Source: Candidatus Equimonas faecalis
GTDB taxonomy: Bacteria; Bacteroidota; Bacteroidia; Bacteroidales; Bacteroidaceae
NCBI GenBank assembly: GCA_018066245.1
Contig: JAGHRT010000042.1
Coordinates: forward strand, 1-52,319
DNA: 52,319 nt
Reading direction: 5' to 3'
Each line of letters begins with the position of its first letter. Within the stretch, counting starts at the first letter, position 1. The notes below the pieces were generated by a model. It did not search any database and was not told the DNA's origin. It saw only the letters and a list, made by a program, of their open reading frames with translations. The position numbers and the translations under genes were made by a program. Shown here in pieces: positions 1-52,319 of the stretch.

Positions 1-304
1 GGTAGGCCACAGAGGTAGCCAGGCATAAGGGCATAGCCCGCAATGCCTGGTTACACGTCTATTCCAGACGCATCCCGTAGGGATGAATACAGCCACGCAC
101 GGAGGTGTCGCCTACCTACGGCAGGCAATGGGCTGAAAGCCCTACGTTGTATAGCCTGCGGCAGAGCGACCGAAGGAAGCGCCGCCGTAGGTACGGGGCA
201 CACACATAATAGGATGACGCGCCGCGCCAAGGAGGATGACATACGCATTGCCGCGTTGCGGCGGTACACGGTTGTCGCACCTGCGACCCCAACGCGGCAC
301 AACG
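1..304. repeat. REP-like non-coding edge with nested hairpins
   Basis: No convincing gene is seen here. The stretch holds several short inverted repeats. CCAGGCAT (19-26) pairs with ATGCCTGG (43-50), enclosing GGGC/GCCC (29-32/36-39). CATCCC-gta-GGGATG lies at 71-85, and GGGCT/AGCCC at 130-142. Clusters like this resemble the REP-type intergenic repeats of Bacteroidetes; that link is from general knowledge and was not checked. An open frame at 43-360 runs straight through the hairpins and the tRNA-Leu remnant, so it was not called. Confidence 0.5.
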
Positions 305-305
305 G

Positions 306-369
306 CTGGAAGAGCACGAAAGCAGGCGGCCCAAAAGAGCCGCCTGCTTCGTGCGCCTGACAGGACTCG
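306..369 (-). repeat. Partial duplicate of tRNA-Leu 3' end plus terminator
   Basis: Positions 306-369 repeat 429-492 at an offset of 123 bp, with one mismatch (314 versus 437). The copy contains the whole GC-rich terminator hairpin and the last 18 nt of the tRNA-Leu gene, then stops matching at 370. It is a remnant of a second tRNA-Leu, or the scar of a short duplication or insertion at the tRNA 3' end. Confidence 0.85.
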
Positions 370-440
370 TCATCGAGTTTGCTCGCTTTCATAGCGAAGC
401 GGAGAAAGAACCTGCGCAGGAGAGAGGACTGGAAGAACAC

Positions 441-473
441 GAAAGCAGGCGGCCCAAAAGAGCCGCCTGCTTC
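441..473 (-). terminator. tRNA-Leu terminator
   Basis: An 11-bp stem (443-453 with 462-472) has an 8-nt loop and is followed on the minus strand by TTTCGTGTTC. It starts two bases after the tRNA-Leu 3' end, as expected for intrinsic termination of the tRNA transcript. Confidence 0.75.
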
Positions 474-474
474 G

Positions 475-556
475 TGCGCCTGACAGGACTCGAACCTGCA
501 CATCGTAGGACACCAGATCCTAAGTCTGGCGCGTCTACCAATTCCGCCACAGGCGC
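475..556 (-). tRNA. tRNA-Leu (UAG)
   Basis: A class II tRNA of 82 nt. The acceptor stem GCGCCTG/CAGGCGC is perfect and the discriminator is A; CCA is not encoded. The anticodon stem CCAGA/TCTGG carries the loop CTTAGGA, giving anticodon UAG. The T-arm is GCAGG-TTCGAGT-CCTGT. The long variable arm fits leucine. It is followed by a hairpin terminator and diverges from the tRNA-Arg at 703. Confidence 0.95.
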
Positions 557-578
557 TGGATTGTGGTGTTTCAATGTG

Positions 579-586
579 CAAAATTA
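579..586 (-). promoter_or_regulatory. Putative -7 element of tRNA-Leu
   Basis: The minus strand reads TAATTTTG, matching the Bacteroidetes -7 consensus TAnnTTTG, 23 nt upstream of the tRNA. No clear -33 TTTG is seen at the usual distance, so this is a partial match. Confidence 0.5.
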
Positions 587-646
587 CACTTTTTTTTGCA
601 GATACACGTACTTTTCCTTGAAAAAATGCAGGAAACGGCTTAAACA

Positions 647-678
647 TTTGGCTGCGTCCACAAATTATTGTAATTTTG
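647..678 (+). promoter_or_regulatory. Promoter of tRNA-Arg (UCU)
   Basis: TTTG (647-650), a 20-nt spacer and TAATTTTG (671-678) form a full Bacteroidetes sigma-ABfr-type promoter. The expected transcription start is about 20 nt upstream of the tRNA. Confidence 0.75.
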
Positions 679-702
679 CAAAGCTATTCTGGGGATTGAA
701 CC

Positions 703-776
703 GGTCTCGTAGCTCAGCTGGATAGAGCAACAGCCTTCTAAGCTGTGGGTCATGGGTTCGAATCCCATCGAGATCA
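703..776 (+). tRNA. tRNA-Arg (UCU)
   Basis: A 74-nt tRNA reading GGTCTCGTAGCTCAGCTGG at its start. The acceptor pairs GGTCTCG with CGAGATC (one G-U pair). The anticodon stem ACAGC/GCTGT holds the loop CTTCTAA, giving anticodon UCU for AGA codons. The T-loop is TTCGAAT and the discriminator is A; CCA is not encoded. A strong promoter lies upstream and a bidirectional terminator downstream. Confidence 0.96.
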
Positions 777-802
777 CTCCTTCCTCCCCGGTAGCGAATA
801 GC

Positions 803-834
803 AAAAGCCTGCGAAATTTCTTTCGCAGGCTTTT
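803..834. terminator. Bidirectional terminator
   Basis: AAAAGCCTGCGAAA (803-816) pairs with TTTCGCAGGCTTTT. The A-tract on one side and T-tract on the other let it end the rightward tRNA-Arg transcript and also back up the leftward transcript from the gene ending at 870. Confidence 0.85.
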
Positions 835-840
835 CTTTTG

Positions 841-869
841 TGAATCAGGGGGTCTGACCCCTTGATTCA
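841..869 (-). terminator. Hairpin directly after the stop codon of the GLUG protein gene
   Basis: A stem of about 14 bp (TGAATCAGGGGGTC with GACCCCTTGATTCA) begins at the base after the stop codon. It lacks its own U-tract, so it probably works together with the hairpin at 803-834. Confidence 0.65.
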
Positions 870-3557
870 TTATCTGGCCATATATTTCTTACCACCCACG
901 GTATATATCTGTCCGCTCTGCAAGTGCGTTACCTTGCGTCCTTGCAGGTCGTAGATGGCAGAAGCATTGACCTGCGTAGCGGACACAGGGGAGAGCCCTT
1001 CGGCCGTTTCATCGCCAATGACCATGGCCCGCACATAGTCCTGATGGCTGGCAGAAGCATTGTAGGGTGCATCGGCACGCGGGGTGATTGTCATATAGAG
1101 GCGGTAGGGGTTGAGTGTGGCCGTGCTGGCCATCTTCTGAAATTCGCCCTGCTTGTTAAGCGCGTACCAGGAGCCGGGGGACTGGCTGGGGGTATAGACT
1201 CCGCTGAAGGTGAAGGTGTCGAAGGCGGACTGTACGGCGAAGGTGTTCACCGCGTCGGTGCTGTGCAGGAGCGAAGACGGCAGGAGCATCATGAATTGGG
1301 TTCTGGCGGGTTTCACCACATAGGGCGTGTTGGCCTTGACGGTGCCGCTGTTCATGGGCAGATAGGCTATGAAGGCGTTGCCGTCGGCATCGCAGAGCAC
1401 ACCGGCGATGTAGGCCACTTCGGCGATGCCTGCTGCGTACAGGTCGCTCACTTCCGCGTCGAACGGCGCGAACCACGGCTGCCATATCTCCGTAAAGGTG
1501 AAGGAGCGCTCATAGGTGATGATGCCTTTCGCAGAGAAATCGCGCGTGGCAATATAGCGTTGGCCGTCGATGAGGCTGATGTCTTTCTCTTTGGCCTCGT
1601 ACTCATCAGCCCCCACCTGGATGAGGGGGTGGACGTCGTCGCCAATGCAGTAGGCGGGCACGTCTATGCCGCAGAGACCGCAGCACAGGGTTTCGTCCTG
1701 CAAGGCGAGCAGGTGCTGCGCCCTGGTGATGACGGGTTCGGCGGTGACGGTGTTGGTGAAATGGCCGGTGCAGTAGGGGGTACAGTAGTAGAGGGTGCAG
1801 TCTTGGGCGTACACGACGGGGCGGGTGTCGAAAGGCACGGGATAGGAGTCCTCGCCTATGGCCTGCCGCCAACGGGCATGGTCGGCGGTGAAGCCGCTGA
1901 GCATCCATGCCAGCGAGCCGTCCGTGAGCTGGCCGGGAGCGATGGGGTAGCCTTGCTTGGGGCCGGTGGCTCCTACGCGGTCGGGGGTATTGACATAGTA
2001 GCTGTTTCTCACAGTGAAGGAGTCGTAACGGGTACGGCCGAAGGTTGCGCCCCCGGTGGGGTTGTCGGCATGGGCTGCGACACAGCAGTTGTAGGCACTG
2101 ACCTGATCATCGCCCCAGCCCACGAGGCCGCTGCAATGGGTGGCCTTGCTGCCTTGCAGAGTGCCGACAAAGCCACAGTCGTTCATCGTCAGCTGGAAAT
2201 CCAGCACCCTGGCGACCAGGCCTCCGTTGCCGCAATTGCCGTCGAAGGTAGAGACGATGTCGGCACTGCTGATGCAACGGTCCAGTTTGCAATTGCCATG
2301 GCCAAGTCCCACGATAGATGCCGCATACTTCTCACTGGTCTTCACGCAGCCCGACACGCTGAGATTCTGGATGCGGCAGTCGTCGCCAGTATGGGCAAAG
2401 AGGGCGGCATAGCCGTTGTCGCTGTCGAGGTTCAACTTGATGTTGTGGAATTGGCCGTCAAAAAGACCGCAGTAGGGATGCTGGTCAGAGCCCACCATGG
2501 CGTCATTACCGAGGTCGGTGAGGTCGAGGTCGGCGGTGAGCCGTGCGCAAAGGTCCGTATTGCCGCTCCGCATCACGGCATTGCGAAATGCCTCAAACTG
2601 CTTTACCGTGCCGATGTGATAGCAGTAGTCGTCCTGCAGCAAGAGGGCTGCACAATAGACGCACACGCCGTCGGCATTAAAACAATGGGCATCGCTCTGC
2701 GCCGTAGCGGGGTTAATGACGGGTGTCGTGGCGCGGTAGGCATCGGTAGTGGGGGCGGGGTCGGTGAATACCTTTTCACAAGTGGTGCAGCGCCAGTGTG
2801 CCGTCACATCGCCCAGGCAGGTGCTTATACCCGCAGGCACTTCGATGAAAGTATGGTCGTGGGCATAAGCCAAACTGACGGACAGGTCGCCGTAGTTGCT
2901 GGCCGGCATATTATTCGGCACGCTCACCGTAACGGTTACTTTGTCGCCTTGGGCTATATCGTCGATAGGGAAGCGGCAAATACTGTCGGGCACAATTTCA
3001 AGGGGGCGCGACACACCGCCATTGACACTGACCTCCACTGTCTCTATATATAATATGTCGTGCTTCTTGGCATAGTAGAGCATCAGGCAGGCAGCGGCAG
3101 GATGCGCTTCTTCTACGGTGAAGGTGACGTCGTGGCGGCAGATGAGGTCAAGACCGCCCAAGAACATCTCTGCGCCTTGGCCAAAATCAGTATCAAGGCA
3201 GGTCTTCTGGTCGAAGAAGGTGAAATAGTCGCTCTCTGCGCTTATATGGGTGGCAGAAGGGGCATAGACGATGGTCGCGAGGCCGTCGTTACACGGCATA
3301 GTGGCCTTGTCGTCAAAGTAGGTGCGATGGCAGTTGCGGCAGTAATAATACTCCTTATTGCCAGGCTGACGGCATGTCGGTGCTTTCGCCAGGTGACGCT
3401 CGAGGTCGTGCTCTTCCTCTCCCGGAGCAAGTTCTTCCGACGGAGCGGGATAAGCATGGGATGCGGGGGCGCCACCAAGGGCTGAACTTGCCATCAGAGA
3501 CGGCATCGCAACGGCCATGAGAGCCATCATGCTGAGTAGTCGTACTTTTTTTATCAT
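870..3557 (-). CDS. Secreted GLUG-repeat protein with Cys-rich repeats and sorting-type C-terminus
   Basis: 895 aa with a signal peptide (about residues 1-28). Two related units, near residues 50-85 and 235-270, share the pattern H...L...C...G...C-x2-C-x3-(Y/F)-x-D (CRNCHRTYFDD, CTTCEKVFTDP); a further CVYC is near 300. The middle (about 340-530) has parallel-beta, GLUG-like segments such as GLVGWG. The end, IYDLQGRKV followed by GQIYTVGGKKYMAR, resembles a type IX secretion type A sorting tail, so cell-surface location is inferred. The gene follows the 55-aa peptide at 3582-3749 by 24 bp and is probably co-transcribed. No enzymatic motif is seen; an adhesin or surface structural role is a guess. 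Confidence 0.8.
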   Translation of the reverse strand: MIKKVRLLSMMALMAVAMPSLMASSALGGAPASHAYPAPSEELAPGEEEHDLERHLAKAPTCRQPGNKEYYYCRNCHRTYFDDKATMPCNDGLATIVYAPSATHISAESDYFTFFDQKTCLDTDFGQGAEMFLGGLDLICRHDVTFTVEEAHPAAACLMLYYAKKHDILYIETVEVSVNGGVSRPLEIVPDSICRFPIDDIAQGDKVTVTVSVPNNMPASNYGDLSVSLAYAHDHTFIEVPAGISTCLGDVTAHWRCTTCEKVFTDPAPTTDAYRATTPVINPATAQSDAHCFNADGVCVYCAALLLQDDYCYHIGTVKQFEAFRNAVMRSGNTDLCARLTADLDLTDLGNDAMVGSDQHPYCGLFDGQFHNIKLNLDSDNGYAALFAHTGDDCRIQNLSVSGCVKTSEKYAASIVGLGHGNCKLDRCISSADIVSTFDGNCGNGGLVARVLDFQLTMNDCGFVGTLQGSKATHCSGLVGWGDDQVSAYNCCVAAHADNPTGGATFGRTRYDSFTVRNSYYVNTPDRVGATGPKQGYPIAPGQLTDGSLAWMLSGFTADHARWRQAIGEDSYPVPFDTRPVVYAQDCTLYYCTPYCTGHFTNTVTAEPVITRAQHLLALQDETLCCGLCGIDVPAYCIGDDVHPLIQVGADEYEAKEKDISLIDGQRYIATRDFSAKGIITYERSFTFTEIWQPWFAPFDAEVSDLYAAGIAEVAYIAGVLCDADGNAFIAYLPMNSGTVKANTPYVVKPARTQFMMLLPSSLLHSTDAVNTFAVQSAFDTFTFSGVYTPSQSPGSWYALNKQGEFQKMASTATLNPYRLYMTITPRADAPYNASASHQDYVRAMVIGDETAEGLSPVSATQVNASAIYDLQGRKVTHLQSGQIYTVGGKKYMAR

Positions 3558-3581
3558 AGTACAGGGTAAACCGTGACGGGA

Positions 3582-3749
3582 TTATTCTTCCATTGATTCC
3601 CATTCAAAGTCCTGCCTTCTTACGGCGAAGTCCTCTGGACCTCCCGGATTAGGATTGATGGGGCTCTGGCTTTGGGAGTCCCACCCCGCTATGATTTGGG
3701 ACGGTCCAAGTGCAAGAACTTCGATGGTAGGAGTGCAGTATTTATCCAT
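3582..3749 (-). CDS. Small acidic Bacteroidales peptide (55 aa)
   Basis: An open frame of 55 codons plus stop. It begins MDKYCTPTIEVLALGPSQII, has a Pro/Asn/Gly-rich middle, and ends with an acidic, aromatic tail (RRQDFEWESMEE). This matches the plan of the short Bacteroides/Prevotella peptides that start M-x-K-Y-x-x-P-x-I-x-V-(L) and end in D/E/F/W residues; the family is recalled, not searched. It has no signal peptide. It sits 78 bp after the CotH gene and 24 bp before the GLUG gene, all leftward. Function unknown; the link with secreted proteins is contextual. Confidence 0.75.
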   Translation of the reverse strand: MDKYCTPTIEVLALGPSQIIAGWDSQSQSPINPNPGGPEDFAVRRQDFEWESMEE

Positions 3750-3827
3750 AAGTATTACTAACGGATGCCAACAGCATTGACAACGAAGACGAAGACGAAA
3801 ACGAAAACTACCCAGTGAAACTCTGCC

Positions 3828-6800
3828 TTATTTCACGTTGAACTTAATGCTGACCTTCTCGCCCTCGGCATCGGTGGCTGTGGCCACATAGGTGCCGGGA
3901 GTGAGGCTGGCGGTGCTCTGGGCGGCACGTCCCTGAGCCATGTCAAGGTCGGCCACAAGCACCTCTACGCCTGCGACAGTGCAGATACGGAGCGTGGTGG
4001 GCAAGAAGTCCTCATTGGTAACGCAGATTTGACCGCGCGAGTAGTTGATGCCGAGTTCGTTGCTCTGCGAGATGAGGCGCACAGCGTCGGGCTTATCCGG
4101 ATTGACGATACTCTGCTCGTAGGATTCGGCATACATGGTTACGCGGTTGGAAGCGGAAATGGTGGGAAACTGCATCAGGAACACGTTTTCGGTGCCGTCG
4201 GGATAGCGACCACAGCTCTCGTCGCCATTCATGATGCGATAGGTGAGGGTGTCGCCCCAGCTCTGGTCGGGGCTGCTGAGGATGACGTAGGCATCGTCGT
4301 CGTTGCCCAATTTGAAATTGGCATGGATTTCCTTGCCCTTACGCTGCTGCTTGGTACACCATACGATGCGGTGGCCATGAGCAGGAAGGATATTGGCTCC
4401 ATCCAGAGAGCTGGCCTCGATGCAGTATTTGGTGGGATTGTCCACGTTGTCGGAGAGATAATAGCCCGTAAGGTCAATGTCCTGGTCGGTGGTGTTGTAG
4501 AGTTCCAGCCAGTCGCTCTTCTTGTAGTAGTCGTCCACACTGACACTGTTGGCAGCGCTCACTTCGTTAATCTTAACGGGGTGGCACGTTGCTGCGGCGG
4601 GGTCGGTAGGCGTGAGGTCTTCATAGACAGCCTCAATGGTGAACTTGCCTTCTTCGGGAAGGGTGTATTCGGGATCGGTGCTGACAAACTCGCCTTCGTC
4701 TTCTTTTTCATCACTCCCACTGCCTTTAGGCATATAACTCAGGCTGGCATCCCACACGATGTCGGAGCTGGTGGCACTGCTGTTGTGGACTTCCACGGCG
4801 ATGACGTTGGAACCGCTCTGGAGCAAGGCGGGGTTGATGCTGATGGAGCCCGTGAAGAAGTCGCCGGCGTAGGTACCGGTGTAGGTGTCGTAGGTTGAGC
4901 CCTCGGGCAGGTTGTAGCGTCCGGCTTCCTGGCCGTTCACATAGACAGCAAAGCCGTCATCAACCTTGTAGTCCAGCGTTGCAGAGGCCACGCTGCCGTC
5001 CAAGTTGAAGTACTTGCGGAAGTAGGTGGTCGTGCAGTCGCGGCTCGTCTCCGTGGCCATCACGACGTTACGGCTGTAACCCAAAGGAGCCGCACCTGTC
5101 TTCCACGACAGGTCAGAGTAGGTCTTGGCCGTCCAGTTTTCGTTGTCGAGGGAGCCCTGGTCGTAATAGTACCAGTTGGCATCGGCCATGGGGAAAGCGG
5201 TCTTGAGGTCTTCCTTCTCCTGAATGCCGCTTACCTTCCAACCACGGAAACTCTTTCCTGCGGGCGCCTCGGCACGGAGAGTTACAGGAGAGAATATACG
5301 GCCATTGAAAGCGCCGGTGGGAACGGCAAGGCCGTTGTAGTAGAGGCGGCCACGGCTGTCGCTCTGGCTCAAGGAGAGAGTCTGCTGCAAACCGCTGCAC
5401 TCGTTCTTCACGTAGCCGAACTGAGCCAACTGGTTGGTGGCCGAAGTGTTGCGAGAAGTGCAGAAATAGTTGCTCTTCAAGGAACTTCCCACGCTTTCGG
5501 GATTGAGCGATGAACCCGTCAGGTTCCGCTCGTAGGAAGCTGCTTCGCGGACATTATTGACAAGTGAATCGATGATGGCGGCGCAACGCTGCGGCTCGAA
5601 TACGGAGCCTGTGAGCAGGCAGAACTGATCCACAAACTGCTTACGGAATTCGGGAGAGTTTTTGAGAAGATTACCGAAGATGCTGAAAAATTCCACTTCG
5701 CCGTGTACGGAGGTTCCTTTCTTTCCGTCGGTTCCTTCATACTGACTGTTCCAGCTGCGCTGGTTGCCTATGGAGGAGAGGCCAGAGAAGTTGCAGGAGG
5801 TACCGTCTGATGCGCTGTCGAGATCGTAGAGCACCATACGGAACTTGCCATTGTCCACGCGGGGACGGTAGCCCTTCACGTTGTTGTAGCCATAGTCGCC
5901 CAGATGCAGATAGCACTGCACAGCCATGTAGTTGATAAATTCCTCAACGTCGCAGATTTCCTTCAGTTCCTCATACACGGCAGGGTCGGCGCTACGCGCT
6001 GCGAGGTCGTACCAACGTTCAAAAGCTTCGCGGGTGCCTGTGCTTTGGACGTAGGCGGAGTCGCAGTCCATCTCAAATTGGTCCACTTCGTCCTCGTCGT
6101 AGCCGAAATGAGAATAGGCTATGTCGCGGTTGTTGGGCTCGCGCATATTGATGAGGCCGGCGTACCTGCCGTTGTGATAGAGGTGGATGGGCTCGTAAGC
6201 CTGACCGTCGATATTGATGCCGGAGCTGAGAATGACGGTCTGAATGGCGGGATCCTTGAAGCGGCCGGAATTGTCGTTGCCGCCATTGCGCATCTGCAAG
6301 GTCTTGTTTTTCTGGAAGGGACGTGCGGTAAAGAAGTCGTAGGGCAGGAAGTTGATGTGCTCATACTGCTTTTTGCCCTTCACCTTGAAGGAATAAGGTT
6401 CATGGGCACGGCTCCAGCCACCGGCATTGGCCACGTTGCATTCCTGATTGAACACCATCTGGCCCTGCTTGTCGATATACTCAATGTTGGTGGGGCGGTC
6501 CCAATCCATGTTCCAGTTGCAACGGCTTCCCTGTCCGAGACCCGGACGGCCGTTCGTGCCACGCGTGAAGATGCCGTAGGTCTGGTCGGTCAGGTTACCC
6601 TCTTCCGTAACGAGGCTCATGACGGGCAGGGTCTCGTTGTAGGTGCTAAAGATGTAGGAACGCGTTACCACGGGCGAAGAGAGCTTACCACTCTGCACGG
6701 CGCAAAGACGGAGCACGGTCGTTTCCATGATGTTGAACGTGCCGTTGGAGCTGGTCATACCGTTGGAGGCTGTGGGCGTGGAGCCGTCGAGGGTGTAGCG

Positions 6801-8531
6801 GAGCGTGGAGCCAGCGGGATAGGTTACTTTCACAACGATGGGGTTGCCCTGAATTATTTTCGAGTCGGTGTCGGGCACGGGCGCATCGAGGCGCTGGGCG
6901 GCATAGGTGGCGGTGGCATTGGATGCGCCAGGGGTGGGCTGGGAGGTCCACTTCCAGGTATCGCCGCCATCGGTGGTACGGGCCCACGAGGCGCGTGCCA
7001 CGCTTTCAGGATAGGTACATTCGGCCACGGCTACGGCACCGTCGGTAACATAGAGGCTGCCACCGTCCTGGTCGAGTTTGAAGGGGCACATCATGGGGTA
7101 GCGCCAGTCATTATGGTCGAACCACACCTTGCAATAGCCGCCTGCGGGGATGCTTGCGGAGCAGGCTTCGTAGGGCGGATAGGTGGTGCCAACCTGCGCA
7201 TAGTCGGCATAGGTGAGGTCGAGGCTGCGCAGGGGCCACTGTGCGGGCTGGGCCATGTCATCCGTCAGGAAGAGGGTGCGCAGATTGATGGTCGAAGAAC
7301 CACCGTTGTAGAGTTCAATCCAACTGCCGTAGTTGTAGCTGGGGTCGAGGTACTGATCCACGTTGGCAGCCTGCACCTCGTTGATGCAGAGGCCGTCGGT
7401 CCTGACATTATTCACCACGGTGAGCTGCATCTGGGCGGACTTGCCGCCATAGGCGGTTACGGTGATGATGGCCGTGCCGGACTGTTTAGCCGTGATCAGG
7501 CCGTCGGCCACCGTGGCCACCGCCGGGTTGTTGCTCTCCCACGTGAGGCGTTTGTAGGTGGCGTTGGCAGGGAGGATGGTGGCCTTGAGCTGATAGGTCT
7601 CACCGGCATTGAGAGTAAGCCTGTCCACGTCAAGGCTGATGCCCGACACTTCCACTACTTCGCCGCTGGGCGTGCCTCCATAGTCAATGGGATCTACTTC
7701 GGTGAACACTACGGATGCGCCGTTGTCGCTCAGGTTGGCGTAGCTGTCCCAAATGCGCAGGATTCCGCTTCCACTGTGGTCGTTGATGCCGGCGTAGGTC
7801 TGGTCCTTCAGGGTGAAGGTGTAGCCTCCATTGGGGTTGTGGGAGATGCGGAAGGTGCCGTTTTTCATGTCGATGCCGGCAGGGCTGAGCATCTGGGCAT
7901 AGGCTCCCTCGTACACATAGTAGTCGTCCTTTTCAGAAGGAGTAACGGCGAGCACGGCATCGGCATTCGTCTGGTAATTGTACATACGGAAACCATTGGC
8001 TATACTACCGGTGAAGGCCCAGAGGTAATTGACGGAGGCGGCTTCGTCGAAGGTGCATTCCACATAGTCATCGCCGGCGAATATGTTCTTGCCGGAGCGT
8101 ATGCTCATAAGATACCAATGGGTGTCGTCGGCCAGCTTCCCGCCCGAAACGGTGGTGGGCTTGAATGGGAGGTCGGCAGGGTCGGTAATGTCGTTCTTGT
8201 TGTCCTCCACGGTAACGGTGATGTAGTCGGAGGCGGCGTTCTGCCCCCAACCGCTACTCACGCTTATCATCGTGGAGCCCACGGAGAGACCTGTAACCTC
8301 GGCCTTGTCGTCGTCACCATAGAGGGCGGCGATGCTGCTGTCATAGGAATCCCACATCAGGTCGGAAGCCTGCACGCCGGAGTAGGTAACGGTGAGCGTC
8401 TTGGTCTCGCCCACCTTGATTGTGATGTCGCCTTGGTCGATTTTCACCGAGGCGCGGTTACGCTGTGCCTGGCCGCTGAGGCAAGCCGTCAGGGCGAAAA
8501 GCAGACAGAGAGTGCGGAAGATGGTTTTCAT
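3828..8531 (-). CDS. Giant secreted CotH-kinase/lamin-tail/BIG2 protein
   Basis: 1567 aa from the ATG at 8531. This start was chosen over the in-frame one at 8579 because it opens directly on a signal peptide (MKTIFRTLCLLFALTACLSG). In order: an Ig-like BIG2 domain (about 25-110), a second BIG2 (about 295-370, LTWESNNPAVATV), a lamin-tail domain (about 375-540, INEVQAANV...WIELYNGG), a chitobiase C-terminal-like segment (about 570-630, LRYTLDGSTPT), a CotH kinase-like domain (about 635-960), a beta-sandwich segment (about 1130-1260), a second lamin-tail domain (about 1315-1440, INEVSAANSV...WLELYNTT) and a C-terminal sorting-like beta domain (LTPGTYVATATDAEG). CotH kinases phosphorylate spore-coat proteins in Bacillus; the role of secreted Bacteroidetes members is unclear. 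Cell-surface or extracellular location is inferred. Confidence 0.88.
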   Translation of the reverse strand: MKTIFRTLCLLFALTACLSGQAQRNRASVKIDQGDITIKVGETKTLTVTYSGVQASDLMWDSYDSSIAALYGDDDKAEVTGLSVGSTMISVSSGWGQNAASDYITVTVEDNKNDITDPADLPFKPTTVSGGKLADDTHWYLMSIRSGKNIFAGDDYVECTFDEAASVNYLWAFTGSIANGFRMYNYQTNADAVLAVTPSEKDDYYVYEGAYAQMLSPAGIDMKNGTFRISHNPNGGYTFTLKDQTYAGINDHSGSGILRIWDSYANLSDNGASVVFTEVDPIDYGGTPSGEVVEVSGISLDVDRLTLNAGETYQLKATILPANATYKRLTWESNNPAVATVADGLITAKQSGTAIITVTAYGGKSAQMQLTVVNNVRTDGLCINEVQAANVDQYLDPSYNYGSWIELYNGGSSTINLRTLFLTDDMAQPAQWPLRSLDLTYADYAQVGTTYPPYEACSASIPAGGYCKVWFDHNDWRYPMMCPFKLDQDGGSLYVTDGAVAVAECTYPESVARASWARTTDGGDTWKWTSQPTPGASNATATYAAQRLDAPVPDTDSKIIQGNPIVVKVTYPAGSTLRYTLDGSTPTASNGMTSSNGTFNIMETTVLRLCAVQSGKLSSPVVTRSYIFSTYNETLPVMSLVTEEGNLTDQTYGIFTRGTNGRPGLGQGSRCNWNMDWDRPTNIEYIDKQGQMVFNQECNVANAGGWSRAHEPYSFKVKGKKQYEHINFLPYDFFTARPFQKNKTLQMRNGGNDNSGRFKDPAIQTVILSSGINIDGQAYEPIHLYHNGRYAGLINMREPNNRDIAYSHFGYDEDEVDQFEMDCDSAYVQSTGTREAFERWYDLAARSADPAVYEELKEICDVEEFINYMAVQCYLHLGDYGYNNVKGYRPRVDNGKFRMVLYDLDSASDGTSCNFSGLSSIGNQRSWNSQYEGTDGKKGTSVHGEVEFFSIFGNLLKNSPEFRKQFVDQFCLLTGSVFEPQRCAAIIDSLVNNVREAASYERNLTGSSLNPESVGSSLKSNYFCTSRNTSATNQLAQFGYVKNECSGLQQTLSLSQSDSRGRLYYNGLAVPTGAFNGRIFSPVTLRAEAPAGKSFRGWKVSGIQEKEDLKTAFPMADANWYYYDQGSLDNENWTAKTYSDLSWKTGAAPLGYSRNVVMATETSRDCTTTYFRKYFNLDGSVASATLDYKVDDGFAVYVNGQEAGRYNLPEGSTYDTYTGTYAGDFFTGSISINPALLQSGSNVIAVEVHNSSATSSDIVWDASLSYMPKGSGSDEKEDEGEFVSTDPEYTLPEEGKFTIEAVYEDLTPTDPAAATCHPVKINEVSAANSVSVDDYYKKSDWLELYNTTDQDIDLTGYYLSDNVDNPTKYCIEASSLDGANILPAHGHRIVWCTKQQRKGKEIHANFKLGNDDDAYVILSSPDQSWGDTLTYRIMNGDESCGRYPDGTENVFLMQFPTISASNRVTMYAESYEQSIVNPDKPDAVRLISQSNELGINYSRGQICVTNEDFLPTTLRICTVAGVEVLVADLDMAQGRAAQSTASLTPGTYVATATDAEGEKVSIKFNVK

Positions 8532-8595
8532 GCTTATTTTTGCTTTTTTTTGTTGTCGGTTTGGAAGTAAAGTGTCCATACGGCATTCTACGCTA

Positions 8596-8603
8596 CAAAT
8601 TTA
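8596..8603 (-). promoter_or_regulatory. Putative -7 element of the CotH gene
   Basis: The minus strand reads TAAATTTG, a match to TAnnTTTG, about 65 nt upstream of the ATG at 8531. No clear -33 element is seen. The rest of the 327-bp spacer 8532-8858 holds only the CGCGCG motif at 8739 and the hairpin at 8782. Confidence 0.5.
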
Positions 8604-8738
8604 CAACATTCCCCTCGCCCTACCCCTCTTTTTCGCGTTAAAAACGAAATTTGCGCTTTTCCACCCCGCGTTTTGCAAACTCAGACTTTTCAAAATCTTA
8701 TCTCTACGGACAGAGTACCAAGGCGCAGGGGAATTTAC

Positions 8739-8755
8739 CTCGCGCGTATATATAA
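8739..8755 (+). repeat. CGCGCGTA-TATA motif copy
   Basis: CTCGCGCGTATATATAA resembles the CACGCGCGTA motif that precedes the starts at 29125, 34905 and 49073. This copy has no gene on its strand just downstream, so it may be vestigial. Confidence 0.4.
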
Positions 8756-8781
8756 ATAAGGAGTAGTCTGCCGAAAAGGCG

Positions 8782-8815
8782 GCACACCCGTATGCCACAG
8801 GGGCAACGGGTGTGC
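8782..8815 (-). terminator. Hairpin after the FISUMP-thioredoxin gene
   Basis: GCACACCCGT (8782-8791) pairs with ACGGGTGTGC (8806-8815), a perfect 10-bp stem 43 bp past the stop codon. It has no U-tract, so termination is only likely. Confidence 0.5.
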
Positions 8816-8858
8816 AGGGTAGTTGGACAGGGCCGTGCGGAGAGCGTGGGCTGCCGCC

Positions 8859-10622
8859 TTATCGCAGTTGCTCCAGTACGGCCTCCATGCTGGTGTCGCT
8901 CAGGATGATGCGGCCTTCGGCATCGACAAGATAGAGCGAGGGGGTCTGACTCAGATCCACAAGGCCTTCGCTGAGGATGCGCTGGGCGGCATCGCGGGCC
9001 ACTTGCCACGAAGCGGGATAGTCGGCCACGTGGCGTTGCCAGAGCTGGGTGTCTTCATCGGTGTAGAGGGAGAGTACGTTGATGCGGCCTGCCTCCTGTG
9101 CTTCGCGCAGGGCGGACGATGCGCCGAGCCGAGCCGTGAGGACGGTGCAGGCTGCACAGTCGGGATTGTTGAAATAGACGAGTGTGAGGGGGCTCTTGCC
9201 TATGAGCGTGCGCAGGGGGGCTGTGCTTCCGTCGGGTAGGGTGAGGACCACGTCGGAGAGCACGCCGGCAGGAGCGGAAGCAGCCACTTCCTCGTCCAAC
9301 TCATCGCGCACGCAGCGCACGGGCAGGCTGAAGGAGCCTGTGCCGGGGGTGGGAATGTAGGAGGCGAGGCCGCCCGAACCGTAGTCGTTCTGCACGATGA
9401 TGCGCAGGGGGGCATAGGCGGTGGAGGTAAGGGGGGTGGGCTGATACTTGTCGGCATAGCTCGTCCACATGAAGAGACGGTCGGGATAGGCCACCGCCTG
9501 CCCGCCATAGAGGGCGCAGCCGTCCTCATAGTTGCGCCCGCACACCATCGGCCACCACTGGTCCTTGCCCTCGGTGCCCATGACGAAGAAACCGGGAATG
9601 CCGTACTGCGCACTGCCGCCCTGCGATTCGTCCCAATAGAGGTTTTTCAAATCGTTGAAGGCGGCGGGAGCAGGCACGCGGTAGCCCTTGGGGCAGGGGT
9701 CGTAGTTGGTCTTGTAGGCCACCTCGGCATTGCCCCAAGTGAGGTTCATCAGCTCGGCATCGGAAGCCCAATGGTAGCCGCCGAGGGAGCCCGCCCGGTA
9801 AGTACGGAGGTGGTGTGTCATGGGATGGGCCATGGAGGCTGCCTCATCGTAGCCATCGTAGCCATCATTGCCCACGAACTCCCACTTCAGGCCGAGTTCG
9901 GGATTGGTCTCGGTGAACTTGCGGGCCTGGTCGAAGGCTTCGGAGGGATTGTACTCCTGATTGTCGCCAATGTAGTAGAAGGGCACGTTGCGCCCGTACT
10001 GATAGGTCAGGCCCCAGGTATCGCGTCCGTCTTCGGGCTCTGCGCTCACGGCTCCGAGGTTGCGGTCCTGGAACTCGGCGCCGCCCGGATAGACCATGAC
10101 GGCCGGCCTCTCGGTGAGCCAGATGTGCCAAATCCACACCACGGTGCCTTCGGCGTTCAGGCCGGCTATTACGGCATTGCCGCGCCCGTGGCCTGCCGTG
10201 AAGCCTACCGTGCCGTCCTGATAGCTCACGTCGCCGATGAGGGGTTCTTCGCTGCGCTCGCGCCAGAGCCAAGTGGCACGGGCTATGCCTTCTACGGGCG
10301 TGCCGTCCACATGGGTGGCGGCAAAGCTGTAGCGGCCTGCCTGCGGCACGATGTAACAGTTGGCCCGTCCGCCGAGGTCGATATGGTCGGCAGGGCTGAA
10401 GCTGAGCTGCTCCACCTGCTTGACATTGTAGAGCGCATGGCCGCCGTCGGCCTTCCACACATGGAGCAAGTCGCGGTCGGTGAAGTTGAGCTTGTCGATG
10501 TCGCTGACCTGATGCTGCTCCTGCGAGCCGTTTTTGAGGTCGATGGTCAGCGTGCCCTGAATCTGGGCGGTGGCGGCGGTGGCCATGAGGGCAAGCGCCG
10601 CGAGGGTGAGATACTGTTTCAT
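8859..10622 (-). CDS. Secreted fimbrillin/FISUMP-like protein fused to a thioredoxin-fold domain
   Basis: 587 aa. Signal peptide MKQYLTLAALALMATAATAQ. Residues about 20-70 carry a short beta domain (LTIDLKNGSQEQHQVSDIDK) common at the N-terminus of Bacteroidales surface proteins. Residues about 80-430 look like the fimbrillin/FISUMP group (GGRANCYIV..., DPCPKGYRVPAP, PVRCVRD). Residues about 455-587 form a thioredoxin-like domain with LVYFNNPDCAACTVL, giving a CxxC pair near residue 489, and a TPSLYLVDAEGRIILSD strand that fits the cis-Pro region. The combination suggests a secreted adhesin-like or carbohydrate-associated module carrying a redox domain. Target and partner are unknown. It lies between two other secreted-protein genes on the same strand. 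Confidence 0.8.
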   Translation of the reverse strand: MKQYLTLAALALMATAATAQIQGTLTIDLKNGSQEQHQVSDIDKLNFTDRDLLHVWKADGGHALYNVKQVEQLSFSPADHIDLGGRANCYIVPQAGRYSFAATHVDGTPVEGIARATWLWRERSEEPLIGDVSYQDGTVGFTAGHGRGNAVIAGLNAEGTVVWIWHIWLTERPAVMVYPGGAEFQDRNLGAVSAEPEDGRDTWGLTYQYGRNVPFYYIGDNQEYNPSEAFDQARKFTETNPELGLKWEFVGNDGYDGYDEAASMAHPMTHHLRTYRAGSLGGYHWASDAELMNLTWGNAEVAYKTNYDPCPKGYRVPAPAAFNDLKNLYWDESQGGSAQYGIPGFFVMGTEGKDQWWPMVCGRNYEDGCALYGGQAVAYPDRLFMWTSYADKYQPTPLTSTAYAPLRIIVQNDYGSGGLASYIPTPGTGSFSLPVRCVRDELDEEVAASAPAGVLSDVVLTLPDGSTAPLRTLIGKSPLTLVYFNNPDCAACTVLTARLGASSALREAQEAGRINVLSLYTDEDTQLWQRHVADYPASWQVARDAAQRILSEGLVDLSQTPSLYLVDAEGRIILSDTSMEAVLEQLR

Positions 10623-10630
10623 CTTGAGTG

Positions 10631-10713
10631 GTTTATAGAGTAGTCGTTTTTAGTCCGCCGAAAGGAAAAATTAGTCCGCCGAGAGTTTTTCGTGGTCTAT
10701 AGGCTGGTTTTTC
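10631..10713. repeat. 21-bp modular repeat array (4 units)
   Basis: Four units tile without gaps. The landmark GTC/GGTC falls at 10652, 10673 and 10694 (period 21), after a degenerate TTTATAGAGTAG unit. Cores are TATAGAG, CCGCCGA (twice) and CTATAGG, with GAAAAA or TTTTTC tracts between them. It fills much of the spacer between two leftward genes. Confidence 0.85.
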
Positions 10714-10798
10714 CTCATACGCTGAGCGTTCCGTCTGCTCCAGAGACTAAGTCCTCCCCTTCTTGGGGGAAGCGGGACGAGCCCCCGGCAAGGGCGGC

Positions 10799-13114
10799 CT
10801 ACTTCAGGAGCTTGCGGCCGTCCTGTATGTAGCAGCCACGGCTGGTGGCCGGCACGCAGCGTCCGCTCAGGTCGCGGATGACAGCCTGACCGCCGCCAAG
10901 GGTGGAGAGCGGCGTGCCGATGCCCTCTACGGGGCGCACGACGTTCACCGTGCGGTAGGTGGTGTAGGTGGCAAGGCGGTCGTTGATTTGTATGCCCTTG
11001 ATAAGTCCGGTCTTGTTGTAGTTCTTGAGTTCGAGTTCTACGCGGTCGGGATAGACGTAAAGCATCAGGGCCTGCACGACGGTGGGGCAGTCGGAAGGAT
11101 CGCCCGTGTCGATGGTGTTGTAGTAGTAGCGGAGGGAGCCCATGAATATGGAGAAGAAGGAGGGGTCGCCGGCCACGACGGGCTTGTCCGTAACTTCTTC
11201 AAGCGTCCAGAGGCAGTCGGCCACCGTGCCGGCGCTTACGGAGATTGAACCCGTAGAGCTGACGCTGCCCAAGTCGAAGGCGTTGACGCGCTGGGAGGAG
11301 CCGCCGGGGCTGTAGGTCGTGCCGGTAACGGCGTAGTATTTGCCGCTGTACTCCGTGGCAATGATGTATGTGCCGCCCACTTCGGGCTTGTCCGCTGCGG
11401 TAAGGGTGAGCGTGGCTGCGGAGGGGTCGGCCACTTTCATCAGGCGGAAGGCGGTGGATTGCCCGTTGCCGCTGAAACGCTTGCTGCCGGTGGAGAAATA
11501 GAGCTTGCTACCGTTGATGGACGAGGGAGCGCCTGCGATGTCTATGGTGAAGAGAGCGGCGGAGGAAAGGGTGATTGTTGCCGTGGCGGGTGCCGACGTG
11601 GTGGTGAGGTTGTAGGAATCGAAGCCGAGATACTTGCCGTCGGCGACGTGGCGTATGAAGAACTTGCCGGAGGTAAAGGTGCCGTCGTCGGGCTTGTCCT
11701 CCTGCTGTTCCTTCACGGCGAGAGTCCAGAGGCAGTTGCCGCCGGAGAGGGGCGTGATGGCGGACAGGTCCTCACTCACGGCCACTTGGACGCTGTTCAT
11801 GCGCTGCGAGGAGCTGCCGGGGCTGTACACGTCGTTGGCCAGGGCGTAGTAACCGGAAATATACTTGGACACGATGTAATAGGCCTTGCCGTCCTCCGGC
11901 TTAGTGATGCGTTGGCCGGCCTCGTCGTATAGCATGAACGTGGTGGCGTCGCCTCGGCTGTAGCGCCCGTTACTGCCTATGTGGAGGGAGCGGGTACTTC
12001 CGTCAAAGGTCATGCTGAGCGTGAACTCGCCGTCGGCACCGGAGATGGCATAGGTCTGCTCAGAGGTGCCCACGTTCAGGTTGTAGGAGTCCACAATCAG
12101 GTACTTCCTGCAAGCAGCGTTGTAGAGCGAAATGTTGGCGGCATACTTCTCCACAGGCTCTCCCTCGGAGTTATAGACGGGGCCGTCCACGTGGGTGGCA
12201 TCGGTGGAGGAGATGACGTTGCCGTTGGTGTCGTAGAGCGTAACGCGCTGGGAGGTGTGCGTAGTGCTGTAGGCGCTGTCATGACCGTGGTCGTGGCCGT
12301 AGAGCATTATGAGGTTGGGGTGTTCGCAGAGTGCAGACTTGAGGGCCTGGGTGGCGGCATTGTCTTTCATACCCTTGCCGGAGTTGAGGCTGTTGCTGTC
12401 GGAGAAAGGCACATGGAGGCAGAAGAACACCGTCTTGTCGGGGTCGTCGGCATAAATCGCATTGAGCTTGTTCTTGACCCACTGCACGCTCTCGGTGGAG
12501 TACTGATAGTCCCAGGCATACTGGAAGAAGTGCTTGCCGGCATTAAGGACAACGAAGTCGAAGCCATAGAGGTTGTAGTGGTAGGCGGCGAGCAGCCGTG
12601 TCTTGCCCAGGGAGCCGTTGTCGGCCTCCTCGTAGAAGCAGTCGGAGTCGGCGAGGGGTCCCATGTCCTGCTGCATGGCTTGCTCGAAGGGTATATAGGC
12701 GTTGTAGGGCTTGGGGATGGCGTCGAAATTGGCCACCTCATACTCGTGGTTGCCGGCGACGTAGAGCACGCAGGGCTGCTTTCCCTCGGGGAAGAAGGAG
12801 CGCATGGTCTCGGTCATGCGCTGATGCACCATCTTGGAGTTGGCCTCCTTGATGGTCTTGTCGCTCTCGGTGTCACCGCCGAAGACTATGACGTCCACAT
12901 TCTCCTCCTGCTGCCAACGCTTGAGCACCTCGGTCAGCGAGGAGCGCACGGTGATGTCGCTGACTTTGCCGGAAGAGGGCGTTATCATATTGTTCATGTT
13001 GTGTACGTCGCTCACGCAGCCGATTGTCAGCAGGGGCTTTTCTTCGGTCTGGGCGAAAGTGGTGAGGCTCCCTGCGGAGAGGGTGAGCATCAGGGCAAGT
13101 AAGTGTTTTTTCAT
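10799..13114 (-). CDS. Secreted calcineurin-like metallophosphoesterase with sorting-type tail
   Basis: 771 aa; signal peptide about 1-21. The N-terminal half is a metallophosphoesterase: SDVH (about 35), GGD (about 79), GNHE (about 121), HVPF (about 234) and GHDH (about 274) supply the usual two-metal ligands. The C-terminal half has two similar beta units, recognisable by GYYALANDVYSPGSSSQR and KYYAVTGTTYSPGGSSQR. It ends VIRDLSGRCVPATSRG...DGRKLLK, a sorting-type tail. A secreted phosphatase or phosphodiesterase is likely; the substrate is unknown. It starts 45 bp after the EEP gene, so the two probably share a transcript. Confidence 0.87.
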   Translation of the reverse strand: MKKHLLALMLTLSAGSLTTFAQTEEKPLLTIGCVSDVHNMNNMITPSSGKVSDITVRSSLTEVLKRWQQEENVDVIVFGGDTESDKTIKEANSKMVHQRMTETMRSFFPEGKQPCVLYVAGNHEYEVANFDAIPKPYNAYIPFEQAMQQDMGPLADSDCFYEEADNGSLGKTRLLAAYHYNLYGFDFVVLNAGKHFFQYAWDYQYSTESVQWVKNKLNAIYADDPDKTVFFCLHVPFSDSNSLNSGKGMKDNAATQALKSALCEHPNLIMLYGHDHGHDSAYSTTHTSQRVTLYDTNGNVISSTDATHVDGPVYNSEGEPVEKYAANISLYNAACRKYLIVDSYNLNVGTSEQTYAISGADGEFTLSMTFDGSTRSLHIGSNGRYSRGDATTFMLYDEAGQRITKPEDGKAYYIVSKYISGYYALANDVYSPGSSSQRMNSVQVAVSEDLSAITPLSGGNCLWTLAVKEQQEDKPDDGTFTSGKFFIRHVADGKYLGFDSYNLTTTSAPATATITLSSAALFTIDIAGAPSSINGSKLYFSTGSKRFSGNGQSTAFRLMKVADPSAATLTLTAADKPEVGGTYIIATEYSGKYYAVTGTTYSPGGSSQRVNAFDLGSVSSTGSISVSAGTVADCLWTLEEVTDKPVVAGDPSFFSIFMGSLRYYYNTIDTGDPSDCPTVVQALMLYVYPDRVELELKNYNKTGLIKGIQINDRLATYTTYRTVNVVRPVEGIGTPLSTLGGGQAVIRDLSGRCVPATSRGCYIQDGRKLLK

Positions 13115-13159
13115 AAGGCTAATGTTTTTAGGGTTTAGGGGTTGAGTAAGGATTCGGGG

Positions 13160-14275
13160 TTATGGTGCGGCCTGCTTGGGAGCGAGGCGGCAGTAGAGGG
13201 GGAAATGGTCGGAGAGACGTGTGGTGTCGAAGCGGCAGGCGTAGGGCTTGAAGTGTTCGGTGGAGCAGATGAGGTGGTCTATCCTTACGAAGATGGCATC
13301 GCGGTTGAAGGAGCGTCCCAAGCCGTTGCCTGCTGCGCGGAAGCAGTCGGTGAGGGGTGCGGCCTCGACGAGGGTCTGCCGGGTGTAGGACACGGGTGTG
13401 GCGTTCAGGTCGCCGGCCAGTATGAGCGGTCGGCCTGCGTGTGCGGCGAGGAAGCGGGCCAGGGTGTCGGCCTGGAGGGCTCGTATGGCACTCTGCTCCT
13501 TGATGCGGGCGAGGAGGGTGGATGAGGTGTGCTCCAGGCTGTCGGGGTCGGTGGTGCCGCCGCTCACGATTTCGGCATAGCCGGAGCGGTCGGCCTGGCT
13601 CAGGCGCATACTCTGCAGGTGGCAGTTCACGACAAAGAGGGTGTCGGCCAGCGGGGCCTTGACGTAATAGACGGCGGCGCAGTTGCCCCCGTTTTGCACG
13701 AGGAGGCGGCTCCCTACGATGGGCCAGCGGGAGAGGAGCACCTGCCCGTAGTCGTTGGCGTTGCCGGCGAAGCATACGTAGGGCAACTGGCCGTGGAGGT
13801 AGGCCTGGAGGCTGTCGCCGCGTGCGGGGGTCAGCTCCTGCGCCACGAGGAGGTCGGCCTGTACGGAGCCGAGGTAGTCGCGGAGTTGCTGGCGGGCGGA
13901 GTCGTCCCACTTGGTGCCGCCTACGTTCCAACTGACTATGTGCCAGGCGGAATCAGGAGGCGTGGAGGGCAGATTGACGGGCACGAAGTTGCGTATGCAC
14001 CCCGAACTGAGGAGCAGGGCCAGCAGGGTAATCCACACGCGGCGGGGCGTGAAGAGCAGGGCCAGCAGGCCGGTGAGCAGGCTGCCGCAGAGGAAGAAGG
14101 GGAAGCCCAGCGTGATGATGCTGGCCAGTGGCCAATGCGCCGGACTGACATACACGCAGGCGGCACACATCAGCAGCAGACTGCCCGCTATGGCTTGCAG
14201 GGCGGTGAGCATCAGCGTGAAGAACTGGCCTATGGCTGTCCAGATGCGGCGTAGTGTGCGGTTTCTCTTGGGCAT
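13160..14275 (-). CDS. Membrane-anchored endonuclease/exonuclease/phosphatase (EEP) family protein
   Basis: 371 aa. Three hydrophobic segments fill residues 15-100, followed by a periplasm- or cytoplasm-facing EEP domain. Motifs: IVSWNVGG (about 118), VAQELTP (about 146), NCHLQS (about 219), LAGDLNATP (about 290), RIDHLI and LSDHFPLY near the end. These are the Mg-binding and catalytic Asn, Glu, Asp and His positions of the fold. Substrate unknown (DNA, phosphoinositide and sphingomyelin types share it). In Bacteroidetes, EEP genes of this type commonly follow rhomboid genes, as here. Confidence 0.87.
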   Translation of the reverse strand: MPKRNRTLRRIWTAIGQFFTLMLTALQAIAGSLLLMCAACVYVSPAHWPLASIITLGFPFFLCGSLLTGLLALLFTPRRVWITLLALLLSSGCIRNFVPVNLPSTPPDSAWHIVSWNVGGTKWDDSARQQLRDYLGSVQADLLVAQELTPARGDSLQAYLHGQLPYVCFAGNANDYGQVLLSRWPIVGSRLLVQNGGNCAAVYYVKAPLADTLFVVNCHLQSMRLSQADRSGYAEIVSGGTTDPDSLEHTSSTLLARIKEQSAIRALQADTLARFLAAHAGRPLILAGDLNATPVSYTRQTLVEAAPLTDCFRAAGNGLGRSFNRDAIFVRIDHLICSTEHFKPYACRFDTTRLSDHFPLYCRLAPKQAAP

Positions 14276-14339
14276 CTTACGGAGGCCTCCTCTCTATCCC
14301 GCCGCAAGGGGGAAGTCTCGGAGGGTGTGGGGATTAGGG

Positions 14340-14451
14340 GTGTATGGAGTAGTGCGATTTAGTCTATAGAGTAGGATTTCGCAGTCTATGGAGTAGTGCG
14401 AATTAGTCTATGGAGTAGTGCGGATTAGTCTATGGAGTAGGATTTCGGATT
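14340..14451. repeat. 22-bp modular repeat array (5 units)
   Basis: AGTC starts at 14361, 14383, 14405 and 14427, a strict 22-bp period, preceded by one degenerate unit. All cores are of the CTATAGA/CTATGGA type with TAGTGCG or TAGGATTTCG between them. The last unit runs into the stop codon of the rhomboid gene (14450-14452). Confidence 0.9.
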
Positions 14452-15205
14452 AGCGGGTGAGGTTGAAGAGGTCGCGCTTCTCTTCTTCGGTGAGGCCTTC
14501 GTAGCCGGACTGGCGCACCTTGTCGAGCAACTGGTCCACGCGCTCCTGCTTGCGGCGTTGCTCCAGGTTGTAGTCGTAGTCGGCCGTGTGCCAGCCCTCA
14601 AACTTGGAGGTGCGGCGGCGGGGCCGGCGGTCGGCCTGGCGCCAGTAGAGTATGAGCAGCCAGCCGAACAGCATACCGCCGAGGTGGGCGAAGTGGGCCA
14701 CGTTGCTGGTGGTGGAGAAGGCCGACACGAGTTCTATGGCGGCATAGGCCACTACGAAATACTTGGCCCGCATCGGTATGGGCGGAAAGAGGAGCATGAT
14801 GCGCTCGTTGGGGTAGAACATGCCGAAGGCCAGCAGGATGCCGTAGATAGCCCCCGATGCGCCCACCGTGGGGGCGTTCTCGCCCGTGAAGAGCTGCCAG
14901 AGTATTTGACATGCGCCTGCCCCGAGACCGCAGAGCAGGTAGTAGATGAGGTAGCGGCGGCCCCCCATGGTCTGCTCTATGAGTCCGCCAAACATCCAAA
15001 GCGCAAACATGTTGAAAAACAGGTGTACGAATCCTCCGTGGAGGAACATGTAGGTGAAGGGCTGCCAGGGATAGAAGTACTGGGCACGCACGCTCCACAG
15101 GCCGCCTACGGCGCACATAAAGTCGAGGCCGACGAGCATCTCGAGCACAAACACGGCAACGTTGGCTATAAGGAGGGCACGGGTGATGGGAGGTATGGAT
15201 TTCAT
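14450..15205 (-). CDS. Rhomboid family intramembrane serine protease
   Basis: 251 aa with about six membrane segments. The catalytic Ser117 sits in GASGA and the catalytic His174 in AHLGG. The H-x3-N oxyanion motif is H61/N65 (HLFFN). The soluble tail (about 195-251) is basic then charged, ending LTEEEKRDLFNLTR. It cleaves transmembrane segments of unknown targets. Bacteroidetes often carry two tandem rhomboids before an EEP gene; here only one is present. It starts 16 bp after the sialate esterase gene. Confidence 0.94.
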   Translation of the reverse strand: MKSIPPITRALLIANVAVFVLEMLVGLDFMCAVGGLWSVRAQYFYPWQPFTYMFLHGGFVHLFFNMFALWMFGGLIEQTMGGRRYLIYYLLCGLGAGACQILWQLFTGENAPTVGASGAIYGILLAFGMFYPNERIMLLFPPIPMRAKYFVVAYAAIELVSAFSTTSNVAHFAHLGGMLFGWLLILYWRQADRRPRRRTSKFEGWHTADYDYNLEQRRKQERVDQLLDKVRQSGYEGLTEEEKRDLFNLTR

Positions 15206-15221
15206 AGGCTTTTGAGTGGGT

Positions 15222-16772
15222 TCAGCGGGTTGTGTTAAGAGGAAGGAGGAATGTAGAGAGGGGCCAGCCCTGGGCGTTGGTTACGTTGGCCCGGGTGAAG
15301 GGTTGCCAGGCGTAGCGCACGGCCACGGGGCGGAGGCCGGCGGGCAGTTGCAAGGCCAGTCGGCCGGGGCGGTCGGAGGGCTGGGGGTGTGCCCGGCCGT
15401 CCAGCACGAGGGGCTGGGCCTCTATCCACTGGCCGTCGGGGGCCTGCACTTCAAACATGCGGGGCGTGGCCTTGGTGAATCGCAGGGGCTGGCCGGCGCA
15501 ATCCAGCGTAAGGCGGCCCTTGTCCAGCGTCCAGCCCGTGGGGGCGTAGGGCAGGATGGCCGGCTGCGGCCTGTGGTAGGCGCCGTGGAGGGCCAGCGCG
15601 GCGAGGCGCGTGCCTATGGGCCGCTTCGTGCGGGGGTGGACATCGAGCGAATCGCCGTAGTCGGAGGAAATGGCCATCCAGGTGCGGGACAGGCTTTCGG
15701 CAAGGCGGCGCTGCGAATCGCGGAACTCGGGCCACGTCAGGCGGGGCGCGATGCTGCTGAGCTGTACCATAAGGAAGGGCAGCGTGCCGTCGGGGCTGCG
15801 CAGCGTGCGGCGCCAGTCGGCCAGCATGTGGGTGAAGAGGCGCTCGTGCAGGGCTACGTCCTGCGCGTTGCTTTCGCCTTGATACCAGATTACGCCCCGG
15901 AAGGCGAAGGGGCTGAGGGGTTCGAGGCCGGCCTGGTAGAGATAGGCGGGCCGGTAGGGATGGAGGTGGCCGTCGGAGCCAGCGTTTTCGCATCCGCGCT
16001 TCCGCACCCAGTCCTGTACGAGTGGATTGTTCGGCCAGTCGGCCAGCATGTCGGGGTGGTGGCTTTGGAGGGTCTGGGGGCTGGTCCACGACTCGGCGGG
16101 GGAGCCTCCCACGGCGTTGAGTACGAGGCCGATGTGGAGGTCGGGGAGCGAGTCGGCCAGAGCGCGGCCAAAGTAGTAGGCAATGGCGGAGAAGCGGCTG
16201 GCCTCGGCCTCGGAGCAGAGCGTCCAGCCTGCGGAGGTGTCGAAGTAGCGGAAGGCATCGACTTCGGCCAGGGCCTCGTCGCTCCAGCGGGGCGGCGTGG
16301 TGAGCCAGCGTGCCTTCATGTTGAAGAGGTGGAGGCGGGGGTGCGCCGTGCCTTGGGCCAGATAGTCGCCGCCGTCGGGAGCGGGGCCGTTGGGGTCGGA
16401 GGCGGCAGCGTGGCGGCGGAACTCGGCATCGTTGCTCAGGGTGAACTCCATGTTGCTCTGGCCGGAGCAGAGCCACACCTCGCCCAGATACACGCGGCGG
16501 TAGGTCTCGCTGCCCATTTGCAGGGTGTAGGGGCCGCCGGCGGGCAGGGCGGGCAGCCAGGCCTCCCAACGACCTCGGCTGTCGGCACGCACCTCGGTGC
16601 TGAGGCCGGCCAGCGCCACCTTGACGCGCTCGCCGGCATGTGCCCGGCCCTGGAAGTGGAGAGGTGCGCCCTGCTGGAGCACCATATCGTCGGAGTAGAG
16701 ACGCAGGTCTTGCGCACAGGCGCACGCGCAGGCGCACGCAAATATAATAAGGAGTAGGAACTTATTTTTCAT
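15222..16772 (-). CDS. Sialate O-acetylesterase (SASA) family, secreted
   Basis: 516 aa. It contains CSGQSNMEF (catalytic Ser, about residue 95) and GVIWYQGESNAQ, the two hallmark SASA motifs. The enzyme removes O-acetyl groups from sialic acids or plant glycans, exposing them to glycosidases. The N-terminus is odd: LLLIIFACACACACAQ, a run of Ala-Cys pairs made by a 6-bp DNA repeat. It could be cleaved as an ordinary signal peptide before Gln or as a lipoprotein at the first Cys. The start overlaps the end of the permease gene by 11 bp, indicating a shared transcript. Confidence 0.9.
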   Translation of the reverse strand: MKNKFLLLIIFACACACACAQDLRLYSDDMVLQQGAPLHFQGRAHAGERVKVALAGLSTEVRADSRGRWEAWLPALPAGGPYTLQMGSETYRRVYLGEVWLCSGQSNMEFTLSNDAEFRRHAAASDPNGPAPDGGDYLAQGTAHPRLHLFNMKARWLTTPPRWSDEALAEVDAFRYFDTSAGWTLCSEAEASRFSAIAYYFGRALADSLPDLHIGLVLNAVGGSPAESWTSPQTLQSHHPDMLADWPNNPLVQDWVRKRGCENAGSDGHLHPYRPAYLYQAGLEPLSPFAFRGVIWYQGESNAQDVALHERLFTHMLADWRRTLRSPDGTLPFLMVQLSSIAPRLTWPEFRDSQRRLAESLSRTWMAISSDYGDSLDVHPRTKRPIGTRLAALALHGAYHRPQPAILPYAPTGWTLDKGRLTLDCAGQPLRFTKATPRMFEVQAPDGQWIEAQPLVLDGRAHPQPSDRPGRLALQLPAGLRPVAVRYAWQPFTRANVTNAQGWPLSTFLLPLNTTR

Positions 16773-18354
16773 CTTGGGAGGGGGCTTTACTGTTGAGGGT
16801 GGAGTGGCGGTAGCCGTAGCCGAAGTAGATGGCGGCGCCTGCGAGGAGCCACAGGCCGAGGCTTATCCAGGCGCTGAGCGGCATTGCAAACATGAACACC
16901 AGGCTGATGGCGATGCTCAGCAGGGGGATGAAGGGCACCCACGGCGTGCGGAAGGTGGCTTCCGGCTGAGCGCTCTCACCTTGTCCGCCGACAGTTTCGC
17001 CTAGTCCGCCGACAGTTTTTTCTGCCGTATAGGGTAGTTTTCCCTCCTCTATAGGAGAGGGAGCGGCAGCGGGTAGGGCGGCACCGGCTTGCGCTTTGAG
17101 GGCGGCGGCTTTCCGGTCGCGGCGGTGAAGCACTATTACGATGTAGCACACTATCGTAAAGGCAAACAGCGTGCCAATGGAGCAAAGTTCGCCTGCCGCC
17201 TCGCCGGGCATCAGTCCCGAGAAGAGGGCAATGACCAGAGCCAGGATAATGCTGCCCAGCCACGGGGTGCGCCACGCGGGATGTATGCGGCCAAACACTT
17301 TCGGCAGGACACCGTCGCGGCTCATACTCATAAAAATGCGGCTCTGTGCCATCATCAGCACCAGCACTACGCTGCTGTAGCCCATCAGTATGGCCAGCAC
17401 AATCAGGCGGTTGAGCCACGGCCACGGCAAGTGGGCTATGGCCACCGACACGGGGGCTATGCTGTCCGCGCCCTGGAACTCATGGTAGTTGGCCACGCCT
17501 GTGAGCACGTAGCCGAACAGCACATACACCACGGCCACCACCACGAGCGAGCCCAATATGCCGATGGGCATACTGCGGGCGGGATTCTTCGTCTCCTGAG
17601 CCATCGCGCTCACCGAATCAAAGCCCAGGAAAGCCACGAAGGCGACACTCGCGCCACGCAGCACGCCCGAGACGCCGAAACTCCCGAACTCGCCCGTGTT
17701 GGCGGGCAGGTAGGGCGTAAGGTTCTCGGACTTGACGTAACGCCAGCCTAAGACGACAAACAGGAATATAATGCCCAGCTTCAGCGCCACAAGGATATTG
17801 TTGGCCATCGCACTGGTCTGTGCGCCGCGCACTACGAAAACGGCCATCACGCCTGCGATGAACATGGCGGGCAGGTCGATAATGCCGCCTTCGGCAGGGG
17901 TGCTGGTGAGCAGGTCGGGCAGCGTGATGCCCGCATCACGCAGGAGCACCACGAAGTACTGGCTCCACGACGTACACACCAGCGCTGCGCCCAACACGTA
18001 CTCCACCACGAGGCTCCAGCCTACCAGCCACGCGGGCAGCTCGCCTATGGTGGTGTAGGCGTAGGCGTAGGCAGAACCGCTTACCGGCAGGCGGCTGGCA
18101 AGTTCGGCGTAGCAAAGTCCCGTCAGGCTACAGATAATGGCGGCCAGAATAAAGGAAAAGGTGATTGCCGGGCCGGTGTTGTAGGCTGCGATAGGGCCTG
18201 TGATGCTGAACAGGCCGGCTCCTACGATGCAGCCCACCCCGAGGATGATGAGGCGGAAGGGTGTGAACGTGCGGCGGAGCGCAGGGCCGGCGCCAGGCTG
18301 GGTTTCGCCAAGGAACTGCCGGGGCGATTTTGTGCGGAACAGGGAGTGGGGCAT
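16762..18354 (-). CDS. APC-superfamily amino acid permease
   Basis: 530 aa, about twelve membrane segments. The start region (ILGVGCIVGAGLFSITG) is the conserved APC TM1 substrate motif, and SGSAYAYAYTTIGE is typical of cationic amino acid transporter-like members. The substrate is uncertain. The long loop before the last two helices (about 408-470) is a Pro/Ala-rich stretch followed by a 7-residue periodic insert, TVGGLGE-TVGGQGE. This insert is encoded by an intragenic copy of the 21-bp repeat family (16981-17056). It leaves the frame and the terminal helices intact. The gene starts two bases after sufE ends. Confidence 0.92.
   Translation of the reverse strand: MPHSLFRTKSPRQFLGETQPGAGPALRRTFTPFRLIILGVGCIVGAGLFSITGPIAAYNTGPAITFSFILAAIICSLTGLCYAELASRLPVSGSAYAYAYTTIGELPAWLVGWSLVVEYVLGAALVCTSWSQYFVVLLRDAGITLPDLLTSTPAEGGIIDLPAMFIAGVMAVFVVRGAQTSAMANNILVALKLGIIFLFVVLGWRYVKSENLTPYLPANTGEFGSFGVSGVLRGASVAFVAFLGFDSVSAMAQETKNPARSMPIGILGSLVVVAVVYVLFGYVLTGVANYHEFQGADSIAPVSVAIAHLPWPWLNRLIVLAILMGYSSVVLVLMMAQSRIFMSMSRDGVLPKVFGRIHPAWRTPWLGSIILALVIALFSGLMPGEAAGELCSIGTLFAFTIVCYIVIVLHRRDRKAAALKAQAGAALPAAAPSPIEEGKLPYTAEKTVGGLGETVGGQGESAQPEATFRTPWVPFIPLLSIAISLVFMFAMPLSAWISLGLWLLAGAAIYFGYGYRHSTLNSKAPSQDEK
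16981..17056. repeat. Intragenic 21-bp repeat array inside the permease gene
   Basis: GTCCGCCGACAG occurs at 16983 and 17004 (21 bp apart), followed by CGTATAGGG and CTATAGGAG units about 21 and 22 bp further on. These are the same cores and T-tracts as the intergenic arrays. On the coding strand they translate to a hydrophilic 7-residue repeat. Confidence 0.9.
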
Positions 18355-18356
18355 GG

Positions 18357-18782
18357 TCAGGGCTGGGTTGAGAAGGCCAGGGCGTAGCAGCGTATTTGCT
18401 TAATCATGGCCAGGAGGCCGTTGGAGCGGGTGGGTGAAAGGTTCTCCTGGAGTCCGATTTCGCGGAGGAAGTAGAGGTCGGCCTGGAGTATATCCTGGGG
18501 CGTCTGGTCGTTGAGGATGCTGAGCAGGAGGGTAATGATGCCCTTTACTATCAGGGCGTCGCTTTCGGCTTCAAAGTGGAGGCGGCCGTCTTCCCTGCGG
18601 CTGCACACGAGCCACACCCGACTTTGGCATCCGTCAATAAGGTTGGCGGCTGTCTTGTCGCTTTCGGACAGCGGGGCTTGGCCTTCGCCCATGTCTATCA
18701 GAAGTTGGTAACGGTCCATCCAGTCGGGAAGCATGAGGAACTCCTCGATGATGTCGTCTTGCAGTTGGTTAATTGTTTTCAT
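18357..18782 (-). CDS. sufE: SufE, cysteine desulfurase sulfur acceptor
   Basis: 141 aa, full length for the family. The acceptor Cys52 sits in LIDGCQSRVW. SufE takes persulfide sulfur from SufS and passes it to the SufBCD scaffold for Fe-S cluster assembly in the cytoplasm. No other suf gene is nearby. Its start overlaps the end of the M28 gene by 14 bp. Confidence 0.95.
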   Translation of the reverse strand: MKTINQLQDDIIEEFLMLPDWMDRYQLLIDMGEGQAPLSESDKTAANLIDGCQSRVWLVCSRREDGRLHFEAESDALIVKGIITLLLSILNDQTPQDILQADLYFLREIGLQENLSPTRSNGLLAMIKQIRCYALAFSTQP

Positions 18783-19743
18783 ACAGGAGTTGGTGGAGTG
18801 TCTGGCCGACGGCGCGCAGCGTCTCGGTGGAGATGTTTTCAGGGGTGTCGGCCACGGTGTGCCACGTGGGGCCGAAGGAGGGAATGCCGGCTTGATTGTA
18901 GAAGGGTATTATATCGATGGTGGGAACTCCGGCGGCGTTCATGGGCCCGTGGTCGTCGGTAATGAATGCTCCGTCGCGGCGGGGGAAGAAGTCTCCTGCG
19001 CCGGCGGTTTCGGCGGCAGCCCAGGTGCGTGCCACCAGCCAAGGGGCTTGGCGCATCGACAGGCCTTCGTAGCAGAAGCGTGCGTCGCGTCCGCCCACCA
19101 TGTCGAGGAGTATGCCCCACTCGTAGGATTCGGCGAGGTGGTCTGCCCAGTACTGTGCGCCGAGGGCGAAGGAGTTTTCCTGGGTGTCGGTGCCGTAGTC
19201 CTCCAGGTCGAAGCACACGAATGTGACGGGGCGGCGCGGGCAGAGGTCGGCGAGGTGGCGGGCCACTTCCAGCATGACGGCCACGCCGGAGGCTCCGTCG
19301 TTGGCCGCAAGCACGGGCTTCCGGTGGTTGGCGGGGTCGGGGTCGGCATCGGCCCACGGGCGGCTGTCCCAGTGGGCGGCCAGGACGACAGGGGTCAGGG
19401 CGGCGCTGTCGGCGGCGGGCCGGTAGCGGGCAATGATGTTGCGGCAAGTGAATTGCTTCCCGTCCCACACGGTGATGGGGGCCTGCTGTTCTTCCACTTG
19501 CAGGCCGAGGCGGCGGAACTGGGCCACTATCCAGTCGCCGCAGCGGCGGTGGGCTTCGGAGCCGGGGGTGCGCGGGCCGAACTGGCACTGGGCCACGATG
19601 TGGCTGTAGGCGGTGTCGGCGACGAACTGCACGGTGCAGGTGTCGGCGGCGGCGGTGTCGCCGTCCGTCTTCTGCCCGCAGGAGGCCAGCAGCAGGGGCA
19701 GAGCCAGCAGCAGGGCAGGGAGTGTATGTCGGAGTGTAGGCAT
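18769..19743 (-). CDS. M28-fold lipoprotein, probable glutaminyl-peptide cyclotransferase
   Basis: 324 aa with a lipoprotein signal (LLLASCGQ; lipidated Cys22). AAHWDSRPWADADPDP, ANDGASGVAVMLE, FDLEDYG and TWHTVADTPENI match the single-zinc bacterial type II glutaminyl cyclases of Porphyromonas, Tannerella and Prevotella rather than two-zinc aminopeptidases. Predicted zinc ligands are Asp in ANDG, Glu in DLEDYG and His in TWHT. These enzymes convert N-terminal Gln, exposed by signal peptidase, to pyroglutamate in the periplasm. The encoded SASA protein itself has Gln after its predicted cleavage site. A plain M28 aminopeptidase is the alternative. Confidence 0.82.
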   Translation of the reverse strand: MPTLRHTLPALLLALPLLLASCGQKTDGDTAAADTCTVQFVADTAYSHIVAQCQFGPRTPGSEAHRRCGDWIVAQFRRLGLQVEEQQAPITVWDGKQFTCRNIIARYRPAADSAALTPVVLAAHWDSRPWADADPDPANHRKPVLAANDGASGVAVMLEVARHLADLCPRRPVTFVCFDLEDYGTDTQENSFALGAQYWADHLAESYEWGILLDMVGGRDARFCYEGLSMRQAPWLVARTWAAAETAGAGDFFPRRDGAFITDDHGPMNAAGVPTIDIIPFYNQAGIPSFGPTWHTVADTPENISTETLRAVGQTLHQLLYENN

Positions 19744-19749
19744 GGCTTC

Positions 19750-19872
19750 TTTTAGTCTATAGGAGAGTTTGGCGTAGTCCGCCGATAGGGGAAATTAGTC
19801 CGCCGATAGTTTTCGTTAGTCTATAGGGGAGTCCGGCGCTGTCCGCCGGGAGTTTGGCGCAGCCTGTAGGCG
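19750..19872. repeat. 21/22-bp modular repeat array (6 units)
   Basis: GTC/GCC landmarks fall at 19755, 19777, 19798, 19819, 19841 and 19862. Cores alternate CTATAGG, CCGCCGA, CCGCCGA, CTATAGG, CCGCCGG and a degenerate CTGTAGG. It occupies most of the 195-bp spacer between the dipeptidase fusion and the glutaminyl cyclase gene. Confidence 0.92.
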
Positions 19873-19938
19873 GGGCGTTCCGGGGCTTCCGGCAGTGCGC
19901 CCTGCGCTATGGGCCGGAGGCTCCTCCCGCAGGGGCGG

Positions 19939-21834
19939 TCAGAAGGTGGCCGCCTCAAAGAGCACGCGTCGGAAGTTGTCGCCCCAGATGCGGCAGATGT
20001 CGTTGGCGCCATAGCCGGCCTGGATGAGACGCTCGGTAATGTGCATCATGTCGGAGGCATCGCGGAGGCCCGGCACGCCGCCGTCGCCGTCGAAGTCGGA
20101 GCCTATGCCCACGCCCTCGGTGCCGCAGACGTCAATCATGTGCAGGAGGTGCTGCATGAACGTGTCGATGGTGGCCTCGCCCTGCGGGTGGAGGAACCAC
20201 GGGTACATGGTACACTGCACCACGCCGCCTTTGTCGGCGATGGCCCTCAGCAGGTCGTCGGGCATATTCCTGGGGTGGTCGCACAGGGCGCGGCAGCAGG
20301 TGTGGGTGGCCGCTATGGGGCGGCGTGCCGCTTCGAGGACGCTGCGCACGGTCCGGTCGCTGGCGTGGCTTACGTCTATGAGCAGTCCGCAGCGGTCCAT
20401 TTCCTCCACGACCTCGCGCCCGAAGGGTGAGAGGCCGCCCCACTCGGCTTGGGGCTCGCCCTGCCTGGGGCGTGCGGAGTCGCAGATGTCGTTGTGGCCG
20501 TTGTGGCACAGGGTGATGTAGGCCGCGCCGAGGTCGCGGTAGTGGCGGACGAGGCTGATGTCGCGCCCCAGGGCGTAGCCGTTCTCAATGGCGAAGTGTA
20601 CCTGGAGGGTGCCGAGGCCCTGCCGGAGCACGTCGGAGAGTTGCTCCCGGGTGGTTTCCACCTGACGGCGGGCGGCGGCGTAGCCCTCGGCGGTGCGCGG
20701 GCCTTGCGGGATGTAGCTGACCATGAACACTTCGTTGAGGTGGCCTTCGGCGGCCTTTACCGCATCGACGAGGCAGTGGGGGTTGCGGTGCCGGAGGTCG
20801 GGGCGGAAGTCGGGACTGTCGGGCTGCGAGGTCATCGCAGGGAAGGTCATGGGCGTGTCGCAGTGGGAATCAAGCGTGAGGATTGAGGCGTGAAGCTCAA
20901 GGGCCTGGCAGTAGAGCCGAGCGGCGGCCACGAACTGGCTGAAGAGGCGGCGGGAGAGCGTGCTCTGGGGCAGGCATTCGGGATGCCACTGCACACCCAG
21001 GAGGAAGGACTCGCCGACGTTGCCCTCGATGGCCTCCACTACGCCGTCGGGGGCCAGGGCCGAGACGTGCATGAGGGGGCCCGGCGTGAGCACGGCCTGA
21101 TGATGGAAGGAATTGACGCAGGGCTGCGCCGTGCCGTCTGCCCACGTCTGCACGCCCTCGGCGGAGGGGGCAAAACTGTCGGCGGACTTGTGCGAACTGT
21201 CGGCGGAGTAGGAAAAACTGTCGGCGGACTTGTTTTCACTCGCCTTAGGGGAGGGCGCAGGGGCGGCGAACACGCCGCTGGCGTCGGTAATCCGGAGGGT
21301 ATGGGTGGGGCAGTGGCGCGGAGCAGTCTGGCTGTGCTTCAGGCGGGTCTGCCCGTCGGGCGGCGCAGGGGCTTGGGCAGCGATGTCCTGCGCCACGGTG
21401 CCGCCAAGTGCCGCTGCCATAACCTGACATCCCCGGCAGATGCCCATCACGGGCACGTTGCGGCTGTGGGCCATCCGGCAGAGCACGAGTTCGTAGCCGT
21501 CGCGCGGGGGGCAGATGCCGCCGAGCTGGGGCAAGGGTTCCTCCCCCAGCCACAAGGGGTTGAGGTCGCCGCCGCCGGAAAGCAGGAGGCCGTCAATCTG
21601 TTCCAGCTGGCGCACAATCTCGTCGGGGCTGTCGGTGGGCGCAAGCAGGAGGGGCGTGCCGCCGGCCCGGCGCACGGAGTCGTAGTAAGCCGTGGCCAGT
21701 TCGGCCCCCTTATCGCCGAGGTTGGCGGTTATACCGATGACGGGGACTTGTTCAGGCCCGGAAGAGGCTATACGGCGGGCAAATGCCTCGTCGCAGGCGC
21801 GGGTGGCGGCGGAAAGGGAGAAAGCGTCAGTCAT
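19939..21834 (-). CDS. Fused class I glutamine amidotransferase (C26) and M19 dipeptidase
   Basis: 631 aa from the ATG at 21834, chosen because it overlaps the previous stop by 8 bp; an upstream in-frame ATG at 21873 would overlap by 47. Residues about 30-310 form a C26/PuuD-like domain with nucleophile Cys133 (GICRGC), SFHHQAV and GVQWHPE (His284, Glu286). Residues about 318-631 form a membrane dipeptidase domain: DSHCDTP (H324, D326), AIENGYALG, DVSHASDRT, ATHTCCRAL and GIGSDFDGDGG. Together they could hydrolyse gamma-glutamyl amides and then dipeptides; this pairing is inferred. No signal peptide is seen, so it is probably cytoplasmic. A loop at about 199-228 is built from the 21-bp repeat (KSADSFS-YSADSSH-KSADSFA). 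Confidence 0.88.
   Translation of the reverse strand: MTDAFSLSAATRACDEAFARRIASSGPEQVPVIGITANLGDKGAELATAYYDSVRRAGGTPLLLAPTDSPDEIVRQLEQIDGLLLSGGGDLNPLWLGEEPLPQLGGICPPRDGYELVLCRMAHSRNVPVMGICRGCQVMAAALGGTVAQDIAAQAPAPPDGQTRLKHSQTAPRHCPTHTLRITDASGVFAAPAPSPKASENKSADSFSYSADSSHKSADSFAPSAEGVQTWADGTAQPCVNSFHHQAVLTPGPLMHVSALAPDGVVEAIEGNVGESFLLGVQWHPECLPQSTLSRRLFSQFVAAARLYCQALELHASILTLDSHCDTPMTFPAMTSQPDSPDFRPDLRHRNPHCLVDAVKAAEGHLNEVFMVSYIPQGPRTAEGYAAARRQVETTREQLSDVLRQGLGTLQVHFAIENGYALGRDISLVRHYRDLGAAYITLCHNGHNDICDSARPRQGEPQAEWGGLSPFGREVVEEMDRCGLLIDVSHASDRTVRSVLEAARRPIAATHTCCRALCDHPRNMPDDLLRAIADKGGVVQCTMYPWFLHPQGEATIDTFMQHLLHMIDVCGTEGVGIGSDFDGDGGVPGLRDASDMMHITERLIQAGYGANDICRIWGDNFRRVLFEAATF
21158..21236. 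repeat. Intragenic 21-bp repeat array inside the C26/M19 gene
   Basis: Four units of GGCGGA(C/G) spaced exactly 21 bp (landmarks 21166, 21187, 21208, 21229), three of them as CTGTCGGCGGA. This is the reverse orientation of the permease copy relative to the plus strand. It encodes a Ser/Ala/Asp-rich 7-residue repeat in a loop before the SFHHQAV strand of the amidotransferase domain. Confidence 0.9.
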
Positions 21835-22114
21835 GGCGGCGGGGATTTTTAGGGAACCAGCCTTTGCGCACACGTTCCTTCTGCTCGAACAGTTCGCCTA
21901 TACTCCAGAATGCGCAGAACCCTATGATGGCCAGCAGCGTGCTCCAGAAGAGGTCGGCCAGCAGCAGGGCCGCCACGCAGCAGCCCGCCCCCACGATGAG
22001 GAACACGGGCCAGGGGCGCGTGCCGAAGTAGTATTCGGTCTTGATGACTATGGGGTGGAATGCTCCTATCAGCAGGAAGGTGAGCAGTCCCAGCAGGAGG
22101 CCTTGCAGGTTCAT
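21827..22114 (-). CDS. DUF4491 small membrane protein
   Basis: 95 aa with about three hydrophobic segments. FHPIVIKTEYYFGT, LFWSTLLAIIGF and WSIGELFEQKERVRKGWFP are the family's conserved blocks. Function unknown; it is widespread in Bacteroidetes. The ATG shares one base with the stop of the upstream lrp-type gene (TAATG), showing translational coupling. The in-frame TTG at 22120 lies inside the neighbour and was not used. Confidence 0.9.
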   Translation of the reverse strand: MNLQGLLLGLLTFLLIGAFHPIVIKTEYYFGTRPWPVFLIVGAGCCVAALLLADLFWSTLLAIIGFCAFWSIGELFEQKERVRKGWFPKNPRRHD

Positions 22115-22629
22115 TAGCAATCGATGTTGTCGTCGGGCATGGCCTTGGGCGTGCGGCGGCGGCGCGTCTCGCTGGGCTCACAGAGGTCGAGAGGGAGGGC
22201 ACGCTGGAAATTCATGCAAAGGGAGATGAGCGTCTCGGTCCTGCTTAGGCCGTCGATCTTGCTCATGATAGACAGGATTCGGGCAAGGTCGGCATTGTTT
22301 CGGCAATAGACGCGGAGCAAGAGGCCGTAGGCCCCGGTGGTGTTGTGGCACTCCACGACTTCGGGGATGGCCTTCATGGCTTCCTCCACGGCTTCGGCTT
22401 TGGAGGCTTCGGTAAAGTTCACGCCAATGAAGGTGCAGGTGTCGTAGCCCAGGCTTTGGGGATTTACCTGAAAGCCGGCGTTGGCGATAACGCCGCGCTG
22501 GAAGAGTTTCTCCACGCGCTGATGGATGGCCGCACGGCTGACGCCGCATTGCTCGGCGATGTCCTTGAACGGCGTGCGGGCGTTCGAGGTGAGAGCTTCA
22601 AGGATTTGCTGATCGAGAATGTCTATCAT
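22114..22629 (-). CDS. Lrp/AsnC family transcriptional regulator
   Basis: 171 aa from the ATG at 22629 (MIDILDQQILEAL), chosen over 22665 because the winged helix-turn-helix of the family begins at once. The HTH is about residues 5-60 (DIAEQCGVSRAAIHQRVEKL). The RAM ligand-binding domain (about 65-145) contains VVECHNTTGAYGLLLRVYC. Members sense amino acids and bind DNA as octamers. It heads a cluster with amino-acid-related genes (amidotransferase/dipeptidase, APC permease), which fits control of amino acid or peptide use. The target sites are not identified. Confidence 0.93.
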   Translation of the reverse strand: MIDILDQQILEALTSNARTPFKDIAEQCGVSRAAIHQRVEKLFQRGVIANAGFQVNPQSLGYDTCTFIGVNFTEASKAEAVEEAMKAIPEVVECHNTTGAYGLLLRVYCRNNADLARILSIMSKIDGLSRTETLISLCMNFQRALPLDLCEPSETRRRRTPKAMPDDNIDC

Positions 22630-22720
22630 GCTGTTTTGGGATTTGAGATTAGTAATTTGATGCAAAGCATTAGTTGTTATCGTTTTACCGACAGGCCGCC
22701 TTTGCGGCTGCCCGGCTGTT

Positions 22721-22818
22721 CTTAGTCCGCCGATAGTTTTTCGTAGTCCGCCGATAGGGGAAATTAGTCTATAGGAGCGTTTTTCGCAGTCCGCCGAGAG
22801 TTTTTCCTGCCGCAGGGG
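22721..22818. repeat. 21/22-bp modular repeat array (5 units)
   Basis: GTC landmarks at 22725, 22746, 22767 and 22789, then a GCCGCAGGGG unit near 22809. Cores run CCGCCGA, CCGCCGA, CTATAGG, CCGCCGA and CGCAGGG. It passes directly into the palindromic companion module. Confidence 0.92.
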
Positions 22819-22867
22819 CTGGATATTCTAGATATACTAGTAGTTCTAGCTTTGCCAGGAGGGCGCC
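22815..22867. repeat. Companion palindromic module, copy 1
   Basis: GGGGCTGGATATTCTAGA followed by TATACTAGTAGTTCTAG and CTTTGCCAGGAGGGCGCC. Its centre is a near-palindrome (CTAGA-N2-TACTAGTA-N2-TCTAG). It is nearly identical to 24932-24984 and inverted relative to 30309-30362. It always abuts a 21-bp array on its GGGGCTGG side. Confidence 0.88.
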
Positions 22868-22901
22868 TTCCTCCTCTTGGGGGAGTGGGAAGGGGTCTTG
22901 G

Positions 22902-24764
22902 TCAGAGCTGCTGCAGGCGGTGGAGGCGGCTGTAGTAGCCGTTGGCGGCTATGAGCTCGTCGTGGGAGCCTTTCTCCACGATGCGGCCCTCGCTGAGCAC
23001 GTATATGGTGTCGGCGTTGCGGATGGTGCTGAGGCGGTGGGCTATGGCTATGGTGGTGCGCGTTTTCATTAGGCGCTCCAGGGCTTCCTGTACGAGGTGT
23101 TCGCTTTCCGTGTCGAGAGCCGACGTTGCTTCGTCGAGAATGAGTATTGGCGGGTTCTTGAGGATGGCCCGCGCTATGCTGACGCGCTGCCGCTGCCCGC
23201 CGGAGAGCCGGCAGCCGCGGTCGCCCACCAGCGTGTCGTAGCCATTTTCGCTTTCCATTATGAAGTCATGGGCGTTGGCTATGCGGGCTGCCTCTTCCAC
23301 GCGGATGCGCAGCGCTTCCCGTTCCTCAGCGTTTTGCGGGGCAGGGGCGCCGAAAGCTATGTTGTCGAAAAACGACGCGTTAAAGAGGATAGCTTCCTGG
23401 TTCACGTTGCCAATGAGGCCGCGCAGGGAGGTGAGCGTGAGCGTCCGCACGTCGCGCCCGTCTATGGTTATGCTGCCTCGGCTTACGTCGTGGTAGCGCG
23501 GTATTAAATCTACGAGGGTGCTCTTTCCCGACCCGCTCTGCCCCACGAGGGCTACGGTCTGTCCCTTTTGGACGCTGAGCGTGATGTCGTGCAGCACTTC
23601 ACGGTCGGCGCTGTAGCTGAAGCTCACGCCGCTCAGTTGGATGCTGTCGGTCAGGCCTTCGATGGGCTGCGCGTCGGGAGCCTGGCGTATGGGGTTCTCA
23701 GCGCCGAGTATGCGGTTGATGCGTTCCATCGATGCCAGGCCTTTCTGAATGGCGTAGCTCGCTTTGCTGAGGTCCTTTATCGGCTGGAGCGTGCTGTAGA
23801 GTATTACGAGATAATAGATGAACACGTTGGCGTCGATGCTTCCTTTGCCGCTGAAGATGAGCCAGCCGCCGAACCACAGCACTATGACTATCATCACCGT
23901 TCCGAGGAACTCGCTGACGGGATGCGCGGCGCTTTGGCGCACGGCCACCCGGCAGGACAGGCGGCGGTACTCGTCGTTCACGCTGTCGAAGCGCTGCTTC
24001 ATTTTCTTTTCGGCTATGAAGGCTTTGATGATGCGCAGGCCGCCGAGCGTCTCCTCTATCTGGCTGATGGAATCGCTCAGCCGTGCCTGCATCTGGAGGC
24101 TGCCGGCCTTCAGCTGCTTGCCTACGGAGCCTATGCCCCAGGCCAGCAGGGGCACCACGAGCAGGACGAAGAGGGTGAGCTGCCAGCTGATGGCCACCAT
24201 TGTCCCTACGTAGATGACGATGAAGATAGGGTTCTTGATGAGCATGTCGAGGGAAGAGGTGATGCTGGCATCGACCTCGTTCACGTCGGTGCTGACGCGT
24301 GTAAGGATGTCGCCCTTGCGCTCTTCGGAGAAGAAGGAGAGGGGGAGGCTGAGTATCTTGCGGTAGATGTCGGCGCGGAGGTCGCGCACGATGCCGGTGC
24401 GCAAGGGCATGAGCATGGCCGAGCCGCCGAAATAGGTGGCGGTCTTGAGGAGCGTGAGCACGCTGAGCACGATGCCCAGGAGCAGGAGGGTGGTGGCGGG
24501 CCCATAGTGGGCGATGAGCTCCTGGGAGTAGAAGTAGATGTTGTTCTTGGCCACATCGACGAAGCCGCCCAGTCCGCCCTGTCCCCAGGGGATGTAGGCA
24601 TAGGTGGCGGTGTTGATGCGGAAAAGTATCTGGAGGATGGGCAGCAGCAGCGTGAAGGAGAACACGTTGAACAGGGCGGCGAGCACGTTCATCAGGAGCG
24701 TGCCGGCGATGTAGCGCTTGTAGCGGGCGAAGTATCTGCCCATTACTCTGAAAAAGGCCTTCAT
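22902..24764 (-). CDS. ABC transporter, fused permease and ATPase (MsbA-like exporter)
   Basis: 620 aa, the usual length of a half-transporter. The membrane domain has six helices (about 15-330). The ATPase domain has Walker A GQSGSGKST (about 408), signature LSGGQRQRVSIARAIL (about 516) and Walker B PILILDEATSALD (about 545), with an H-loop AHRLST. It works as a homodimer in the inner membrane. MsbA-type lipid A flipping is plausible in a Gram-negative, but multidrug or peptide export cannot be excluded. It stands alone between two repeat arrays. Confidence 0.93.
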   Translation of the reverse strand: MKAFFRVMGRYFARYKRYIAGTLLMNVLAALFNVFSFTLLLPILQILFRINTATYAYIPWGQGGLGGFVDVAKNNIYFYSQELIAHYGPATTLLLLGIVLSVLTLLKTATYFGGSAMLMPLRTGIVRDLRADIYRKILSLPLSFFSEERKGDILTRVSTDVNEVDASITSSLDMLIKNPIFIVIYVGTMVAISWQLTLFVLLVVPLLAWGIGSVGKQLKAGSLQMQARLSDSISQIEETLGGLRIIKAFIAEKKMKQRFDSVNDEYRRLSCRVAVRQSAAHPVSEFLGTVMIVIVLWFGGWLIFSGKGSIDANVFIYYLVILYSTLQPIKDLSKASYAIQKGLASMERINRILGAENPIRQAPDAQPIEGLTDSIQLSGVSFSYSADREVLHDITLSVQKGQTVALVGQSGSGKSTLVDLIPRYHDVSRGSITIDGRDVRTLTLTSLRGLIGNVNQEAILFNASFFDNIAFGAPAPQNAEEREALRIRVEEAARIANAHDFIMESENGYDTLVGDRGCRLSGGQRQRVSIARAILKNPPILILDEATSALDTESEHLVQEALERLMKTRTTIAIAHRLSTIRNADTIYVLSEGRIVEKGSHDELIAANGYYSRLHRLQQL

Positions 24765-24857
24765 GAGCGATGTTTACTGGGAGAGGGCTCCCTCTTATCC
24801 TCCCGGGAGGGGGAGGTTCCGTAAGGTGAGGGAGAAGGAGTTTATGGGGTGGGTGAA

Positions 24858-24934
24858 ATTAGTCTATAGGAGAGTTCCGACCGGTCTATAGGGGAGTTCT
24901 GCGTAGTCCGCCGAGAGTTTTTCCTGTCGTAGGG
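24858..24934. repeat. 22-bp modular repeat array (4 units)
   Basis: GTC landmarks at 24862, 24884, 24906 and about 24926. Cores are CTATAGG, CTATAGG, CCGCCGA and CGTAGGG. It leads straight into companion module copy 2. Confidence 0.9.
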
Positions 24935-24984
24935 GCTGGATATTCTAGATATACTGGTAGTTCTAGCTTTGCTGGGAGGACGCC
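24932..24984. repeat. Companion palindromic module, copy 2
   Basis: The same order as copy 1: GGGGCTGGATATTCTAGA, TATACTGGTAGTTCTAG, CTTTGCTGGGAGGACGCC. It differs from copy 1 by only a few substitutions and lies in the spacer between the ABC exporter and the RNase H gene. Confidence 0.88.
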
Positions 24985-25017
24985 ATTTTCCCTTTGGGGG
25001 AAGCCGCAGGGAGCCGC

Positions 25018-25437
25018 CTACTTGCGTCCGAAGTCGGCGGGTATCTCGCCCCACTTGTCGGTCTGCCATTTCAGCACGGGGTTGCGGTAGTCGTGGGTGC
25101 GGAGCCAGTATTCGGCACGTACCACGTAGTCGAGCAGGCGGGCAGTCTCGGGCGTGCGGGCCAGCTTGGTGCCGCACTTCTTCTTGCGCACCCACGTCTG
25201 CGCGGTGGCGGAGTCGGAATAGACGGGCATGTCGTGGAAGCCCTGCTTATGGAGTAGGGCCAGCGCGTGTACGATGGCGAGGAACTCGCCTATGTTGTTC
25301 GTGCCCTTCACGGGGCCGAAGTGGAACAGCTCCCGCCCGCTGGGCAGATGCAGCCCCCGATACTCCATCGGGCCGGGGTTGCCCGAGCAAGCCGCATCTA
25401 CGACGACGGCGCTTGCGGGATTGAAAGTTTCTGGCAT
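25018..25437 (-). CDS. Ribonuclease H type I
   Basis: 139 aa. VVVDAACSGNPGP holds the first catalytic Asp, NNIGEFLAIVHAL the Glu and PVYSDSATA the second Asp, in RNase HI order. It degrades the RNA strand of RNA-DNA hybrids. The C-terminal third is shorter and more diverged than E. coli RnhA, as is common in Bacteroidetes. It starts 6 bp after the argS stop, so the two are very likely co-transcribed. Confidence 0.9.
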   Translation of the reverse strand: MPETFNPASAVVVDAACSGNPGPMEYRGLHLPSGRELFHFGPVKGTNNIGEFLAIVHALALLHKQGFHDMPVYSDSATAQTWVRKKKCGTKLARTPETARLLDYVVRAEYWLRTHDYRNPVLKWQTDKWGEIPADFGRK

Positions 25438-25443
25438 CGCGGC

Positions 25444-27234
25444 TTACATTCTCTCCGGCATTTCGATGCCCAGCAGTCCCATACCGAGGCGCACCACCTT
25501 GGCCACCTGTGCGGAAAGCTGGAGGCGCAGGCAGCGCGTGGGAGCGTCGGGTTCGGACAGTATCTTGTAGTCGTGGTAGAACTGGTTGTAGGACTTGGTG
25601 AGCTCATAGCAATAGTTGGCAATCACCGAGGGGGAGTAGTCCTGCCCGGCCTGCCGCACCACGGCGGCGAAGTCGGCCAGCTGCTGGATAATCTCCTCCT
25701 CCTTCACCGAGACGGCACACCCCTCCAGGCTGGCGGCGGACTGCCAGCCGTCGGCGGCCTGCGCCTTGCGCAAGATGGAGCGGATGCGGGCGTAGGTGTA
25801 CTGGATGAAGGGGCCCGTATTGCCGTTGAAGTCGATGCTCTCCTCAGGATTGAACAGCATATTCTTACGCGCGTCCACCTTCAGCAGGAAGTACTTCAGC
25901 GCACCCAAGCCCACGATGCGGGCCACCTCCCGCTTCTCGTCCTCGGTCATGTCGTCGTTCTTGCCGGCGGCATCCATCGTGGCCCTTGCGTCGGCCACCA
26001 TCGCAGCCACCAAGTCGTCGGCGTCCACCACGGTGCCCTCGCGGCTCTTCATCTTGCCGTTGGGCAGCTCAACCATGCCATAGGAAAAATGCACCAAGCC
26101 TTTGCCCCACTCGAAGCCGAGGCGGTCCAGCAAGATGCTGAGCACCTGAAAATGATAGTTCTGCTCGTTGCCCACGACGTACACCATCTTGTCGATGGCG
26201 TAGTCCTGGAAGCGAAGAGTGGCGGTCCCGATGTCCTGAGTCATATAGACGCTGGTGCCATCGGAGCGCAGGAGGAGCTTCTCGTCGAGGCCGTCCTGCG
26301 TGAGGTCGGCCCACACGGAGCCGTCGGGGCGGCGGTAGAAAATGCCCTTCTCCAGGCCTTCCTCCACCTTGGACTTGCCTTCCAGATAGGTCTGACTCTC
26401 GTAATAAATCTTATCGAAGCTCACGCCAAGCGCCTTGTAGGTCTCGTCGAAGCCGGCATAGACCCACTCATTCATGCGCTGCCACAGACTGCGCACCTCG
26501 GGGTCGCCCTTTTCCCAGCGCACGAGCATGTCGTGGGCTTCCTGGATGAGCGGCGCCTGCTGCTTGGCCTCATCTTCGCTGAGCCCCTGCGCCATGAGCT
26601 GCCGCACCTCTTCACGGTAGTGCTTGTCGAACAGCACATAGTAGTCGCCGATGAGATGGTCGCCCTTCTTGCCGGCGCTTTCGGGGGTCTCGCCATTGCC
26701 CCAGCGGAGCCAGGCGAGCATACTCTTGCAGATGTGGATGCCACGGTCGTTCACGATGTTCGTGCGCACCACGCGGTTGCCATTGGCGGCGGCTATCTGG
26801 CTCACGGCCCAGCCCAGGAGATTGTTGCGGACGTGGCCGAGATGCAGGGGCTTGTTGGTGTTCGGCGAGGAGTACTCAATCATCACCAGCGGGCTTTGGT
26901 CGTTGGCGGCCACGAGGCCGTAGCTGTCGTCGGCGGCGACCTGCCGGAGGAGGTCAAGCCACGCGGCGGGCGCAATGACGAGGTTGAGGAAACCCTTCAC
27001 CACGTTGTAGCGGCTGACCAGCGGCGTGTTTTCCACGAGGTAGCGTCCCAGGTCGTCGCCGGTGGCTTCGGGGCTCTTGCGGCTCTGACGGAGGAGAGGG
27101 AAGGTAACGAGGGTGAGATGCCCCTCAAAGTCGGGGCGCGTCTTCTGGATTTGGATTTGCCCGGGGCTGACCTGGGCGTCGTAGAGGGCGGCCACGGCGG
27201 CTGCGGCGGCCTGCTGAAGTTGCGTGTCAAGCAT
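25444..27234 (-). CDS. argS: Arginyl-tRNA synthetase
   Basis: 596 aa, normal length. N-terminal Add1 domain, then the class I signature PLHLGHVRNN (HIGH box, about 131), a KMSKS-equivalent KMKSREG (about 394) and a DALR anticodon-binding domain at the end. It charges tRNA-Arg with arginine in the cytoplasm. A full promoter lies 43 bp upstream, and a tRNA-Arg(CCU) gene lies further upstream on the same strand. Confidence 0.97.
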   Translation of the reverse strand: MLDTQLQQAAAAAVAALYDAQVSPGQIQIQKTRPDFEGHLTLVTFPLLRQSRKSPEATGDDLGRYLVENTPLVSRYNVVKGFLNLVIAPAAWLDLLRQVAADDSYGLVAANDQSPLVMIEYSSPNTNKPLHLGHVRNNLLGWAVSQIAAANGNRVVRTNIVNDRGIHICKSMLAWLRWGNGETPESAGKKGDHLIGDYYVLFDKHYREEVRQLMAQGLSEDEAKQQAPLIQEAHDMLVRWEKGDPEVRSLWQRMNEWVYAGFDETYKALGVSFDKIYYESQTYLEGKSKVEEGLEKGIFYRRPDGSVWADLTQDGLDEKLLLRSDGTSVYMTQDIGTATLRFQDYAIDKMVYVVGNEQNYHFQVLSILLDRLGFEWGKGLVHFSYGMVELPNGKMKSREGTVVDADDLVAAMVADARATMDAAGKNDDMTEDEKREVARIVGLGALKYFLLKVDARKNMLFNPEESIDFNGNTGPFIQYTYARIRSILRKAQAADGWQSAASLEGCAVSVKEEEIIQQLADFAAVVRQAGQDYSPSVIANYCYELTKSYNQFYHDYKILSEPDAPTRCLRLQLSAQVAKVVRLGMGLLGIEMPERM

Positions 27235-27276
27235 TCTGTATGGCGTAGTTTATAGAGTTCGCACTTATTTGCGCGG

Positions 27277-27308
27277 CAAAGTTACATCTTTTTTACCATA
27301 TAAGCAAA
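27277..27308 (-). promoter_or_regulatory. Promoter of argS-rnhA
   Basis: On the minus strand, TTTG (27305-27308), a 20-nt spacer and TAACTTTG (27277-27284) give a complete Bacteroidetes promoter. The predicted leader is about 38 nt. Confidence 0.8.
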
Positions 27309-27415
27309 CCTGCCCCACACATTATTTATATATAAAGGCTCTCCACGGGCTATTTTGCCGCCCCGACGCGCGTTTGGCACGCCGAGGGTGCAAACTCCCC
27401 CAGGACCGGGAAAAA

Positions 27416-27472
27416 CAAGTCCGCCGACAGTTTTTCCTATCGGCGGACTAAGAAAAACTGTCGGCGGACTAA
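27416..27472. repeat. Head-to-head 21-bp repeat units forming a hairpin
   Basis: AAGTCCGCCGACAGTTTTTC (27418 on) is followed by two units in the opposite orientation (TCGGCGGACTAAGAAAAAC). AGTCCGCCGA pairs perfectly with TCGGCGGACT over 10 bp. This is the only array in the window where the first two units face each other with an intact stem. The rest of the spacer 27285-27415 shows nothing else. Confidence 0.85.
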
Positions 27473-27488
27473 GAAAGACCCCCGGGCC

Positions 27489-27507
27489 GGGGGGGGGGGG
27501 GGGGGGG
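27489..27507. other. Homopolymer of 19 G
   Basis: An uninterrupted run of 19 G follows CCCGGGCC, 12 bases from the tRNA-Arg(CCU). Such tracts slip readily in cells and in sequencing, so the local sequence, including the exact count, is suspect. Confidence 0.9.
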
Positions 27508-27518
27508 TGTCCGGCTGG

Positions 27519-27590
27519 GAATCCCGCCGAGAATCGAACTCGGATCTACTCTTTAGGAGAGAGTTGTTCTATCCATTGAACTATGGGAGC
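27519..27590 (-). tRNA. tRNA-Arg (CCU), acceptor stem imperfect
   Basis: The D-arm (GTTC...GAAC), the anticodon arm (ACTCT-CTCCTAA-AGAGT, anticodon CCU) and the T-arm (CCGAG-TTCGATT-CTCGG) are all good. The acceptor is not: 5' GCTCCCA faces CGGGATT, leaving A7-C66 and C2-U71 mismatches and a G1-U72 wobble. The bases CCA follow directly (27518-27516), unlike the other two tRNAs here. It may be a working tRNA with a diverged end, a decayed gene, or a sequence error near the G-run. Confidence 0.75.
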
Positions 27591-27653
27591 TTCGGAAGCG
27601 GCGACTACCGCCCTTTTAGATAAGTCTGCGTAACAAAATCCGCTAACGCGGTG

Positions 27654-27661
27654 CAAAGATA
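27654..27661 (-). promoter_or_regulatory. Putative -7 element of tRNA-Arg (CCU)
   Basis: TATCTTTG on the minus strand matches TAnnTTTG, about 64 nt upstream of the tRNA. A TTTG exists further upstream (27677-27680), but the spacing is only 15 nt, shorter than usual. Confidence 0.5.
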
Positions 27662-27706
27662 CGAAAAAAAATCCAGCAAAGGACTGAAACTTCACGCCTT
27701 TTTGCG

Positions 27707-27714
27707 TAAATTTG
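27707..27714 (+). promoter_or_regulatory. Putative -7 element of nhaD
   Basis: TAAATTTG matches TAnnTTTG, about 48 nt upstream of the ATG at 27762. No convincing -33 element is seen. Confidence 0.5.
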
Positions 27715-27761
27715 CAGGCATACGACCCCAAAACATCCATTAACCCCAAAAAATCAGAGTA

Positions 27762-29051
27762 ATGACAACAGCTATTGTTGCTTTCTTCATCGTCGGCTAC
27801 CTCTGTATAGCCCTCGAAAGTGTTATCAAAGTGAACAAGGCCGCTACGGCCATCATCATGTGCGTAGGCTGCTGGGTAATGTTCGCCGCAGGAGGCTTCT
27901 GTCCCGAAGGGCTCAATGAAGTCATCGGCAAGAACCTCGGCGAAGCCGGCACGACCCTCTTCTTCCTCCTCGGAGCAATGACCATCGTCGAAGTGGTCGA
28001 TAGGCACGGCGGCTTCAACCCCGTGCGCAAACTGCTCCAGACCCACAGCAAACGCGCCCTGCTCTGGAAAATGTCCATCCTGACCGCCTTCCTCAGCGCC
28101 GTACTCGACAACCTCACTACGAGCATCGTCATGATCATGATACTCCGCAAGCTTATCTACGACCGCGACGCCCGCCTCATATACGCCTCGATGATCATCA
28201 TCGCCGCCAACTCCGGCGGAGCCTTTTCCCCGATTGGCGACGTTACCACCATTATGCTCTGGAACGGCAGCTTCGTCACCGCCCTCGGCGTAATCAGCGA
28301 GATTTTCCTTCCCTCCATGGTCAGCTTCCTTATTCCCTGCGCCATCCTCCAGTACAGGCTGCACGGCGAAGTCGGCGGTGCTGCCGACAATGAGGAAGAC
28401 CTCAAGCTCACGGCCCTGGGCCGCCCCCAGCGCACCGCCATCTTCTGCCTCGGCGTGGGCGGCCTGTGCTGCGTGCCCGCCTTCCACATGGCCACGGAGC
28501 TCCCCCCCTTCCTCGGCATCCTGTGTGTGCTCGGCATTCTCTGGGCAGTTACGGAAATCTTCTACCGCCAGCATCCCGAGGATGATGCCAACGCCATGCG
28601 CGTAACCCAGCTCCTGCCCCGCGTGGACCTCAGCACGATTCTCTTCTTCCTCGGCATACTGATGGCCGTCAGCGTGCTGGCAGAAATCGGCGTACTGGCA
28701 GCCCTCGGCAGCTGGCTGGACGAAGCGATTGGCAACCACTACCTCGTAACCGGAGCTATCGGCGTGCTCAGCGCCATAGTAGATAACGTGCCTCTCGTAG
28801 CCGGAAGTATGCAGATGTACCCGATAGCCGAAATTGGCGACATGGCACAGGACGGCATCTTCTGGCAACTGCTGGCCTACTGCGCCGGCGTGGGCGGCAG
28901 TATGCTGATAATCGGCAGCGCCGCCGGCGTGATGGTCATGGGCCTGGAGAAAATCACTTTCGGCTGGTATCTGAAGAACATCACCTGGGTGGCAGCCGTG
29001 GGCTACGTCGCCGGCATCGCGGTGTACTGGCTGGAGAAAACGATATTCTAA
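27762..29051 (+). CDS. nhaD: NhaD-type sodium/proton antiporter
   Basis: 429 aa, about twelve membrane segments. FFLLGAMTIVEVVDRHGGF, SAVLDNLTTSIVMIMILR, ANSGGAFSPIGDVTT and SAIVDNVPLVA are the conserved ArsB/NhaD (IT superfamily) blocks; the two D-N pairs are the likely ion-binding sites. It exchanges internal Na+ or Li+ for external H+. It is a single-gene unit followed by a strong terminator. Confidence 0.95.
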   Translation: MTTAIVAFFIVGYLCIALESVIKVNKAATAIIMCVGCWVMFAAGGFCPEGLNEVIGKNLGEAGTTLFFLLGAMTIVEVVDRHGGFNPVRKLLQTHSKRALLWKMSILTAFLSAVLDNLTTSIVMIMILRKLIYDRDARLIYASMIIIAANSGGAFSPIGDVTTIMLWNGSFVTALGVISEIFLPSMVSFLIPCAILQYRLHGEVGGAADNEEDLKLTALGRPQRTAIFCLGVGGLCCVPAFHMATELPPFLGILCVLGILWAVTEIFYRQHPEDDANAMRVTQLLPRVDLSTILFFLGILMAVSVLAEIGVLAALGSWLDEAIGNHYLVTGAIGVLSAIVDNVPLVAGSMQMYPIAEIGDMAQDGIFWQLLAYCAGVGGSMLIIGSAAGVMVMGLEKITFGWYLKNITWVAAVGYVAGIAVYWLEKTIF

Positions 29052-29060
29052 AGCAACGAT

Positions 29061-29100
29061 GGAGGCGGGCAGGCGGCTGCCGCGTGCCTGCCTCCTTATA
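29061..29100 (+). terminator. Terminator of nhaD
   Basis: GGAGGCGGGCA pairs with TGCCTGCCTCC (29061-29095) and is followed by TTATATTATTT. A long GC stem with a U-rich tail. Confidence 0.8.
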
Positions 29101-29107
29101 TTATTTA

Positions 29108-29117
29108 CACGCGCGTA
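29108..29117 (+). repeat. CACGCGCGTA motif before the TrmH-DUF4294 start
   Basis: CACGCGCGTA ends 7 bases before the GTG start at 29125. Identical 10-mers lie 12 bases before the starts at 34905 and 49073. Confidence 0.6.
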
Positions 29118-29124
29118 GAAAGAA

Positions 29125-30282
29125 GTGCGTAAGCTGACGATAGAGGAACTGCACCGTATGGACGTGGGCACGTTCCAAGCGGCAGACAAGATGCCGCTGG
29201 CCATAGTCCTCGACAACGTACGGAGCCTGCACAACGTAGGCTCCGTGCTGCGCACTGCCGATGCGTTCCGGCTGGCCGAAGTGTGCCTGTGCGGCATCAC
29301 GGCCACGCCCCCCTCGCCCGAAATCCACAAGACGGCCCTCGGAGCCGAGGACAGCGTCAGCTGGACCTACCACCGGGACACGCTCGCCTGCGTGGCCGAC
29401 CTCCGCCGGCGCGGCTACCGCATCGTGGCCGTGGAGCAGGTGGAAGGCAGCCGGAAGCTGGGCGAATGGACAGCCGTGGGCGACGACGGGGTGCAGCCCC
29501 TCGCCCTCATACTGGGCAACGAGGTGAAAGGCGTGCGGCAGGACGTGGTGGATGCCGCCGACGAGGCCCTGGAAATCCCCCAGTACGGCACCAAGCACTC
29601 CCTCAACGTCAGCGTAACGGCGGGCATCGTCATTTGGGAAGCCGTCCGCCAGCTGCAAAGGCACGTCCGGCTGGCCCTCCTCACCCTCTGCGCCCTGCTC
29701 CCCGCCCTTTGCGCCGACCTCACCGCCACGACCGTGAACGACACCCTGCCCGACATCGCCCTGCCCCTTACCCTCCAAGTGGGGCGGGCGGCCTACAAGG
29801 GCGACAGCATCCCCAACATCATCCTCCCCACGCTGAACAAGTACCCCCCCAAGCAGTTCCGCACCGAGCGCGAAAGGCAGGAGTACACCCGGCTGGTGCG
29901 CAACATCAAGAAAGTCCTACCCCTGGCCAAGACAGCCCGCCACACCATCATCGAGACCTACGACTACCTCCAGACACTCCCCGACAAAAAAGCCCGCGAG
30001 GAGCACCTCAAAGCCGTGGAAAAAGGTCTGAAACGACAATACGGCCCACTGGCACGCCGCATGAGCAAGACACAGGGACGCATCCTTGTGAAGCTGATCG
30101 ACCGCGAGTGCGACCAGACGGGCTACGCCATAGCCAAAGCCTTCGTAGGCGTAATGAAGGCCAACGTCTATCAAGGCATAGCCTTCCTCTTCGGGCAGAG
30201 CCTCGCCAAGCACTACGACCCGGAGGGCGAAGACGCCGAAATAGAGCGCATCGTCAGGCAAGTAGAGTCCGGCCAGCTATAG
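29125..30282 (+). CDS. Fusion of SpoU/TrmH RNA 2'-O-methyltransferase with DUF4294
   Basis: 385 aa with a GTG start (the only start that keeps the conserved RKLTIEELHRMDV opening). Residues 1-180 are a SpoU methylase: LDNVRSLHNVGSVLRTADAF (motif 1), LILGNEVKGV (motif 2) and IPQYGTKHSLNVSVTAGIV (motif 3, the SAM-binding knot). They would methylate a tRNA or rRNA ribose. Residues about 180-195 are hydrophobic (LALLTLCALLPALCA), like a secretion signal. Residues about 210-385 are DUF4294 (YPPKQF, KTARHTIIETYDYL, KLIDRECDQTGYAIAKAF). In related bacteria these are usually two adjacent genes, the second with a signal peptide. Here no stop and no ATG/GTG/TTG restart separate them. Confidence 0.85.
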   Translation: MRKLTIEELHRMDVGTFQAADKMPLAIVLDNVRSLHNVGSVLRTADAFRLAEVCLCGITATPPSPEIHKTALGAEDSVSWTYHRDTLACVADLRRRGYRIVAVEQVEGSRKLGEWTAVGDDGVQPLALILGNEVKGVRQDVVDAADEALEIPQYGTKHSLNVSVTAGIVIWEAVRQLQRHVRLALLTLCALLPALCADLTATTVNDTLPDIALPLTLQVGRAAYKGDSIPNIILPTLNKYPPKQFRTERERQEYTRLVRNIKKVLPLAKTARHTIIETYDYLQTLPDKKAREEHLKAVEKGLKRQYGPLARRMSKTQGRILVKLIDRECDQTGYAIAKAFVGVMKANVYQGIAFLFGQSLAKHYDPEGEDAEIERIVRQVESGQL

Positions 30283-30308
30283 ACAACGGCCACCTCCCCC
30301 TAAGAGAG

Positions 30309-30362
30309 GGAAACCTCCTCCCAGAAAAACTAGAACTACTAGTATGTCTAGAAAATCCAGCC
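30309..30362. repeat. Companion palindromic module, copy 3 (inverted)
   Basis: CCTCCTCCCAGAAAAACTAG, then AACTACTAGTATGTCTAG and AAAATCCAGCCCC: the reverse complement of copies 1 and 2 with some changes. The inversion matches the opposite direction of the flanking genes. It abuts the 21-bp array at 30358. Confidence 0.85.
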
Positions 30363-30446
30363 CCTACGACAGGAAAAACTCTCCTATAGACTACAAAAAA
30401 CCATCGGCGGCCTAAGAAAAACCCTCCTATACGACAGGAAAAGCCA
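30358..30446. repeat. 21-bp modular repeat array (4 units)
   Basis: GAC/GCC landmarks end at 30370, 30391, 30412 and 30435. Cores are CTACGAC, CTATAGAC, CGGCGGCC and CTATACGAC, each followed by GAAAAAC or CAAAAAAC. Together with companion copy 3 and the secDF promoter it accounts for most of the 378-bp spacer 30283-30660; nothing else is seen there. Confidence 0.9.
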
Positions 30447-30555
30447 GCCCCGCCCCGCACGCCTCCACACCGCCGAAAACGTCCCCGAAAGCCCCCAAAA
30501 AGGCCACTCCAAAGCCGAAAACACGCAAAAACCGCAAGTTTTGCCCCAAGAAGCC

Positions 30556-30585
30556 TTGCAGTTACAAAAAATTTACGTAACTTTG
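30556..30585 (+). promoter_or_regulatory. Promoter of secDF
   Basis: TTG (30556-30558), 19 nt and TAACTTTG (30578-30585). The predicted leader is about 70 nt and A-rich before the ATG at 30661. Confidence 0.75.
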
Positions 30586-30660
30586 CACGCTCCCTTATGG
30601 GAACAAGACCGCACCGCACCCGCGAAACAAACAATCAAAACAAATAACAATCAAAACCAA

Positions 30661-33600
30661 ATGCAAAACAAAGGATTTATAAAACTCATCGCAGTTTTAA
30701 TGGGTCTTATTTGCTGTTTCTACTTCAGCTTCAGTTTTGTAACCTCTCACTATGAGAAGAAAGCCGCAGCCATGGGCGAGCAGCAAGGCAAAGCCTACCT
30801 CGACTCCCTCCGCTCCGAACGCGTATGGCTGGGCTACGACTACAAACGCTGCGAAGAACTGCAAATCGGACTGGGCCTCGACCTGAAGGGCGGCATGAAC
30901 GTTATCCTCGAAGTCAGCGTACCCGACGTAGTGAAGAACCTCGCCGGAAGCAACATCAATGAGCCCTCCTTCAAGAAGCCCTTCGACGAAGCCGTGGCCG
31001 AAGCCAAGAACGGCACCGAGGACTTCGTGGACATTTTCATCCAGAAGTTCCAGGCCGCCAACGGTCAGGGCCAGCTGGGCGGCATCTTCGCCAACAGCCT
31101 CAAGGAGGCCAACATCACCCCCAACTCCTCCGACGACAAAGTACGCGCAGCCCTCGTAGCCGAAGTCAAGGCCGCCGTAGGCAACTCCTATCAGGTAGTG
31201 CGCGAACGTATCGACCGCTTCGGCGTGGCACAGCCCAACATCCAGATTCTCGAAGGCCGCGGCCAGATGGGACAAATCATGGTTGAAATGCCAGGCATCA
31301 AAGAGCCCGAGCGCGTCCGCAAGCTCCTCGAAGGCTCCGCCAACCTCGAATTCTGGGAGACCTACCGCGTCAGCGACCTGCAAGCCGCCATCCGCAGCCT
31401 CGACAGCCGCATGGCCGGCATCGCCGCACCCGCCGACACAGTAGCCCCCGCCCAAGAACAGGCCAAGGCCGAAGAAGCCACGCCCGACAGCACCAAGGCA
31501 CTCTTCGCCCAAAAAGACGAGCCCGCAACCGACGGCAAGGCCGAAGCACCCGTAGCCGACGCCAAGGCACAGGCCAAGGCCATCGCCGAGCACCCCCTCC
31601 TCGCACGCCTTCTCCAAGGACAGTTCATCGCCAACGACGGCTGCATAGTAGGCCTCGTCAATAACAACGACACCGCCGCCGTCATGCAAATCCTCACCGG
31701 CGAGCAGGCCCGCCAGACCCTCCCCGCCGACGTACACTTCGCATGGAGCGTAGCACCCAGCGAATACGTCAAGGGCAACTTCTATGAGCTCTACGCCCTC
31801 AAGAAGGTAAACGGCGCACCCGCACTGGCCGGCGACGTCATCGCCGATGCCAAGGACGACTTCGACCAGTACCACCGCCCCGTCGTAAGCATGACCATGA
31901 ACACACAGGGCGGGCGCGACTGGGCCGCAGTCACCAAGAAGAACCTCAAGCGCCCCGTAGCCATCGTACTCGACGGCTTCGTGTATAGCGCACCCGTCAT
32001 CCAGAACGAAATCACGGGCGGCGTCAGCCAAATATCCGGCCACTTCACCGCCGAAGACACCAAGGACCTCGCCAACGTCCTCAAGTCAGGCAAAATGCCC
32101 GCCCCCACCACCATCGTATCCGAGGAAACCGTTGGCCCGAGCCTCGGCGCCGCATCCATCCAAGCCGGCTTCATGAGCTGCGTCGTAGCCTTCGTGCTCC
32201 TAATGCTCTTCATGTGCCTCTACTACGGCTTCATCCCCGGCATGGTCGCCAACGGCGCACTGCTCATCAACTTCTTCTTCACCTTCGGCGTACTGACCAG
32301 CTTCCAGGCCGCACTGACCATGAGCGGCATCGCAGGTCTGGTGCTCTCACTCGGCATGGCCGTCGATGCCAACGTGCTGATATATGAGCGCACCAAAGAA
32401 GAACTGCGCAACGGCAAGAACATCCGTCAGGCCCTGGCCGACGGCTACGGCAACGCCTTCAGCGCCATTCTCGACTCCAACGTAACCTCCATCATCACGG
32501 CCCTGATTCTTTACAACTTCGGCACCGGTCCTATCCGCGGCTTCGCCATGACGCTCGGCATCGGTATCTGCGCCAGCTTCTTCACCGCCGTGTGGCTCAC
32601 CCGAATCGTTTACGAGCACTTCCACGCCAAGGACAAGTGGCTCGGCCTCACCTTCATGACGCCCCTCAGCCAGAAATTCATGGTAGAGAAGCAGTACACC
32701 TTCATGTCCGCAGCCAAGAAGAGCTACACCACCTTCGGCATACTCGTGCTCATCGGCCTTGCATCCCTCGGCATCCGCGGACTGCAGCAAGGCATCGACT
32801 TCACCGGTGGCCGCAACTACGTGGTGGAATTTGAGCAGAAGGTAACTTCCGAAGAGGTCGATGCCGCTGTGAGCTCCGTGATTAAGGAAAAAGACCCCGA
32901 CGCCGCCGTCAGCTGCCTCGACATCGTCACCACGAGCAACCCCGCCGTGCGCATTTCCACCTCCTACCGCATCGACGAAAGCGGAGCCGAGGTCGATCAG
33001 GAAGTGGAGCACCTCATCTGGGAAGCACTCAGCAAGGCCAACCTCGTGAAAGCCGACTACGCCACCTTCAAGGACCGCGACAACCACACAGGCGGCTCCA
33101 TCATCAGCGCACAGAAGGTAGGAGCCACCGTGGCCGCCGACATGACGAAAGGCGCAGTCATCAGCGTCATTCTGTCGCTGATTGCCATCTTCATCTACAT
33201 CCTCCTGCGCTTCCGCAACGTGGCCTTCTCCATCGGCTCAATAGCCGCCCTGACCGTAGATACCTTCCTGATTGTCGCCATGTACTCCCTGTGCTGGGGA
33301 TGGTGCCCCTTCTCGCTTGAAGTGGACCAGACCTTCATCGCAGCCGTACTGACGGCCATCGGCTACTCCATCAACGACAAGGTGGTGGTGTTCGACCGCA
33401 TACGCGAAGAGCTGGGCAAATACCCCAACCGCAGCTACTTCGACGTATTCAACCTCTCCATCAACGCCACCCTGACCCGCACAATCATGACCTCCCTCAC
33501 CACCCTCCTGGTGCTCCTCTGCATCTTCTTCCTCGGTGGCGACAGCATCCGCTCCTTCGCGTTTGCCATGATTCTCGGTGTCGTGTTCGGCACTTGCTCC

Positions 33601-33681
33601 TCGATATTCCTGGCCAGCCCCATTGCCCTTTCCGTTATCGGCAAGCGCGGCAACCGTCCCCAGGCCAACGCCGAAGCCTAA
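30661..33681 (+). CDS. secDF: Fused protein translocase subunit SecDF
   Basis: 1006 aa. The start at 30661 ([15 protein letters not shown]) was chosen because the membrane anchor follows directly; the open frame extends 40 codons upstream into the promoter. The SecD half has [14 protein letters not shown], the P1 head and [29 protein letters not shown]. The SecF half has [18 protein letters not shown] and [23 protein letters not shown]. Each half gives six membrane helices with the Asp/Arg proton path. SecDF uses proton motive force to pull proteins from SecYEG. An Ala/Glu/Lys-rich insert (about 260-306, [19 protein letters not shown]) lies in the P1 region. The gene is a single unit. Confidence 0.96.
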   Translation: [1006 protein letters not shown]

Positions 33682-33724
33682 TCCCAATGCCACAGCGCGG
33701 CATCTGCCGCAACGCACATACCCT

Positions 33725-33759
33725 CAGGAGTGCCGGACGCAACACGTCCGCCACTCCTG
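33725..33759 (+). terminator. Hairpin after secDF
   Basis: CAGGAGTG and CGGACG pair with CGTCCG and CACTCCTG around a CAACA loop, with one C-C mismatch. No clear U-tract follows; termination is likely but unproven. Confidence 0.6.
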
Positions 33760-33830
33760 CTTTCCATCCCATACGGCCCTTCCACCCGCTCCCCACAGGG
33801 GGCTTCCCTACCCCATACGGCAGTTCGCCG

Positions 33831-33892
33831 TATCATATAGAGTAGGCCAAACAAGTCCGCCGATAAGAAAAACGCCCCTATACGACAGAAAA
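33831..33892. repeat. Modular repeat array (about 3 units)
   Basis: TATAGAGTAGG, AAGTCCGCCGATAAGAAAAAC and CCCCTATACGACAGAAAAAAC follow one another at about 20-23 bp. A degenerate CCATACGGCAG unit may precede them (33813). Apart from this array, the secDF hairpin and the wza promoter, the 371-bp spacer 33682-34052 shows nothing. Confidence 0.8.
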
Positions 33893-34014
33893 AACAAGCG
33901 TTTCACGCGAAAAAAACGACACTACGCCAGTTCCCCTCCTGCCAGCACAAACTGCAAAAAACGGCAAGCCAAAATACAAAAAACCACTCCGCCATACAAA
34001 AATCCAAAACAAGA

Positions 34015-34046
34015 TTTGCTCAATCGGCCAAAAAAAAGTAACTTTG
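34015..34046 (+). promoter_or_regulatory. Promoter of the wza-wzc-PHP operon, abutting the start codon
   Basis: TTTG (34015-34018), 20 nt and TAACTTTG (34039-34046) form a perfect promoter. The ATG is at 34053, only 6 bases after the -7 box, so the transcript should have almost no leader. Confidence 0.75.
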
Positions 34047-34052
34047 CACGCT

Positions 34053-34877
34053 ATGATAAAAAATACGCTTACAAAAGTCTGCACAAGTGCCCTCATGATT
34101 ATCGCACTTGTAGGATGCAAGGCACCCTCAGACGTCGCTTATTTTCAGGACATGTACGAGGCTCAAACTGCCGCCGTTCAGGCTCAGCAGGAAATCAAGG
34201 TAAGGCCCGACGACCGCCTCACCATCATCGTCAAAAGCCGCGAATATCTGGTGGCCGAGGAGCTCAACCTCACCACCCAAGCCGCCCGTGTGGGCAGCGG
34301 AAGCACCGGCGGTCGCTCAGGCGGCTCCAATAACATGAGCTTCTACACCGTGGACAGCGCAGGCAACATCGAGATGCCCGTGCTCGGCACCATCCACGTC
34401 GCAGGCATGAACCGCAGCGAGATAGCCGCCCATGTGAAATCCAAGCTCATCGAAAACAAAATCGTGCTTGACCCCACCGTGTCCGTGGAGTACATCGACA
34501 TGACCTACAGCGTACTCGGCGAAGTCAAAAGCCCCGGCATGTTCAACTTCGACCGCGACAACCTCACCATCCTCCAGGCCATCAGTAAAGCAGGCGACCT
34601 CACCATCACCGGCGAGCGCACCCGCGTCAGCGTACTCCGCCAGGAAGGCGGCCAGCAGCACCACTACTACGTCGATCTCACCGACGCACGCAGCCTCTAC
34701 CAAAGCCCCGTCTATTATCTCCAGCAGGACGACATCGTGTACGTAGAGCCCAACGCCAAGCGTATGCGGGAGAGCCGCCCCAACGGCAACACCTTCAACA
34801 CAGCCTCCTTCTGGATCGGCATAGTCAGCATGGTCGCCTCACTCACCAGCATCGCCGTAAATCTGGCCAAGAAATAA
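34053..34877 (+). CDS. Polysaccharide export outer-membrane lipoprotein (Wza/BexD-like)
   Basis: 274 aa from the ATG at 34053. The frame also opens at a TTG at 34044, but that lies inside the promoter. Lipoprotein signal with IIALVGCKAP (lipidated Cys22). The polysaccharide export (PES) domain begins KVRPDDRLTIIVKSREYLVAEE. A SLBB-like domain follows (SVLGEVKSPGMFNFDRDNLTI, AISKAGDLTITGERTRVSVL). A C-terminal hydrophobic helix (SFWIGIVSMVASLTSIAV) probably crosses the outer membrane. It forms the exit channel for exopolysaccharide and is the first gene of a three-gene export unit. Confidence 0.92.
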   Translation: MIKNTLTKVCTSALMIIALVGCKAPSDVAYFQDMYEAQTAAVQAQQEIKVRPDDRLTIIVKSREYLVAEELNLTTQAARVGSGSTGGRSGGSNNMSFYTVDSAGNIEMPVLGTIHVAGMNRSEIAAHVKSKLIENKIVLDPTVSVEYIDMTYSVLGEVKSPGMFNFDRDNLTILQAISKAGDLTITGERTRVSVLRQEGGQQHHYYVDLTDARSLYQSPVYYLQQDDIVYVEPNAKRMRESRPNGNTFNTASFWIGIVSMVASLTSIAVNLAKK

Positions 34878-34882
34878 TCACT

Positions 34883-34892
34883 CACGCGCGTA
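34883..34892 (+). repeat. CACGCGCGTA motif before wzc
   Basis: CACGCGCGTA followed by ATATATAAAAAT ends 12 bases before the ATG at 34905, in the 27-bp gap between two operon genes. Confidence 0.6.
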
Positions 34893-34904
34893 ATATATAA
34901 AAAT

Positions 34905-37409
34905 ATGTCAGAGCAGGAAATTGCACTCCAGCAAGGCCAGCAAACCGCGCCCGTACTTCCGATGGAAGACAACGACGGCCTGAAAATCACAGAACTGCTT
35001 GCCAAATTCATCCACAACTGGAAATGGTTCGCCATCTCAGCCGCCATTTGCCTCCTCGTAGCCACGATTCACATCAAGCGCACCACGCCCATCTACACCC
35101 GCAGTGCGCAAATCCTCATCAAAGAAGAAGGCACACGCGGAGCCTACGGCGGCAACGTCGATTGGTTCTCCCAGCTCGGCGTAGGCACCGCAGCCGTAAC
35201 CGTTCAGAACGAACTCGTAGCCATACAGTCGCCCGCCACATTCGTAGAAGTGGTCGAGCGCCTCGGTCTCAACACCACCTACCAGCTTGAGCACCGCTGG
35301 CACAACGTACCCCTCTACGGCAACAACCTTCCCGTGGCCCTCTACTTCCACGACCTCGGCAAAAACGAAGTGGCCTCCCTCACGATGACACTCACCGACA
35401 AGGGCACCGTCGTATTCTCCGACTTCCAGGGACCACGCGTAGGCGACGACGACATAAAGCTGGAAGCCCACGTCGGCCAGACCATCAAGTCGCCACTGGG
35501 CCGCATCCGCATCAGCGCAGGCCCCGCCGCCACCGAACTCACCAGCCTCAGCAGCGACCGCGTCATACGCGTGCAGCACACCACCGTAGAGGCCGCTGCC
35601 AAGCGGGCCGCCGCAGGCTTGAGCGCCAGCCTCAACTCCAAGGAGAACTCCATAATCGACCTCACCTACCGCGACGCTAACACGCAGCGGGCCGAGGATA
35701 TTCTCAACGCCCTCATTCTGGCTTACAACGACGCCTGGGTAAAGGACAAGAACCAGATGACCGAGGCCACCAACGAGTTTATTATGGAGCGCCTGAAGGT
35801 GATTCAGGGCGAGCTTGAAAGCGTTGATGACGAGATAAGCACCTACAAGAGCAGCAACCTCGTAACCGATCCCACCGCCCTCGCCGGCCTTTACGTCAAT
35901 GACGCCAACGAGGCAGGCAAGCAGGCCGCCAATCTCAACAACCAGCTGAACATGGCGAAGTACGTGCGCTCCTTCCTCACGAGCGAAGCCCACAGGGACG
36001 ACCCGCTCCCCGTGAACATCGGCTTGGGCAACACCGGTATTGAGAGCCAGTTCATGCAGTACAACGAGGTGCTCCTTGAGCGCAACCGCCTGCTGGGCAG
36101 TACGGGCGCAGAGAGCAACTTGGTGAAGGACCGTAACCAGATTCTGGCGCAGCAGCGGCAGTCTATCATTTCGAGCATCGACAATCAGATCAACCTGCTG
36201 ACCACGCAGCTCTCCTCCGTGGAGCAGAACCAGCGCAAGGCCATCAGCGGCATCGCAAGCAGCCCCGAGCAGACGCGCTTCCTCGGCACGGTGTCGCGCC
36301 AGCTGAAGGTGAAGGAAGCCCTCTATATATTCCTGCTTCAGAAGCGTGAGGAAAACGAGCTTTCCCTTGCCTTCACCGCCTACAACACCCGAGTAATCGC
36401 ACCTCCCCACGGCAGCGGATCCCCTGTCAGCCCGCAGAGCCAGCGCATCCTGCTCATCGCCCTGCTCATCGCTCTGGCGGTGCCCGCCTGCATTATGTAC
36501 CTGATTGAACAGACCGATACGAAAGTGCGCGGCAAGAAGGACGTAGAGAAGCTCAGCGCACCGTTCATCGGCGAAATCCCGCTGGTGGGCAAGAAGAAGG
36601 AAGAGTTCCTGCGCCCGTGGCTTGAACGGCTGGGCATCATCAGCAAGAAGGTGGAGCAGGAGACTGCCCGCAAGATTTTGGTGAAGCCCCACAGCCGAAA
36701 CCTCATCAACGAAGCCTTCCGCGTGGTCCGCACCAACATCGACTTCATGGTGGGCGAGAAGAGCGAGGGCGGCAAGCTGATAATGGTAACCAGCGCCAAC
36801 CCCGGCTCAGGCAAGACCTTCATCAGCGGCAACCTGGCCGCGTCGTTTGCCGTCAGGGGCAAGAAGGTGCTACTCGTCGATTTCGACCTGCGCCGAGCTT
36901 CGGCCTCGCTCTATGTGCCCGCCACTAAGAAAGGCGTGAGCAGCTACCTCAGCGGCAAGGAGGCCGACTGGCGCTCACTGGTACAGCCCGTGGAAGGCCA
37001 CGACAACATGTCCGTGCTGCCCGTAGGCACGTTGCCCCCCAACCCCTCCGAGCTACTTTCCACGCCGCGCACCGCCCAATTCCTCCAGGAGCTGCGCGAA
37101 AGCTACGATATGGTGTTCATCGACTGCCCGCCGGTAGAAATCGTGGCCGACGCGGCCATCATCTCCAAGTTTATGGACCAGACAATTTTCGTAGTGCGCG
37201 TGGAACTTATGGAGCGCGACATGCTGCCCGCCATAGAGAACTACTACAAGCAGGGCAAGTTCAACGGCCTCTCCCTCCTGCTCAACGGCAGCGAGACCAC
37301 CCGCAGCCGCTACGGCTACCGCTACGGCTATGCCTACAGCTACGGCTACGGCTATGGCTACGGCAAGCACAGCAAGACGGAGAACTACTACCACGAGGAC
37401 GAGCAGTAG
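34905..37409 (+). CDS. Wzc-type polysaccharide co-polymerase with BY tyrosine kinase domain
   Basis: 834 aa. The N-terminal Wzz domain begins with a membrane helix (about 43-60) and a YTRSAQILIKEEG strand. Long coiled-coil segments (about 270-490) lead to a second helix (about 510-530). The cytoplasmic kinase has Walker A ANPGSGKTFISG (about 630), A' VLLVDFDLRRAS and Walker B DMVFIDCPPVEIVADAA. The tail is a striking Tyr cluster (RYGYRYGYAYSYGYGYGYG, then ENYYHEDEQ), the autophosphorylation site of this class. Cycling between phosphorylated and dephosphorylated states sets polymer length and export. The phosphatase gene follows 15 bp later. Confidence 0.94.
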   Translation: MSEQEIALQQGQQTAPVLPMEDNDGLKITELLAKFIHNWKWFAISAAICLLVATIHIKRTTPIYTRSAQILIKEEGTRGAYGGNVDWFSQLGVGTAAVTVQNELVAIQSPATFVEVVERLGLNTTYQLEHRWHNVPLYGNNLPVALYFHDLGKNEVASLTMTLTDKGTVVFSDFQGPRVGDDDIKLEAHVGQTIKSPLGRIRISAGPAATELTSLSSDRVIRVQHTTVEAAAKRAAAGLSASLNSKENSIIDLTYRDANTQRAEDILNALILAYNDAWVKDKNQMTEATNEFIMERLKVIQGELESVDDEISTYKSSNLVTDPTALAGLYVNDANEAGKQAANLNNQLNMAKYVRSFLTSEAHRDDPLPVNIGLGNTGIESQFMQYNEVLLERNRLLGSTGAESNLVKDRNQILAQQRQSIISSIDNQINLLTTQLSSVEQNQRKAISGIASSPEQTRFLGTVSRQLKVKEALYIFLLQKREENELSLAFTAYNTRVIAPPHGSGSPVSPQSQRILLIALLIALAVPACIMYLIEQTDTKVRGKKDVEKLSAPFIGEIPLVGKKKEEFLRPWLERLGIISKKVEQETARKILVKPHSRNLINEAFRVVRTNIDFMVGEKSEGGKLIMVTSANPGSGKTFISGNLAASFAVRGKKVLLVDFDLRRASASLYVPATKKGVSSYLSGKEADWRSLVQPVEGHDNMSVLPVGTLPPNPSELLSTPRTAQFLQELRESYDMVFIDCPPVEIVADAAIISKFMDQTIFVVRVELMERDMLPAIENYYKQGKFNGLSLLLNGSETTRSRYGYRYGYAYSYGYGYGYGKHSKTENYYHEDEQ

Positions 37410-37424
37410 TCCCATTCCGGCGCC

Positions 37425-38132
37425 ATGTGGCTCTTCAACAGCAAGACATCTTTCGCCGACAGTGGCATCCTTCGGGGTGCCACTGATTGGCATTGCCACC
37501 TCCTGCCCGGCGTGGACGACGGCATCAAGACACTCCCCGAGACCCTCGACGCGCTGGCCCGCTACGAGGAGTTGGGCATCAAGCGCGTGTGGTTCACGCC
37601 GCACATTATGGAAGACATGCCCAACCGCCCCGATGACCTGCGCCGCCTTTTCAGCAGCGTGCAGGCGGCCTATGGAGGCACGGTGGAGCTCCGGCTGGCC
37701 GCAGAGCACATGCTGGACAACCTTTTTGAAGAGCGGCTGGCCGCCAGGGAGGTGCTGCCCATCGGCGAGGAGGGCGACCTGCTGCTGGTGGAGACCTCCT
37801 ACTTCACCCCCCCCTACGACTTCTGGGGCGTGCTGGGCCGCATACAGTCGGCCGGCTACCACCCCCTGCTGGCCCACCCCGAGCGCTACCTCTACATGGA
37901 CCCCGACGACTATCGCCGCCTCCACGACATGGGCGTGCTGCTCCAGCTCAACCTCCCCTCACTCGCGGGAGCCTACGGCCCTGAATCCAAAGCACGAGCC
38001 AAGCGCCTCCTGAAGCTTGGCTACTACGCATTTAAGGGAACCGATACGCACCGAATAAGCGGCCTTATGAGAGTAGCGGGCGACAAGGGCGTAGAGAAAA
38101 GTTGCCTAAAACAAGTTGAAAACCTCCGATAG
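37425..38132 (+). CDS. PHP-type protein-tyrosine phosphatase (CpsB/YwqE-like)
   Basis: 235 aa. TDWHCHLLPGVDDG (H23, H25), FTPHIMED, LLAHPERY and FKGTDTHR supply the metal ligands of the PHP phosphatase fold. It removes phosphate from the Tyr tail of the BY-kinase encoded just upstream. It is the last gene of the operon, followed by a clear terminator. Confidence 0.93.
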   Translation: MWLFNSKTSFADSGILRGATDWHCHLLPGVDDGIKTLPETLDALARYEELGIKRVWFTPHIMEDMPNRPDDLRRLFSSVQAAYGGTVELRLAAEHMLDNLFEERLAAREVLPIGEEGDLLLVETSYFTPPYDFWGVLGRIQSAGYHPLLAHPERYLYMDPDDYRRLHDMGVLLQLNLPSLAGAYGPESKARAKRLLKLGYYAFKGTDTHRISGLMRVAGDKGVEKSCLKQVENLR

Positions 38133-38160
38133 AACAGCAAGTTACATCATAGCGACAGTG

Positions 38161-38190
38161 AAAAAGTTTCCCAAAACGGGAAACTTTTTT
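38161..38190 (+). terminator. Terminator of the polysaccharide export operon
   Basis: AAAAAGTTTCCC pairs with GGGAAACTTTTT around an AAAAC loop, ending in a run of T. A classical intrinsic terminator. Confidence 0.9.
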
Positions 38191-38221
38191 CGTTTATCCG
38201 TGATTTTTCTTGCCTTTTTAG

Positions 38222-38252
38222 TTGGCCATATCCCTACTTAGTCGTATCTTTG
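38222..38252 (+). promoter_or_regulatory. Promoter of nrdDG with long leader
   Basis: TTG (38222-38224), a spacer of about 20 nt and TATCTTTG (38245-38252). The ATG of nrdD is 244 bases downstream of the -7 box, so the transcript would have a leader of about 240 nt that contains the repeat array at 38330. Confidence 0.7.
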
Positions 38253-38329
38253 CACTCGGTTTGGGAGAAGCCGCAGGCGGACTGCGGGAAACCGCCCCGC
38301 TCCCCCGCCCCACTCCTCCATAAAACCGC

Positions 38330-38397
38330 ATATACTGTCCTATACGGCAGGAAAAATTAGTCCGCCGACAGGAAAAACCCTCTTATACGACAGTACG
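38330..38397. repeat. Modular repeat array in the nrdD leader (3 units)
   Basis: GTCCTATACGGCAGGAAAAA, TTAGTCCGCCGACAGGAAAAA and CCCTCTTATACGACAG follow at about 21-22 bp. The remainder of the 363-bp spacer 38133-38495 holds the terminator, the promoter and GC-rich sequence without a recognised riboswitch. Confidence 0.88.
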
Positions 38398-38495
38398 TAC
38401 TAATCTATATAATAAATAACAAAGCCCCAGCGGCAGCCCCCTCCGGCGGCGCGTCGCAAAGGCCCCTAACTACCCTAAACAACATAGCCCCTCCC

Positions 38496-40616
38496 ATGAG
38501 CTACGAGACTTTTCTAATCACAAAACGTGACGGGAGCACGGAAAGCTTCTCCCTCGACAAAATCAAGAGTGCCATACTGAAAGCCTTCGCCGCCGTAGGC
38601 GAACCCGTCAATGCCGAGCAGCTGGAGGCCCTCATCGGCCAGCTGCGCTTCTGCAACGGCATGAGCGTGGAAGACGTCCAGAACCAGATTGAAGTCGCCC
38701 TTATGCGCGAGCAGCACTTCAAGACGGCCAAAGCCTTCATGCTCTACCGCAAGCGCCGCGAGGAAGACCGCGAGACAGCCGACCGCCTGCGCTTCCTCAT
38801 CGACTACTGTGATGCAGCCAACGCCGCCAGCGGAAGCAAGTACGACTCCAACGCCAATGTGGAAAACAAAAACATAGCCACGCTCATCGGCGAACTGCCC
38901 AAGGGAGCCTTCCTCCGCCTGAACCGCCGCCTCATCTGCGACCGCATCCAGCAGATGTACGGCAAGGAACTGGCCGACCGCTACATGTACCTGCTCAAGC
39001 ACCACTTCATCTACAAGAACGACGAGACCTCCATCGCCCCCTACTGCGCCTCCATCACCATGTACCCCTGGTTGCTCGAAGGCACCAAGTCCATAGGCGG
39101 CAACAGTACGGCACCCACCAATCTCAAGTCGTTCTGCGGCGGCTTCGTAAACATGGTGTTCATCGTCAGCAGTATGCTGTCCGGAGCCTGCGCCACGCCC
39201 GAATTTCTCATGTACATGAGCCACTTCCTGGAGCTGGAATTTGGCGAGGACTACTACCTCCGTGCCGACGAGCAGGCCGACATCACCCTGCGCCGCCGCA
39301 CCATCGACAAGGTCATCACCGACTGCTTCGAGCAAATCGTCTATAGCATCAACCAGCCCACCGGCGCACGCAACTTCCAGTCCGTGTTCTGGAACATCTC
39401 CTACTACGACAAGTACTACTTCCAGAGCATTTTCGGCAACTTCTTTTTCCCCGACGGCACGCGCCCCCATTGGGAAGCCCTCTCCTGGCTTCAGAAGCGC
39501 TTCATGGCCTGGTTCAACAAGGAGCGCACCAAGACGGTGCTCACCTTCCCCGTCGAGACCATGGCGCTGCTGGTGGAAAACGGCGACTGCAAGGATCCTG
39601 AGTACGGCGACCTGACCGCCAAGATGTATGCCGACGGCCACAGCTTCTTCACCTACATGAGCGACAACGCCGACTCCCTCGCCTCATGCTGCCGCCTGCG
39701 CAACGAAATCCAGGACAACGGCTTCAGCTACACCCTGGGCGCCGGCGGCGTGAGCACCGGCTCCAAGAGCGTGCTCACGGTAAACCTCAACCGCTGCATC
39801 CAGCAGGCCACGCGCGAAGGCCGCTCCTACGTGGAATACCTCGGCGAAATCGTGGACATCTGCCATAAAGTACAACTTGCCTACAACGCGAACCTCATGT
39901 GGCTCAAGGAGAAAGGAATGCTTCCCCTATTCGACGCGGGCTACATCACCATAGGCCGCCAGTACCTCACCATAGGCGTAAACGGCCTCGTGGAAGCCGC
40001 CGAGAGCCTCGGCATGGACATCAGCGACAACGAGGAGTACTGCCATTTCGTGCAGAGCGTGCTGGGTATCGTGGAAAAGTACAACAAGCAATACCGCACC
40101 AAGGATGTGCTGTTCAACTGCGAGATGATTCCCGCCGAAAACGTGGGTGTGAAGCACGCCCGCTGGGACCGCGAAGACGGCTACTTCGTGCCGCGCGACT
40201 GCTACAACAGTTATTTCTACAAAGTCGAAGACCCCAACACCGACGTCATCGAAAAGTTCCGCTTGCACGGGCGTAAGTACGTGGAGCACCTCACCGGCGG
40301 CTCCGCCCTGCACTGCAATCTGGACGAGCACCTGTCCACGGGCCAGTATCGGCAGCTCCTGCGCGTGGCCGCCAAGGAAGGCACCAACTACTTCACCTTC
40401 AACATTCCCAACACCCTCTGCAACGACTGCGGCCACATAGACAAGCGCTACCTCAAGGCCTGCCCCTGCTGCCAGTCGGCCGACGTGGACTACCTCACCC
40501 GCATCATCGGCTACCTCAAGCGCGTCAGCAACTTCTCACTCGACCGCCAGAAAGAAGCCGCACGCCGCCACTACGGAGCCATCAAGCCCCAGCAGGTGGA
40601 AGCCGCACTCTCCTGA
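38496..40616 (+). CDS. nrdD: Anaerobic ribonucleoside-triphosphate reductase (class III)
   Basis: 706 aa. N-terminal ATP-cone (about 3-95, ITKRDGSTESFSLDKIKSAI) for allosteric control, a ten-stranded barrel core, a C-terminal zinc site CNDCG...CPCC (about 640-656) and the glycyl-radical loop near RIIGYLKRVSNFS (about 668-680). It reduces ribonucleotides to deoxyribonucleotides without oxygen, using a glycyl radical installed by NrdG, encoded 23 bp downstream. This shows anaerobic DNA synthesis. Confidence 0.96.
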   Translation: MSYETFLITKRDGSTESFSLDKIKSAILKAFAAVGEPVNAEQLEALIGQLRFCNGMSVEDVQNQIEVALMREQHFKTAKAFMLYRKRREEDRETADRLRFLIDYCDAANAASGSKYDSNANVENKNIATLIGELPKGAFLRLNRRLICDRIQQMYGKELADRYMYLLKHHFIYKNDETSIAPYCASITMYPWLLEGTKSIGGNSTAPTNLKSFCGGFVNMVFIVSSMLSGACATPEFLMYMSHFLELEFGEDYYLRADEQADITLRRRTIDKVITDCFEQIVYSINQPTGARNFQSVFWNISYYDKYYFQSIFGNFFFPDGTRPHWEALSWLQKRFMAWFNKERTKTVLTFPVETMALLVENGDCKDPEYGDLTAKMYADGHSFFTYMSDNADSLASCCRLRNEIQDNGFSYTLGAGGVSTGSKSVLTVNLNRCIQQATREGRSYVEYLGEIVDICHKVQLAYNANLMWLKEKGMLPLFDAGYITIGRQYLTIGVNGLVEAAESLGMDISDNEEYCHFVQSVLGIVEKYNKQYRTKDVLFNCEMIPAENVGVKHARWDREDGYFVPRDCYNSYFYKVEDPNTDVIEKFRLHGRKYVEHLTGGSALHCNLDEHLSTGQYRQLLRVAAKEGTNYFTFNIPNTLCNDCGHIDKRYLKACPCCQSADVDYLTRIIGYLKRVSNFSLDRQKEAARRHYGAIKPQQVEAALS

Positions 40617-40639
40617 ACGACCCGCCGACGCAAGCCATC

Positions 40640-41110
40640 ATGCTCAAGTACGTCAATCACGACATCGTCTTTCAGGAGTATCCCGACGAGGTAACTCTGG
40701 CCATCAACCTCAGCCTCTGTCCCAACCACTGCCCCGGATGCCACAGCGCATTCCTGGCCGACGACACGGGCGAGGAGCTCACGCTCAGCCGCCTCCTGGC
40801 CCTGGCCGATGCCTACCAGGGAGAAATCACCTGCATCGGCCTCCAGGGCGGCGACAACGACCCGCAGGCCCTCGCCGCCCTGGCCCACGGCCTGCACCGG
40901 GCCGCGCCGGAACTCCGCATAGGCTGGTACAGCGGGCGGCAAGAGCTCCCGCAGGGCCTCTCCCCCCTTCCCTTCGACTACGTCAAGCTCGGGCCCTGGC
41001 TGGAGGCCTGCGGCCCACTCGGCAGCCGCACCACCAACCAACGCTTCTACCGCATCGACCGCCGCAGCGGCCAGATGACGGACCTCACCTCCCGCTTCTG
41101 GCGCAAGTAG
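40640..41110 (+). CDS. nrdG: Anaerobic ribonucleotide reductase activating protein
   Basis: 156 aa. The radical-SAM motif CPNHCPGC (Cys27, Cys31, Cys34; C-x3-C-x2-C) binds a 4Fe-4S cluster, and GLQGGDND is the SAM-binding GGE-like segment. It creates the glycyl radical on NrdD. Confidence 0.95.
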   Translation: MLKYVNHDIVFQEYPDEVTLAINLSLCPNHCPGCHSAFLADDTGEELTLSRLLALADAYQGEITCIGLQGGDNDPQALAALAHGLHRAAPELRIGWYSGRQELPQGLSPLPFDYVKLGPWLEACGPLGSRTTNQRFYRIDRRSGQMTDLTSRFWRK

Positions 41111-41137
41111 CCCGCCGACAGGCTGCAACACCGCCAC

Positions 41138-41232
41138 ACACGGCAGTCCTATCCTATAGGGTGGCTTTTCCCATCCTATAGGATAATTTTTCCTACCCTA
41201 TACGGCAGGACCGCCTACCCTATACGACAGAT
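41138..41232. repeat. 22-bp modular repeat array (4-5 units)
   Basis: CTATA begins at 41154, 41176, 41198 and 41220, an exact 22-bp period. Cores run CTATAGGGT, CTATAGGAT, CTATACGGC and CTATACGAC. A CCGCCGACAG fragment at 41112 may be a fifth, displaced unit. It lies between nrdG and the AlkD-like gene. Confidence 0.92.
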
Positions 41233-41336
41233 TCCTCTCTCCGAGGCTCAGAATAAACGGACACTTGGCTAATTCGCGCAAAAAGCACGCCGGTTCCACG
41301 CCGGGGCAGCGTCCGGGCAATCAGAATACAGTACTC

Positions 41337-42101
41337 ATGACAGCAAATGATATAATAGACGGCATGACGGCCCTGCGCGACGAGGCGCAGCGCCGCGTGC
41401 TGATGCGTTTCTTCAAGACGGGGCCGGGCGAGTATGGCGAGGGCGACGAGTTCCTGGGCATACGCGTGCCCGAGACCCGCCTGATTGCAAAAGACAGTAA
41501 AGCGATGGATTTGGCGGAGCTTCCGAAGCTCCTCACCAGCCGCTTCCACGAGATTCGGCTCTGCGGCTTTCTGATTCTTACTTACAAGATGGAGCGCCTG
41601 TGCCGTCCCAAGTTGCAGCACGAAGCTGCGGCCATGGAAGAGCGCGACGCCATAGTGCGTTTGTATTTGTCCTACGCCGACTATGCCGACAACTGGGATT
41701 TGGTGGACCTCTCGGCTCCGAAAATCATCGGGCCGTGGCTTACGTTGCCGAGCGGGCTGGAGGAGAAGGAGGCTGTGCTGGACGGTCTGGCCGGCAGCCC
41801 CGTGCTTTGGCGGCAGCGTATCGCCATGGTGAGCACGTGGAAGACCACGCAGCAGGGGCACCCTGAATTTGCGCTGCGCTATGCCGAGCGCCTGGTGTAT
41901 CACCCCCACGACCTCATGCACAAGGCCGTGGGCTGGATGCTGCGCGAGGTGGGCAAGCGCGGGGGCAAGGCTCTGCTGGAGGATTTCCTCGGGCGTCATG
42001 CCGCCACGATGCCCCGCACGGCGTTGCGCTACGCCATAGAGCTTTTGCCGGAGGGGGAGAGAAAGTACTGGATGGGGCTGAAGGGCCGCAGGCAGGAATA
42101 G
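41337..42101 (+). CDS. DNA alkylation repair enzyme (AlkD-like HEAT repeat protein)
   Basis: 254 aa from the ATG at 41337 (MTANDIIDGMTALRDEAQ), preferred to the start at 41265 because the family domain begins here and the upstream codons look non-coding. Family blocks are FLGIRVPETR, HEIRLCGFLIL, NWDLVDLSAPKIIG, LWRQRIAMVSTW and KAVGWMLREVGKR. AlkD proteins excise bulky or positively charged alkylated bases through a HEAT-repeat groove. This subfamily is widespread in Bacteroidetes and its substrate is less certain. It converges on the Omp85-like gene with 22 bp between stops. Confidence 0.9.
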   Translation: MTANDIIDGMTALRDEAQRRVLMRFFKTGPGEYGEGDEFLGIRVPETRLIAKDSKAMDLAELPKLLTSRFHEIRLCGFLILTYKMERLCRPKLQHEAAAMEERDAIVRLYLSYADYADNWDLVDLSAPKIIGPWLTLPSGLEEKEAVLDGLAGSPVLWRQRIAMVSTWKTTQQGHPEFALRYAERLVYHPHDLMHKAVGWMLREVGKRGGKALLEDFLGRHAATMPRTALRYAIELLPEGERKYWMGLKGRRQE

Positions 42102-42104
42102 CGG

Positions 42105-42121
42105 CCTGCCGTGCGGGCAGG
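42105..42121. terminator. Hairpin between convergent genes
   Basis: CCTGCC (42105-42110) pairs with GGCAGG (42116-42121) in the 22-bp gap between two stop codons. It is short and lacks a U-tract but could serve both directions. Confidence 0.5.
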
Positions 42122-42123
42122 GG

Positions 42124-43341
42124 TCAGAAGGCTTCGCCGAAGTCGAACACGATGCAGCTGTAGCCGCGCCCTATGCCGTAGTCCACGCGGAGGTTGATGC
42201 CGGGCTTGAATTCAAAGCGCAGGCCTACGCCGCCGTTGGGCAGGGTGTGCGACCACTGCCAGTGGTTGAAGTCGCGGAAGAAGTTGCCGGCACCCACCCA
42301 GGCCACTGCCCCGAAGCGCTTGTATATGTTCTGGCGCAGTTCCACCTGTACGCAGGTTTGGTTGTTGTCGGCATAGCGTCCGATGTAGTAGCCGCGCATG
42401 TGGCAGTAGTCGGCGGCTATTTGTTCCATGAGGGGGAGGTTGACGTCGGTGTCGTAGAGCTGTGCGAAGAGGTCGGTGGCCAGCACGGCGTTCTTCCAGA
42501 GGCGGTGGTAACTGTTGAACTGGAGGGTGGTTCCCCACACGTTTTTACTGCCGTTTCCTTGCAGGTTGCGGTAGTACATGGGGCGTATGAGGGCGTGGAA
42601 GCCCCGTTGGGGCGTTACCTGGCTGTCGCGGCTGTCGTATTTCAGGGCGGGCCCTATGCCGGCGTAGGAGTTGGACAGAGTTTGTCCGCTCAGGTAGAAG
42701 TCGGGATTGTCGAGCTTGTAGATGTCGGTGTAGTTGAAGCGTGCGCTTCCTCCTATGTAGAGGTTGTGGGGGAGGCTGTAGAAGTAGTCGGCCTTTATGA
42801 TGGAAGTGTAGCGCGAGTACTTGGTCTGCGGGTTGTGGCGGCAGTTGTCGAAGCCGAAGCCCCAGAAGTCGAGGATTTCGTTGCGCAGGTCCATGTAGCA
42901 GTCCAGTTGGCTGCGCTTGTCGGGGAAGTAGATGGTGCCCTTGAGGTAGAAGGAATAGAATTTCTTTACGGAGATGCTGGCGCAGGCGGAGATGCTGGAC
43001 GGGGGCATGGTGTAGTCGCTGCGGTCGGTGCGGAACATGGCCGTACACATACCGCCAATGCCCACGCTGGCCACGTCGGTGTAGCTGGGTGAGAGGACGA
43101 AGCTGATGTCCACCTTTTTCTCGTGCGTGCGGTCCACGTTGCCTTTCACCAGGTTGTTCCACCAGCGTTTGAAGCCGCTTGCTTTCCGGGCGTTTCCGCC
43201 GAGGGTGTCAATCTGGAGGGTGTCGGCCTTTATGGTGTCGGAGGTGGGGAGTACGGGGCGGTCGAGTGTTTGCAGCATGTCCTGCGCCGGTGCCGTCAGG
43301 CAGAAGGAGGCGAGGGCCAGAAGTACAAGGGTATGTTTCAT
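42124..43341 (-). CDS. Omp85/BamA-like outer-membrane beta-barrel protein without POTRA domains
   Basis: 405 aa from the ATG at 43341 (MKHTLVLLALASFCLTAPAQ, a clear signal peptide); the frame extends further upstream but has no signal there. Alternating beta strands run to a C-terminal Phe. Y-D-S-R-D-x(4)-P-Q-R-G-F-H matches the Omp85 'D-R-D...P-x-R-G' strand, and MRGYYIGRYAD the loop-6 (V/M)RG(F/Y) motif. The family inserts or secretes proteins or lipids at the outer membrane; this short form probably lacks POTRA chaperone domains. Function unknown. Confidence 0.82.
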   Translation of the reverse strand: MKHTLVLLALASFCLTAPAQDMLQTLDRPVLPTSDTIKADTLQIDTLGGNARKASGFKRWWNNLVKGNVDRTHEKKVDISFVLSPSYTDVASVGIGGMCTAMFRTDRSDYTMPPSSISACASISVKKFYSFYLKGTIYFPDKRSQLDCYMDLRNEILDFWGFGFDNCRHNPQTKYSRYTSIIKADYFYSLPHNLYIGGSARFNYTDIYKLDNPDFYLSGQTLSNSYAGIGPALKYDSRDSQVTPQRGFHALIRPMYYRNLQGNGSKNVWGTTLQFNSYHRLWKNAVLATDLFAQLYDTDVNLPLMEQIAADYCHMRGYYIGRYADNNQTCVQVELRQNIYKRFGAVAWVGAGNFFRDFNHWQWSHTLPNGGVGLRFEFKPGINLRVDYGIGRGYSCIVFDFGEAF

Positions 43342-43382
43342 TGCGATGGGATAGGGGCAGTTGTCGTATTTGTTTCTATCCG

Positions 43383-43390
43383 CAAATTTA
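43383..43390 (-). promoter_or_regulatory. Putative -7 element of the Omp85-like gene
   Basis: TAAATTTG on the minus strand, about 42 nt upstream of the ATG at 43341. No clear -33 element. From 43391 to 43608 nothing further is seen. Confidence 0.55.
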
Positions 43391-43608
43391 CAATAAAACT
43401 GCCACGCCCTTTGTTTCCCATCGCCGAAAAAGCACGCTTCCATGCTTTTTCGGTGCCGTTTTGATTATTGAAAGTGGCAAAAGCGACCGCATCGCAGGCT
43501 CCGGGAGGCCCCAAGGTAAGGATGAGCGACCATAAGGGCTTCTGCCTTTCAGGGAGTGGCAGGAGAGCGGCTCCCGGCTCCCCGTCTGCCGAAGCGGGCC
43601 TTTATTTC

Positions 43609-43702
43609 ACGAAAAACTACCCTATAGGATAGCCGGAACTATCGTATAGGGTAGTAAAAACGATTGTATGGAGTAGGAAAACCTACTGTACAGGGTAGCC
43701 GG
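43609..43702. repeat. 22-bp modular repeat array (4 units)
   Basis: Landmarks CTATAGG (43622), GTATAGG (43644), GTATGGA (43666) and GTACAGG (43688) are spaced exactly 22 bp. All units are of the TATAGG family, with GAAAAAC, GTAAAAAC or GAAAAAC linkers. The array ends about 10 bases from the stop codon of the protease gene. Confidence 0.92.
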
Positions 43703-43712
43703 AGGGAGGCTT

Positions 43713-46700
43713 TTACTTGAACATTATCTTCTTGCCGTTGATGATATTAATCTGGCCTTTCTCCACCTTTTCGAGGCGCTGGCCCTGGAGGTCGTATATC
43801 TCCGTGGAGCCTTCGGGGGCGTGGAGGGCCCGGATGGCCTCGATAGCGTCGTTGAAGTCGAACTTCACGGTCTCGGCATCCTGCGTTTCGGAGGCAATCC
43901 ATATAGCCTTGCCCTTCGGGAAGCTCTGGCCGACGTAACGGTAGAAGCCTATGATGCCGTTTTTCTTAGCGAGTACATAGGCGTTCTTGCCTTGGAGCTT
44001 CTCCTGCCACATGGCGTAGTCATCCGTGACGGGGCCTTCGGTGCTGCCAATAAAGACTGCGTCGGAAGTGCTGCGTCCATCGGTGAGTGCTGCTGCGGCG
44101 GGTTGTACCCCCACCGGAACGCCTGCGGGGAAGGTCTCGCTATAGATGATATATCCACCGGCGGCCACGGCATAGTTGGTATCTACGCGCTCCAGAGCCA
44201 GATAGGACTTGCCGTTGGCGTTGCGCTCCTGCGTGCCCTTGTAAGCCTCCACGCCGTCGGGGAACTGCATGGGGAAAGGCAGATAGATGGAGGCGTAGCT
44301 GCCCTTATCATCTTCATTGCCCTTGGTCAGCTTAGGCTGCGTGTAAGGATAGTCCACCTCAGTCAGCTCAATGGCGGAGGTGAAGCCATCGCCCATAGCT
44401 GCCATGGGTAAGTTCTGCCATTGCTGCTTGTTTTCATCCAGCACTATGCAGGGATTAGTAAATATGCCGTCGGTAGCGGCATTGAAGGTAAATGTGCCAA
44501 ATCTGCGGATAGCGTCTGTGGAGATTGCCGTACTTTGTGCCTTTACCATTGAGCCGAGCTTGAAGTTGCACTTGCCACCGGCATATTGGGTGGCTCTTGC
44601 GCCCGTACTCTGAAGGTACTTGCTCTGCTTGTTGTCATTGGTAACAAAGATGGCGCTATAGTCGCTGTTACCCGTACTGCCCATCACGAAAGTGGCGGCC
44701 AGGGAAGCGTCGGTCGTTACGCCACCGTCGTTCTTCAGATACCAGTGCTTCTTGCCGTCGGTGCTGCGCACGCTGAGTTTATAGGCGTGGCCGAACTGAG
44801 GCTGATTGACTTCCGTGTAGTTCTGGGCGAGGTAGTTGAGCGAGGCTTGCAGATTCTCTTTGCTTACGCTGCCGGGATTCTCGGTGTGCTGGAAGAAGGC
44901 TGCCAAATTGGGGTCTGTGCGATCAAGGTCCTCAAGGTTGGGATAACCGGCGGCACCGGCCTCCATTTTCTCAAAGGCCTCGTTTGCCTGTTCCCTCAGT
45001 TCCTGCTCCTCCTCGGAGAGCACATTCTCCGTGTAAGTTACCGTGATGGTGGTGGTACCGACGGTGATGTCATAGGTGTAGCCCTCGACTTCGGTAGCGG
45101 AGAGCTGCGTTGCGGAGATGCTTGTAGCCTTTATCTCGCTTCCTTCGCCGTAGGGTTGCTGGTTGTAATAGACATGAGCTTCCGTACCTGTGGGCAAGCC
45201 TGTAATATGCACGGTGTAGGTGGGAAGCTCGGGCGTGGGATCCACGGGCGCTTCTCCGCCGTTGTAATTGACTTTGTAGATATCCATCTGCGTGTTGCCG
45301 CCGTCCTTTTTCCAATAGCCTACGAAGTCTCTGGCTTTGTCGCCACTGTTGAGATAGACATTGGAGGAGCCGCCATCAAAGGCGTTGGCTCCAGTGTAGG
45401 AACTGCTCTTGCTCGCAATCTGCACACCAGTGCCGAAGTTGCTGTCGTAGTCTTTGATGATGTACTTCTCTGCAGAACTGCCCAGCACTATGGCTGTACC
45501 ATTGCTCTCCGTTGTCGTCAGCACAGGGAAGTAGGCGTTGGCCAAGGCCGACTTGATGGTGTAGCCATTGATATTGTCGCCCGTAAGCACAAAGGCAGCG
45601 GTACCGTCGGTGGGGTAAGTCTCTTTACCAGAAACCTTACCAGTAGAAGCATCATAGGTGGCATAGCCTGCTCCGGCATGGCGTACAATGGCATAGAGTT
45701 CGCCGCTGACAATATCGGTGATGTTGATTACCTTCTCGCCCAGCGTATAGTCACCAGCTGGCTCATCAGGAGTATCGGGCGTATCGGGCGTGTCAGGAGT
45801 ATCAGGCGTGTCGGGCGTAGTGGGCTCTTCGCCGGGAACCTCAAAGTAAATGGGATTTTTCGTGCTGCTGATATAGATTTTCCCCGAGGAGTACGTCAAG
45901 TACAAGTTCTGTCCCTGAAGGCGTAAGTAGTTGCCTTCATCCGTATGCTCCAGTACGAAGAGATTGGAGCCGTAGCTCTGGTCCTTAGCCAAGTAGGTAA
46001 TCGCATTGTTGGTAAGGCTGGTGGTGGTAATTACCCTGCCGGTGTTGGCATTCTGAATCCTAAAGCCATCTATCCAGTTGCCGACGAGACACCATTGAGC
46101 CGTTTTGTCATTTGCAGAGATGGTGGCTGATTTTACTTGGCCGTTATCTGCGCCGCCATCGTAACACCAGTAGGAAGTTTCACCTTGGACGAAACGCACA
46201 TTGTAGTTCTTCGAGCCAGGAATGAAGGGCATCGTATCGTTGTAGTATGTGTCGATGGCATAGGTGTCGGTAGTGCCTGTGATGGTCTCGGGGAAGCCGC
46301 TGGCCGACACATAGGGGGGCAGGAAGTCCATGGTAGGAGCTTCGCCGATACGTTCACGATAGTATTTTGTACCTATCAGTTGGTTATTGAAGTACAAGTT
46401 GTAGGTTACGTCTATCGTCGTGTCGGCAGGAAGTGTCTTTTCGCCGTCAGCCAGTACCTCATAGATATCCATTTGCGTGTCGGCACTACTATCGACATAC
46501 CAGCCGCGGAAGGGTTGAGTGGGGCCGGTGCAGTGGAGATAGACATTGCCTTTAGAAGTGTTGTAGGAACTGCTCAGGCTCTTAATCTGGAAGCCCGTTC
46601 TATAATCATAGTCGAGATTGTCCACGATACGGAACTTTTCGGCAAAGGCACCCATACTTACGGGAGTGCCGGTACCGGGCGAGGTTTGAAGCACAGGGAA

Positions 46701-48560
46701 ATAGACTTTGGCCACGGCGGACTGAATGGTATAGCCGTCGGTATTGTCTCCCGTGAACACGAAGGTGTTGGTACCGTTGGGGTCAAAGTCCTCGCTACCT
46801 ACCAGTGAGCTGCCGTTAGAGCTGAGCGTGGCGTAACCGTTGCCAGTATTATGGCGGACGATGGCATAAAGGTGTCCGCTCTCTATTTGCGACTCGTCGG
46901 TAATTTGCTTGCTCAGCGTGAAAGTGTGGGAGGTATCGAAGTTATAAGTGCCCGGAGTGCCGGTGTAGGTGGGTTCGGAGGAGTCGCGGGCGATTTGAAT
47001 GTTGCCACCGCCCAGCGTGAAGGTAAAAGAACAATAACGCCCGTTGGCATCCTTCACATAGTGCCAATCCTGTGCGCCGCACTCCTTATATACATAATAG
47101 GCTCGTGTACCATCTGCCACCCACTTGGGAGAAATGTTCACGCGGAAGTCGTAGTAGGGGTTCTTATTGAGAATCTGCGTGTAGGCACCGTTCTTGTCCC
47201 ATACTATCTGGCCGTTTCCTCTGGCATCTACCACGAGCATACCGAGTTGGCCGCGGATGTTTCTGTCGGCGGTTACGCCAAACTGGCCTTTAAAGTATTG
47301 GGTGCCGTTGCTTTCTTTCGTGATGTCATAGGTGTACAGCACGAACTCAGGACGTACCACTTCGCCCTTGTTAGGCATAATGTAGCGTACCATCTTTAGG
47401 TCTTGGCTATATCCGGTGCCGAATCCGCCCACGCCTTCCTTTGCGGGGGTGAGGCCAGTGATAAGATAGTAACCGTTGCTCAGACCTTCCCATCCCCAGT
47501 TGATATGGAAGTGGCCCTGACCATTGTAGCCGTCGCACACGAAAGCATGGCCGGAGGACAGGCCACCGCCTGTCAGATAGACGGGGCGCTTTTCCTGCAA
47601 CTCCTGAATGAGCATCTTGTTGAAATCCTCCACAGAATAGTTCTTTTTATACACCAACTCTATGCGGGGGTCGTAGTTGAAGTAGGAGGTCATGGTGGGG
47701 ACGACGGCTATATGCACCGCGCTGCTCTGGGCAGAGAACTCCGTTCGCAGAGCCACGGCGACATCAATCATCAGCTGGGACACAGCGGCCACTTCAGGGT
47801 AGTTCACATCGTATATGCCGGAGGCGTTCTTCCTATAGTCTTTCGTTTCCGGATACATCAAGCCCCAGTTGTAGGTGTGGCTGTAGTAGTTCTGCTCATA
47901 GGGCACCGTCGTCGCACCCTGAGCGGCATCCTGATAGGCTGAGCCGTAGCCGTGCTCGGGCCATTTGTGGTAGCGCATGATTTGTGCAAGGGCCGTGGTC
48001 ATACAGCCAGTGGAGGCATGTCCACCGCCGTCAGCATTGGTCAGAGCAATAGGGGTGTAACGGTTGTAGCACTTCGTCTGGCCCCATTTCGTCTCCATCA
48101 GCGGCTTGATGGAGTCGGTTACCTCCACGTCGTAGTCGGGTGTGGGCAGTTGCTCACCGGCCTTGCGGCGGCCGAGGGAGGCTATCTCCTTGGCATACTC
48201 TCCCATGAGGTACTTCAGGCCGTCGGGGATGTTGTTGGGGTCGAAGGTGCCGTTGTCGCTGTAGCCGAGCACGGGCACGGTGGCGTCGTTGGCGGAGGCG
48301 AGAACGAAGCCGCCGCCGTCGGTGTTGAAGGCATAGACGGCGGGATCGCCGCTGGCGGTCTTCTGCGTGAAGGCGTGACGGAGCGTGCTTTTGCTCATCG
48401 GAGCGCGTCGTGCGCGTGTGGTGTGGCCCTTCTTATGGAAGTTTACCACGGCCTGCTTGGCCTGTTCCACGTCAATGGTCTCGGCCTGCGCCGGAGCGGC
48501 GAGGAGGCAGAGCATCAGGGCGAACAGGGCCGCCAGGGAGGGGGTTGATGTCTTGTGCAT
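43713..48560 (-). CDS. Large secreted C10 (streptopain/interpain-like) cysteine protease
   Basis: 1615 aa. Signal peptide to about residue 26; inhibitory propeptide about 27-145. The catalytic domain (about 150-400) has Cys186 in HASTGCMTTALAQIM, His338 in SSGHAFVCDGYN and the FHINWGWEG block that positions the active site. Downstream come beta domains, including three similar stretches with 'LYAIVRH...GYAT...TFVFTGDN..GYTI.SA.A..YFPVL'. A Thr-Pro-Asp linker (about 915-932), an Ig/MucBP-like segment and a C-terminal IYDLQGQRLEK...NGKKIMFK sorting-type tail follow. Interpain-like proteases of oral Prevotella degrade host proteins; that role is possible here but unproven. A strong promoter precedes it. 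Confidence 0.92.
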   Translation of the reverse strand: MHKTSTPSLAALFALMLCLLAAPAQAETIDVEQAKQAVVNFHKKGHTTRARRAPMSKSTLRHAFTQKTASGDPAVYAFNTDGGGFVLASANDATVPVLGYSDNGTFDPNNIPDGLKYLMGEYAKEIASLGRRKAGEQLPTPDYDVEVTDSIKPLMETKWGQTKCYNRYTPIALTNADGGGHASTGCMTTALAQIMRYHKWPEHGYGSAYQDAAQGATTVPYEQNYYSHTYNWGLMYPETKDYRKNASGIYDVNYPEVAAVSQLMIDVAVALRTEFSAQSSAVHIAVVPTMTSYFNYDPRIELVYKKNYSVEDFNKMLIQELQEKRPVYLTGGGLSSGHAFVCDGYNGQGHFHINWGWEGLSNGYYLITGLTPAKEGVGGFGTGYSQDLKMVRYIMPNKGEVVRPEFVLYTYDITKESNGTQYFKGQFGVTADRNIRGQLGMLVVDARGNGQIVWDKNGAYTQILNKNPYYDFRVNISPKWVADGTRAYYVYKECGAQDWHYVKDANGRYCSFTFTLGGGNIQIARDSSEPTYTGTPGTYNFDTSHTFTLSKQITDESQIESGHLYAIVRHNTGNGYATLSSNGSSLVGSEDFDPNGTNTFVFTGDNTDGYTIQSAVAKVYFPVLQTSPGTGTPVSMGAFAEKFRIVDNLDYDYRTGFQIKSLSSSYNTSKGNVYLHCTGPTQPFRGWYVDSSADTQMDIYEVLADGEKTLPADTTIDVTYNLYFNNQLIGTKYYRERIGEAPTMDFLPPYVSASGFPETITGTTDTYAIDTYYNDTMPFIPGSKNYNVRFVQGETSYWCYDGGADNGQVKSATISANDKTAQWCLVGNWIDGFRIQNANTGRVITTTSLTNNAITYLAKDQSYGSNLFVLEHTDEGNYLRLQGQNLYLTYSSGKIYISSTKNPIYFEVPGEEPTTPDTPDTPDTPDTPDTPDEPAGDYTLGEKVINITDIVSGELYAIVRHAGAGYATYDASTGKVSGKETYPTDGTAAFVLTGDNINGYTIKSALANAYFPVLTTTESNGTAIVLGSSAEKYIIKDYDSNFGTGVQIASKSSSYTGANAFDGGSSNVYLNSGDKARDFVGYWKKDGGNTQMDIYKVNYNGGEAPVDPTPELPTYTVHITGLPTGTEAHVYYNQQPYGEGSEIKATSISATQLSATEVEGYTYDITVGTTTITVTYTENVLSEEEQELREQANEAFEKMEAGAAGYPNLEDLDRTDPNLAAFFQHTENPGSVSKENLQASLNYLAQNYTEVNQPQFGHAYKLSVRSTDGKKHWYLKNDGGVTTDASLAATFVMGSTGNSDYSAIFVTNDNKQSKYLQSTGARATQYAGGKCNFKLGSMVKAQSTAISTDAIRRFGTFTFNAATDGIFTNPCIVLDENKQQWQNLPMAAMGDGFTSAIELTEVDYPYTQPKLTKGNEDDKGSYASIYLPFPMQFPDGVEAYKGTQERNANGKSYLALERVDTNYAVAAGGYIIYSETFPAGVPVGVQPAAAALTDGRSTSDAVFIGSTEGPVTDDYAMWQEKLQGKNAYVLAKKNGIIGFYRYVGQSFPKGKAIWIASETQDAETVKFDFNDAIEAIRALHAPEGSTEIYDLQGQRLEKVEKGQINIINGKKIMFK
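45766..45819 (-). repeat. 9-bp tandem repeat encoding a (Thr-Pro-Asp)n linker
   Basis: Six 9-bp units (TCAGGAGTA, TCGGGCGTA and variants) encode TPDTPDTPDTPDTPD, a flexible linker between beta domains of the C10 protease. Copy number is expected to vary between strains. Confidence 0.85.
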
Positions 48561-48620
48561 CGGATGGGGTTGTTTTATAGGGGTTTGTAGTTTGTTGAAT
48601 TAGTCGGACTGTTATCGCGG

Positions 48621-48651
48621 CAAAGTTAGCAAGATTTGCACAATCCACAAA
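48621..48651 (-). promoter_or_regulatory. Promoter of the C10 protease gene
   Basis: TTTG (48648-48651), 19 nt and TAACTTTG (48621-48628) on the minus strand. The predicted leader is about 57 nt. Between 48652 and 48873 nothing else is seen. Confidence 0.82.
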
Positions 48652-48873
48652 GCGATGTGCGCTGATTTTGAGGAAAATTTTTCTTGAAACACGGAAAAGC
48701 GGAAGCACGGATAGCAAAACGGCGCATTCAAACGAAGTAATTTGACGTGTAGGGAAAACAAGTTTTCGCAGAAATGCGTGCCGTTTGCCCTCCTTGGAGG
48801 GAGAGGGTGCGCCCCTCTGCGCTCATGCCGCTTCGGGCCGGGTGGCCATGCCCTTTTGGGAGCCGGGCGGAAA

Positions 48874-48948
48874 TTAGTCCGCCGACGGGGAAAACTGTCG
48901 GCGGGCCGGGGCAAACTGTCGGCGGACTTGTTTTTCCTGTCGGCAGGG
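48874..48948. repeat. 21-bp modular repeat array (4 units)
   Basis: AGTCCGCCGACGGGGAAAA is followed by CTGTCGG units at 48895, 48916 and 48937 (exactly 21 bp apart). Cores are all of the CCGCCGA/TCGGCGG family, with a reversal of direction after the first unit, as in the array at 27416. Between 48949 and 49050 nothing else is recognised. Confidence 0.9.
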
Positions 48949-49050
48949 GGCGGAATGGCGGGTTTGCGCCCCTTTGGCGGCGCGGGGCAAAAAAATCGGC
49001 GGGTCGGGGCAATAAAGCGACATCCCGCTCGTTAAAGAGAAGATGGAACA

Positions 49051-49060
49051 CACGCGCGTA
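49051..49060 (+). repeat. CACGCGCGTA motif before the PorW-like gene
   Basis: CACGCGCGTA followed by TATAG ends 12 bases before the ATG at 49073, the same spacing as at wzc. Confidence 0.6.
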
Positions 49061-49072
49061 TATAGTCCTCGC

Positions 49073-52000
49073 ATGGCTGCGGCCTCTTTCCTGCGGTTTG
49101 CACTGAGCCTCCTGCTCGGTGCGGCTCTGCTGTCGGGCTGCGGCACGAAGCAGAACACGGCGGCCTCGCGCTTCTGGCAGAAGTTCAACACCAAGTATAA
49201 CGTCTATTTCAACGGCCACCAAGCCTACAAGGAAGGTATGCAGGCCAAGGAGAAAGGGGCGCAGGACAACTATATGGAGCGCCTGCCCCTCTTCATGGTG
49301 GGCAACGCCAAGAATGCCGAGTTGGGCAAGGGCAACTTCGAGACCTGCATCGAGAAGATGCAGAAGGCCGTTACGCTCCACTCCATCAAGAAGAAGAAGC
49401 CCGCCCTGAGCGGCGGCAAGAGCCTCACGCCCGAGGAAAAGCTGTTCCGCCAGCGCAAGGAGTTCAACCCGCAGCTGAAAAAGGCGTGGATGCTCATGGG
49501 CCAGGCTCAGTTCCAGAAGGGGGAGTTTGAGGAGGCCGCCGCCACCTTCAGCTACATTTGCCGCCTCTATCAGGCCGAGCCCCCCGTGGTGGCCGAAGCC
49601 CGCACGTGGCTGGCCCGCTGCTACGCCCAAATCAACTGGTTCTACGATGCCGAGGACGTGCTCTCCCGCCAGAAGCGCGACAGCCTGCCTCCGCGCCTCC
49701 TGCCCGAGCGCGACGCCACCATGGCCGACCTCCTGCTGCGCCAGAACAGGCTGGAGGAGGCCCTGCCCTATCTGGCCTCCACCATCAGCCATACGAAAGG
49801 CTCCGCCCGACGGGCTCGGCTCTATTTCCTCCAAGGCCAAATCCAGCACGCCCTCGGCATGGACGACGCGGCCTATAAGTCGCTGGGCAAGTGTGCCAGC
49901 CACAGCCCCGTCTATCAGCTCAAGTTCAACGCCCGCATCCTCCAGACCGAGGTGCTGGGGCAGGACAGGGCCAAAGCCAAGCAGATGATAGGCCGCCTCA
50001 AGCGCATGACCCGCAACGCCAGCAACAAGGACTATCTCGACCAGGTCTATTACGCCATGGGCAACATCCACCTGGCCCAGGCCGACACCGCCGCCGCCAT
50101 TGCGGCCTACGAGAAGGGCCGCAAGGAGGCCACCCGCTCCGGCGTGGAGAAGGGCGCCCTGCTGCTCCGTCTGGGCGAAGTGTATTGGGCGCAGCGCCGC
50201 TTCGACCTCGCCCAGCCCTGCTACTCCGAGTGCATCAGCCTGCTGGGCAAGGAGCACGCCCGCTACAAGGAAGTGATGAAGCGCTCCAAGGTGCTCGACG
50301 AACTCGTGCCCTACACCTCCGCCGTCTATCTGCAAGACTCGCTCCAAGCCCTCGCCCGTATGCCCGAGGCCGAGCGCCTGGCCGCCATCGACCGCGTCAT
50401 CGAGGCCCTCAAGCAGAAAGAGGCCGAGGAGCGCAAGCTCCGCCGCGACTCCGCCGCACAGGCACGAGCCGAGGCCAACCGGCAGGAATACGGGCAGGAC
50501 GACATGGGCAGCCGACCGCAGACGCCCCAAATGACTACGGGCGACCGCTCATGGTACTTCTACAACGTGCAACTCGTGTCGCAGGGCAAGCAGGACTTCC
50601 GCAAGACGTGGGGCAACCGCAAGAACGAGGACGACTGGCGGCGCACCAACCACACCGTGGTGGCCCAGCCCGAACCCGACGATGAGACACCCGACACCGC
50701 TCAGGGCGAAAGCACCGACTCCCTCGCCACCGCCGAAGGCGAACTCCCCGCCGACACCACGCAGGTGGCCGAGGCCGACAGCACAGCCCTCGACCCCCAC
50801 AACCGCGAGTACTACCTCGCCCAAATACCCTTCACCGAGGAACAGATGGCCGCCTCCCACGACATCATCAAGGACGGCCTCTTCAACGCCGGCGTGATTG
50901 AAAAGGACAAGCTGGAGGACTTCCCCCTCGCCGCCGAGACCCTCACGCGCCTCATCACCGACTACCCCGATGCCACCCAGCTCGAGGACGCCCTCTACCA
51001 CATGTTCCTGCTGTATTCGCGCTGGGGAAAGACCGACGAGGCCCGTCTCTGGCGCAACCGTCTGGCAGAAGCCTTCCCCGAAAGCCCCCGCACGCGGATG
51101 ATTACCGACCCCGACTTTGAACTCCTGGCACGCTACGGCATGGAAATGGAGGATTCGCTCTACACCGAAACCTACCGGGCCTACCGCGACCGCCAGAGCC
51201 GCGTCGTGAACGCCAACTACGACACCTCCACCCGCCGCTTCCCCGAAGGACTGAACCGTCCCAAGTTCATCTTCATACATGCCCTCAACGGCCTCGGCAC
51301 CCTGCCCACCGACAGCATACTGGCCGAACTCAAAGACCTGCTGAAACAATACCCCAAGGCCGACGTGGCCGAAATGGCCGGCATGATAGTGAACGGCCTC
51401 GAAAGCGGACGCACCATCGGCGACGGGCGCTACGACCTCGGCTCTCTGTGGAACCGGCGCACCGCCGACGCTGCCGACGGAGCAGCCGCCGAACTGAAAG
51501 GCAAAACCCTGACGGCTGAACGCGACGTGCCCTTCACCGTCGTGATTGCCTATCCCACCGACAGCATCGACAACGACAAGTTGCTCTACGAGGTGGCCCA
51601 TTTCAACTTCACCGCCTTCCGCTTCCGCGGCTTCGACATGAGTTTCGAGAGCGACAAGGCCCTCACGCAGTTCCGCCTGAGCGGTTTCCGCTCCTACGAC
51701 GAGGCCCTGGCCTACACCCGCAAGGCCCACGAAGAACCCCAGCTGGCCGCGTTCATGAAGAAGGGCCGCGTCGTGCTCATTGCCGACGAGAACCTGCCCC
51801 TGCTGGGCGTAGTCGCCACATTCGACGAGTACCAGACCTTCTTCGACACGAACTACGCTCCCCTCCGCCTGCCCGACAACATCCGCAGCCTGCTGGAAGA
51901 ACCCGAAATCAACACCCGCTACGAGGACGAGGCCGCACCTTCCACCGAGCCTGCCGACGACGACACCCTCCCCTTGGACGACGACGCATCCGTCATCGAG

Positions 52001-52297
52001 GAGACAGTCATTCCGGTTGAGGAACCCGCCCTTCCCGCTGAGGAGCCCATTATTCCCGCCGAAGAGCCCGTGCCCGCCGAGGAGGAAACGCCCGTACCCG
52101 TCCAGCAGGATGAAGCACCCGCCGAGGAAGACCTCCCCGTGGTGGAGGAGGATGAAGTGCCTGCCGAGGAAGACCTCCCCGTGGTGGAGGAGGATGAAGC
52201 CCCTGCCGAGGAAGACCTGCCCGTGGTGGAGGAAAATGAATACACCGAAGGCAAAGAAAACCCCGAAGAGGAGGCAGAACAAGACAGAGACCACTAG
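49073..52297 (+). CDS. TPR lipoprotein, PorW/SprE-like
   Basis: 1074 aa from the ATG at 49073, which opens on a lipoprotein signal (LLLGAALLSGCG, lipidated Cys23). An in-frame ATG at 49043 is possible, but the CACGCGCGTA spacing favours 49073. FNTKYNVYFNGHQAYKEGMQ is the family's opening motif. TPR-type helices fill about 35-430, followed by a charged region and another TPR-like part (about 590-690). The tail is highly acidic with three 14-residue repeats (PAEEDLPVVEEDE). PorW/SprE is an outer-membrane-associated part of the type IX secretion system, which would fit the sorting-type tails in this window; homologues also occur in Bacteroidetes without that system. Confidence 0.83.
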   Translation: MAAASFLRFALSLLLGAALLSGCGTKQNTAASRFWQKFNTKYNVYFNGHQAYKEGMQAKEKGAQDNYMERLPLFMVGNAKNAELGKGNFETCIEKMQKAVTLHSIKKKKPALSGGKSLTPEEKLFRQRKEFNPQLKKAWMLMGQAQFQKGEFEEAAATFSYICRLYQAEPPVVAEARTWLARCYAQINWFYDAEDVLSRQKRDSLPPRLLPERDATMADLLLRQNRLEEALPYLASTISHTKGSARRARLYFLQGQIQHALGMDDAAYKSLGKCASHSPVYQLKFNARILQTEVLGQDRAKAKQMIGRLKRMTRNASNKDYLDQVYYAMGNIHLAQADTAAAIAAYEKGRKEATRSGVEKGALLLRLGEVYWAQRRFDLAQPCYSECISLLGKEHARYKEVMKRSKVLDELVPYTSAVYLQDSLQALARMPEAERLAAIDRVIEALKQKEAEERKLRRDSAAQARAEANRQEYGQDDMGSRPQTPQMTTGDRSWYFYNVQLVSQGKQDFRKTWGNRKNEDDWRRTNHTVVAQPEPDDETPDTAQGESTDSLATAEGELPADTTQVAEADSTALDPHNREYYLAQIPFTEEQMAASHDIIKDGLFNAGVIEKDKLEDFPLAAETLTRLITDYPDATQLEDALYHMFLLYSRWGKTDEARLWRNRLAEAFPESPRTRMITDPDFELLARYGMEMEDSLYTETYRAYRDRQSRVVNANYDTSTRRFPEGLNRPKFIFIHALNGLGTLPTDSILAELKDLLKQYPKADVAEMAGMIVNGLESGRTIGDGRYDLGSLWNRRTADAADGAAAELKGKTLTAERDVPFTVVIAYPTDSIDNDKLLYEVAHFNFTAFRFRGFDMSFESDKALTQFRLSGFRSYDEALAYTRKAHEEPQLAAFMKKGRVVLIADENLPLLGVVATFDEYQTFFDTNYAPLRLPDNIRSLLEEPEINTRYEDEAAPSTEPADDDTLPLDDDASVIEETVIPVEEPALPAEEPIIPAEEPVPAEEETPVPVQQDEAPAEEDLPVVEEDEVPAEEDLPVVEEDEAPAEEDLPVVEENEYTEGKENPEEEAEQDRDH
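52115..52240 (+). repeat. 42-bp tandem repeat (3 copies) in the PorW-like gene
   Basis: Three near-identical 42-bp units begin at 52115, 52157 and 52199, each encoding (A/V)PAEEDLPVVEE(D/N)E. Upstream residues (PAEEP) look like older, decayed copies. Confidence 0.9.
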
Positions 52298-52319
52298 TAA
52301 AAAACCAAAGAGGCGAAAA

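Follow-up and report, generated by a model that had tools for sequence, protein, structure and literature searches.

Dispersed two-turn repeat arrays with private cores in a Bacteroidales genome, candidate docking sites for a DNA-binding protein

Arrays of short phased repeats were dispersed throughout the genome that includes the window (the whole 52,319-nt stretch of DNA analysed here), and several other genomes carried private cores of their own at the same period. Copies were also present within genes, hairpins were enriched in convergent spacers and the number of units per array was narrow. We read these as iteron-like docking arrays for a putative DNA-binding protein, homogenised in each species and co-opted as terminators, and give this reading a probability of roughly 0.4. 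A first-pass annotation of the window had described phased repeats in twelve intergenic spacers; new here are the constant 6-bp spacer, the narrow range of unit numbers, the arrays within genes and cores that are private to species.

Repeat arrays in the window

Phased repeats were confirmed in all twelve of these spacers. The family is not limited to spacers as had been thought, because two additional arrays (16980-17059 and 21155-21232) were located within called genes. Units were of type A, in plus (A+) or minus (A-) orientation, or of type B. The array at 10628-10707 consisted of four units (B A+ A+ B), that at 14342-14441 of five CTATRGAGTAG units with a 22-bp period, and that at 19752-19853 of B A+ A+ B A+ with a weak sixth unit reaching 19874. 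The arrays at 22722-22822 (A+ A+ B A+ and a weak fifth unit) and 24837-24939 (B B B A+ B, with weak end units) were followed by the same CTAG-rich module. The array at 27416-27472 (A+ A- A-) included an A+A- pair that forms a strong hairpin (RNA z -6.7). Others were B B A- B (30357-30437), B B A+ B with the first two units weak (33808-33888), B B A+ B B with three weak units (38313-38415), B units with one weak A- unit (41149-41251), four B units (43617-43698) and A+ A- A- A- (48874-48951).

Within genes, the array at 16980-17059 (A+ A+ B B) was located in an amino-acid permease gene (16762-18354, minus strand), where it covers residues 432-459 of 530. The four A- units at 21155-21232 covered residues 201-227 of a glutamine-amidotransferase/dipeptidase fusion (19939-21834, minus strand), which has 48-56 aa at the array site compared with 8-14 aa in relatives. 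An Rfam search of the window returned three tRNAs only and no family match at the arrays.

Genome-wide copies and unit anatomy

Whether the motif exceeds chance elsewhere in the genome had been left to a genome-wide profile, and it does so by far: core A (AGTCCGCCGAYAG) had 224 copies in the 2.59-Mb genome versus one for the pattern read backwards, and CTATRGAGTAG had 30 copies versus none for the same kind of control. Detailed anatomy was determined in a sample of 448 kb, or 17% of the window's genome, using strict 15-bp (CCGCC) and 16-bp (STATAS) block patterns and genes called by a simple in-house caller rather than curated annotation. The 71 chains (arrays) identified are a lower bound, because the CTATGG-type array at 14342-14441 escapes the strict patterns.

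Of 174 block pairs separated by 1-21 bp, 165 had a gap of exactly 6 bp, whatever the core or orientation, versus one of ten close pairs in the reversed-sequence control. The fixed spacer means that a 15-bp block gives a 21-bp period and a 16-bp block a 22-bp period, and the 21/22-bp spacing noted at first pass is therefore present although the real constant is the spacer and not the period. Other elements of that description, namely the two-turn phasing, the single modular design and the cassette-like cores, were borne out, and 28 of 71 chains mixed A and B blocks. The GAAAAA/TTTTTC tract included in the unit was common (54 of 165 spacers) but not universal. These A-tracts flip as described, but the cores, which were held to be fixed, flip too, as adjacent A-A units were ordered -- in 32 cases, ++ in 30, +- in 15 and -+ in 2.

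The 6-bp spacers recurred, with 68 canonical types among the 165. A CRISPR, which would combine cas genes and identical repeats with unique spacers of roughly 30 bp, was rejected on the length and recurrence of the spacers, in agreement with the earlier view. Neighbouring spacers were more alike than random (Hamming distance 2.68 versus 3.83) and arrays of a single type were in excess (A-only 29 versus 13.8 expected, B-only 14 versus 5.1 expected), and both patterns are obtainable from local duplication alone. Arm covariation within B blocks was absent (3.0 pairs versus 2.93 shuffled) and pairing across the spacer was not raised (2.45 pairs versus 2.75 shuffled). Arms that do not covary make DNA, and not RNA, the likelier form to be recognised, and selection on RNA structure was rejected on the same grounds.

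Placement and transcript folding

Array density was approximately 0.16 per kb, dispersed over the chromosome. Tightly packed genes had been described as free of arrays, consistent with their presence in 2 of 38 spacers of 60-99 bp versus 57 of 143 spacers of 100-1999 bp. Sixty-one chains were intergenic and ten were within called genes. Eight of the ten in-gene chains were composed only of 21-bp A units, which keep the reading frame, compared with 21 of the 61 spacer chains (Fisher p 0.012). Divergent spacers also carried arrays (7 of 19), and in tandem spacers the arrays were closer to the upstream stop codon than random (85 versus 113 bp, p 0.007).

No shared leader or tail was found within 200 bp of the 61 intergenic arrays. 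The 11-mers located beside at least four arrays all came from one short module, present at no more than 7 of the 61, and a MITE with leader and tail was rejected for this lack of common flanks. A search of plasmid and phage records with one array and of viral contigs with two core pairs returned no match, and a plasmid or phage origin was rejected for the pieces searched.

The A+A- junction was present in six of seven arrays in convergent spacers compared with nine of 64 other arrays (Fisher p 0.0002). Five of six sequences folded well as RNA (z -4.2 to -7.2), including all four mixed-orientation or B-rich arrays and the CTATRG array, and the A+/B array at 22715-22815 folded no better than shuffles (z +0.94). 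A terminator scan of 20001-40000 returned 16 sites versus 16.9 in shuffles, and the sole array hairpin among them was 27418-27449. Arrays are likely to act as terminators.

Unit number

Three to five units were present in 63 of 71 arrays where a geometric law of the same mean expects about 33, and at a threshold of 0.95 (about 5% false extension per step) this held for only 50 of 71. Genome G435 featured 10-12 units in seven distinct arrays, a set that, as for genome G434, excludes the duplicate loci L271, L272 and L082; the G435 places C8, C12 and C30 were not included. Aligning G435 array pairs in their best register gained little over the other registers, and none of the 12-mers in their flanks was common to three or more of these arrays, so the constant size does not come from whole-array copying, which was rejected. 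Arrays of two and of four units were equally common in G301 (five of 15 each, after eight arrays at locus ends were dropped), and all 13 arrays in G015 were single or paired. Two loci with 95% identity (L085 and L098) had an array of the same length, three units. For the arrays of L253 and L256, the two flanks of an empty site were not found together in G435.

Species-private cores in relatives

The window's core had at most two copies in 300 family genomes, and the core of G301 had 274 copies in that genome and no more than one in each of 15 others. Many G301 contigs start or end in arrays. The first-pass annotation had looked to related genomes for the same motif; the window's cores were lacking there, although some relatives have cores of their own at the 21/22-bp period. 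The top repeat distance was 21 or 22 in five of 14 deeply sampled genomes (G301, G304, G308, G311 and G015), the set of 14 having been chosen in part for a lag-21/22 event in the first locus, and unrelated cores at a 21-bp period were present in G434 and G435. Neither distance was clearly the top one in the other nine, including P. vulgatus (G315), X. ruminicola (G316) and T. forsythia (G310).

A strict intergenic test of 80 Bacteroidales loci, which discounted simple repeats and events recurring within 80 bp, gave 14 events at lags 21-22 in 12 of the loci versus ten at the other 27 lags of 12-40. The coding DNA of these loci gave five and two events at lags 21 and 22 versus 16 at the other 27. 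The pattern is not shown to be restricted to Bacteroidales, because 28 loci from other orders of the class also had lag-21/22 events (three, versus ten at the other 27 lags). Twelve loci outside the class had zero events at any lag and are hence uninformative on lags 21-22.

One array has kept its position between G434 and G435 despite a shifted core base composition, in a base profile that counts the duplicate loci twice and both strands. In G308 and G434 the observed spacers or linkers were not A-tracts. The curved DNA suggested at first pass fits the A-tracts of the window's genome but is therefore not a class-wide feature, and it was rejected as the common one.

Proposed mechanism and significance

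Under the preferred reading, a putative sequence-specific protein would load in a row on 14-16-bp blocks two turns apart, along one face of the helix. The first-pass suggestion of a binding array for a nucleoid-like or regulatory protein is supported, short of proof. Each species would have its own core with copies homogenised within the species, and core and protein specificity would drift together. Unit number would be held, plausibly by selection, near a species value (about four in the window's genome and 10-12 in one Tannerellaceae genome), which we read as the footprint of a complex. Local duplication, inversion and exchange of units would keep to the register of the 6-bp spacer, and arrays would settle where they are harmless, in spacers or, mostly as frame-keeping 21-bp units, in genes. 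Those between convergent genes would have been co-opted as bidirectional terminators. Alternatively to binding, a copying machine could set the period.

The recurrence of unrelated cores at a two-turn period, together with the narrow unit number, in genomes whose arrays have neither sequence nor position in common, suggests one mechanism behind many private repeat families. It is conceivable, if on balance doubtful, that the arrays constitute an undescribed chromosome-wide system of Bacteroidales, with hundreds of iteron-like arrays per genome, a fixed two-turn architecture, a species-specific unit number and a putative protein of fast-evolving specificity, the private core of each species being a chromosomal addressing code. 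Such a system may organise the nucleoid, mark self-DNA or spread by drive. An array-bound protein, if found, would uncover a new class of nucleoid or self-recognition system in a major gut order, or else a new route by which short repeats propagate themselves across bacterial chromosomes. Genome annotation is affected as well, because the arrays break short-read assemblies and are likely terminators.

Comparison with known systems and alternative explanations

Plasmid iterons are short direct repeats spaced at approximately two helical turns; each set is private to its own system and is bound by an initiator protein on one helix face at a single origin. The arrays share the direct repeats at about two turns but, unlike iterons, are dispersed over the chromosome and can invert. 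A match to a described repeat family with a known role, which the first-pass annotation had allowed for, was not found in literature searches, where only BrickBuilt came close. This minisatellite/MITE of Porphyromonas gingivalis is a species-specific tandem short repeat spread across a Bacteroidales chromosome, with a 23-nt unit that like the 21/22 bp here is near two helical turns, and it is likewise not known to be bound by a protein (PMC4596501). It has 19 copies of 1 to 22.8 units that are always intergenic, with a leader and a tail with terminal inverted repeats (PMC4596501), whereas the present family has 71 chains in 17% of a genome, a narrow unit number, some copies in genes, no common leader or tail, and blocks with a fixed 6-bp spacer that flip and swap cores. 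BIME/REP/REPIN elements are described as species-private mosaics of dispersed short palindromic units, some in genes, whose inverted pairs fold as hairpins (PMC3116915, PMC3733652). The arrays are likewise mosaics in which palindromic units and linkers occur in either orientation, A and B blocks standing together in 28 of 71 chains. Most REPs occur singly or as inverted dimers and are associated with RAYT genes (PMC3116915, PMC3733652), unlike the present rows, in which units follow head to tail every two turns. Rickettsia palindromic elements and other in-gene repeats are also kept in frame within genes, as palindromes in the Rickettsia case (PMC3733652) rather than the mostly intergenic two-turn rows seen here.

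A close rival, itself quite plausible, is a modular minisatellite, neutral or selfish, that would be the counterpart of BIMEs in Bacteroidales and have no dedicated binding protein. It would multiply through slippage, through gene conversion and through template switching at its short inverted arms, and its period would come from the copying process. The alikeness of adjacent spacers, the excess of one-type arrays, core and spacer flipping in register, the concerted core shift between G434 and G435, and the ten chains in genes, eight with frame-keeping A units only, all point this way. The self-propagating minisatellite of the first-pass annotation thus retains some footing in the in-gene arrays and homogenised cores, but leader and tail are not shared, unit number is spread much less widely than under a geometric law and unrelated cores repeatedly adopt 21-22 bp. 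Pure slippage is disfavoured because it predicts neither of the last two. That the arrays instead work in transcripts as hairpins, chiefly as terminators or 3'-end stabilisers, would explain the A+A- junctions of convergent spacers, the well-folding sequences and the placement near upstream stop codons. We consider this improbable as the main role given the missing covariation, the poorly folding A+/B array, the arrays in divergent spacers and genes, and a terminator scan at shuffle level with one array hairpin.

DNA uptake sequence (DUS) dialects of Neisseriaceae are private 12-mers with hundreds of copies and inverted pairs between genes. The arrays resemble these in their private 12-13-mers at 224-274 copies per genome and in the inverted pairs between convergent genes, which biased DNA uptake could spread as self-recognition signals later reused as terminators. 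Phased tandem arrays are not a known DUS feature, and two core types coexist in one genome, making this origin very unlikely. Slightly weaker still is the case for REP/REPIN-type elements moved by a RAYT (Y1) transposase. RAYT systems typically have short dispersed repeats that are private to a species, and their REP dimers are 20-100 bp apart (PMC3116915, PMC3733652) in contrast to the head-to-tail 21-22 bp order here. The window's genome has three Y1 (RAYT-like) genes, but no array was located within the 0.6-0.8 kb examined on each side of them, where only two isolated one-mismatch matches occurred. Matches to Y1_Tnp were present in G000, G304 and G308 and absent from G301, G311 and G015 despite their arrays, and G310 and G316 had such matches with no array signal in the stretches sampled. 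A RAYT/REPIN origin was rejected on these two grounds. By eye, different inverted repeats were noted on the flanks of the Y1 genes.

Block and spacer structure of the arrays

The window is an entire contig of a genome of 2,591,219 bases (62 contigs, about 90% complete), and all twelve arrays of 21-22-bp repeats listed there by the first-pass annotation were recovered. Their description as intergenic did not cover two unlisted arrays at 16980-17059 and 21155-21232, which are located within called genes. In a sample of the window and 20 further stretches (448,407 bases, 17% of the genome; genes called with our own script), nearly all arrays were built from two block types. Block A spans 15 bp, with five bases followed by CCGCC and usually GACAG or GATAG, and block B is a 16-bp near-perfect palindrome centred on STATAS. 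The A core AGTCCGCCGAYAG was present in 224 genome copies and CTATRGAGTAG in 30, versus one and none for the respective backwards-read patterns.

Among block pairs separated by 1-21 bp, the distance was exactly 6 bp in 165 of 174, across all combinations of type and orientation, versus 1 of 10 in reversed sequence. The 21- and 22-bp unit spacings originally reported are therefore real as 15 + 6 and 16 + 6, with the 6-bp gap as the constant element. GAAAAA or its complement made up 54 of these 165 spacers, and neighbouring spacers were more similar than random (mean Hamming distance 2.68 vs 3.83). No covariation of arms was detected within the sampled blocks or across their spacers.

Linking blocks by the 6-bp gap gave 71 chains of at least two units, the strict patterns overlooking the CTATGG array at 14342. 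After chain ends were extended by a weight matrix with 1% false positives per step, 14, 31 and 18 chains contained three, four and five units, where a geometric law of equal mean expects about 15, 10 and 7. Under looser thresholds three to five units were retained in 61 (2%) and 50 (5%) of the 71 chains.

Other modules accompany some arrays. A CTAG-rich module, CTGGATATTCTAGATATACTAGTAGTTCTAG or its complement, adjoins three arrays (window 22823-22870, 24940-24990 and 30320-30350), its copies being 78-86% alike with part of the array included. The palindromic module GCCGCAGGTGCGGC adjoins 7 of 61 intergenic arrays and is linked with array units in a 64-bp super-repeat on contig C8 of the same genome (L020 3100-3420).

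Location relative to genes

Chains occupied 27 of 87 ++, 18 of 62 --, 7 of 19 divergent and 7 of 15 convergent intergenic spacers of at least 60 bp. Tightly packed genes were poor in arrays as first proposed, with a chain in only 2 of 38 spacers of 60-99 bp. In 43 tandem spacers arrays were closer to the upstream stop than random (85 vs 113 bp, p 0.007), while a deficit in the last 40 bp before the following start was unclear (9 vs 13 expected, p 0.085). Adjacent A units were ordered ++ 30, -- 32, +- 15 and -+ 2 times. The +- junction, which folds into a strong hairpin, featured in 6 of 7 arrays of convergent spacers vs 9 of 64 elsewhere, and convergent-spacer arrays bearing it thus fit putative bidirectional terminators.

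Ten of the 71 chains were at least 90% within called genes, and eight of these had 21-bp A units only, compared with 21 of the 61 chains located in spacers (Fisher p 0.012). Gene 19939-21834 provides the clearest example. It encodes a glutamine-amidotransferase/dipeptidase fusion, a protein matched in 44 of 61 family genomes searched. Its two halves are 24-42 bp apart in six measured relatives (G048, G043, G022, G038, G026 and G010), and the window's protein has 48-56 residues containing the array at the corresponding place. The inserted peptide matches two regions of its own genome, C39:91511-91669 (59% identity, E 1e-8) and C61:20603-20710 (53%, E 5e-4). No exact empty site was definable from the relatives compared, and the linker may have grown instead of being inserted in one step.

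The window also holds a 19-G run at 27489-27507, unusual for such a genome, adjoining a tRNA-Arg and an array; at 306-492, two 64-nt copies (98% alike, 123 bp apart) beside and overlapping a tRNA-Leu; and, near its end, 42-bp in-frame tandem repeats (52107-52265) encoding an acidic 14-residue repeat in ORF 49043-52297.

Related arrays in other genomes

None of 300 genomes from the family (20 belonging to the same genus) had more than two copies of the A core. In a survey of 80 named Bacteroidales loci around argS for exact repeats of at least 11 bp, simple repeats excluded, 14 intergenic events fell at lags 21-22 vs 10 at the other 27 lags of 12-40; those at 21-22 came from 12 loci and their cores differed. 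The core AGTCCTGAGCTT of MAG S34M_St_61 (G301) had 274 copies in 2.0 Mb with none in the reversed control, at most one in 15 other genomes, and at most three in each of 118 phylum-search genomes including that of the window. In 14 deeper-sampled genomes, partly picked for an event in their first locus, a repeat distance of 21 or 22 was commonest in five (G301, G304, G308, G311 and G015) and not in others including P. vulgatus, X. ruminicola and T. forsythia. G301, G308, G304 and G311 together had four units in 11 of 24 arrays of at least two units, while all 13 arrays of G015 were single or paired. Since 28 loci from other orders of the class gave three events at lags 21-22 (vs 10 at other lags), the repeat class may extend outside Bacteroidales.

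Several G301 contigs (C3, C7, C10, C11, C29, C33, C35 and others) begin within array cores, indicating that the repeats disrupt short-read assemblies. Elements of other design were also seen: a MITE-like repeat in at least six places of G043 (L118 300-9800), which contains AGACCAACCCTATGGGGTTGTC and a second copy some 79 bp further on, and an inverted element whose arms, CACTTCCTACACTTCCTACA, are arranged in steps of 9 bp and which is present in several G304 spacers (L178 6748, L179 4431, L029 6203).

The termite-gut Tannerellaceae MAGs Cc175_bin27 (G434) and Nc350_bin163 (G435), 91% identical over 7.2 kb, have arrays of 21-bp units comprising the 14-bp palindrome TTTCYGCGCGGAAA plus 7 bp. Core position 5 was C/T at 0.74/0.26 in G434 vs 0.48/0.52 in G435, in profiles that include both strands and enter some arrays twice, indicating a genome-wide shift of the core. 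The single traceable spacer carries an array in both, and two G434 contigs terminate within it. Unit numbers of distinct arrays were 10, 11, 11, 11, 12, 12 and 12 in G435, and ranged from 9 to 16 in G434 (n=9). Whole-array copying was rejected as the source of this equal size because no flank 12-mer was common to three or more arrays of one genome and one register was no more than slightly favoured within a genome.

Possible function and origin

The arrays make up a genuine and well-ordered class of repeats, in which private cores share a two-turn period. As unrelated sequences have the same period and a narrow unit number, they are best explained by a putative protein complex that would read rows of sites on one helix face, with local duplication and conversion keeping each private core uniform. 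A neutral minisatellite would explain why units are locally alike and why copies occur in genes, but leaves the recurrent period and narrow array size unaccounted for. RNA hairpins could account for the arrays of convergent spacers, though for those alone.

No description of this class was found in searches of open-licence literature, which also covered PMC5771137 and PMC4679880. The nearest published relative in those searches is the BrickBuilt element of P. gingivalis, in which a minisatellite of 23 nt forms part of a MITE (PMC4596501). The repeats would be a new variant among dispersed bacterial repeats, and there is a real chance that they form a new chromosome-wide putative binding system. 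Spread by RAYTs, the Y1 transposases linked to REP/REPIN repeats (treated in PMC3116915 and PMC3733652), is unlikely, since no array was present within the 0.6-0.8 kb inspected either side of the three Y1 genes in the window's genome, where only two isolated one-mismatch matches occurred, and the array-bearing G301, G311 and G015 gave no Y1 match. These three RAYT-like genes (L113 9380-9990, L114 9150-9830 and L115 7180-8000) each lie, by eye, amid their own inverted repeats, which are unlike the phased arrays.
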